A DNA stretch of 42,216 bases from the NCBI GenBank assembly GCA_014804995.1, contig JAAUYS010000167.1, positions 1-42,216 on the forward strand, written 5' to 3'. This document shows, one piece after another, positions 1 to 42,216 of this stretch (positions within the stretch are counted from its first letter, which is position 1; the number at the start of each line of letters is the position of its first letter). Below the pieces are notes generated by a model, which made no database searches, was not told the origin of the DNA, and saw only the letters and a program-made list of their open reading frames with translations. Origin of the DNA: Clostridia bacterium (lineage in GTDB: Bacteria > Bacillota > Clostridia > Christensenellales > Borkfalkiaceae). A program made the translations under genes and the position numbers.

Positions 1-2
1 AG

Positions 3-185
3 AGGTCCTCTCTTGAGGATGCGAATAGTATTATTGAAAACGATAGGTACCCTGTGCGCTACCGTAAGCAGGCAATTAACCTGCTGTCCGCGCGGATAGA
101 GGCGTGGATACAGAAGGAGATAGATGATAGCTTTGTATCCTGGTTCCTTGGCTGGGACAGGGATTTTAGAGATAGCTTCATGTAA
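3..185 (+). CDS. C-terminal part of an unidentified protein, truncated at the window edge
   Basis: Open frame from base 3: RSSLEDANSIIENDRYPVRYRKQAINLLSARIEAWIQKEIDDSFVSWFLGWDRDFRDSFM*; not in the ORF track because the start is outside the window. Confidence 0.55.
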   Translation, partial: RSSLEDANSIIENDRYPVRYRKQAINLLSARIEAWIQKEIDDSFVSWFLGWDRDFRDSFM

Positions 186-206
186 AAACATAAAGGAGAT
201 TATTCT

Positions 207-653
207 ATGTTTAACTTAAATAACATGCGCTGCACCGATTTTGCAGTGAGAGGCATGGAACATCCAGCCAATTATTGCGGCGGCCAGATGGTGTATTTCT
301 GGTCTGCTGATATGAGCAGGCCGGAATTAGTGGCGCGGACGTGGTACTATCACGCCTTGCGCTTTGAGCCAGCGCAGGTTGCCTGCCGTCTGGAGATTAA
401 GCTGCCTGACGATGGCAGATATGGGGTTGGCCGTGGCAAGCACATTCTTGCGTCCAATACGGAGGCGTATGACAACGCCTTTATTATGGCGTTGTATGAC
501 GCCTTGCGGCCAGTGAATCAGCCAAGACGTTATATGACCATAGCCCAGGGGATTGCGGAGCTTATAAAGGCAATCTCGCGCGAAACTGGGCACAAATATT
601 TATTAACTTCCAACAGCCTTATCCCCGTTGTGATAAGGCGCAAGGACCAATAG
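207..653 (+). CDS. hypothetical early protein
   Basis: ORF with strong SD 'aaaggagattattctATG'. Confidence 0.75.
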   Translation: MFNLNNMRCTDFAVRGMEHPANYCGGQMVYFWSADMSRPELVARTWYYHALRFEPAQVACRLEIKLPDDGRYGVGRGKHILASNTEAYDNAFIMALYDALRPVNQPRRYMTIAQGIAELIKAISRETGHKYLLTSNSLIPVVIRRKDQ

Positions 654-669
654 CTGATAACCTATAACC

Positions 670-698
670 GGCGCTAGTATGTGTATCATGCTGGCGCC
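670..698 (+). other. intergenic RNA hairpin
   Basis: ggcgctagtatg(670-681)/catgctggcgcc(687-698), 10 Watson-Crick + 2 U.G pairs, 5-nt loop. Confidence 0.6.
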
Positions 699-715
699 AC
701 AATAAGAGGTAACAT

Positions 716-958
716 ATGAGACTGGAATTTCGTAGTAGGTTGACTGGCAAGGAGTTTCGGACAAATGTCAAGCCTCTTTCAATGGAGAGAGACGGCAACT
801 GGCGTACATGGAAGATGCCTGAAAGATTCTGCAAGCGCTTCTGGGGTAGTCGCTACCAGGGAATGAGATACCAGATAGACATTTTATGGGGAGTATTCTG
901 GTGCCCTTGTATAGTGGGCAAGGACTGGATAAGTTTCTATACAGGAGACTGTTGGTAG
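716..958 (+). CDS. hypothetical small Trp/Arg-rich protein
   Basis: 80-aa ORF, co-directional, SD 'aagaggtaacatATG'. Confidence 0.6.
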   Translation: MRLEFRSRLTGKEFRTNVKPLSMERDGNWRTWKMPERFCKRFWGSRYQGMRYQIDILWGVFWCPCIVGKDWISFYTGDCW

Positions 959-973
959 TTTTATAGTGTCTGA

Positions 974-1010
974 CAGACCATGTATAACTCATAATATTAT
1001 GCGTGGTCTG
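974..1010 (+). other. intergenic RNA hairpin
   Basis: cagaccatgtataa(974-987)/ttatgcgtggtctg(997-1010), 14 bp including 2 U.G, 9-nt loop. Confidence 0.6.
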
Positions 1011-1070
1011 GACTGGCATTGTAAATTCCAGGCAATTTTGCCATAATAATCTAACATTAGGAGATATATT

Positions 1071-1655
1071 ATGAACGTGCAGGATTTGGAAATCAGGATT
1101 GAGTATGACCAGTATGCTGAAAATCCCAGGGAAATGTTTGACAATTTGGGCAAGATAGTTTATCACAGTAACAGATATATGTTAGGTGATGAAGACATAT
1201 CTCCAGATGAATTTGAGATGCCGAAGGATGCTATTTATCTGCCGGTGTATGCGAACATTCACGGGAGCATAAGCCTGTCCGTGAGTGAGTATGCTGGCTC
1301 ATGGGATAGTGGCATGTCGGGGTACATTTATACCACGCCTGACAAGATAAGGGAGTTCTACGGCGACAACATCCCTTCAGAGTCTGACATAAAGGAGGCT
1401 CTCAAGGGTGAGATAGCGGAGTTCTCGGCATACTTGTCTGGGGAGGTTTATGGCTACAGGATTCTGGACAGGAGGACAGGTGAGGAGCTGGACTCTTGTT
1501 GGGGATTCTACGGCTACGACTACTGCAGGGAGTATGCCGAGGGAGAGGCGCAGGGAATAGTTGACAGCGCCAATCAGAGGGAGTATGATAGCGCCGTTCG
1601 CGAGTACTTGTATGCGAGAGAGAAGTACCAGGCTATTGCCAAAGAGATAGCCTAG
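1071..1655 (+). CDS. ArdA-like / 'DSCWGF(Y)G' phage-plasmid protein, possible antirestriction or DNA mimic
   Basis: Acidic 194-aa protein with IYTTPDKIREFYGDN...LSGEVYGYRI...ELDSCWGFYG pattern familiar from mobile-element proteins; strong SD. Confidence 0.5.
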   Translation: MNVQDLEIRIEYDQYAENPREMFDNLGKIVYHSNRYMLGDEDISPDEFEMPKDAIYLPVYANIHGSISLSVSEYAGSWDSGMSGYIYTTPDKIREFYGDNIPSESDIKEALKGEIAEFSAYLSGEVYGYRILDRRTGEELDSCWGFYGYDYCREYAEGEAQGIVDSANQREYDSAVREYLYAREKYQAIAKEIA

Positions 1656-1668
1656 TGTTATAAGAGGC

Positions 1669-1704
1669 ATAGGCAGGTCGGTATTGCCAGTGCTGGCCTG
1701 CTAT
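1669..1704 (+). other. intergenic RNA hairpin
   Basis: ataggcaggtcggtatt/agtgctggcctgctat, 16 pairs including 4 G.U and one bulged G. Confidence 0.5.
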
Positions 1705-1746
1705 AAAGATAATAGTAATAATTTATAAAAAGAAAAGGAGATTATT

Positions 1747-2703
1747 ATGGCGACTTATGTGAATTATGACGCGGGGAAGTTGTTTGCTGGGAAGGCGAGT
1801 GGCAATCTGATTGCTGGATATGACCAAGCTACAGAAGACGTGCCGCCATTGCGCAGGGACTACATCCCGCAGGAGTGGGTGGCGCGTGACCTGATTCCGC
1901 AGCTTATTAATTATAATGAGCCGATATGGATTTCAGGCCCTACGGGTTGTGGCAAGACTCTTGGTGTGAAGTGGGTGGCGGCCAGGCTCCGCTATCCCGT
2001 TTTTGAAATCACGGCCACGCCTGACATGTCCGCGTCTGACCTGTTCGGACATATCGGTCTGGAGAACGGCGAGACCGTCTGGGTTGACGGCGCGCTGGCT
2101 TGTGCGATGAAGCAAGGCGGCATATTCCTGCTGAATGAGATAGACTATTTGCAGCCCTCTCTTGCGGCTGGACTTAATACTGTCCTTGATGGCAGCCCAT
2201 TGCGGATACCAGATACAGGGGAGGTGATAGTTCCGGAGCCTGGGTTTAAGTTTATCGCCACGGCCAATACAAATGGCAATGGTGATATTTCTGGTCTGTA
2301 TGTGGGCACAAATGCGCAGAACATGGCGTTTGTGAATCGTTTTATTAATATCAGTGCAAGTTATGTCAATGAGAAACAGGAGATGGCATTTCTCATAAAG
2401 GCATATCCGAATCTTGACAAGACCATAATCTCGTATATGGTGAAGCTGGCTGGGCTTACACGAAAGGCATTGGCTGGAGAGAAAATCTCAAGCGACTATT
2501 CAGACATAACGCAGGAGCTGACCACTGCCATAAGCACGAGGTCGCTTATGCGCTGGGCGAAACAGATTGAGATATATAAGCCGCTTGCGAAAGCTGGCAT
2601 CAACGTGGTGGAGTACGCGCTTGAGAGGTCGGTGACGACAGACAGCGCGAGCATGTCGGTGTTGAAGGCGCTTTTGCAGAGGGTGGCGGGGAGTACGAAA
2701 TGA
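1747..2703 (+). CDS. MoxR/CobS-like AAA+ ATPase
   Basis: Walker A GPTGCGKT, Walker B-like IFLLNEID, sensor ATANTNGNGD; strong SD aaaaggagattattATG. Confidence 0.85.
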   Translation: MATYVNYDAGKLFAGKASGNLIAGYDQATEDVPPLRRDYIPQEWVARDLIPQLINYNEPIWISGPTGCGKTLGVKWVAARLRYPVFEITATPDMSASDLFGHIGLENGETVWVDGALACAMKQGGIFLLNEIDYLQPSLAAGLNTVLDGSPLRIPDTGEVIVPEPGFKFIATANTNGNGDISGLYVGTNAQNMAFVNRFINISASYVNEKQEMAFLIKAYPNLDKTIISYMVKLAGLTRKALAGEKISSDYSDITQELTTAISTRSLMRWAKQIEIYKPLAKAGINVVEYALERSVTTDSASMSVLKALLQRVAGSTK

Positions 2704-2834
2704 GATTTCATTCAAGAAGATTTACAAAGTTTTGCAAGACCACCCAGAAGGTGCATAAATGGGTGGAGATTGACGCCGACTACTGGTGGGATATTCATGC
2801 CGCATGGTGGCGTCTGGTATTTGTAGGTAAGTGA
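2700..2834 (+). CDS. Trp-rich basic miniprotein (44 aa), missed by the ORF track
   Basis: ATGA overlap with the upstream stop, SD 'ggggagtacgaaATG'; MRFHSRRFTKFCKTTQKVHKWVEIDADYWWDIHAAWWRLVFVGK*. Confidence 0.5.
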   Translation: MRFHSRRFTKFCKTTQKVHKWVEIDADYWWDIHAAWWRLVFVGK

Positions 2835-2861
2835 ACAATCTAACAGAATGGAGAAAAGAAA

Positions 2862-3881
2862 ATGGCGGACCAGAATGTTGTATCTAACGGTATTTTTGTT
2901 ATTCCTAATATTACTATTTGGACAGGCAAGGCCACGCTCAAGCGCGAGGAGTTGCCTGTTGACCCTGACAAGCTGCCCCCGGATGACGTGACCAAGAGTT
3001 TCGGTAGCAAGGCGATATATGACAAGGACAAGCTGCGTCCGTTCCTTGCTATAAAGTCCAGGATGCGGACGCTTATGATGAGCAAGTGCATGCCGTTCAT
3101 AGGTGGCTACATGTGTGGCGAGGACCAGCTTCAGGATGTGGAGGCTGGGCTTGATGCCTTGCGCAATGAGTTTTATAATGAGGTAACAAAACTGGAGGGA
3201 GAATATCAGGCCGTTTGTGATGAGTGGCTTGATGAGCATAAGGACTGGGCGCATATAATGCAGCCTGCCATGCCCAGTCCGCATGAGATAGGGAGCAGGT
3301 TTGTCTTTGGCTGGGACACTGTGAGAATCTCGCCAGTGGGAGATGCGACAGAGAAAAAACTGGACTCTCTCGTTGACGAGTCGGTGGCGAATATGGCGGA
3401 GGAGATTGCCGCCACGCGGGAGAGTGTCTATTCAAAGACCAGTAGCAAGAATACGGTGAAACCTCTTGAGCGTCTTATAGAAAGGTGCAAGGCGCTGACG
3501 TTCATGGGCAGTCCGCACCTGGCGAAACTTGCGGACGTGCTAACGGCGCTAACGACCCTGCCGAGCAGGGAGACTATCAACGCGGCGCTTGCGCCATTGG
3601 CTACGTCGGAGGGGTTGCAGTCATTTGTTGATAGTTTATCTGGCAATGAGTCAGGTCTTGAGGTGTGGAACAAGGCGGTGAGTCTCGCGCCACAGGATAG
3701 TGAGCCTGACAGTATTATATCTGAAGCGGAGCAGTTACTGTCAGGCACTGATGAGGAAGGAGTGCTAGAAGCCGAGCCTGTACCCGAGCCGGTCAAACCC
3801 GAGTCAGTCATTCCAATGGCGCCAGATGATGACAAGAAAGATGGTGATGGGGTATTTCTTGACTCATTCGGTTTATTCTAA
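2862..3881 (+). CDS. DUF3150-like protein
   Basis: NITIWTGKATLKREEL...SKAIYDKDKLRPFLAIKSRM...CMPFIGGY resembles DUF3150; position between AAA+ and VWA genes typical of that family. Confidence 0.65.
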   Translation: MADQNVVSNGIFVIPNITIWTGKATLKREELPVDPDKLPPDDVTKSFGSKAIYDKDKLRPFLAIKSRMRTLMMSKCMPFIGGYMCGEDQLQDVEAGLDALRNEFYNEVTKLEGEYQAVCDEWLDEHKDWAHIMQPAMPSPHEIGSRFVFGWDTVRISPVGDATEKKLDSLVDESVANMAEEIAATRESVYSKTSSKNTVKPLERLIERCKALTFMGSPHLAKLADVLTALTTLPSRETINAALAPLATSEGLQSFVDSLSGNESGLEVWNKAVSLAPQDSEPDSIISEAEQLLSGTDEEGVLEAEPVPEPVKPESVIPMAPDDDKKDGDGVFLDSFGLF

Positions 3882-3890
3882 TAACTAATA

Positions 3891-3912
3891 GGGCATGGGG
3901 AAACCCATGCCC
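3891..3912 (+). other. GNRA-tetraloop hairpin copy 1
   Basis: gggcatggg-gaaa-cccatgccc: perfect 9-bp stem with GAAA loop. Confidence 0.7.
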
Positions 3913-3931
3913 ATAAATAAAGGAGAGTGTT

Positions 3932-5584
3932 ATGAAGGTTAGTGAGATTACAATGCTTACAAAGGCGTTGAGTGAAAAGAAAAATGTCCGTGCCATGTTG
4001 TCGTTTGATGGCAGGGCATATGCCGGTTTCAAGAGCGGAAAATATACAATCCATATCCCTGTACCGGATGACAATTCCCATAGTCAACTGGTTCATGGAT
4101 ATATTGACCATGAGACAGGGCATGTGAAGTGGACAGACTTTGATAAATTACAGGAATTATATAGAGATGAGCATACGCTTGCCAATATCTATGAGGATGA
4201 GATGGTGGAGCGCAAGATGGGAGAGATTTTCCCCGGGTGCAGGGAGAATCTGGAAGCTCTTGCGAAAAGCGTATTTGACTGCAAGATGCCGGTATACATA
4301 AAAGATACTGTAAAAAAATACAAAAGAAACCCGCGTATGGATATTATAGAAATTGTTGATTATGCTCTTTTATATATCAGACGGGCGCGTCTGGTGAAAG
4401 AGTTTCAGAGCCATGCCAATGCCATGAGAAAGGTTTTGTATGCGATATTCAAAGGCGAACGCAAGGAGCTTGACGAGCTTCTGGATGCGTCATGTGATTG
4501 CACAGAGGATAGTGTGCGTTGTGCCAGGGAGCTTTACGCTTTGATTTGTATGCGTTTTAATGAGGATGTTGCCCAGAATAATTCCCAGCAGAATACTGGA
4601 GAGGACGGCAATCAGGATAGTGATAACCAGGGAGATTCTGGGGAGAGTGGCGGCGCATCGGGAGAGACTGATAGTACTGGTGACAGTGAGCTGGATGAGG
4701 CATTGAACGAGGCGCAAGGTGAGGAACAACCAGGGTATGGTTTGGGAATTTTCTCAAGTGATATTGGCAACGCGTTGAGCAATAGGTTTTCAGAAGAATT
4801 GAAAACGTATGATACTGAGAAAAAAATGGAGATTGAGGAGTTCAATATAGGGAAGAATGATGAGTATAATGATTATTTAAAATGTGATTGGACTAGACAG
4901 AGTTCTGTAAAAGTCATAACGAATATGGCCGCAAGAATGGGGAGGACTCTTATGCCTCTCTTGCAGCATCATTCATATAGGCCAGCGCGTCCTGATTATG
5001 CTGGGACAAGTATTGCCAAAAGAAGATTATATAAAGTCAGGACTGGAAGCGCGGATGTCTTTATGACAAAGGGTGTGCAGCGGGATGTGAATGTTGAGCT
5101 GAAGATACTTTGTGATACATCCGGCTCAATGGATGGAGAACGGATTAAGATAGTGGCGCGGAGTCTGCTTGCGATATATCATGCGCTCAATGGTAGGCGT
5201 GGTATAGATATGCATGTGGCATATTTTGATGATGCGTATAAACCCGCTGATGACAGGGATTTAAGGAACTATGTGACAGCGGATGCTGAAGGTGGGACAT
5301 GCCTTGGCATGGCTATTGGAAGGATATTACAGGAGTACAAGACGGACAAGCGCAGGGTTCTCTTTGTGTTCACAGATGGGGAAACATGTGACAAGGGTAC
5401 TGCGCTGGACATGATAAAGAGTGCGGCGCGTAAGGGAGTGGAGTTATATGGCATAGGCATATGCACGGACATTCTTGATGATTATGATGGGCTTGTGCAT
5501 GAGAATGTGTATGAGCTTGACAAGGTGCCTGGCGTGCTTCAGAAGATGTTGCGCGAGGCGTTATTAAATAAAAAGGCGGCATAA
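3932..5584 (+). CDS. CobT-like von Willebrand A (VWA) domain protein
   Basis: MIDAS-type LKILCDTSGSMDGERIKIVARSLLAIYHAL, acidic low-complexity linker; N-terminal HGYIDHETGHVKW metalloprotease-like segment. Confidence 0.82.
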   Translation: MKVSEITMLTKALSEKKNVRAMLSFDGRAYAGFKSGKYTIHIPVPDDNSHSQLVHGYIDHETGHVKWTDFDKLQELYRDEHTLANIYEDEMVERKMGEIFPGCRENLEALAKSVFDCKMPVYIKDTVKKYKRNPRMDIIEIVDYALLYIRRARLVKEFQSHANAMRKVLYAIFKGERKELDELLDASCDCTEDSVRCARELYALICMRFNEDVAQNNSQQNTGEDGNQDSDNQGDSGESGGASGETDSTGDSELDEALNEAQGEEQPGYGLGIFSSDIGNALSNRFSEELKTYDTEKKMEIEEFNIGKNDEYNDYLKCDWTRQSSVKVITNMAARMGRTLMPLLQHHSYRPARPDYAGTSIAKRRLYKVRTGSADVFMTKGVQRDVNVELKILCDTSGSMDGERIKIVARSLLAIYHALNGRRGIDMHVAYFDDAYKPADDRDLRNYVTADAEGGTCLGMAIGRILQEYKTDKRRVLFVFTDGETCDKGTALDMIKSAARKGVELYGIGICTDILDDYDGLVHENVYELDKVPGVLQKMLREALLNKKAA

Positions 5585-5586
5585 GT

Positions 5587-5781
5587 ATGGAACAGGTGAG
5601 ACTTTTATGCAGGGTGGACAAGGTTGCGTATGAGGCAAGACGCAATCCGAAAGTGAAAGAGGCGGCGGTGAATTATATAAGGCTTGTCATGGACAGGTTT
5701 GGCAAGGCGTGGCCATATATGGAGGGTGTATGCGCATGTTACCTTGATGAGCTTATTGACTTGCCAGAGGATTTGGGATAA
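5587..5781 (+). CDS. hypothetical small protein
   Basis: 64-aa ORF immediately following the VWA gene. Confidence 0.5.
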   Translation: MEQVRLLCRVDKVAYEARRNPKVKEAAVNYIRLVMDRFGKAWPYMEGVCACYLDELIDLPEDLG

Positions 5782-5788
5782 TAAAAAC

Positions 5789-5818
5789 TTATGGGCATGG
5801 GGAAACCTGTGCCCATGA
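5789..5818 (+). other. GNRA-tetraloop hairpin copy 2
   Basis: ttatgggcatggg-gaaa-cctgtgcccatga; core 20/22 identical to copy 1, both substitutions retain pairing as G.U. Confidence 0.7.
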
Positions 5819-5846
5819 TATAATAACATTTAATAAGGAGATTGTC

Positions 5847-6395
5847 ATGTCAGAGTACAATGTTGAGAAGCCAAAGAAGATTGCCCAGTCTATCAGTCCA
5901 GAGGAGATGGCGGCGATGGAGCCGATTGACAAGCTGGTGCAGGTAGTTGTGCCAAGGCTTATTGACAAGGTGAATGAGTTGACATGGGAGAACGGGAAAC
6001 TCAAGCATGATTTCGCGGAGCTTGAGGCCAGTCTTAAGTCACGCATTGACGCGCTGGACCTGTCACTTACCAAAGCCAAGGCGGACATTGAGGCGATAAG
6101 CAGGGAAGACAAGGGAGAGAGCAGGCCTGTTGAGAAAAAGACAAAGACGCGTAAGGCTGTGAAAGACAAGCCGACATATGTGCCCGAGGCGCAGTACGCT
6201 GTTTATGATTCCGAAACTGATACATGGCAGCCGAGGGAGATTGACGGCAAGAAAATCACGGGTGCGTTGATAGACACGGTGAAACATTTGAATGGCGGAG
6301 CCAGCGAAGTCTATAGTCAGGAGCTGATAGACTATATAAACGGCCTTGATGATGAGATTGTGGCGGCCATTAAGGATAGGTTTCCCACGGCATAG
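5847..6395 (+). CDS. hypothetical protein, coiled-coil region
   Basis: ORF with SD aaggagattgtcATG. Confidence 0.7.
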   Translation: MSEYNVEKPKKIAQSISPEEMAAMEPIDKLVQVVVPRLIDKVNELTWENGKLKHDFAELEASLKSRIDALDLSLTKAKADIEAISREDKGESRPVEKKTKTRKAVKDKPTYVPEAQYAVYDSETDTWQPREIDGKKITGALIDTVKHLNGGASEVYSQELIDYINGLDDEIVAAIKDRFPTA

Positions 6396-6408
6396 ATAGG
6401 AGGAAGAT

Positions 6409-6741
6409 ATGACAAGATATGCAAGTTCCGATGATTACTATGGCTTTATGAAAGATAGGGCTATAGATATATACAGGACTCTTGGTAATGGAGATGAGCT
6501 TGCTGGAGAGAGCATACTCATAAACCTGTGTTCATTCCTGCGGGTTGCGAGGATGAAACATAGGTCCATTGACCAGAATAGAACCCAGCTTATGAATGAC
6601 TTTCTGGAAGAAGTGGAGGAACTTAAGGGAGCCCTTGAGGGAACGCATGAACATGATTTTCCATCGGAGCTTATGGACTGCATGACAGTGCTGGTCCGGT
6701 TGTGGAATTATGAGTATGTAAATCAGGTATGTGAGAAATAG
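6409..6741 (+). CDS. hypothetical protein
   Basis: ORF with SD aggaggaagatATG. Confidence 0.65.
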   Translation: MTRYASSDDYYGFMKDRAIDIYRTLGNGDELAGESILINLCSFLRVARMKHRSIDQNRTQLMNDFLEEVEELKGALEGTHEHDFPSELMDCMTVLVRLWNYEYVNQVCEK

Positions 6742-6751
6742 GAGGTGCGAT

Positions 6752-7006
6752 ATGGGGACTGCCGCGTTTACGCATAAATTGTTACAGGAGAATTTACGCC
6801 AGAAAGAAATGGACTATGAGAGGCATAAGGCTGTGAAGCTGTTTGCCGACAAGTTGGCGGAGGCGAGGGAGAGGGATTCAAAAGAGTTGGCCGAAGCGTT
6901 GCGGGTGTGCGCGCCAGAGGACATGATGAAGCTCCTGCTCAATAAGTTGCGGGATGTGGGTTATAAAGAGGCGGTGGAGATGTATGAGTGTCGTATTATC
7001 TCCTAG
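6752..7006 (+). CDS. hypothetical protein
   Basis: ORF; start moved from 6731 to 6752 to fit SD aggaggtgcgatATG. Confidence 0.6.
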   Translation: MGTAAFTHKLLQENLRQKEMDYERHKAVKLFADKLAEARERDSKELAEALRVCAPEDMMKLLLNKLRDVGYKEAVEMYECRIIS

Positions 7007-7676
7007 TAACTTACAGACATTCAGGCAGTGTCCGAGGCAGTTTTATGGGAAGACGGTGACGCGTCAAATTGTCTGGAAGCCGACAAAACAAAAGACCAGA
7101 GGTACCCAGATGCACACGCTTATGGAGCGCGCCATGCGGATGGGCTGGTCTGATGATATAAGCGGCCAGTTTGACAACCAGGTTGACATAATGATGGCGA
7201 AGGACACTGTGGACTTTGTTGTGGGGATGCGCAAGACAGGATGGGACTTGCGCATTGAGCATGAGATGTGCGTTGATGGGAAGTGCAATCCCTGTGGCTG
7301 GTGGGATGAGGCGGCGGCCTTGCGAGCCAAGGCGGATGTCGTGCTTGTGCCGGAGGATGCGTATGACTGTCTGTTTATAGGGGACATAAAGACTGGGAAG
7401 AAATATGATAATGACCATTTCCAGTTACGGGTTGAGGCTTTGCTTGGGCATATAATCTATGGCGTGAAAGAGGTGGCGTATTACTACTGGTATATAGACA
7501 GTGGTGATATAGATTATGCCAGCATAGATTTTTCAAGGGGACTGGCGGATGTTCAGGACGTTCTTGATACTATCAGGGACTGTCGGCAGAGCATAAAGAA
7601 TAATTATTTTCCGCCTACCAATAATGTTTTTTGTAAATGGTGCGAATGGTACAAGAAAAAGGAGTGTGGGTTATGA
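6984..7676 (+). CDS. PD-(D/E)XK nuclease (RecB/Cas4-like)
   Basis: LSPSNLQTFRQCPRQFYGK...CLFIGDIKTGK...FQLRVEALL; C-terminal FCKWCEWYKKKECGL Cys motif; start moved to 6984 (SD ggtggaga). Confidence 0.75.
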   Translation: MSVVLSPSNLQTFRQCPRQFYGKTVTRQIVWKPTKQKTRGTQMHTLMERAMRMGWSDDISGQFDNQVDIMMAKDTVDFVVGMRKTGWDLRIEHEMCVDGKCNPCGWWDEAAALRAKADVVLVPEDAYDCLFIGDIKTGKKYDNDHFQLRVEALLGHIIYGVKEVAYYYWYIDSGDIDYASIDFSRGLADVQDVLDTIRDCRQSIKNNYFPPTNNVFCKWCEWYKKKECGL

Positions 7677-7888
7677 ATATTACAGGAAGAGTACAAGAAG
7701 TAGAATTGGAAAGAGAAAATAGATGTCCTTTTTGTGAATGTCTTTATGCTACTATTCTTCCTACAGAATATGGTTGGGTAGTACAGTGCGATAGTTGTCA
7801 AGCTGCTGGGCCACTTTCTTCTAATGCAAAAGAGGCTTGGGAGAGATGGAATAAACGGAAAAGGAGGAAGATGGATTATGACGCATGA
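7673..7888 (+). CDS. Lar-like zinc-ribbon (restriction alleviation-type) protein
   Basis: CPFCE...VQCDSCQAAGPLSSNAKEAWERWNKRKRR. Confidence 0.6.
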   Translation: MNITGRVQEVELERENRCPFCECLYATILPTEYGWVVQCDSCQAAGPLSSNAKEAWERWNKRKRRKMDYDA

Positions 7889-7985
7889 GTTATTCTGGGT
7901 GGCTGTGACTTCAGGATTCGCCGCTGGTGTTACTGTCCTTGTATTCTGGATGTTCGTACACTGGATAATAGACAGGTTCTTTTGA
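7878..7985 (+). CDS. single-pass membrane miniprotein (35 aa)
   Basis: MTHELFWVAVTSGFAAGVTVLVFWMFVHWIIDRFF*, SD aaggaggaag; too short for the ORF track. Confidence 0.5.
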   Translation: MTHELFWVAVTSGFAAGVTVLVFWMFVHWIIDRFF

Positions 7986-7997
7986 TGGAGATTACTA

Positions 7998-8234
7998 ATG
8001 CGGGTTATTGAGTTCCTTGCTAAAGACTTACAGATATTTGTTCCTTATGAATCTATCACCGATGTTGAGAAAAGAAAGGTTACAGGTCTTTTCTTTCAGA
8101 ATAAATGGGTTGTAAAAATATTTGTTGGTCTTATGGTCATAGCTTCATTAAGTTTCACTGATGAGGCTGAAGCGGATGACCTGTATTGCAAACTGAAGAA
8201 GGATATGGAGAATTATGACAACACCGGAAGGTAA
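7998..8234 (+). CDS. hypothetical protein with hydrophobic segment
   Basis: 78-aa ORF, co-directional. Confidence 0.5.
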   Translation: MRVIEFLAKDLQIFVPYESITDVEKRKVTGLFFQNKWVVKIFVGLMVIASLSFTDEAEADDLYCKLKKDMENYDNTGR

Positions 8235-8550
8235 GATAAAGACGAAAGTTAAAGCGATACTTGAAAGTCTGGGAGATAAATGCTGGTACTTCATGCCTGT
8301 GCAAAGAGGGCTTGGATGCAAGAGAGGTGTGCCGGACTTTATAGTATGCGCTGGCGGGTTGTTTGTCGGTGTGGAGACCAAGGCGGGTAATAACAAGAGG
8401 ACGACAATCCAGAAATATGTTGGGGACAGGATAGAACTTGCCGGAGGCGCAGTGATAGTGGTGAATGAGGATACTCTGGACGCCTTTGAACAGGCCATGC
8501 AGGTGTGGGTGAGCGATGAGAGTGATGGAGAATCTTGTTCTATATCCTGA
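8215..8550 (+). CDS. VRR-NUC domain nuclease
   Basis: GLGCKRGVPDFIVCAGGLFVGVETKAGNNKRTTIQK; adjacent to SNF2 helicase as in many phages. Confidence 0.8.
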   Translation: MTTPEGKIKTKVKAILESLGDKCWYFMPVQRGLGCKRGVPDFIVCAGGLFVGVETKAGNNKRTTIQKYVGDRIELAGGAVIVVNEDTLDAFEQAMQVWVSDESDGESCSIS

Positions 8551-10123
8551 ATATCAGCAGATGGTGGCGAAGCTGGATAGACCGGAGAATGTCATGCAGC
8601 TTGCCGCCATACCTGATACAAAGGTCAGTGGCAAGTTTGTCCAGATACCCTGGAGCATAGGAGCCTGCCGTCTGTTATATAACATGGGAGTGCGAGCCGC
8701 GCTTGAGGCCGCTCCCATATGTTTTGACAGACTGCCATTGGTTGAGGGGAAATACAGGCCAATGAAACATCAGCTTGAGATAGCGGCCTTTATGACGCTA
8801 TACCCAAGAAGCTATGATTTGGCTTCCCCTCGCCTTGGCAAGACGTCCGCCACGCTCCTGGGCATAGACTACTTGCAGCGAATACACGCCATAACAGGTG
8901 GCTGTCTTATTATTACAACGCTCACTACCATACATGGTGTGTGGAAAGCAAGCATAGAGTCCATGTTGCCTGGAGCGAGAGTGATAGTGGCGCATGGGAA
9001 AGACAGGGCGAAGGTTCTGGAGAAACCGGCGGACTTTTATATAACCAATTATGACTCGGCAAGGATAAGCCGGGACGCTTTTATGAAAGCCTGTAATGAG
9101 GGGCGCATAGGAGCGGTCGTAGTGGATGAGCTTACCCATGTTGGCAACTCAACAAGCAAGAGGCATAGGGCTATATATGATATATGTAACAAGACGCCAG
9201 TGAAATATGTGTATGGTCTGACTGGCTCCCCTGCCGATAATCCTGAAATGGTTTACGGGATGTGCAAGGTGATAAACCCTGGTCAGTTGCCATGTACGAC
9301 AAAGCAGGGGTGGATGAACCTTACAACATACCAGTGGGGTTCGGAGCCATACCAGAGAAGCCTCGCGGCTGGAGCGAAGGATGTTATCTATAAGGCCATG
9401 CAGCCAGCCATAAGATTCAACAAGGATGACATACTGGACCTGCCGCCAGTCACCACGCAGATAAGGGAGTGTGACTTGTCGCAGGCGCAGAAGGTTATGC
9501 GCAAGGACTTGCGTGATGAGGCCATAGCGCTTCTTGATTCTGGAGAGGTGATAACAGCGGCCAATGGCGGAGTGTTGTTGAACAAACTCATGCAGGTGGC
9601 GATAGGAGCGGTCAAGACTCATAATGATGGGGTTATCTATCTTGACCACGGAGAGCGGACACAGACCATACTGGACATTATAAAGGAGACAGACAGGAAG
9701 GTTGTTATCTTTTGCGGGTTTATCAAGGGCATACAGATGACGGTGGATGAGATAAGAGCGGCGGGTTATACTTGCGAGAAAGTGGACGGTTCAATAACAG
9801 GAACACAGCGCGCCGACATTCTGGCGAGGTTCCAGAATGGCAAGGACCCGCATGTGCTGGTATGTCATCCTACCACTACGGCAATGGGGGTTGAGTTGTC
9901 TGCCGCTGACACCATGATATTCAATGGCGTTCCTCTTACTGGCGGGTTTGTCTATGCCCAGTCAGTAGAAAGATTGAGCAGTAACAAGCAGACGTCAAAG
10001 AATATAAACATAGTCCATGTCATATCCACGCCAGAGGAACGCAAGGCGCTTGCCGCTATCCAGAAGGGATATGACATGGGCAAGAAGATAGCCGAGATGT
10101 TCAAGGAATTTTTTACGGAATAA
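8516..10123 (+). CDS. SNF2-like / SF2 DEXD helicase
   Basis: MKHQLEIAAF, SPRLGKTSATLLGI (Walker A-like), VVVDELTHVGN, C-terminal VLVCHPTTTAMGVELSAAD and QSVERLSS. Confidence 0.8.
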   Translation: MRVMENLVLYPEYQQMVAKLDRPENVMQLAAIPDTKVSGKFVQIPWSIGACRLLYNMGVRAALEAAPICFDRLPLVEGKYRPMKHQLEIAAFMTLYPRSYDLASPRLGKTSATLLGIDYLQRIHAITGGCLIITTLTTIHGVWKASIESMLPGARVIVAHGKDRAKVLEKPADFYITNYDSARISRDAFMKACNEGRIGAVVVDELTHVGNSTSKRHRAIYDICNKTPVKYVYGLTGSPADNPEMVYGMCKVINPGQLPCTTKQGWMNLTTYQWGSEPYQRSLAAGAKDVIYKAMQPAIRFNKDDILDLPPVTTQIRECDLSQAQKVMRKDLRDEAIALLDSGEVITAANGGVLLNKLMQVAIGAVKTHNDGVIYLDHGERTQTILDIIKETDRKVVIFCGFIKGIQMTVDEIRAAGYTCEKVDGSITGTQRADILARFQNGKDPHVLVCHPTTTAMGVELSAADTMIFNGVPLTGGFVYAQSVERLSSNKQTSKNINIVHVISTPEERKALAAIQKGYDMGKKIAEMFKEFFTE

Positions 10124-10126
10124 CTC

Positions 10127-10156
10127 TTGACGTTTATGGTTTAGTGTGGTTATGTT
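10127..10156 (+). promoter_or_regulatory. candidate sigma70-type promoter
   Basis: TTGACG-N18-TATGTT in the gap before 10181. Confidence 0.3.
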
Positions 10157-10180
10157 ATATCCATAGGAGGAAACATAGCC

Positions 10181-10549
10181 ATGAAGATTGATGAAAAAAT
10201 TATGGAGAATTTGAGAAACACTTTACCATTAATGTTTCGCAGAACAGACATTGGCAAACTTACAGGAGGAATAATAAAGCCACAGCAGTTGATTTTTATT
10301 TCACAGAAGTATCCGGAGATTGCCCCTCATGCCAGAAGGTTTGGCAAGTTTGTGGTTTATGACAAAGACGAATTTATGCAATGGGTGGAGATGTATTATG
10401 GAAACTTTGAAGAGCGGGTTTACGACAACAAGTCTGGTGGATTTAGCAAAAAAATATGCAGAGGCCAGAGCGCAGAGGGAGGAACTGGACAGGCAAGCCA
10501 GGGAAGCGAAGGAGACAGAGGAGAGCCTGAAGGAATCTTTGATTTCTGA
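10181..10549 (+). CDS. hypothetical protein, possible DNA-binding N-terminus
   Basis: ORF with SD ataggaggaaacatagccATG; C-terminal third lies out of frame over the next gene. Confidence 0.5.
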   Translation: MKIDEKIMENLRNTLPLMFRRTDIGKLTGGIIKPQQLIFISQKYPEIAPHARRFGKFVVYDKDEFMQWVEMYYGNFEERVYDNKSGGFSKKICRGQSAEGGTGQASQGSEGDRGEPEGIFDF

Positions 10550-10853
10550 AATGGCTTCACAGCAGATGCCGTCTGTCAAGTTTGAAAAGATTGGACGGTT
10601 CGTGTTGAAACCCAATGTGCGCTATGACATAGCTGACATAGACCTGTTCGCGAGGGCGATGCTGGCGCAGATGGTTGACAATGGCAAGCATGGCAGGCCA
10701 TTATCTGATGGTCTCATGGTCCAGAAAAGAACGGCCAAGACAGTCATTGAGGAAATGGCGGATGTGTTTCAGTGGGGCGAAAAAGATTTCCAGGCTAGGG
10801 GTTTGACGCCGGTTGAAAAAATGGATATGACATTCACAAGAGAAAAAAATTAG
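10398..10853 (+). CDS. hypothetical coiled-coil protein
   Basis: Start METLKSGFTTTSLVDLAKKYAEARAQREELD with SD ggtggagatgtattATG. Confidence 0.6.
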   Translation: METLKSGFTTTSLVDLAKKYAEARAQREELDRQAREAKETEESLKESLISEMASQQMPSVKFEKIGRFVLKPNVRYDIADIDLFARAMLAQMVDNGKHGRPLSDGLMVQKRTAKTVIEEMADVFQWGEKDFQARGLTPVEKMDMTFTREKN

Positions 10854-10865
10854 GAGCGGGTTATT

Positions 10866-12128
10866 ATGAGTCAGTTACCAACACAGACAGTATCTTCAGT
10901 GCCACCGAGTTTGCCAGAGCAGTTTCTTTCCCAGTATAACAAGCTGGCCGAACAGTGGACAAGTGGATTTCAGGGACGCTTTAATAGGGTAAGAATTGGC
11001 AAAGCAGACTTCACACTGATTGAGGCGGGCGTTGAAAGGCGTGTTCAGAATGGGCGGCTTGTCGGCATCCTGCTTGGATTTTCGGATATTGATTTTTGCA
11101 CATGGTATGAGCGACAGTACGTTGTGGGTCAGGAGCCTGAAGAGCCAGACCTTTGCTGGAACTGGCCCGACCATTCACAGTTTCCGGCAGCTCTCCCAGA
11201 ACACCTGCGGGTGAAGCAGCTTATAGACGGCGTGGAGCGGTGGAAATTCCGTATCGCAAGACGCAGCGTATGGGCGCTTGCGCAGGTAAATCAGCAGACA
11301 GGAGAGTGGACGCTTGGCTTGCAGAATCCCTACATTCTGGACATCACAAGCGCCTCCCAGTTCGGTAAATCCAATACACATTTGAATGAGTACAAGTGGA
11401 GCGGTCTTATGGGGTTCTGCAACAGGTTCTCACAGCCCCCGAATTTCTATTGCAGCCCATCAATGTTTATGACACAGATAATGATAGATTTGGCCTCTCC
11501 CGTACCTGGCGTGGTAGTGTTCCGTCCGAGTATGACCAGTGATATGACTGGTCCACAGTATATTGACAACACCACTTTTGAGGCGGTGGTCAACACCATG
11601 CTCTCCCAGCAGGTGCAGGATATGCTGAAGGTTAAAGAAATTCTGGACTATCCCAAAGTGAAGCAGACGCCTATCCCTCCGCAGCAGATGGCAGAGCCAG
11701 CGCAGCCTGTATATCAGCAGCCACCTATGCAACAACAAGCGCAGCCTGTTCAACAGCCTGTTCAACAACAACCAGTACAGCAGCCAGTGACGGCTCCCCT
11801 ACAGGATGTCGTGCCTCCCATGCCACAGCCCCAGCCAGAACAGGCGCCACAAGTGCCCCCAGTGCAGACGGCGCAGGCTCCGGTGAATGAGCCAGTGGGT
11901 TCATTACTTGAACAGGCCGAGCAGATATTAAGCGGCAACGCGCCACAGCAGCCAGTAGCACAGCCAGTTCCCACAGCTCCGGTGAATGACGTCGTTGAGC
12001 AGCCCGTACCGACAGCACCTGTGAATGAGTCAGTGGCCCAGCCGGGACAGACACAGCAGGGACAAAAGAAAAATCTTAATCCTGTTACGGCAAACGCCAT
12101 AAACAACTTGACAGAGATGCTTTCATAG
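10866..12128 (+). CDS. putative ssDNA-binding/replication accessory protein with Q/P-rich tail
   Basis: 420-aa ORF; globular N-terminus, long QQPVQQPV/APVNE tail; position between SNF2/VRR-NUC and primase-helicase. Confidence 0.35.
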   Translation: MSQLPTQTVSSVPPSLPEQFLSQYNKLAEQWTSGFQGRFNRVRIGKADFTLIEAGVERRVQNGRLVGILLGFSDIDFCTWYERQYVVGQEPEEPDLCWNWPDHSQFPAALPEHLRVKQLIDGVERWKFRIARRSVWALAQVNQQTGEWTLGLQNPYILDITSASQFGKSNTHLNEYKWSGLMGFCNRFSQPPNFYCSPSMFMTQIMIDLASPVPGVVVFRPSMTSDMTGPQYIDNTTFEAVVNTMLSQQVQDMLKVKEILDYPKVKQTPIPPQQMAEPAQPVYQQPPMQQQAQPVQQPVQQQPVQQPVTAPLQDVVPPMPQPQPEQAPQVPPVQTAQAPVNEPVGSLLEQAEQILSGNAPQQPVAQPVPTAPVNDVVEQPVPTAPVNESVAQPGQTQQGQKKNLNPVTANAINNLTEMLS

Positions 12129-12147
12129 ATTATATTTTCACATAACT

Positions 12148-12243
12148 AGATAAGGGGTATGCTTTTTGTTTGGCAGTCCTAAAAAAGGTGCCTGAACCAC
12201 ACCCATTCCGAGGATTGCCAGACAAACAACATGCCCCTTATTT
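12148..12243 (+). ncRNA. long imperfect inverted repeat, structured RNA element
   Basis: Arms 12151-12180 and 12211-12240 (25 Watson-Crick + 3 G.U of 30), exactly 30-nt loop, extended by 3 further pairs. Confidence 0.65.
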
Positions 12244-12261
12244 TATATATACGGAATAAAG

Positions 12262-15200
12262 ATGGTTCACTTCCTCCAAAGAATACTACCCCTACCAATT
12301 TCGCCTCCCGCTTGCGCGTATATTGTGGGCATACAGAAATCACCCGGTGCCAAGAATAGTCGGGTTATTCACAAGCCATATATAAATCCCACTGATGCCG
12401 TATCCCATGCCCAGACATTGAACAGACAGGGTATGGAGACCTACTTCACTCCGGTTGTGTTCAGTGATATAAATAAAGGCCGGCTTGCCGAGAACGCCTT
12501 GTCAGTCAAAAGCCTATGGTTTGACATAGATGTCGGCAAGAAATTCAATTCCTATCCCACGCAGCCAGACGCGATAAACGCTCTCCAGAATTTCATAGGA
12601 GCGACAGGACTAAAGCCCACTATCGTTGTCAGCACGGGCACTGGCTATGCCGCCTACTGGACTTTCACCGCGAGTCTTGACATACCCGTATGGAAGACAA
12701 TGGCCCAGATACTTGTTGGGCTTGCGAGGCAAAACAATTTTATCATAGACAAATGTACGGAAGACGCGGCGCGGGTTATGCGTATGCCAGGCACGATACA
12801 CCACAAGTCTGGCGGCAACCTGGCCTCCGTCATTATAGATACTGGCAAGGACTGGGAGCCTAATGAATGGCTTGAGCAGGCGAAGAAAACTTATAGTGGA
12901 ATAACGGCTCCGCTTCTTGCAAGGACAAGCACGCCCACTACTCATAGCGTGGCTCCGAAAGTTTCTCATGTTACACCTCCGCTATCCTCTCCTGCAATGG
13001 CGCAGGTGCTTGCGCAAACTGGAGTCAGACCGCAGAAGCCGAAAGTAAAAGCCGAGCCTATCGTTAGAAATTGCGGATGTATGCTGACCGCCGGATTGTG
13101 CAGTGAGCCGCAGTGGTATGCCGCCATGTCGGTATTGAAAAGATGTGTTGATGGACGCGAATGGGCGCACAAACTCTCCGCTATGGACAAGGGGAGATAT
13201 GTTTATGATGACACCGAAAGAAAATTCACCCATGCGCCTGATGATATGCCTGCAAGATGCGACAGATTCTATTCGCTCAATCCAGACATATGTCTGAAGT
13301 GTCCGCACAGGGGTAAAATCACAAGTCCGATACAGCTTCACAATCTCCCAGCAGAGGGGAGTGTGGAGGTCGCGGCTACTCCCATACCAGAGCAATCTCC
13401 TGGTCTTTCCCTTGCGCCAGTACAGCCTGTAACTGCCAGGCCAGCGCATTTGGAGATACCGAAAGATTTTGATTTCCCAATGATGGCCTTGCGCGATGCC
13501 GAGTTCGGAGTGGACAAGCGAGGCATATTATATAGATTCTCAAAGAAAGATGACTATGGCAAATGGATACAGGTAGAGCAGCTTATCTGTTCGGTGCAGT
13601 TGTATTACACTCATACAGTGCATTCCGTTGATGATGACGGCGCACCGAAGCGTGTCCACTGGTTTGTGGCGATACACCCAGACGGACGCAAGGAGAAACT
13701 GCCACTGAATATCCATGCGGATATGAACTCTCAAGCGATAATGAGGTGGTTTTATCAGGGCAACATGTTCCCCGCTTCATCAGGGATAAAGCCTGGTTTA
13801 CTGGTGGCGTTTATGCAAGCATATCTCAAGAGTGTTATCTCAAGCAATGTGGAACTGAAGACAGTGGATAAATTCGGATGGTGCAAAAACTTTCATGACC
13901 CCAAGCTGGATTGTGAGGTGGAGGGTTTTGTCGTGGGAAAAGGGATAGTTACAGAAACAGGTATCTATCCCGTGCATCATTCTGATGTATGTGAAAGGAT
14001 TGCCGAAGATGAGATGGGAGTCAGTGGCAATCTGGAGAACTGGAAACATGTTCCCAGAATGTATAAGACTCTTGACCAGAAAATAGCGCAGCTTGCCATA
14101 TGCCTCGCCTTTGCGGCACCATTCATGCGCTACTGTTCGGGCGCGGCCAAGAGCGCCACAATGTCTTTATGGAGTTCCCAGTCTGGACTTGGCAAGTCGC
14201 AGCTATTGCGGGCTTGTGCTTCTATCTGGGGACACCCAGACCGCCAGTTTGTGCAGCGCAACTCATCACAGGTCTTGCGTATGCGCAAGCTATCAACCCT
14301 TCATAATCTTCCATGCTTCATGGACGAGCTGACAGATGTGAAAGATGAGGATTTATATTCACTGGCATATACCCTCGTTGACGGCAGGGAGAAACAGAAA
14401 CTGCATTCATCAGGCGCGGACATGGTGAAGACAGGTAGCTGGAACACTGTTACATTCACCACAGGCAACAAGAGTTTCAAGGAAGCCGCATCAAAATATT
14501 GTGGGGATTCGGACGCGAGCCTCTTGCGTGTCATAGAGTTTGAGTGCAACTTCAAAACATATGAGGATATGCCGAAAGTAAAGGAATATATCAATGCCTG
14601 CATAGCCATGTGTTCAGACAATTATGGCGTGGCTGGTCCGGAGTTCATGTATCAGCTTTTCCAGAAACGGGACAGGCTTGAGACCTTGCGATACAGGATT
14701 GAGACATGGTGCGTCAATCATAACTATACCAATGAGGAAAGGTTCTTCAGTAATCCATGCGCCATAGCGCTCATAGTTGGCCGCTGGGCGTGCGAGTTCG
14801 GGATTCTGGACTTTGATATGGATGCGCTGGAAGCGTGGGTCCTGGGCGATTTCTCGGACTATAACAGGGCTATCCACAAGGAAATGAAACCATTTCACAA
14901 GGAGGTCATAGGCCAGTATCTTATGGAGCGACAGCTCAATACCCTTATCGTGGCGTCTGCCTACAGGGAGGCGCATTGCCATGAGACATCATCAACCGAT
15001 TTTTCTATGGATAGATATATTATATCCTATCCCAAAAAGGAAGTATATGTCAGGCAGGAACGCGCGGAGAAAGCTATTTATATAAGTGTTACCGATATAA
15101 AAAACTGGTGCAAGAGCAAGTCATATTCCTATACCATTCTGAAAAAAACGCTGGAGCTACAGCGGATAAATGTGGAGACGGTTGTCTATAATCTTGGGCA

Positions 15201-15303
15201 GGGCATATCATGGGCCGCCATGCCCACCATCAAATGTTTGAAACTGACACCAAAGGGACCAAGAAAAAAGCCTGGCCGAAAGACTAATCCTGAACATTAT
15301 TAA
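12262..15303 (+). CDS. AEP-type primase fused to DUF927-like/helicase ATPase
   Basis: SLWFDIDVGK (DxD), STGTGYAAYW, RVMRMPGTIHH (R.PGT); C-terminal SSQSGLGKSQLLRACASIWG Walker A and FMDELTDV Walker B. Confidence 0.8.
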   Translation: MVHFLQRILPLPISPPACAYIVGIQKSPGAKNSRVIHKPYINPTDAVSHAQTLNRQGMETYFTPVVFSDINKGRLAENALSVKSLWFDIDVGKKFNSYPTQPDAINALQNFIGATGLKPTIVVSTGTGYAAYWTFTASLDIPVWKTMAQILVGLARQNNFIIDKCTEDAARVMRMPGTIHHKSGGNLASVIIDTGKDWEPNEWLEQAKKTYSGITAPLLARTSTPTTHSVAPKVSHVTPPLSSPAMAQVLAQTGVRPQKPKVKAEPIVRNCGCMLTAGLCSEPQWYAAMSVLKRCVDGREWAHKLSAMDKGRYVYDDTERKFTHAPDDMPARCDRFYSLNPDICLKCPHRGKITSPIQLHNLPAEGSVEVAATPIPEQSPGLSLAPVQPVTARPAHLEIPKDFDFPMMALRDAEFGVDKRGILYRFSKKDDYGKWIQVEQLICSVQLYYTHTVHSVDDDGAPKRVHWFVAIHPDGRKEKLPLNIHADMNSQAIMRWFYQGNMFPASSGIKPGLLVAFMQAYLKSVISSNVELKTVDKFGWCKNFHDPKLDCEVEGFVVGKGIVTETGIYPVHHSDVCERIAEDEMGVSGNLENWKHVPRMYKTLDQKIAQLAICLAFAAPFMRYCSGAAKSATMSLWSSQSGLGKSQLLRACASIWGHPDRQFVQRNSSQVLRMRKLSTLHNLPCFMDELTDVKDEDLYSLAYTLVDGREKQKLHSSGADMVKTGSWNTVTFTTGNKSFKEAASKYCGDSDASLLRVIEFECNFKTYEDMPKVKEYINACIAMCSDNYGVAGPEFMYQLFQKRDRLETLRYRIETWCVNHNYTNEERFFSNPCAIALIVGRWACEFGILDFDMDALEAWVLGDFSDYNRAIHKEMKPFHKEVIGQYLMERQLNTLIVASAYREAHCHETSSTDFSMDRYIISYPKKEVYVRQERAEKAIYISVTDIKNWCKSKSYSYTILKKTLELQRINVETVVYNLGQGISWAAMPTIKCLKLTPKGPRKKPGRKTNPEHY

Positions 15304-15913
15304 TAAAGCAGGTGAATTGTATGTTTTCTTTATCCATATATTTTTTTGTTTTTATATAAGCATAAAGAGTCATACATGCGCATAGTATAGATACAACTAT
15401 TGTTGATGCCAACATATAATAAATTCCATAGTCTGCTATAGGAATTATAAAAGTGGCACAAGCTCCAACAATCGCCCCCATATAGTGGAATCGCATTGAC
15501 TTCTGACTATATGATATACGTTTTGATGGGTCTATTATTAATGCTTCTCTTAATTCATTCTGTAATGTAGTATATGCAAGCATAAATATACCATCCAGAA
15601 CAATCATCATAGTTAGCATATAAATATATGGACTATAAAGCAATATAGGACTAATGGATATATCTAATAACACAAGACTTATGTGTATAAAAAAATAATT
15701 TTTTATTATCCATTGCCTTACAGATTTTGATTCTCCTACTCCACACCATAGCATAGCAACAATATCAGCCGTTATCGCAAAAATAGCTCTCATATATGGT
15801 GTAGTTTCTCCAGCCCATACAAGTACAAAAAGATTTACAGATATTAAATTACATATTGCAGTATTGAAAGTTCTACGCCATAGCCATGTATCAAGAATAT
15901 TATCTTTATTCAT
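15284..15913 (-). CDS. multi-pass membrane protein (MFS half-transporter-like)
   Basis: Highly hydrophobic 209 aa, several TM-like segments, markedly AT-richer than neighbours. Confidence 0.55.
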   Translation of the reverse strand: MNKDNILDTWLWRRTFNTAICNLISVNLFVLVWAGETTPYMRAIFAITADIVAMLWCGVGESKSVRQWIIKNYFFIHISLVLLDISISPILLYSPYIYMLTMMIVLDGIFMLAYTTLQNELREALIIDPSKRISYSQKSMRFHYMGAIVGACATFIIPIADYGIYYMLASTIVVSILCACMTLYAYIKTKKYMDKENIQFTCFINNVQD

Positions 15914-16516
15914 TTAATCTAATCCACAAGTATCAAGAGCGAACTCAAAGGCCGCAGACTCTGTGATAAATTCCGAACACCTTGGGCCGAAGTCTATGTC
16001 AAAGCGGGCAAGCACACAACACTTGGGAGTCGGCATTTCAGGAAGCGGAGCTTGCGGCTTCGGTCTGTCGGTACATGACGGAGCGGTGAACTCCGGCGGC
16101 ACTCCCTTTGGAGGCTCCTTGTATGCTATGTCATAACCAGGCATGGCGTTGAAAGGCAGGCTGGCACTGGCAGGAGTGTAGCGAATCATCCCGTTATATC
16201 TGCCAAAGCACAAGCCTTTCCATCTTTCAGGAAGTATGAACACCACTCTCCCCTCCGTGTCCACTTCAAACGCTGGTATGCAGAAAGCGGGGAAGTCTTT
16301 GGGTGGTGGGTTGTTCAGGTCTATACCCGTGCGGACACCATAGAAACAGCCATAGGCTATCCATGGGGATAACGGCTCCTTGCACTGGCATGACTTGTTC
16401 TGTCCTGGCTGGATTATCAGTTGCAAATGCTCCCAGTCCTGCATATATGTCTGGGTAGGCCAGTGTTTGAGCTTGAACGCCAATCTGGATATATCCTCGG
16501 TTATCCTTATAATCAT
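15914..16516 (-). CDS. hypothetical late protein
   Basis: ORF; start adjusted to 16516 with SD GGGAGAGGCCATG. Confidence 0.6.
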   Translation of the reverse strand: MIIRITEDISRLAFKLKHWPTQTYMQDWEHLQLIIQPGQNKSCQCKEPLSPWIAYGCFYGVRTGIDLNNPPPKDFPAFCIPAFEVDTEGRVVFILPERWKGLCFGRYNGMIRYTPASASLPFNAMPGYDIAYKEPPKGVPPEFTAPSCTDRPKPQAPLPEMPTPKCCVLARFDIDFGPRCSEFITESAAFEFALDTCGLD

Positions 16517-19500
16517 GGCCTCTCCCTTCCCCATGTTGAATTATTGAGAAATCTATCATACTGGGTGGTGGCTTTGTTATCAAATTTCAAAAACTCATCC
16601 CGTATCTGGTCAGCGTTCTCCATATTCATCCATGTGTCTTTATAGTTTGTATTGAAGTCTGAACTCAACTTTGTAAGCTCCCTGTCTGTGCTTCTCATAA
16701 GCTCATAGTCCGCGATTTCTTCTGGAGTGAACTCTCCAGATTCGGAAAGAACCCTCTCCCTGTAAGCTCTGGCTTCCTCTGGCTTGCCCATATTATCCTT
16801 TGAAGTAACTTTGAGTCCAAGCCTCTTTATCTTGTCCTCCACCTGTCGCTTGTAGTTAAAGTAAAGGGACTGGGAATTGTTACGGACCTTGCCGTATAGC
16901 ATTGAGCCGCCAAGAGCCTGTAGCCACGGTCCCATATCATCCGCTGCGGATGGTCTTGAGGCGCCTTTTCTTGGATAGTCTGGGTCGGTCAGACTGAAAG
17001 CCGAATCAAGAGTCGCCGACACCAGTTTCATAGGCCCGACAAAATAACTCTTGGCAAGATACTGATACTGTTCGGGAGCCGCGTCAAGACCGAAATGTCG
17101 CATGAAGTACCTTGCCGTATTATGCCAGAAGACGTCAGTGCTTGTGCGTCCGGAGTCCGCAAGAGCTTTGTCGCCGCGCCTGTCATTGACTATGCTGCTT
17201 CCGAAATAGTTTGTGTTTGTCGCCACTTCCATAAATGGCTTTATCACATCCGGCGTTACAAGCTGGGCTATGAACTGTGAAGGCTTCGTTGAGAAATTAT
17301 ACTGCGGAAGCGAAGTGGGCACTACGTCTTTCGCCACTGTCAGCATAAGTTCCACTCCGAAATCCTCTGGTTGCATAAGCCCACGCGATACCCTGTCTAT
17401 GCCGAGGGCGAGTGCCGCCGCGAGGCGTGGCGGTCCGAATCCGTTAGGGAGCTTCCAGTAACTGCCGTCATTATCATCAGTGGGTATGGGGATAAATCCA
17501 ACCGCGTCCCTGAATTTCAAATTATCAAAGTATGACTTCCCATTCTCATCATATCCCATAGCCTCTCTTGCTACAGAATAAAGAGCGCCAAAGGCCATAG
17601 CTCCGCCAAGAACTCCAAGCCAGCCATTCTTTCCCTGTTTGAATATATCACCGGCATTTCTTGCTCCAAAGCCAAGAGTGCGTCCAAGCGCGCGGGCTGA
17701 CTGCACTGTCGGTACGACAAAAGGCGCAGCTATACGGAGATAGGGAGTAAGCGTGCCCTGTTGCCTCATATTGATAAGCTCAAGCGTGGCCTCGGCAGCT
17801 TGCGCGGGCGAGAGTCCCTTTTCCCGCAGGGTAACATACTGGTTGAATCCCCCCAGATTTTGCAGATAGTCATTCCAGGCATCCAGTTTGCGTAATACTA
17901 CATCTTTGCCTCGGCCAAGAGTGTTGAGATATTTGTGCATTGACTCATCAATATTGAGCTTCCTTGCAATATCCTCTGCTATCCCCTCTCTCTGCCTGTA
18001 AAGATTATCGGGAGAAAAGTTCTTCTTGTCAGTACCAGGGATAAATTTCTGGAATACCCCTTGCCGTTGGAACTCATCCCACATCTGGGCCGCCACTGAA
18101 TCTGGCTCGGCGCGTCCACTCATGGCGTCAAAAAGCATCCTGGCTGCGCGGGCTGTGTTCCTTGTGTATGCTCCTATAACGCTTGTGCCCTTGAGAGTTT
18201 TCCCATCCTCTGTGTAATAGGTGCGGTTTATCATGTGAAAGACTCTTTCAAGTCCATCACGGAAGCCGCCAATGGGCGCGAAGAATGGGGAGAACCTGGT
18301 GAATAGCTGACCATGCCAGCCAGATAATGTGCCTAGCATCTCAACTGGCTTTGTATTCTTTCTGTAGTTGCTTGAGAGCGCATCATTCAGCATGTCGCCT
18401 GTAATGCCATTCTTGCTGTAGGATGAGTCAAAATAAATAAATCGGCGTTCAAGAATTTGCCTGCCGTTTTTGTCTGTGATTGGCATATCGGCGACTATGC
18501 CGCCAGCGTTCATTATCTTTTCTGCCTTGCGGGACTCATCAAAACTGCCATGTCTGCGCCAACGCCATAGCTCATCATAAGACACGGAACGAAGTCCGGC
18601 ATCTTCTGGTGTGTTCTTTTTCGCCCTGCCCTCAATCTTCAATCTCTTTGCTAACTGTCCCATTGAGAGGGAGTAATCCCTCATGCCTAGCTCAAGAGCG
18701 GTGCGCGCAGAATAAAATTGCAGGGAGCGCCATGAAGACTCTGGTCTGACATCTGCCATACCATCACGGGAATAGTAGCTACCAGGATTATATGCCCTGG
18801 CATCATTTATAGCTCCATCCCTGTTTTGCGCCGCTGAAAATAATGGTACATACTTTCCGAACTCTGGGAAACTTCTTGCTTCTTCAGGAGTGAGAGTTCC
18901 ATTTCTGGCTCTTTCATCATTCAGGAATGGAAACTCCTGTCTTAACTCCTCTGTCCATGCTTCCACTGTTGGAGCGTCAACTTTATATTTATTCAGTATG
19001 TCTTGCATTACGATTCTGGCTTCCGCATTGGTATAGCCTACTGTAACAAGACCTTCTGGCCTATCTGGGTTTTCAAGATTGGCTATAAGCTCATCTCTTT
19101 GTCTTATTAGCTTTCCTCTTTCAGAATCTATCTGCCTCATAAGTGCATCTGTTTCTGGGGTCAGTCCCTTGGAAGCGCGGAGGTTGTATTCCTGATTCAG
19201 GTCGCCAATATTTTTATCCCACTTTCTGATTAGTTCGGCATTACCTTCAGGTACATGTTCACAATTTGCGTATATGCCAAAGTCGTATGCTATTTCATCT
19301 GTGCTATATACACTCTTTTTACTTAAAGGTATCAGCTTTTGTTCCAGTGCTTTCTGACGTTTGACATATACGTTCAAAAGGCCTGCTATATTATTACGCA
19401 TCTGATTTTTTTGCCGAGTCAACACCTGCTCATATGGCTGAAGCTCTGGATTCTGGGCTTCACCCATAACCCATTTGTCAAAGACCGCAGTATTGTCAGC

Positions 19501-19884
19501 GAACCATGTGTCAAGTTTGTTTATGATATCATACCATAACCCCACATCTCCAGCGTTCAATCCATTTATTGCTCTGATAGCGTTGTCCGCGGCTTCTATC
19601 CTAGCCTGCTTCCCCTGCTTGGCTGTTTCATATAGAAGACTTTTAGATATGGCGTTTGCGGTCCTCTCATCTCCCGAAGTGGCGAACTCCGCCGTGGGCG
19701 TTTCACTCATGGCCGCAGTTTCAAGAGCGGACTCTGCTGTTTCTCTATTTACGGCCTCATTATGTTCACTCAATACTTCCCTTGTATTATAGTTGGTCTG
19801 CCACGGACCGAAGCCGCCTCTGCCATTGCCCATATTATGAGCTGCGCCAGTATATATTTCACTTTCAGTGCTACATTCAGCCAT
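16513..19884 (-). CDS. very large internal virion/polyvalent protein, LPD38-like
   Basis: About 1123 aa; FTRFSPFFAPIGGFRDGLERVFHMINRTYY...ATLELINMRQQGTLTPYLRIAAPFVVPTVQSARALGR pattern; starts MAECSTES. Confidence 0.55.
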   Translation of the reverse strand: MAECSTESEIYTGAAHNMGNGRGGFGPWQTNYNTREVLSEHNEAVNRETAESALETAAMSETPTAEFATSGDERTANAISKSLLYETAKQGKQARIEAADNAIRAINGLNAGDVGLWYDIINKLDTWFADNTAVFDKWVMGEAQNPELQPYEQVLTRQKNQMRNNIAGLLNVYVKRQKALEQKLIPLSKKSVYSTDEIAYDFGIYANCEHVPEGNAELIRKWDKNIGDLNQEYNLRASKGLTPETDALMRQIDSERGKLIRQRDELIANLENPDRPEGLVTVGYTNAEARIVMQDILNKYKVDAPTVEAWTEELRQEFPFLNDERARNGTLTPEEARSFPEFGKYVPLFSAAQNRDGAINDARAYNPGSYYSRDGMADVRPESSWRSLQFYSARTALELGMRDYSLSMGQLAKRLKIEGRAKKNTPEDAGLRSVSYDELWRWRRHGSFDESRKAEKIMNAGGIVADMPITDKNGRQILERRFIYFDSSYSKNGITGDMLNDALSSNYRKNTKPVEMLGTLSGWHGQLFTRFSPFFAPIGGFRDGLERVFHMINRTYYTEDGKTLKGTSVIGAYTRNTARAARMLFDAMSGRAEPDSVAAQMWDEFQRQGVFQKFIPGTDKKNFSPDNLYRQREGIAEDIARKLNIDESMHKYLNTLGRGKDVVLRKLDAWNDYLQNLGGFNQYVTLREKGLSPAQAAEATLELINMRQQGTLTPYLRIAAPFVVPTVQSARALGRTLGFGARNAGDIFKQGKNGWLGVLGGAMAFGALYSVAREAMGYDENGKSYFDNLKFRDAVGFIPIPTDDNDGSYWKLPNGFGPPRLAAALALGIDRVSRGLMQPEDFGVELMLTVAKDVVPTSLPQYNFSTKPSQFIAQLVTPDVIKPFMEVATNTNYFGSSIVNDRRGDKALADSGRTSTDVFWHNTARYFMRHFGLDAAPEQYQYLAKSYFVGPMKLVSATLDSAFSLTDPDYPRKGASRPSAADDMGPWLQALGGSMLYGKVRNNSQSLYFNYKRQVEDKIKRLGLKVTSKDNMGKPEEARAYRERVLSESGEFTPEEIADYELMRSTDRELTKLSSDFNTNYKDTWMNMENADQIRDEFLKFDNKATTQYDRFLNNSTWGRERP

Positions 19885-22800
19885 TATAATCCCTGCCCAC
19901 AAATTTCCCTATTAGGATTTTCAAGATTGTCTTTCATATTCTCTGGTCTATTTTCCCTTGCTTCCACCATTTCGGTGTTATTCACATTCATCCCAATATC
20001 GTTTACCTTGTTCACTGTTTCTTCCGCAGATTTCACCTCGGCAGGGGGGATAACATCTTCCCATTTCATCCCAGCTTTTTCCAAAGCGTCATACTGCTGT
20101 TTTTCATTTGGTGATAGTTTCTTTCCTGTTGCGACTTTGGAAGCGATAGACACTACCTGTCCCCATGCCGCTTCGGGAGTCTTGGTATAGTCTGGTCTAG
20201 ACATGTTTTTATGTCCAGACTCATACAAGTTATTCAATACCTCCATTGCCTTGTCAGCAGTGAATGTGCTGGGTGTATCGGTAAGATTTTCAGTTTGCCC
20301 TATCAGATTATCAACGGTATCGTTTATTGGGTCTTCCCATTCTATTGACTGTTTGCCAGTATTTGCTGCATCTGTAATCCCGCCATCCCCTGCGCCTGTT
20401 TCAGATTTATTGCTTCCTGCGCCCTCACTTGATTCTGTACTGACATCGGTTGGGCTTCCAGCACTTGGTTCTCCGTTGGCTGTTTCGGCTCCAGCAGGTT
20501 TCTGTTCATTAATAATTCTTTCAATCGTTTCAACCGAGCGGGGATTCGGTGTTGTGGTCCCAACATTCCCTCCTGCTTCAACTGTTCCACCGCCTTCAGC
20601 AGGTCCTGTAGGAGATTCATTGGTAGCGGCTGGAGCAACTGGCGGGGTATCTGCTGCTGCTGTGCGATTAGTATTAGTATCTGTGATATTAGCTTCTCCT
20701 TCTCGGAGTTGTTCATCTCCTCCCAGTCTGGCAGTCTGTTCACTTCTGCTGCTCTCTGTATTGCGGGCCTCATTGTGTATTCTCCTATAGTTATTTACCC
20801 ACTGTTTCTGTTTGCCAGTAAGACGGGAGCTGTCCTCAAGCTGTGTGAAAAGAGTATCCGCCCCGCCTTCAGGCTTGGTGGCAATCAGTTCTTGTAACTT
20901 CCTCTGGAATGTGGCGCTGTCTTTTGTGATTTTCCTTAAAGTGTTTATCTCGCTATTGGTGAACTTGTCCTCTATTCTCGGGCCGAAATTTTGCGGACCA
21001 CGTATTGTAGGCTCTTCTATAAATGGTCTTACATATGCTGGCTTTGGCTCATTCGGGTCTAGTATTTTTTGTCTGAAAGCGCTTACCCAGTCCCATTGTC
21101 GTTTATTTAATCTCTTATCTCTTGCAAGGTTGGAAAGGAAAACATCTCTATTTTCTGGCGACACATAAGAAAGTGTTTTATATAGCTGGTTATCAAAATC
21201 TGGTTTATATCCCATGTTTTTATTTGGAACTTCTACTTCGCCATACAAAACATCCAACTCATCACTAACCTTGCGTTCCCCTCTTACACGGCCTACGGCG
21301 TCCAAATATGCGTCATCAGAATTATAAGCGCGTCTTGCATTGCCATACAACCTTTGACGGAATGGAGCATTTAATGAATTATTATATGCGTTCCTCGCTT
21401 CACGGTATGTATTGCCTAGCAATTCATTATAATATCTATTCTCAATGTCGGCGTTGTAATCTCTCCATGAATTATCAAGAGTGGTATTATATTCATTTCT
21501 GGCATTATTAAACTGATTCATCCCCTCCAATAATTGTGGCCTTTGCTCTCTGGCAGTCTGATTCGCCTCCCATACCTGCCGTCTGGCCGCCGAGCCTCTC
21601 GCTCCAAGAAACGCCATAGGAAGACCAATTATGGCTCCCTCCATTATAGCGTCCCCTAGTCCCTCTGTAAGCGGTATAGTCTGTCCTGTAGCCTGGTTAT
21701 AGGCATAGTTGCCAGCCACGTTGAACCCTGCGCCAAGAGTCGCGGCGTCTATGGCGTTAGGCGCAAGCCCCTTTATAACACCGCCAGTGTAAGTCTGCGC
21801 TGGAGCCGCCATCCTTGACAGTCTGCCAACATACGGAGCCGTCCTCGGTATCTGACGCAATGCCATAGCTGTTCCCGAAGCGGGACCAAGCGGTATGGCT
21901 CCAACCGCCGCGCCATACCAGCCAGCATTACTTTTATCTATGGCCTCAAGTTTTTCTGTATCTGATAAATTGCTCCCCTCAATCCTGCGGACATTGGAGT
22001 ATTCGCTCAATGGACCAGCTGCCAATGCTCCACCAGCCGCCGCGCCAGCGAATTGTCCTATGGTGCGTCCCAGATTGGCTCCAGCAGCAGCCCCTGCTGG
22101 GCCTGCCATAAACGCGCCCAAAGCTCCGCCAGCCAGACCGCTCAATCCCTGTGCCGCCAGTGTGCCGCCAAGTCCGGCAAGACTCTCACCGAATGTGATA
22201 CTAAGACCAGTAGGACGGAGAGCCATGCCAAGAGTGCTACGCCCTTCCTCCCTGCGTCTGTTCATCTCGTCCAGATAGGCGTTGTTGGCCGCCGCCTCCT
22301 GCGCCGCCTCATTGGACGCCCTTGCCGCCGCCTGTTTCTCCTGTGGTGTGGCTCTTATTGTGGAGATTGCTCTCCCAAGGTCGGTAAATCCGCGTCTTAC
22401 AGAATCCCACAAGGTATCAAGAGTGCTGGTATCCTTGATAGCTTTCTCTCGTGCCGCGATATTCTCCCGCATACCGGCAGTGCCGAGCATGACAGACTGC
22501 TGCGGGTCCATGCCAAGAGTGGGAGCGATAGCTTCCATATGCTCCCGCACCTGCTGCATACGCTCCCGCTTTCCTGGTACTGATAGACGTTCAAAACTGG
22601 GAGTCTTGTCAGTGCCGTTTATAAGGTCCTGATAGGTTTTATCCTTGGCAAGAACCCCACGGGCATATTCAGCTTTTATCTTGGCTTCCTCGGAGTCGCG
22701 TTCCTTTTGGGTAGTGCCCATAACCCATACTGTCTGACCATCAGGCAGTTTTACCCAGCGCCCTTTGCTTGGATTGCCAACCCCGCCAGTGCCTCCACCA

Positions 22801-22958
22801 CCACTACGTCCGCCACCGCTTGCCATACGATTCATGCGGGCTATAGCAGCATATGCCGATACTATCTCGCGCAATCCCTGCATGGGATTTAGCACTGGAC
22901 CTACACGCTGTAGCGCATTTGTCTGCACTTGCGGAATGGCGAATGGGTCTGTAGGCAT
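19884..22958 (-). CDS. large internal virion/ejection-type protein with glycine-zipper segment
   Basis: 1024 aa; GLAGGALGAFMAGPAGAAAGANLGRTIGQFAGAAAGGALAAGP; late virion cluster. Confidence 0.5.
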   Translation of the reverse strand: MPTDPFAIPQVQTNALQRVGPVLNPMQGLREIVSAYAAIARMNRMASGGGRSGGGGTGGVGNPSKGRWVKLPDGQTVWVMGTTQKERDSEEAKIKAEYARGVLAKDKTYQDLINGTDKTPSFERLSVPGKRERMQQVREHMEAIAPTLGMDPQQSVMLGTAGMRENIAAREKAIKDTSTLDTLWDSVRRGFTDLGRAISTIRATPQEKQAAARASNEAAQEAAANNAYLDEMNRRREEGRSTLGMALRPTGLSITFGESLAGLGGTLAAQGLSGLAGGALGAFMAGPAGAAAGANLGRTIGQFAGAAAGGALAAGPLSEYSNVRRIEGSNLSDTEKLEAIDKSNAGWYGAAVGAIPLGPASGTAMALRQIPRTAPYVGRLSRMAAPAQTYTGGVIKGLAPNAIDAATLGAGFNVAGNYAYNQATGQTIPLTEGLGDAIMEGAIIGLPMAFLGARGSAARRQVWEANQTAREQRPQLLEGMNQFNNARNEYNTTLDNSWRDYNADIENRYYNELLGNTYREARNAYNNSLNAPFRQRLYGNARRAYNSDDAYLDAVGRVRGERKVSDELDVLYGEVEVPNKNMGYKPDFDNQLYKTLSYVSPENRDVFLSNLARDKRLNKRQWDWVSAFRQKILDPNEPKPAYVRPFIEEPTIRGPQNFGPRIEDKFTNSEINTLRKITKDSATFQRKLQELIATKPEGGADTLFTQLEDSSRLTGKQKQWVNNYRRIHNEARNTESSRSEQTARLGGDEQLREGEANITDTNTNRTAAADTPPVAPAATNESPTGPAEGGGTVEAGGNVGTTTPNPRSVETIERIINEQKPAGAETANGEPSAGSPTDVSTESSEGAGSNKSETGAGDGGITDAANTGKQSIEWEDPINDTVDNLIGQTENLTDTPSTFTADKAMEVLNNLYESGHKNMSRPDYTKTPEAAWGQVVSIASKVATGKKLSPNEKQQYDALEKAGMKWEDVIPPAEVKSAEETVNKVNDIGMNVNNTEMVEARENRPENMKDNLENPNREICGQGL

Positions 22959-22961
22959 ATC

Positions 22962-23171
22962 CTACTCCAACGGAATTGAATTAATCAGTTTCATAATGGC
23001 GTTGTCCATAGGACCAGCCACATAATCCTCATGTTTCTGGGCTGCCCCTGTCATCTGCATGGCCTTGTCCAGAATATACATATTGCCCTGATACTGCGGG
23101 TCAAAGAACGAATCTATATCCAGATAGTCCTCTCCCCCCTGCTGGGCTATTTCATCAAATATGGTACTCAT
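22962..23171 (-). CDS. hypothetical small protein
   Basis: ORF tightly packed between late genes. Confidence 0.55.
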   Translation of the reverse strand: MSTIFDEIAQQGGEDYLDIDSFFDPQYQGNMYILDKAMQMTGAAQKHEDYVAGPMDNAIMKLINSIPLE

Positions 23172-23881
23172 CGCATTGCCCTATCATCTGGTCCATATCT
23201 TCTTGCAACGTCAACTATCCAGTCCCATAGTCCAGTAGGCTGACTCTCCCACGGCTGGATTAAGTCTCCAAGAATAGGCGTTGTATATGCTGGCATATCT
23301 GGTGTTTCAACAGGTGCTGGAGGAGCGACACTTTGAGCCGCCATAAGTTCCGGAACACCATTTATAAACGACACTGCCTGATTTACCGGCGCGGTTGGAG
23401 TAACAGGCGTTGTGGTCGTAGGTTGAGTTTGAGTGCTAGGTTGCGTTGATGGCGGAGAAAGAGGAGTAATAGTTGCAGGATTTTGCCCCCCCTGCTGTAC
23501 CGGAGCCGCCACTTTCTGTCCCTGCTTATTCTGCTGCGGCCACTGCAAGGGCTGCATTGGAGGCATCATTGCCTGCAATACCGGAAGCCACCGAAAGAAA
23601 CTTTCCGGCGCCCCATTCAGCACATGAGGGTATTGAGAGGGGTAGCCAGTCAGAGGCTGCACTCCAAGCCCTCCAAACATGTCTGGCATTGTACGCCACG
23701 CATACTGCGCGAATGGGGTTGACTGTACCATTGGCATAGACGGCATGGCATATCCCATCTGTGGCATTACCGGCAGCTCCTGTGTCTGCATGGCTCTTGC
23801 CGCAAGGTCATCAAACATGCTCCTGCCGCCAGACCTGCCGTAGTTTGAACGGCCTCCGCTTATATCTGATAAACCTGCCAT
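23168..23881 (-). CDS. hypothetical Pro/Gln/Met-rich virion protein
   Basis: ORF in late cluster, ATGA overlap. Confidence 0.6.
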   Translation of the reverse strand: MAGLSDISGGRSNYGRSGGRSMFDDLAARAMQTQELPVMPQMGYAMPSMPMVQSTPFAQYAWRTMPDMFGGLGVQPLTGYPSQYPHVLNGAPESFFRWLPVLQAMMPPMQPLQWPQQNKQGQKVAAPVQQGGQNPATITPLSPPSTQPSTQTQPTTTTPVTPTAPVNQAVSFINGVPELMAAQSVAPPAPVETPDMPAYTTPILGDLIQPWESQPTGLWDWIVDVARRYGPDDRAMR

Positions 23882-23882
23882 G

Positions 23883-24335
23883 TTAGCCTCCGAATCCCAT
23901 CATTTGAGAAGGTAGGGACTGCATACCCATACCGCCCATCATTCCCCCCATAAGTCCGCCAGCGCCTGGGAACATTCCGTACTTCCCCACATTGCGCCAC
24001 GCGTTCATCATCTGTGTAATCATTTCAGGAACCAGATACGGGCCTGCCTGACTGAATCCCTGACCTGAATACAGATTATATGGCAACCATGCCTGTTGCA
24101 CTGCAAGATTGTTCAAAGCCCCAATGGTATTGAAGTCAGACAGATTGCTCTGGTTATTGAACATGTTTATTCTTGGCTGCCATGTCGCACCAGTAAACGC
24201 GTTTGCATATTGCCCCTGCTGCACCTTGTTGTATTCCTCAAGGTCGCGCCAGTTGTCCTGTACCGCCTGCCTCTCCCCCTGTATGTAGCCTGGCAACACA
24301 CTGGATATGGCTCCCAATAAACTTCCAAAACTCAT
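23883..24335 (-). CDS. hypothetical virion protein with Met/Gly-rich tail
   Basis: ORF in late cluster; GGLMGGMMGGMGM. Confidence 0.6.
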   Translation of the reverse strand: MSFGSLLGAISSVLPGYIQGERQAVQDNWRDLEEYNKVQQGQYANAFTGATWQPRINMFNNQSNLSDFNTIGALNNLAVQQAWLPYNLYSGQGFSQAGPYLVPEMITQMMNAWRNVGKYGMFPGAGGLMGGMMGGMGMQSLPSQMMGFGG

Positions 24336-24346
24336 GCTAAACTCCT

Positions 24347-25252
24347 TTATCCTGTCGGATAAACAGACCCCGCCGGTTCATATGGGTCAGTCCTTTGTGT
24401 TGAATATCTTACTCCCACAAGTCCCTGCCCCTGTCCAGATAAATACGTTGTTGGATAATATGTGTCAAACCTCGCACCGTAGTACCCAAGGGCCTGGCTC
24501 AAACTGCTGGCCGCTCTATTGGCTATGTTGCTCACATCATTCATAAGTTTGAGCGCCACATCCCCATACTTCATGGCGACAGAGCCAAGGTTCCTTCCAA
24601 GATTGAGAATGTTGCTACGTCTGTTCCACCGCTGGTCGTTCTTGAAATCAATGAACCATTGCTCATCCTGCAAATTATAATTGTGCGTGTCTATCTCAAT
24701 CAGGTTTCTTGAATAGGCAAGCTGGTTCACGGCAGACTCATCCATGCAGAGCTTATACGCCCTCGCCGTCCTGCCCACATATGAGTCCATGTAGTCGTAG
24801 GAATGGTCTATGGCGTTTTTCGCACGCTCCGCTGGTCCAGCGCAATCAAGACTCCTTATTGGCTCATTGGATGCTTCCCATAATATAGCCCATTCAAGAG
24901 GACGATAGTTATTGGCGAACCTGTCCCACTTGTATTTCGCCTGCTGATAGTACCCTTCCGCAAGGTCCTGCTGCTTGTCTGAAATCTCTCCCTGTATCTC
25001 CGCATTTAGCAGGGCAATCGCAAGCTGCGCCGCGCGGAAAGCGTTTGTCCAGAATGACTCTCCTATCGGTCCCCATTCGGGTGCGGCCCAATGACAAAAT
25101 CTTATACGGTCAATTCTCCCAGGCTGCCCAGGGTCCTCTTTGGGTTGCCCAAGAGTGTCTTCTACTGTCTGTTTCTCACCATATAATGTCTTGTGTACTT
25201 TTTCTACAGCTTCTTCTAGTGCTTTGGGGTCAGCGCAAGTACAGTCCGCCAT
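24347..25252 (-). CDS. virion-associated protein, paralog A
   Basis: Shares pattern KNDQRWNRRSNILNLGRNL with adjacent gene. Confidence 0.6.
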   Translation of the reverse strand: MADCTCADPKALEEAVEKVHKTLYGEKQTVEDTLGQPKEDPGQPGRIDRIRFCHWAAPEWGPIGESFWTNAFRAAQLAIALLNAEIQGEISDKQQDLAEGYYQQAKYKWDRFANNYRPLEWAILWEASNEPIRSLDCAGPAERAKNAIDHSYDYMDSYVGRTARAYKLCMDESAVNQLAYSRNLIEIDTHNYNLQDEQWFIDFKNDQRWNRRSNILNLGRNLGSVAMKYGDVALKLMNDVSNIANRAASSLSQALGYYGARFDTYYPTTYLSGQGQGLVGVRYSTQRTDPYEPAGSVYPTG

Positions 25253-25255
25253 AGG

Positions 25256-26005
25256 CTAATCCTTTACGAGTGTTGAGGTTTGCTTGCCCTGCGCGTTGTA
25301 TTTCTGCCCTTCCTGCGCCATCTGGCCCGCAAGCGCTGTTGACGGATACGCTGGCTGGTTGCGGTTTTGTGTGTAGCCAAGATACTGTCCCGCAGATTCA
25401 AGACCTCTCCACGCCTGGTCAAGCAGACTGCCATATATGCCTGCGCTTGCCGCTCCCAGCGAGGTAACATCCGCAATAAGGTCGCGCCCACGCTTCGCGG
25501 TATTGAGTCGCTTTTCCCAGCGCACATCATTGCGAGTTTCCGTATATGCTCTCTCGTTCCTGTAACCAAGACCGTCAGCCATAGATACAGCCTGCGCTTG
25601 TGCCTGTGATATGCGAATGAGCATATCAGTACGCAACCCAGTGCAATAACGTGAAGTACACCGCATGGCTTCACGCAGTTTGCCCTTGTAGGCAATCCAC
25701 GCGCTTGTTCTGGCTCTCCCCCTTGCTGTCTCATAACTTGGCTCCGCAATGGGTAGGGCCATAGCCTCCCATAATTCCTGGTCCTCTACTGGCGCGTATG
25801 AACTTTTATAATAGTCAAGCCAGTTCTCGGCGATACGCCAGTACTTCTTTGCCATCTCCCATTCCTGGACGGCAATGTCATAGGCCTTGTAGGCGTTATA
25901 TCCCGCGGCGAGTATTGCCGCCGCAGACAGGATATTACCGAACAGGCTTCGTTGTGTATCGTTTACGCCACGATTGGGATTGCATCCGTCTTTCTGTTGC
26001 GCCAT
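25256..26005 (-). CDS. virion-associated protein, paralog B
   Basis: RNDVRWEKRLNTAKRGRDL and YYKSSYAPVEDQELWEAMALPI align with paralog A. Confidence 0.6.
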   Translation of the reverse strand: MAQQKDGCNPNRGVNDTQRSLFGNILSAAAILAAGYNAYKAYDIAVQEWEMAKKYWRIAENWLDYYKSSYAPVEDQELWEAMALPIAEPSYETARGRARTSAWIAYKGKLREAMRCTSRYCTGLRTDMLIRISQAQAQAVSMADGLGYRNERAYTETRNDVRWEKRLNTAKRGRDLIADVTSLGAASAGIYGSLLDQAWRGLESAGQYLGYTQNRNQPAYPSTALAGQMAQEGQKYNAQGKQTSTLVKD

Positions 26006-26007
26006 TG

Positions 26008-26481
26008 TTATTTCTTCTTGTAACAGTCAACGTAGGTTGTTCCGATAATATTCCAGCTATTCATAACAGACGGCACCTGCTCATGCGGACTGTGGCTTAT
26101 CCACACCTCATCCACCCCGAGAAATCGCATGGCGTTCTGGGTATATGTGAAAAGGCCATCTCCCACTTCCCTCACCCCCCTGTCATACCAGTCCTCCACA
26201 TGGAACACTGTGGCCTTGTAGGTCATTGGAGTGAACACTATGCCCAATAAATACCCGCATATGTCCTGCCTCTCATCATATGCGACTATGAGCTTCATGG
26301 CTTTTGAGAACCACATGTTCGCAAATGAGTTCACATTCATGTCAAAAGGCGGATTGCCCTTTCTTGGAGCCTTTTCCTTTACCCAGCTTTCAGTATATAT
26401 CGGAGCGAATTTTGTTGTCAGCAAGTCAAGAGACGCGTTCAGGTCCGCGCTTGGCTCAAATAAATCATATGAATACATCAC
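26008..26481 (-). CDS. putative GNAT-fold acetyltransferase
   Basis: MKLIVAYDERQDICGYLLGIVFTPM...DGLFTYTQNAMRFLGVDEVWISHSPHEQ. Confidence 0.45.
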   Translation of the reverse strand: MMYSYDLFEPSADLNASLDLLTTKFAPIYTESWVKEKAPRKGNPPFDMNVNSFANMWFSKAMKLIVAYDERQDICGYLLGIVFTPMTYKATVFHVEDWYDRGVREVGDGLFTYTQNAMRFLGVDEVWISHSPHEQVPSVMNSWNIIGTTYVDCYKKK

Positions 26482-28139
26482 TGTCCCCTGTATGCCGTGA
26501 ATGATGAGTTTCCAAGACTGATGCTATATACATTGCCACTTCCCGTCAACGTCAATTTATACCAGGGATGCCTCCCACAGCGCCTTATCTTATGCGCTTT
26601 TGTATCAGCAAGGAATCTGTCAAAGACCTTGTGGAAGTTGGAGTCGTACAGCTCCACAGTTGCCTCACCTGACATTTTTATCTCGGTAGGCCACCATAAT
26701 GGAGAGTCCGCCAGACTCATGGCGGCCTGCTCATTGTTGCCATACGCCTTGTTGTCAGACACTATATGGCGGCTCTCCCAGATATACGACATGTATTTGT
26801 CGCCACCATCCCATACCCAGACCTTGTTGTCTTCCAGATATAATAACTTTCCAGTGTTAGACACAAGCAGGTCATCGGGTCTTATTGAGAGTGTGCATAA
26901 CTCTCCATCAGACATATCGCCATAGGGCTTGCCGTTCAGGTCCAGCATGAATGTCGCCATGTCAGTGGCGAATACGAGATACCCCTCCCAGTAGGCCATG
27001 CGGATAGTGTCAGGCATGAGCCTTGCCCACTCATCCCTGCCGAACCATTTGCTTGTAACTATATGCCACTGACCATTGGCCTGTAAAAGTATTATCCCCA
27101 CAGGAGAGGCATAGAACATCCCATGCTCGGTCATAATCGCCCCATGCGGACGGACGCATCCTATGTCTGGAAGTGGGAACTCAAGCTGCGAGACAGGAGT
27201 GCATTTTGTGTCATCGCAATTTGATACGTCTATGATATACGGCACACTGTCAGTTGTAACGAATATGCGCTGGTCCTGCACCATCATGCGCACTATATTA
27301 TGGTCAAGGGTAAGGTCATATTTGGCGGGCCAGTTATGAGGCTGGAACTGCTCGGAGAAAAATATCCTGTTTCTGATAAACGCCGCAAGACGCACCTGGT
27401 CCCCGATGCTTATGAGGCCAGTCATCCCCCTTGGCGGCATACGGTCATATTGTGTCTCAAGCGCGGAACCAAGCGCGAGAGTCCTTATCTCATCAGTATA
27501 GCTGCTTTGCCCAGCAGGGATGGTGTCAACATAAAGAAATTCAGTAACAGGAGTCTGGACCTTCCCATCCATCTGCCGAAACCCTGAAGCACTCCGATAG
27601 ATATTTATCTCAACAGCATTATCCGTAGCGACAAGTCCTGATATTGTTACGCTTGTTCCGTCATTGACTCTTATGATATTGCTCGCCGGACTTGGCGCGG
27701 ACTCGGCTCCATGCTCATCAACACAGGTATAGACGTAAGAGCGGGCATCAGCGTCCCTGCTACATTCCTCGGACGCGTTAACAAATGGAGCATTATAAGG
27801 AGCCGCTATCCCATAAGCCCTTGCAGTCTCATTACAGCACTCGTCAACGGCCACATACTGAAGCCCAGTGCCGCAATGGTCTGTCATAAAATAGCCACCC
27901 CAGTCTGGCCCAATGGTCGCCACGTCCATAATCTGCGTCCATGACGGCATACAACACCCGTAAAGCCAAAACATCTTCGCGTTCGCCACAGGCTCCCTGC
28001 CGAACTGACAGGGCACTCGCCATGCCTCCAGACGGCCATTGCGGAGTTTCACATCATGGGCCACAGTCGCCTGATACTCGGCAAGCATATGGTCCGCAAG
28101 TCTTGGTATTATGCCGCCGAAATGGGATATTGCGAACAT
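26478..28139 (-). CDS. podovirus-type virion structural protein (tail/nozzle region)
   Basis: Conserved-looking start ISHFGGIIPRLADHMLAEYQATVAHDVKLRNGRLEAWR; beta-rich body; start set at MFAISHF. Confidence 0.5.
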   Translation of the reverse strand: MFAISHFGGIIPRLADHMLAEYQATVAHDVKLRNGRLEAWRVPCQFGREPVANAKMFWLYGCCMPSWTQIMDVATIGPDWGGYFMTDHCGTGLQYVAVDECCNETARAYGIAAPYNAPFVNASEECSRDADARSYVYTCVDEHGAESAPSPASNIIRVNDGTSVTISGLVATDNAVEINIYRSASGFRQMDGKVQTPVTEFLYVDTIPAGQSSYTDEIRTLALGSALETQYDRMPPRGMTGLISIGDQVRLAAFIRNRIFFSEQFQPHNWPAKYDLTLDHNIVRMMVQDQRIFVTTDSVPYIIDVSNCDDTKCTPVSQLEFPLPDIGCVRPHGAIMTEHGMFYASPVGIILLQANGQWHIVTSKWFGRDEWARLMPDTIRMAYWEGYLVFATDMATFMLDLNGKPYGDMSDGELCTLSIRPDDLLVSNTGKLLYLEDNKVWVWDGGDKYMSYIWESRHIVSDNKAYGNNEQAAMSLADSPLWWPTEIKMSGEATVELYDSNFHKVFDRFLADTKAHKIRRCGRHPWYKLTLTGSGNVYSISLGNSSFTAYRGQ

Positions 28140-28141
28140 GA

Positions 28142-29458
28142 CTAATTCGCTGACAGGTTGGCTGCCATAGTTACGGAATTGAGCATGAGGCATACACTGT
28201 TCGCCACGTCAAAGGAGCCGCCCTTCCATTCAAACTTGAGCGTATGCTCCCCAGCTCCAAGCACCGCATAGGACCAGAATACGAATCCTCCATGCCCACC
28301 GAATATCCGCACCTCGCATGTTAGGGAATCATCTATAATCACATCAGCGTTTGGAGAATCTCTTGAGCCTAGAAACGTGTCCTTGTCATCCACCGTGGCT
28401 ACGACAGGAACGAATATTGTCCCCGCTATCTGGCTATCACTCTCAAGATTGAATGTGCCAGTATAGTTGTGGGCAACAGCGTTAGCCATCCAGTAAAAGA
28501 AAAAGTTGCTCCCAGAACTTGCGCCACCCGCGCTTGCCTGTTTCTTTTCTATGCTTGTGGCAGAGCCAAGCTCGTTGAATGTGATGTCATAGCCGCCACA
28601 GCTAACGGTCTGCTCACCGCCTAGGTCTATATTCTGCTTGATGTCATATATATTATTATACTTGTCAAGGGTGACGTCATAACCGCCAAGGAGCCATATG
28701 CCCTCTCTTTTATTGAGAGGTTCAGCAAGTTTTATTGTATATATATTTGTCTTGGGGTCAGCGTCAACATCAATCCCATCCCCAGGGATTATGCCTGTAA
28801 CACCCTTGTTCGCGCTGCCTGAACCCGTATCTATAAGATGCCCATACCTGTCAAAGGTCATCCCATTGATAGTTGTCTGTGTGCCCTCTTTATGGTTTAT
28901 GACATAGGGGTCATCATAAGTGCCAGAGCCTGTAAGTTTTATGGCGTCATTCCCTGAACGGATATACATGCCGCCAGAACTGGAGCCACCAGAGCCGGAT
29001 ATGATAAACGGATTGGTGGATGTGCCATTGCCAGTTACGGTTATGCCGCTGCCTCCCTCAATATAGACAGTGACAAGGGGACGCCCAGACAGGTCACAGC
29101 GATAGAGATTTCCTGGTGTCGCGGATGGGTTGCAGAGATTGCCGCTCCCCCCACCGCCAGAACCGGAGCCAGTGCAGTCACCAGGTAACGGAGCGCAGGG
29201 GCTGCCAGTATAAATAGGCACAGTCTCGCTTTGCCGCACATTCACAAGACAGCCGTCAGCTATGACAAGCCTGTCATATACGCCATCTGGAGGCGGACTG
29301 CCCTTTTGGAGGTGAACGCCAAGCTCATCAGCATATAGGAGACCACCCCACGGCAGACATATCTCCCATGTTTCCTGCACGGGTACTTGTGTTTCACTGG
29401 CAGATACAAGTTCTTCTGCGCATTTCTGTACGGTACGGGGAGTGCATTGTTCTTCCAT
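28142..29458 (-). CDS. tail fibre/appendage-like protein
   Basis: Gly/Ser-rich repeats GSGITVTGNGTSTNPFIISGSGG, ...GDGIDVDADPKTNIYTIKLAEPL; start MEEQC with SD AGGAG. Confidence 0.55.
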   Translation of the reverse strand: MEEQCTPRTVQKCAEELVSASETQVPVQETWEICLPWGGLLYADELGVHLQKGSPPPDGVYDRLVIADGCLVNVRQSETVPIYTGSPCAPLPGDCTGSGSGGGGSGNLCNPSATPGNLYRCDLSGRPLVTVYIEGGSGITVTGNGTSTNPFIISGSGGSSSGGMYIRSGNDAIKLTGSGTYDDPYVINHKEGTQTTINGMTFDRYGHLIDTGSGSANKGVTGIIPGDGIDVDADPKTNIYTIKLAEPLNKREGIWLLGGYDVTLDKYNNIYDIKQNIDLGGEQTVSCGGYDITFNELGSATSIEKKQASAGGASSGSNFFFYWMANAVAHNYTGTFNLESDSQIAGTIFVPVVATVDDKDTFLGSRDSPNADVIIDDSLTCEVRIFGGHGGFVFWSYAVLGAGEHTLKFEWKGGSFDVANSVCLMLNSVTMAANLSAN

Positions 29459-29486
29459 AAAAAAGACTCCTGATTCGCAAACCCAT

Positions 29487-29515
29487 ATCATACTATACAA
29501 AAAAAGTAAAGTCCC
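29487..29515 (-). promoter_or_regulatory. candidate promoter overlapping terminator
   Basis: - strand GGGACT-N17-TATGAT; -35 lies within the terminator stem. Confidence 0.35.
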
Positions 29516-29536
29516 ACCTTGCCAGAAGTGGGACTT
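29499..29536 (-). terminator. intrinsic terminator after AntA/AntB gene
   Basis: - strand AAGTCCCAC...GTGGGACTT then TTACTTTTTTT. Confidence 0.75.
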
Positions 29537-29569
29537 ATGAAAAGGAGATGTATTACGACTAAATAATAT

Positions 29570-30346
29570 TTATATCATTTTGTTGGGATTGTCAATGTCT
29601 GAAACCTTTAATAAATCAAGGATATTTGAATACCATTTTATTTGAATTACGGGTGTGCCGCCATGTTTCTTTCCAGTATCAAGCATGATTCCATAGGGCA
29701 GACCTGATTCGGTCAACTCCAAACGGCCATTAGCAAGTCGCTTCTGATAGCCTTTATCAATCAACATCTTGTTGACCTTTCTATTTGATATGCCACCTAA
29801 TTCAAGGCCAATTTCGGTCGGCGTCAACATTGCTTTTTGAACTGGTGAGGGTAGGGCAATCTGGGATTCTTGCAGATAGTCATATCCTGTACGGCCTTTC
29901 ACCATATTGTTTACGCCAAGTGCTACTTGATTGGAATTTAATCCTGCTATTTTTAGTAACCGTTCTGTAATTGTCATATCAAGCAGGATTTTTGCTTCCT
30001 TTCTGTCTGCCTGTAGCCTTTCTTCACAAGCTATAAAATAACGTCTGATTTTCTTACCTTGGTCATTATTTTCAACCATGCAAAGTTCCTTCGCCATGCC
30101 AATGGTTATTTCATATTCAATGGTTGGACGCCCACCTGATGGATTAGAGGTTTTCCCCAAAACGGGGGAAAACTCCTTTCCTTCAATAAAATTGAACTTT
30201 TCTATACGGTCTTTAATCCAGCTTGAAAAATCTCGGCCAACCTGTAAGGCTTCATGTAATTTTCTTGCGTCAACCCATTGGATGCCTCTTCGTTCTTTCA
30301 CAGGCAAGACAGTATCAAATTTAATAGCAATATCTTCATCATTCAT
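29570..30346 (-). CDS. AntA/AntB-type phage antirepressor
   Basis: WVDARKLHEALQVGRDFSSWIKDRIEKFNFIEGKEFSPV...YEITIGMAKELCMVENNDQGKKIRRYFIACEERL; start MNDED with SD GGAG; the longer ORF start lies inside a hairpin. Confidence 0.82.
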   Translation of the reverse strand: MNDEDIAIKFDTVLPVKERRGIQWVDARKLHEALQVGRDFSSWIKDRIEKFNFIEGKEFSPVLGKTSNPSGGRPTIEYEITIGMAKELCMVENNDQGKKIRRYFIACEERLQADRKEAKILLDMTITERLLKIAGLNSNQVALGVNNMVKGRTGYDYLQESQIALPSPVQKAMLTPTEIGLELGGISNRKVNKMLIDKGYQKRLANGRLELTESGLPYGIMLDTGKKHGGTPVIQIKWYSNILDLLKVSDIDNPNKMI

Positions 30347-30360
30347 CTCAAAACTCCATA

Positions 30361-30422
30361 AAATAAAAAACCCATGATAGGGTCGCAACTTGAGTATATC
30401 CAAACTCAAGACCTATCATGGG
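30361..30422 (-). terminator. intrinsic terminator / leader attenuator before antirepressor
   Basis: - strand CCCATGATAGG ... CCTATCATGGG with inner CTTGAGT/ACTCAAG stem, followed by TTTTTTATTTT. Confidence 0.75.
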
Positions 30423-30442
30423 AAAATTCGGGATATTGTTTT

Positions 30443-30464
30443 TTGCCAGTTGCGACATTGGCAA
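30443..30464 (-). other. leader hairpin with loop complementary to attenuator bulge
   Basis: - strand TTGCCA-ATGTCGCAAC-TGGCAA; 9-nt complement to 30382-30390. Confidence 0.55.
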
Positions 30465-30469
30465 GTCAA

Positions 30470-30498
30470 TATCTATCTTACTATAAAATATTTGTCAA
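30470..30498 (-). promoter_or_regulatory. candidate promoter for antirepressor leader
   Basis: - strand TTGACA-N17-TAGATA, -35 overlaps upstream stop codon. Confidence 0.45.
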
Positions 30499-31097
30499 GC
30501 AGAAACCACAATTTTTGCCGTGCCAGTATGAACCGCCGTGCCGCTGCAATTAGTGGCCGCGAACGATATGGTCGTTTCACTGGCCTTGGCTGGCGCTATG
30601 CCAGATAATATTATCGCACTCCCCTGCGCCTTTGCGCTTACCCATGCTGGCAAGTCGCCCACTCCGCATGTTACAGGAGGCGTCCCATCAAAAAGTATAG
30701 CCCCAGTCCACTGCTGCCCTGCCTTGGCCGGAGCAAGCTCAATGAAATGATTGCTTACTGGAGCGCATACGCAGTCGCCACTACAGCAATCATAGTTGCA
30801 CACAAGGTCTTTTATGGCTGCAAGTATAGCTGGTGATACCGATTTCACACAAGACCCCTCTGGATGCGTGACAGCCTTTGTTCCCTCAAGCCCTCGTTCA
30901 ACAACAAGAGTGCCGTGGTCATTGGTTACTTTCACCGCCTCCATATTGGTGTCATCCAGTATGGAGAGAAATGTGTAGCCATCCTCGCCAAGCAGTTTCA
31001 CAAGGTCAGACTCGGCAGACCTGCATAACGGCAGATAGTTATCTCCTGCCTGCATGACGGCAGACGTATAAGCCGAGAAATATTCGCTAACCATCAT
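30495..31097 (-). CDS. virion-associated protein with Ig-like C-terminus
   Basis: ORF; Cys-rich centre CNYDCCSGDCVCAP, C-terminal ISFAATNCSGTAVHTGTAKIVV. Confidence 0.5.
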   Translation of the reverse strand: MMVSEYFSAYTSAVMQAGDNYLPLCRSAESDLVKLLGEDGYTFLSILDDTNMEAVKVTNDHGTLVVERGLEGTKAVTHPEGSCVKSVSPAILAAIKDLVCNYDCCSGDCVCAPVSNHFIELAPAKAGQQWTGAILFDGTPPVTCGVGDLPAWVSAKAQGSAIILSGIAPAKASETTISFAATNCSGTAVHTGTAKIVVSA

Positions 31098-31698
31098 GGC
31101 GGTTCACCTGTAATAGTCTGGCGTTTGTTATAATAAGAGCTTCCTCAAGTTTCGCTATCCGCTGCTCAAGACTCTTTACATACACTTCAGATGCGAATCC
31201 CTTGTGGCCGCTTCGTTCATAGTCCAGATTGAAAAGCGCGGCATGGTTGCTTGTGCCAGCCGGTCCAGCCGGCCCCTGCCGTCCCTCTCTGCCCTGCGCT
31301 CCTGGCACTCCCCTCGGCCCCTGGTCCCCTTTCGGTCCCACTGGCCCTTGTGGTCCTATCGGTCCCTGCGCTCCTGGCACTCCCTGCTTCCCTTGTGGAC
31401 CAACTGGACCCTCTGGGCCCTGCGGTCCCCTCTCTCCTTGCAGACCTGTTCTGCCTGTCGCTCCAGCCGGTCCCTGTATGCCCTGCGGTCCCCTCTCTCC
31501 CTGTGGTCCCTGCGGTCCCATAAGACCCGTGGCGCCCTGTATGCCCTGCGGTCCCCTTGTATATTCTCCCCATGAGATACCAAGAGGACTTGTGCTGTCG
31601 GCTACAAGAACCTGGCCGTCCTTGGCTCCAACTGGCAGTCCCAGAACTGGAGTGTATTCAGGATATGTGGAAGGACATTGCTTGTGAATAGCCATCAC
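31087..31698 (-). CDS. collagen-like fibre protein
   Basis: Long uninterrupted G-X-Y tract [25 protein letters not shown]... Confidence 0.85.
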
Positions 31699-32357
31699 AT
31701 CACCTTGCCGAATTTCATTTTTATTGAGCCACGCATAAGATTGGTATGCGACATGACCGCTTCCTCGCGAAGCATCTTGTTATACTCATTATAAAGTTCA
31801 GCTCCCAGACGCAGATTGGTCCAGTCCCTGCCGGTTATCAGCATGATATTGGCCCTGGTTCCCATGAGCAGAATGGAATAATATCTTGTCTTGTATATGG
31901 CCGGAAGCTCGCAGACATCCCTCTCCGGCACTACAGCGATAGTCACTACAGCGGAGTCGGCACATCCACAGTCTGTTTCTATATGAAGCTCACCCTCAAA
32001 CTCATCATACCATACACCCTTTCTATGGCATGAACTACCAACAGGAGCTTCAAAATATCTTGGTGGAATCCTCTCACCACAATGCTCATGGAGTCTTACA
32101 CCCAGTATGGCCCACAATTTCAGTCCATCCGCAGACGCCAGACTGTATGTGCTGACTCCTGGCTCAAGCTCAATGTCAACGCGACGGCGAAGGAGATTGC
32201 CTTTCTCCGCCATGTCAACAGCGGTCTTTATAAGATAGTGGGCAAAAAGCTGGGGAGGAAGCTGTTGATGGGTTTTAGTCTGAAACTCAAATTTCAGCTC
32301 ATCATAAAAATCACTGACCGGAACGGTCGGGAACTTCTCGTACACTATCCTTGCCAT
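31695..32357 (-). CDS. putative head-tail/tail adaptor protein
   Basis: 220-aa ORF in connector position. Confidence 0.45.
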   Translation of the reverse strand: MARIVYEKFPTVPVSDFYDELKFEFQTKTHQQLPPQLFAHYLIKTAVDMAEKGNLLRRRVDIELEPGVSTYSLASADGLKLWAILGVRLHEHCGERIPPRYFEAPVGSSCHRKGVWYDEFEGELHIETDCGCADSAVVTIAVVPERDVCELPAIYKTRYYSILLMGTRANIMLITGRDWTNLRLGAELYNEYNKMLREEAVMSHTNLMRGSIKMKFGKVM

Positions 32358-33024
32358 ACTTCATTTCCCTTTCCAGCATATTGTATTGCACTTCCTTGTC
32401 CATGAGCGACATAAACATGCTCATATGCTGCTTGGCCTGTTCGGTTACGACAGTGTTATTCTCACTGTCAACGGCATATGCCCTGCCAAGCATCCACTGC
32501 TTCACCATCGGTACGAATCTGTCAGGCACATTATAGTCGGCGTCTATATGCTCCGGCAGTTTATAACACTCAACCAGCACATAATACTTTTTCTTTGAGC
32601 CTCTCGGCACCGGCGGGATAACTCGGAACATGGAGTCGTCAGTCTCATTTATGACGTACTCCCGCATTTCATAGTCATCATCCCTCTTGCTTTCGCAATA
32701 GGCGACACCAAACCATCTTATGTCTATGTCCGCATCATCCCGTACTCTCCGGAGCCTGTGAAGTATCTCCGTGCCGTCCGCATTGCTCTCACCAAGCACA
32801 TTCTCTATGCTCTCGCACTGGCAAGCCGTCTGCCAGTTGTCGCCCTCTTTCAACTCAACCACCTGACGGGTTGTGAAATACTTTTTGAATCTGGGCGCGA
32901 GATATATTACAGCGTCATATAAAAAGGACATGAGCATGGCTTGCGGCCACAAGATAAACTCATGTCCATATTCCTGGTCATTCAGGTCATGCGATACCTG
33001 CCGGACTATTTCTTCCGCTTTCAT
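32311..33024 (-). CDS. putative phage adaptor protein (DUF6682-like)
   Basis: WPQAMLMSFLYDAVIYLAPRFKKYFTTRQVVELKEGDNWQ...YYVLVECYKLPEHI. Confidence 0.45.
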   Translation of the reverse strand: MKAEEIVRQVSHDLNDQEYGHEFILWPQAMLMSFLYDAVIYLAPRFKKYFTTRQVVELKEGDNWQTACQCESIENVLGESNADGTEILHRLRRVRDDADIDIRWFGVAYCESKRDDDYEMREYVINETDDSMFRVIPPVPRGSKKKYYVLVECYKLPEHIDADYNVPDRFVPMVKQWMLGRAYAVDSENNTVVTEQAKQHMSMFMSLMDKEVQYNMLEREMKYGKDSVREVPDRSGQ

Positions 33025-33509
33025 GCCAGTGTTATGCTCAACTGGTCAAGGACAGCGGCGCTCTTGTCCGACATGAATGTGTCAAATGGCTTGGCCCCAT
33101 AAGGCATCTTGCGCTCATCGGGATTGTTTATCACTGGAGTCGCCACCTGATTTTTCGCCTGATTGATATTGGCTACAGCGCTATGCAACAATGCCGCCTG
33201 TAAATCGGGATTATAGGCTTCCTCCTGCACTATGGTCGGCATCCACATCGCAGGGTCAGTGTTGCCAAACCTGTCGCAGTTCTCCATAATGTCCCGCATT
33301 TGCGCAAGCCTTTCTGAATATGGCAGCACCACTCCTGTCTTCTTGTTTTTCAAAAAAGCGGAGTGCGGGAGTGGCTCAAACGCGCTAACCACTCCCAGTC
33401 TCTGCAATGTCTCAATATCCTGTGGATTGTCAAAGGCGCTGTCCATAAGCGCATCCATGTTTATTCCCGATACCGGCGTTGGCCTTGTTTGCATAACCCG
33501 CTCCTGCAA
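33021..33509 (-). CDS. hypothetical late protein
   Basis: ORF in packed late cluster. Confidence 0.55.
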   Translation of the reverse strand: MQERVMQTRPTPVSGINMDALMDSAFDNPQDIETLQRLGVVSAFEPLPHSAFLKNKKTGVVLPYSERLAQMRDIMENCDRFGNTDPAMWMPTIVQEEAYNPDLQAALLHSAVANINQAKNQVATPVINNPDERKMPYGAKPFDTFMSDKSAAVLDQLSITLA

Positions 33510-33511
33510 TC

Positions 33512-33721
33512 CTATTTAGGCACTCTTGTCAAAACACTTTTCACATTGGATGACATATCGGAACCAGTGGAGCCGATACGCAATCCCATAATTGTACGTC
33601 TGGCTTCCTCGGAGCTGTTGCTCAAACTCCTTGGAGAACCAACAGACGCTGTAAGTTTCGGGGTGAATGTCTTTCCACCCTGGACTGTATCTTTTGATGT
33701 CGGCCCTTTCAAATCTGCCAT
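33512..33721 (-). CDS. hypothetical small late protein
   Basis: 69-aa ORF in packed late cluster. Confidence 0.5.
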   Translation of the reverse strand: MADLKGPTSKDTVQGGKTFTPKLTASVGSPRSLSNSSEEARRTIMGLRIGSTGSDMSSNVKSVLTRVPK

Positions 33722-33731
33722 TGCTATTCTC

Positions 33732-34535
33732 CTATCCTATCTGGCTTGGGCACTCAAAGGCCAGAAGTTTCGCTGACATATACACTGCTATATTGGACCG
33801 CCAGATAAGTTTTATCTTGTCGGCTGCCCCTTTGGAAATCTGGTAGCCAAGCACGACCGCTCCATAATACTCATCCAGACCGCCAGTGGGATTGCCGTTG
33901 GCGTCAGTCTTTACAAGATTATGACCGAATGTGCATGGAGCAGACGCGGACACAGAAGACGTGGAACTGGCCGCGCTTACGGGACTGCCAGTGAGTGTAG
34001 TGGCAGTTGACACTTTCGGAAGCGTAAGGTCAATGAAACCCCACCGCGCATCAGACGCGCCGAACTTGCCAAACGGGAACTCCGTAACTCCAGACGCCGC
34101 CACCGCCGCCGCATAGTCTGTATTGGTGGTGTCTTTATAGGCGTTGGTGGTGAAGTCCCATGCCACGCGCTTCGCCACTGGCTTGAAGTAAACGCCCTCA
34201 AGCAATGGGTCCACACGGCTCACTTCTATGTGCTGGGCCACGACAAAAGAACGCAGTGGAACCCATGTAAGCCATATAATGTCATTCACTTTCTCCAGAC
34301 CTTTCAATGCGGTCTGCATCCAGTGATGCCCCATTGTGTCTCCCAGTCTTGGGATAAGAGGGAAAACCAGATTCAGATACCCCTGCCCTTGTGCCGCTTC
34401 AGCATGGGAGTCGTAAGGCGGTGTGTCTTCCTTGTGATAACTGTCAAAAGGCGGAGTCCACTCGGCATACTCGCCAGCGCAAAACATGGGCTTGAAAGCT
34501 GGAGTGCCGCCCCTGAAAAGATTTACATTTGCCAT
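33732..34535 (-). CDS. virion structural protein (capsid-associated)
   Basis: 267-aa ORF directly downstream of putative major capsid gene. Confidence 0.5.
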   Translation of the reverse strand: MANVNLFRGGTPAFKPMFCAGEYAEWTPPFDSYHKEDTPPYDSHAEAAQGQGYLNLVFPLIPRLGDTMGHHWMQTALKGLEKVNDIIWLTWVPLRSFVVAQHIEVSRVDPLLEGVYFKPVAKRVAWDFTTNAYKDTTNTDYAAAVAASGVTEFPFGKFGASDARWGFIDLTLPKVSTATTLTGSPVSAASSTSSVSASAPCTFGHNLVKTDANGNPTGGLDEYYGAVVLGYQISKGAADKIKLIWRSNIAVYMSAKLLAFECPSQIG

Positions 34536-34546
34536 GAGTAATCTCC

Positions 34547-35509
34547 CTATGCTGCTACGTTGATTTCATCAAATGTCCAGTAACCAAGGGCGAGAGCGTC
34601 AGGATAGATAACATCCGCGCCATACGCCACAAAATACTGATAGCGCACTCCAAGGCTGTTCGGGTCATTGGCCGCGAGACGCGCCTTGACTATATTGGAC
34701 GCATACGCTGTCGCTTCCCTGTGTCCGGCTATGATAAAGAATGAGAGCTTGCCTGTCTCATCCATACGCACAGGCACATGAATGGACTCAATGACATTGA
34801 AGCCCGCAAGCTGCTTGTCCCACATGCCAGACACAATAGTGCCACAAGTGCAGCTCCAGTCAGAATTGGAGTAGTTGCTCATGGCGATATATGTCCGCAG
34901 GATGGGAGGCACTATGAGGAACATCTCGTTGTCGCGCCATCTCTTTGTCTCAAGCATTGTGCGCTGGAGATTGAACAGGTGCAGCGGCAGATTGGACGGG
35001 CAGATATGCACGGGATTGCCAGGCTCGCCAAGATTGATGTCATGGTAGCGTCCGGCTCCGTTCATGCTGGTAAGAGGTGAAACACCCGCCATCATGCGGG
35101 CCAGCACATAGGAGCGCTGGCTGTCCACATAGGACTGGTACATGGACTCAAGCAGTTTCTGCTCATAGGACGCCCATCTATCACAGGCCATCTGAATGTC
35201 AATCTCATCAAACTTGATGTCCTGATAGTCCAGGTTGCAGATATTCAGACAACGGGCCTCTGTCGTCACAGTGTTCGGCACTAGCTGCTGGTTTTTCTGA
35301 TAGGGTCGCATTGGTCCCACTTCAGGCGCGTACATTATCTGTATGCTCTGGGCGCATCTCGTTACTGGCTCAAGCAGTTCGGACGCTGTGATACGGGGAA
35401 GCCAATCTTCCTCATATACGCGGGAAAGTATTTTATCGCTATACTCATGCCGCGCAAGTGGGGTAGCCTCAATACCGGAATAACCACTGGCACTCTGATA
35501 AACAGGCAT
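34547..35509 (-). CDS. major capsid protein (putative)
   Basis: Size, position after scaffold, capsid-like composition (SDKILSRVYEEDWLPRITASEL...). Confidence 0.65.
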   Translation of the reverse strand: MPVYQSASGYSGIEATPLARHEYSDKILSRVYEEDWLPRITASELLEPVTRCAQSIQIMYAPEVGPMRPYQKNQQLVPNTVTTEARCLNICNLDYQDIKFDEIDIQMACDRWASYEQKLLESMYQSYVDSQRSYVLARMMAGVSPLTSMNGAGRYHDINLGEPGNPVHICPSNLPLHLFNLQRTMLETKRWRDNEMFLIVPPILRTYIAMSNYSNSDWSCTCGTIVSGMWDKQLAGFNVIESIHVPVRMDETGKLSFFIIAGHREATAYASNIVKARLAANDPNSLGVRYQYFVAYGADVIYPDALALGYWTFDEINVAA

Positions 35510-35526
35510 ATCAATCTCCTGTGCAA

Positions 35527-36630
35527 CTATCCTTGCGTTGCTTGTTGCGCGGCTTGTCTCAATTTATTAAGCTCTGCCCGATACTGTTCTGGCGTAATGC
35601 GCCGCGTTTGCATTAGGCTGTTCAATTCGGACAGTGTGAACTGTGGCTGTGTCATGGGCTGCGCCGGAGTTGCAGCACTGCTGGCAACCTGCACTGGTGG
35701 CACCTGCTGGATATTCTGCGTGTTTGGCAGTGTCCCCTTGAACCTGTTTAAAAGGTCAATCACATAGGCTGGATTACCAGCGTAAAATTCCTCCGTGGCA
35801 ATCTGCTCACGGGTCTTTGAGTTGTACCCGTCCCTCTCACTCATAAACGCCTTGAAATCAGGACGGCTGTAAAGGCTATAAAAATCGGGATGCTGCGATA
35901 GAATATCCTGCGCTACCCGCTGCACCTGCACCTTGTATAAATCCTGTCGCAACGCTTCCTGCTGTGCGGCCATATCCTGCTGCTGCTTTAAAATAGCTTC
36001 CTGCGTCTGCTTCAGGTCTGGACGGGTTACTTCAGCAGCCATTTGTATAATACGTCTGGCATCATCAGGGGCTACGGTCTCCATACCCGCGAAAGCCTCA
36101 TCAGAAGACAACTTCTGCCATAACTCTTCCCGCTGTTTGTACTGCTCAAGCTCCGCCCGCATCTGCTCATACTGCGCAAGCTGCTGCTGTTGCTGCTGTA
36201 ACGCCGCCTGCATTTGCTGCTGCTGTTGCGCATAATACTGACGCTCTTGCGCCAGTTGCTGCTGCAACGCGTAATCCTGTTGAGAAAAAGCCGCAACCGG
36301 CGCGGGTTGTGTCTCCGGCTGCGGCGCTGTTGTGGGGACTTCCTGCGCTGGTTGAGGCGCAGGCGCCTCCGGCGATGGCGTTTGTGTTGACACCGGAGGC
36401 GGTAATATGGGATTGCGATACTGTTCCCTCGGCGCTGGGATAAGTGTCGGGTCTATCACCGGAGGATTTTGAGGAGGCAACGGCGCGCCCTGTGGCTGTG
36501 GGTTGACCACCGGCGCCGCCTGTTGCTGTGTTCCCTGGTTCCCCTCGCCCTCGGGAGTTTGTTTGAAAAAATTGGCCGTTGATGGCGCCTTTGTGAATGA
36601 CATGGGATTACCCAATAATGCCTGACTCAT
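35527..36630 (-). CDS. scaffolding protein (putative)
   Basis: Gln-rich coiled coil, Pro-rich N-terminus, immediately upstream of capsid gene. Confidence 0.65.
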   Translation of the reverse strand: MSQALLGNPMSFTKAPSTANFFKQTPEGEGNQGTQQQAAPVVNPQPQGAPLPPQNPPVIDPTLIPAPREQYRNPILPPPVSTQTPSPEAPAPQPAQEVPTTAPQPETQPAPVAAFSQQDYALQQQLAQERQYYAQQQQQMQAALQQQQQQLAQYEQMRAELEQYKQREELWQKLSSDEAFAGMETVAPDDARRIIQMAAEVTRPDLKQTQEAILKQQQDMAAQQEALRQDLYKVQVQRVAQDILSQHPDFYSLYSRPDFKAFMSERDGYNSKTREQIATEEFYAGNPAYVIDLLNRFKGTLPNTQNIQQVPPVQVASSAATPAQPMTQPQFTLSELNSLMQTRRITPEQYRAELNKLRQAAQQATQG

Positions 36631-36890
36631 AACCCGCTCCTGTTAGTTAATGTATCAATTATCTTGCCCAGCATTTCAACACGCCCAAATGCGGCGCAAG
36701 CAGCCTCACGTTTACCAATGTCAAATAGCGCACTCTCCGCAAGTTGGGAAAGCACGCTCTGTTCTTCATCTCGCCATTCCGAAAATACTTCAGCTAGAAC
36801 CCCACAAGTTCTTTCAGTGAATGGCAGTTTGGTTATAAGCGCCGCGCTTAAGGGATTAAGGTTTTGAATTGGGAACATATCGGAGTCCAC
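36627..36890 (-). CDS. hypothetical small late protein
   Basis: ORF in packed late cluster. Confidence 0.5.
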   Translation of the reverse strand: MDSDMFPIQNLNPLSAALITKLPFTERTCGVLAEVFSEWRDEEQSVLSQLAESALFDIGKREAACAAFGRVEMLGKIIDTLTNRSGL

Positions 36891-37056
36891 CTATCGCATC
36901 CCTTATCGCATTGTTTGGCACTGTGTTCGCGCCACCCACGCTCGGAGTAACCGGACGCCCAGGGTAATATATGCCACCAGGTCGGACACCACTTATGGCA
37001 GAAGGAGTTGATATGTTTCTGTTCCTGTTACCACCACCACATCTCGGACAACCCAT
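36856..37056 (-). CDS. hypothetical CxxC small protein
   Basis: MGCPRCGGGNRNRN... Confidence 0.45.
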   Translation of the reverse strand: MGCPRCGGGNRNRNISTPSAISGVRPGGIYYPGRPVTPSVGGANTVPNNAIRDAIGGLRYVPNSKP

Positions 37057-37058
37057 GA

Positions 37059-37289
37059 CTAGCCTCCATATCTCATAGTCATTATATCGGCATAAACGCC
37101 GCCGGATACAGGGATACGCCTTATATGAGCATCTCTTTCAAGCTCTCTCATATTGCGACTCACCCTGCGTTCCTCTATTATTTCTTCCTGCGGCTGGGCA
37201 AGAGGATTCCCCTGAATGGTAAAGGGATTCTCTTTCGCCTTGCGCTCCGCCGCAGCATACTTATCGTCAAGACCTATAATAATTGCCAT
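37059..37289 (-). CDS. hypothetical small late protein
   Basis: 76-aa ORF in packed late cluster. Confidence 0.5.
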   Translation of the reverse strand: MAIIIGLDDKYAAAERKAKENPFTIQGNPLAQPQEEIIEERRVSRNMRELERDAHIRRIPVSGGVYADIMTMRYGG

Positions 37290-37293
37290 TTAG

Positions 37294-37743
37294 CTACCCC
37301 TCATTATATGCGGGCACAGCATAATTGCCCATCTTGAGCCACTTGGCGGGACGCCCAAGATTGAGGTCTCTTGTACCAACCATTGTGGCTGGCAAGCCCT
37401 TGTCAGCCAATGTTTCAGTTGGAGCCGTGGCCTGCGCCGACAGCATGGCGTCAGCGAGAGCCTTGGCGAGAGCCGCAAGCTGCTCCTTGCTCAATGCCGC
37501 CATAGCGTTGGCAAGGGCTTCGGCAAGCGGGGCAAGCTGCGCGTTGCCAAGTTTGCTTATGGCGTCAGCTATTTTCTTGGCCGATGGAGCATCAATGGAC
37601 GACAGGTTTGTGATAGTTCCATTGTTGAATGTTGAGTCGGTAATCGTTGAACCCTGTATCGTTGAATTGGATATTGTGGCATCTACGATTACGCCACCAC
37701 GCATAAATTCGCGGTCATCACAGCAACTGCTCATACTGTACAC
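37294..37743 (-). CDS. repeat-structured virion protein (beta-helix-like then amphipathic helix)
   Basis: DATISNSTIQGSTITDSTFNNGTITNLSSIDA followed by LAPLAEALANAMAALSKEQLAALAKALADAML. Confidence 0.55.
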   Translation of the reverse strand: MYSMSSCCDDREFMRGGVIVDATISNSTIQGSTITDSTFNNGTITNLSSIDAPSAKKIADAISKLGNAQLAPLAEALANAMAALSKEQLAALAKALADAMLSAQATAPTETLADKGLPATMVGTRDLNLGRPAKWLKMGNYAVPAYNEG

Positions 37744-38174
37744 CCATGAGTTTCATTATAATAATATCTTTCCAGATATAACTGCGCCACATTCACCGCC
37801 GTTGTGTCATTGAGTATCGCCCTGTATGTCCCTGGTATCTCAATGGTCATCAGATTATTGCAGTTGGTCATGGACCAGCAACACCCATTCTGCGCCACAT
37901 TCTCATATACTACCGGAACTGTTATCCTGCGCCAGTCCATGACATAATCACAGGCTCCGGCAGGGGGATTGGGCATGACAAGCTCCACTCCCTCATCTGG
38001 AAAGGCCAGCCGCTGAATACAGATAACCTGCGGCCCCTCTATCTCACTGGCACTCGCCTTGACTTTCTTGCTCTTGAGACCAGTGGCGAACAACACAGCG
38101 TAAGTTCCTGAACAGATATGGAACACATCTGACTCTGTGGTATGATTCGTTGACTTCCAAAGAGGTATCATCAT
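37731..38174 (-). CDS. hypothetical virion protein
   Basis: Start MMIPLWKS overlaps upstream stop (ATGA). Confidence 0.5.
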   Translation of the reverse strand: MMIPLWKSTNHTTESDVFHICSGTYAVLFATGLKSKKVKASASEIEGPQVICIQRLAFPDEGVELVMPNPPAGACDYVMDWRRITVPVVYENVAQNGCCWSMTNCNNLMTIEIPGTYRAILNDTTAVNVAQLYLERYYYNETHGCTV

Positions 38175-38455
38175 ATGAGGCTCCGAAGGATATATCCCAG
38201 AATACCGCCGTAAACCAGACCTCTTACTGTGTTGCAACAGATACAATTATTCTGCTTGAAAGGGAAAAGCCAATACTCATAGAAGAAGTTGTAGATTTTA
38301 TTTTCAGGCTTGTCAAGCAAAAATTCAGGATTTTCTGGATTTACTCGGTCATAGAACTGACCGTGGCATATATTAATATTATCACAAAACCATCTACAAA
38401 ACTTGTACCGCCATGTACACTCTGGGGGTTTTATGCTTGTGTCTATCAGTTTCAT
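38171..38455 (-). CDS. Cys/aromatic-rich small protein
   Basis: MKLIDTSIKPPECTWRYKFCRWFCDN...; SD AGGAGAGATTATG; track start is too far upstream. Confidence 0.55.
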   Translation of the reverse strand: MKLIDTSIKPPECTWRYKFCRWFCDNINICHGQFYDRVNPENPEFLLDKPENKIYNFFYEYWLFPFKQNNCICCNTVRGLVYGGILGYILRSLI

Positions 38456-38463
38456 AATCTCTC

Positions 38464-40431
38464 CTATGCCTCTCCACCTGATACGTCCGCCATTACTCCA
38501 GCGCCTGTCGGGGATGGTGGAGCGGGATTGGCGTTGGGGTCCATCATCATTCCCTGCCCTGAAGTTTCCCCTTTCATCTGTTCGGTTATGCTGCCTGGCA
38601 CTCCCATTGAGGTAAGCAGCTTGTCCAGCGCCCACTGGATAGCCGGACTGATATTGACCATCTGCCCAAGACCAGCGGCGGCTCCACCAAGTATCTGTAG
38701 TATCTCCATCGCGGATTGCTTCTCCATTTCCCTCTGAAGCAATCCCTCCGCACCCTTGGTAACTATCTGACTGTCCCCTTTCACTTCCACGTCAGGGGAG
38801 AAAATCATATTGGTATTATATAATAAATGCCCAAGTGGGTCAAACACGCCTTCAGATATATGACCAGCACTGGCTGTAAGGGCTTTTGTCGCATTGCCCT
38901 GTAACATGCTCATGCCTCTGAATGTGCGCATGGCTCCAGACCCCACCGCCTCTCCATGAAGCGCGGCGGGAATATTCGTAACCTTGTCCGCAAGCTGCAT
39001 GAACATTTCAAGTAGCTGCGCATATGCTGGCATGTTCGCTGGGATATTCTGGAAGCGTATCGCTGGCTCATTCCTGTTTGACGCGTTGGAGTCAACCAGA
39101 TACATTGTGCCTGGGATAAGCTGCCCAAGCTCATTCTCCCCAAGATATTTCGCAAGCCTTGAGTAATCAGCCTCCGATATGGGAGCCGAAGCGAATGAGG
39201 CATTACGCATAAGGTATTGCAGACTGGCGATATAGGCCCGCTCAACGTCACGTATGCGCTGCGCTATCCCATCCCCTGCTATCCTGTCCCCGCCAGTCCT
39301 GTAGAAACTGGCAGTATAAATCGGTCTTGTATGAAGCCGTGGGTCAGTATAGACCTTTACCTGAATGACACGGCCAGATACCATAGCGACAGTGGCGTTA
39401 TAAAACTCGGTACTATCCAGACCTTTGAAATTATATCTCTCAAGCTCCCTGCCGGAGAAAAGGCCATAATGAGTAAGCACTTCTATTGGCCTCACATTGG
39501 ATGCCCATAACGCGAGACTCCGCATTTCCTCATCGGGTGAACGGGATAACCACTCAAGAGGGAAGTTCGCGTCCCTGTCGGCAGACTCAAGAACATCCAG
39601 CACATTCTCATGGATGTAGCCTTGCAGTTTCATGGCTTGCAGTAATTCCCGCCTTGTCCACAATGTACGGGTAAAGACGCAAGTGCCTCTCTGGGTATCG
39701 GGACTGTCAGGGGAATATGCGAAATCAAACGGACTCACCGCCCTGAATGTTGGAAATATCTCATCCTGTATTCTGGGCTTGGTCTTTCCCCATACAAGCC
39801 TGGGAGCGCGGGTTATGAATGGTCCTGTGAAAACGGCGTATGGATATATCACAAAGTAATGCAGGAAATCAGATAACGCCCTTGCAAACCCACCCTCGGC
39901 GCACTGGTCGGCAATGAGCATGAGCATGGCGTCAGCGGCCTTTTTCGCCGCCTCACTCTCCTTGTCATACGCCATGAGTTTCAACTGCCTAACTGTTTCA
40001 ACAAGCAGACCAGGATTGCCCCCGAACATGTTGGCCTCAAGTCCCTGGCGGATTGTCATCACAATCTCATCCTTGGCATCCTGCGCTATATCCGGTCTTG
40101 GAGTTGGCTGTATCACCCACGGAAGGTCTGCCGCCGCTCCACCAGTAAGAGCCTCGTTGAGAAAGGCATTGGCTATATCGGCTTTGAGACTCGTCAGATT
40201 CACCACCACATCAACACCGAGAGCCTCGGCACGTTGGAGTGCTGTGCAGTCAAGTAAAGAGTTTTGCTGGTTATAGCAGTTCTCAAGAACGGTGCGGAGG
40301 GGCTTGCCGTTCACAAGCTCCGTTGACTGATACGCCACTGCCCCATTGAACCTGCGGATAATCTCTGCGGCCAATGGGTCCAGCTTCTTTGGTATATCGG
40401 AAATTTGTTCAAGCCATTTTATTGAGGCCAT
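38464..40431 (-). CDS. portal protein
   Basis: 655 aa; FRAVSPFDFAYSPDSPDTQRGTCVFTRTLWTRRELLQAM; position between terminase and capsid. Confidence 0.75.
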   Translation of the reverse strand: MASIKWLEQISDIPKKLDPLAAEIIRRFNGAVAYQSTELVNGKPLRTVLENCYNQQNSLLDCTALQRAEALGVDVVVNLTSLKADIANAFLNEALTGGAAADLPWVIQPTPRPDIAQDAKDEIVMTIRQGLEANMFGGNPGLLVETVRQLKLMAYDKESEAAKKAADAMLMLIADQCAEGGFARALSDFLHYFVIYPYAVFTGPFITRAPRLVWGKTKPRIQDEIFPTFRAVSPFDFAYSPDSPDTQRGTCVFTRTLWTRRELLQAMKLQGYIHENVLDVLESADRDANFPLEWLSRSPDEEMRSLALWASNVRPIEVLTHYGLFSGRELERYNFKGLDSTEFYNATVAMVSGRVIQVKVYTDPRLHTRPIYTASFYRTGGDRIAGDGIAQRIRDVERAYIASLQYLMRNASFASAPISEADYSRLAKYLGENELGQLIPGTMYLVDSNASNRNEPAIRFQNIPANMPAYAQLLEMFMQLADKVTNIPAALHGEAVGSGAMRTFRGMSMLQGNATKALTASAGHISEGVFDPLGHLLYNTNMIFSPDVEVKGDSQIVTKGAEGLLQREMEKQSAMEILQILGGAAAGLGQMVNISPAIQWALDKLLTSMGVPGSITEQMKGETSGQGMMMDPNANPAPPSPTGAGVMADVSGGEA

Positions 40432-40434
40432 AAA

Positions 40435-40464
40435 AAATCCCTGTTGATATTTCAGCAGGGATTT
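40435..40464 (-). terminator. hairpin terminator between Bro-N gene and portal
   Basis: - strand AAATCCCTGCTGAA-ATA-TCAACAGGGATTTTTT; 13-bp stem. Confidence 0.75.
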
Positions 40465-40489
40465 TATACTGTTAGATTTTATTTGTCAA
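40461..40489 (-). promoter_or_regulatory. near-consensus promoter overlapping the terminator 5' arm
   Basis: - strand TTGACA-N17-TAAAAT. Confidence 0.6.
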
Positions 40490-40495
40490 CTTAAG

Positions 40496-41239
40496 TTAAG
40501 ACTTCCGATACTCTGCAAAGATATTAGTGGTCATGGTCTGCTGTTTGAACAATTCTATTATTTTTACGCTATAAACATTGACGGTGCCATAAGTGGAGTC
40601 TTGTGCCTTTCTTATCTCCTCATTCATTACCCTTGAGAGCGCAGATAAATGCTTTCCGATTTTCCTATACACATTGGGAATACTCACATCATAATAATTC
40701 GGCAACCAGTCTATAGCCTTGACCTGTTTCCAGTAAGTCGCATTTCCTACTTCTTCCCGCAGATACTCATTATCCTCCGTCAATATTTTATTTTCCTCAA
40801 GAGCTTTCATCTTGGCTTCGTATTCATCAGCCCATGCCCTTGCTGCCTCCACCGGATTAGTGAAGTCTAGCAATTCAACTTTCTGCAATGAGTAGCTTCC
40901 TGTCTTGCGGATTTCCGGCAAAACCTTCTCACATACCCATTGCCGAAACTGAATTGCAGTAGGTAAATTACTGCGGAATATTAGAGCATACACATCCGAT
41001 TCAGGTATAATATTGATACCACGGGGGCTGTCGGTGAAAGGTTGCGAATCACCTCCTTTCAATAATTCCACATAGTTACAATGTGCGCTTACGGCGTCTT
41101 TAGGAATTGAATACCCCAAAGCAGCGGCTACATCATTCGCTACAAACCACGGCTCACCATCCCGAATAAGCACGCGAACCTTTCCAAATTCAGGATTTTC
41201 AAAAAGTTTAATTTCCTGCTTGACATTTTCCGGTAACAT
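40496..41239 (-). CDS. Bro-N domain antirepressor
   Basis: FGKVRVLIRDGEPWFVANDVAAALGYSIPKDAVSAHC...IPESDVYALIFRSNLPTAIQFRQWVCEKVLPEIRKTGSY; start MLPENV with SD AAGGA. Confidence 0.85.
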   Translation of the reverse strand: MLPENVKQEIKLFENPEFGKVRVLIRDGEPWFVANDVAAALGYSIPKDAVSAHCNYVELLKGGDSQPFTDSPRGINIIPESDVYALIFRSNLPTAIQFRQWVCEKVLPEIRKTGSYSLQKVELLDFTNPVEAARAWADEYEAKMKALEENKILTEDNEYLREEVGNATYWKQVKAIDWLPNYYDVSIPNVYRKIGKHLSALSRVMNEEIRKAQDSTYGTVNVYSVKIIELFKQQTMTTNIFAEYRKS

Positions 41240-41277
41240 AATTATATTCCTTTGCATTGGTTGGTTGAAGCACATGC

Positions 41278-41307
41278 AGAAATGCCGCCAATGCTATCAG
41301 CATTTCT
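41278..41307 (-). promoter_or_regulatory. dyad/hairpin region upstream of Bro-N gene
   Basis: agaaatgc/gcatttct 8-bp hairpin and internal dyad aatgct-atc-agcatt. Confidence 0.5.
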
Positions 41308-41319
41308 TGTGGTAAAGAA

Positions 41320-41349
41320 TTGATAGCACAAAACCCCGCTGGCCGTCAA
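41320..41349 (-). promoter_or_regulatory. candidate promoter of Bro-N gene
   Basis: - strand TTGACG-N18-TATCAA with extended -10 TGC; -35 lies in terminator loop. Confidence 0.45.
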
Positions 41350-41365
41350 CCTAGAAGCGGGGTTT
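41331..41365 (-). terminator. hairpin terminator after terminase gene
   Basis: aaaccccgct/agcggggttt 10-bp stem; short T-run on - strand. Confidence 0.65.
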
Positions 41366-41371
41366 ATCTTT

Positions 41372-42216
41372 TTACACAATCTTTATCAGCTTCTGTCTGT
41401 GATTTCTCACAATGTCCGCCACCCTGTCCTGATATGGGTCGTTTATAGCCCACCCTTTTGAAATCAAAAGGCAAGCATACTGGTTCGCATCTTGCAAATG
41501 GCTTGCCTCATTCTTTTCAGGCTGCGGAGTATAAGCCGCGTCTATGCTCCCCGCCGCCCGCAATCTTCTATATCTGTACTCGCTCTCAAATCCCCTTATG
41601 AGCAACTCACAAGTAGGCGATATGAGCAAGCCGCCAGTGTAAAGATTGAGCATATGCTCCACACACTGTATTCGTACCTTGGGAGTATTGTCTATCTCCG
41701 TAATAGCCGTAATGCCCACCGCCTCAAATCTCTCCCTCGGAGTTATGGCTTGCCATGAGTCCCTTGTATTGCTTGGGTCTATCGCCGCAATAACCGGACA
41801 GGTACTATATTTCTCTCGCAACAGCGGCACAAGACCGCCATAGAGAAACTGCTCAAAGCCCTCACCATCCATGTAAAGCTCATCAAGCACGCACCACATG
41901 CCATTCTGATTCTGCATCACCACTGCCGCTGGGTGAATACCAGACTGGTCCACGCCTATAATAATATTCTTGAATGGGATAGGCACAAGAGGCTGCTGCG
42001 CCACATGCCGTTTTCTGTTGAAGTTAGGATATACAGGCTTGCCATCTATTATTGGCACATCCATAAGACAGTAAAGATTCTGAACCAAATCCTCCCTGCC
42101 CGTTCTCAAATGCGTCTCAATCTGGTCCCTGTAGTATCTCTTTCCCCTTTCCTCTGGAGGAAAATCCGGCGGGTCATCCGGCCTTTCAGACCCAAGATTG
42201 TAAAGATTCTCGGCGC
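41372..42216 (-). CDS. terminase large subunit, nuclease domain (truncated at window edge)
   Basis: IIIGVDQSGIHPAAVVMQNQ...CVLDELYMDGEGF...VIAAIDPSNTRDSWQ; frame stays open upstream of 42109 to the edge. Confidence 0.75.
   Translation of the reverse strand, partial: AENLYNLGSERPDDPPDFPPEERGKRYYRDQIETHLRTGREDLVQNLYCLMDVPIIDGKPVYPNFNRKRHVAQQPLVPIPFKNIIIGVDQSGIHPAAVVMQNQNGMWCVLDELYMDGEGFEQFLYGGLVPLLREKYSTCPVIAAIDPSNTRDSWQAITPRERFEAVGITAITEIDNTPKVRIQCVEHMLNLYTGGLLISPTCELLIRGFESEYRYRRLRAAGSIDAAYTPQPEKNEASHLQDANQYACLLISKGWAINDPYQDRVADIVRNHRQKLIKIV

Follow-up and report, generated by a model that had tools for sequence, protein, structure and literature searches.

Loss of restriction sites is an already known escape strategy of phages, of which we describe a strong new example here. 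In a survey of phages, only orthodox Type II sites were commonly eliminated (PMC6286503), and the loss of GATC from Staphylococcus phage K (Kayvirus) has been ascribed to escape from Sau3A restriction (PMC6532042). In the 50 kb of phage K that were counted, GATC (0/143, observed/expected) and GGCC (0/29) are absent, TCGA is reduced but not eliminated (24/143), and CTNAG is normal. GATC is nearly gone from Escherichia phage T7 (6/155), in which CCSGG and GRGCYC are depleted while TCGA and CTNAG are kept. The marine Puniceispirillum phage HMO-2011 has lost GATC (0/188), CGWCG (0/62), and GRGCYC (0/27) over 50 kb, with TCGA merely lowered (47/188) and CTNAG normal (159/188). Rhizobium phage RHph_TM3_14A, in turn, has emptied GANTC (0/190) but retains 122 GATC and 205 TCGA sites in 50 kb. 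GANTC is the CcrM methylation site of Alphaproteobacteria.

The stretch of DNA analyzed here (42,216 bp; the window) shares the loss of GATC with phage K, an unrelated large myovirus, with the distantly related HMO-2011, and nearly so with T7. It differs from all three in having been emptied of TCGA and CTNAG as well, and from RHph_TM3_14A in lacking both GATC and TCGA. Each phage lineage has thus emptied its own set of palindromes.

Gene content of the phage contig

The window corresponds to contig C167 in a metagenome bin of 210 contigs (2.4 Mb; completeness, 83.6%; contamination, 6.5%). Its minus strand encodes head, portal, internal virion, and terminase proteins and its plus strand replication and recombination functions, a gene content that identifies it as a podovirus-like phage. 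The predicted late genes on the minus strand encode an internal virion/tail protein (26478..28193; phrog_511, E 1.3e-80), the major head protein (34547..35509; phrog_267, E 1.8e-12), the portal or head-tail connector (38464..40431; phrog_332, E 1.8e-28; 73% identical to its counterpart on contig C26 of the same bin, G000), and the nuclease part of the terminase large subunit (41372..42216; phrog_10250, E 0.005). The frame of the terminase gene stays open to the right contig end, where the gene is cut; hence the phage genome is incomplete, and the missing part possibly includes a polymerase or a methylase. Two antirepressor genes, one of the AntA type and one of the Bro-N type, lie amid the late genes at 29570-30409 and 40496-41275, and yet no integrase or repressor was recognized in the contig. 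Terminal repeats, tRNAs, and Rfam RNAs were likewise not found in the window.

The nearest named phages to the window's portal protein are RHph_TM3_14A (27% identity) and phages of the HMO-2011 type, HMO-2011 itself being 24% identical. RHph_TM3_14A also shares the order of several predicted plus-strand genes, which encode a PD-(D/E)XK RecB/Cas4-like exonuclease (6954..7676; PF12705, E 2.7e-14), an endonuclease that is VRR-NUC-like by synteny with that phage (8215..8550; phrog_93, E 1.2e-14), an SNF2-type helicase (8516..10123; profile match), and a 1,013-amino-acid DUF927 replication protein (12262..15303; PF06048, E 8.4e-17) with 23% identity to its RHph_TM3_14A counterpart over 90% of its length. 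Upstream on the same strand, profile matches point to a MoxR/CobS-like AAA ATPase, a DUF3150 protein, and a VWA protein in tandem (1747..5584), a chelatase/MoxR-like set.

Elimination of three palindromes

Exact counting over the window gave 0 GATC and 0 TCGA, as the original prediction had claimed from reading the sequence by eye. That prediction had put the expectation at roughly 165 sites each, and base composition over the whole window gives 164; a maximal-order Markov model gives 110 GATC and 46 TCGA, figures that are themselves pulled down by the avoidance. The fairest of the nulls that we used was a codon shuffle, in which synonymous codons were shuffled among 43 open reading frames (ORFs; 39.4 kb) with the proteins and the global codon usage kept. 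For the coding part alone, it yields 99.2 GATC and 98.2 TCGA, against 0 and 0 observed. As even this null expects about 100 of each, the absence of both words is far beyond chance.

When gapped and degenerate palindromes were scanned, a third eliminated site emerged, CTNAG (DdeI type), which occurs twice where the codon null predicts 139. The original prediction, although right about GATC and TCGA, had overlooked it. Exact counting places the residual sites at 4815..4819 (CTGAG) and 22201..22205 (CTAAG), and the other two forms, CTCAG and CTTAG, are the sole 5-mers at zero on the plus strand apart from those containing GATC or TCGA.

Could a mutational or compositional bias of host or phage have produced these gaps? 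Some skews are indeed present in the window, such as low TTAA and CTAG. However, the codon null preserves composition as well as proteins and still predicts the missing sites, words one letter removed are frequent (276 GATA, 192 GATT, 131 TCGG, and 122 TCGC), and TCGA and CTNAG occur at normal frequencies in a sister phage described below. We consider such a bias to have next to no chance of being the cause, and base-composition bias is rejected by the codon null.

Avoidance through synonymous codon choice

The sites are avoided through synonymous codon choice that shifts only where a site would otherwise form. Before a codon starting with C, all 86 aspartates are encoded by GAC, compared with 320 of 679 elsewhere; after a codon ending in G, isoleucine is never ATC (0/181), compared with 129 of 553 elsewhere. 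Serine is likewise never TCG before a codon starting with A (0/116; elsewhere 61/341), and leucine before a codon starting with AG uses CTN once in 23 cases (elsewhere 732/986). When the portal gene was aligned to that of the sister phage, every CTNAG site of the sister was found to be gone from the window, in part by synonymous differences and in part by amino acid differences.

Palindrome-specific depletion and its probable cause

Depletion extends well beyond the three motifs. Relative to the codon null, CGWCG (3/50), GRGCYC (2/32), and CCSGG (6/46) are strongly depleted, and the 6-bp palindromes AAGCTT, TGGCCA, and GAATTC are at zero, with 17, 15, and 11 expected, respectively. Pooled 6-bp palindromes that do not contain the three motifs are about halved (258 observed versus 546 expected), whereas nonpalindromic 6-mers are undepleted (38,967 observed, 37,827 expected; ratio, 1.03). 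The depletion is therefore specific to palindromes. It does not strike all of them equally, as the plain 4-mers CATG (233), GCGC (237), AGCT (148), GGCC (134), and GTAC (74) are common in the window, in line with the original prediction. Known Type II enzymes recognize GATC, TCGA, and CTNAG, as well as CGWCG, GRGCYC, CCSGG, AAGCTT, and GAATTC. Under the threshold of Rusinov et al. 2018 (observed/expected of <0.1 with an expectation of >15; PMC6286503), applied here with the codon null in place of the paper's formula, GATC (0/99), TCGA (0/98), CTNAG (2/139), CGWCG (3/50), and GRGCYC (2/32) all rank as eliminated, and the restriction of the depletion to palindromes agrees with that study's profile of orthodox Type II systems with mostly palindromic sites. 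It is unusual for three sites of four-base information to be emptied at once while many other palindromes are thinned, and this combination suggests that the lineage was exposed to several restriction-modification systems.

Our inference, both as to restriction as the selective force and as to the enzymes involved, is that the phage lineage was very probably under selection by orthodox Type II restriction enzymes. This agrees closely with the confinement of the depletion to palindromes, the use of synonymous codons, and motif sets that differ between lineages. The lineage would have repeatedly met bacteria with enzymes cutting GATC (MboI/DpnII/Sau3AI type), TCGA (TaqI type), and CTNAG (DdeI type), with lesser pressure from enzymes acting at other palindromes. 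Unmodified genomes still bearing a site would have been cut on entry, and synonymous site-free mutants would have been selected until practically no site was left. The original prediction had proposed two restriction activities. Its idea that restriction sites are selected against has good support, but two is too few: CTNAG is eliminated as well, making at least three sites, and still others are depleted.

For GATC, a different pressure is conceivable, namely, escape from methyl-directed mismatch repair and MutH nicking in a Dam-positive host. There is a precedent in phiX174, which is without GATC and whose mutation rate became eightfold lower when GATC was restored (PMC5014478). This would not account for TCGA or CTNAG, or for the depleted CGWCG, GRGCYC, CCSGG, and 6-bp palindromes, and no MutH-family protein was detected in the bin or among 30 relatives, with the caveat that the phage may have a host other than the bin. 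Mismatch repair instead of restriction is hence improbable, and we reject it as the only cause since it leaves TCGA, CTNAG, and the further palindromes unexplained; avoidance of Dam-directed repair could nevertheless contribute to the loss of GATC, though not to that of TCGA or CTNAG.

Anti-restriction genes and nucleases

On this explanation, the absence of sites would be a protection in itself and require no protein. The window was also said to encode Lar-like and ArdA-like proteins and to lack a recognizable Dam-type methylase. A Lar-like restriction alleviation protein of 83 amino acids is indeed predicted on the plus strand at 7637..7888 (PF14354, E 1.4e-7; phrog_599, E 3.1e-7), scoring above the gathering cutoff of PF14354 (32.1 versus 28.6 bits) but below the cutoff of NCBIfam TIGR03655 (27.4 versus 39.6). 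The ArdA-like protein did not hold up: no scanned ORF matched an ArdA profile, with the Pfam scan covering a minority of the large structural genes. The acidic ORF at 1071-1655 has phrog_6186, a family of unknown function, as its sole match, and no solved structure resembles it convincingly. No methylase was recognized among the scanned ORFs of this incomplete genome, consistent with the earlier statement.

The gene content bears on another reading, in which unprotected endonucleases of the phage itself, working without a methylase and with these specificities, hit host or competitor DNA and spare the phage because it has no sites. The phage does encode the PD-(D/E)XK protein and the phrog_93 endonuclease, several of its ORFs could not be assigned to a family, and a methylase was not recognized. 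However, both nucleases have syntenic counterparts (a RecB-family exonuclease and a VRR-NUC) in RHph_TM3_14A, a phage with 122 GATC and 205 TCGA sites in 50 kb; no scanned ORF matched a Type II endonuclease family, and three or more specificities would be needed. We regard this as highly improbable compared with selection by restriction enzymes of the bacteria encountered.

A sister phage with a different set of missing sites

When about 117 of the 210 contigs of the bin were searched for the remainder of the phage genome, by site signature and with tblastn, only the sister phage turned up, on contigs C25, C26, and C184. Apart from the portal, its matched proteins are mostly 30 to 50% identical to those of the window. 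In 392 genomes belonging to the same class as the bin, no portal relatives were found outside the bin itself, and two further scans of genome contigs gave none.

Like the window, the sister phage has no GATC (0/82), but unlike the window, it keeps TCGA (64/82) and CTNAG (41/82) at ordinary frequency. The motif set is therefore lineage specific. Such differing sets are expected if the two lineages met different enzymes. The window offers a clean quantitative case of multisite escape from restriction in a family of uncultured phages. Where related phages have shed different sets of sites, the missing palindromes may be read as a record of the restriction enzymes that each lineage met, a record that might be of use in predicting hosts for uncultured phages.

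The bin and the host

The bin is mixed, with a core that we read as Clostridia-like from its Gram-positive-type genes, one of which encodes a WhiA-like protein. The 54 core contigs, chosen by low GATC and CATG (594 kb; e.g., L008, L009, L027, L050, and L107 of G000), contain 5 GATC and 42 CATG; about 2,260 GATC would be expected from composition and 794 from the Markov model, an extreme elimination for a cellular chromosome. That the core is likewise nearly without GATC is what an assembly or library artifact might produce, for instance, if restriction fragments had been lost during DNA preparation. However, 51 contigs of the same bin (491 kb) have normal GATC, and loss of fragments cannot yield a gap-free 42-kb contig in which the ORFs are intact and potential sites have been replaced synonymously, so that an artifact is exceedingly unlikely.

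The phage may have a host other than this bin, because CATG (5.5/kb) and GGCC, both of which the core avoids, are abundant in the window and because the nearest named relatives of the phage infect Proteobacteria. A search of 41 genomes, comprising the bin and 40 of its relatives, detected DpnII-family endonucleases in 3 relatives, where they adjoin D12-class methylases, but not in the bin. No TaqI-family endonuclease was found in 31 genomes (the bin and 30 relatives). No 16S rRNA gene was found in the bin. Three further contigs (L024, L112, and L137, which are G000 contigs C20, C151, and C189; 18.5 kb) have 1 GATC, 0 GGCC, and 5 CGWCG, while TCGA and GANTC are frequent in them.
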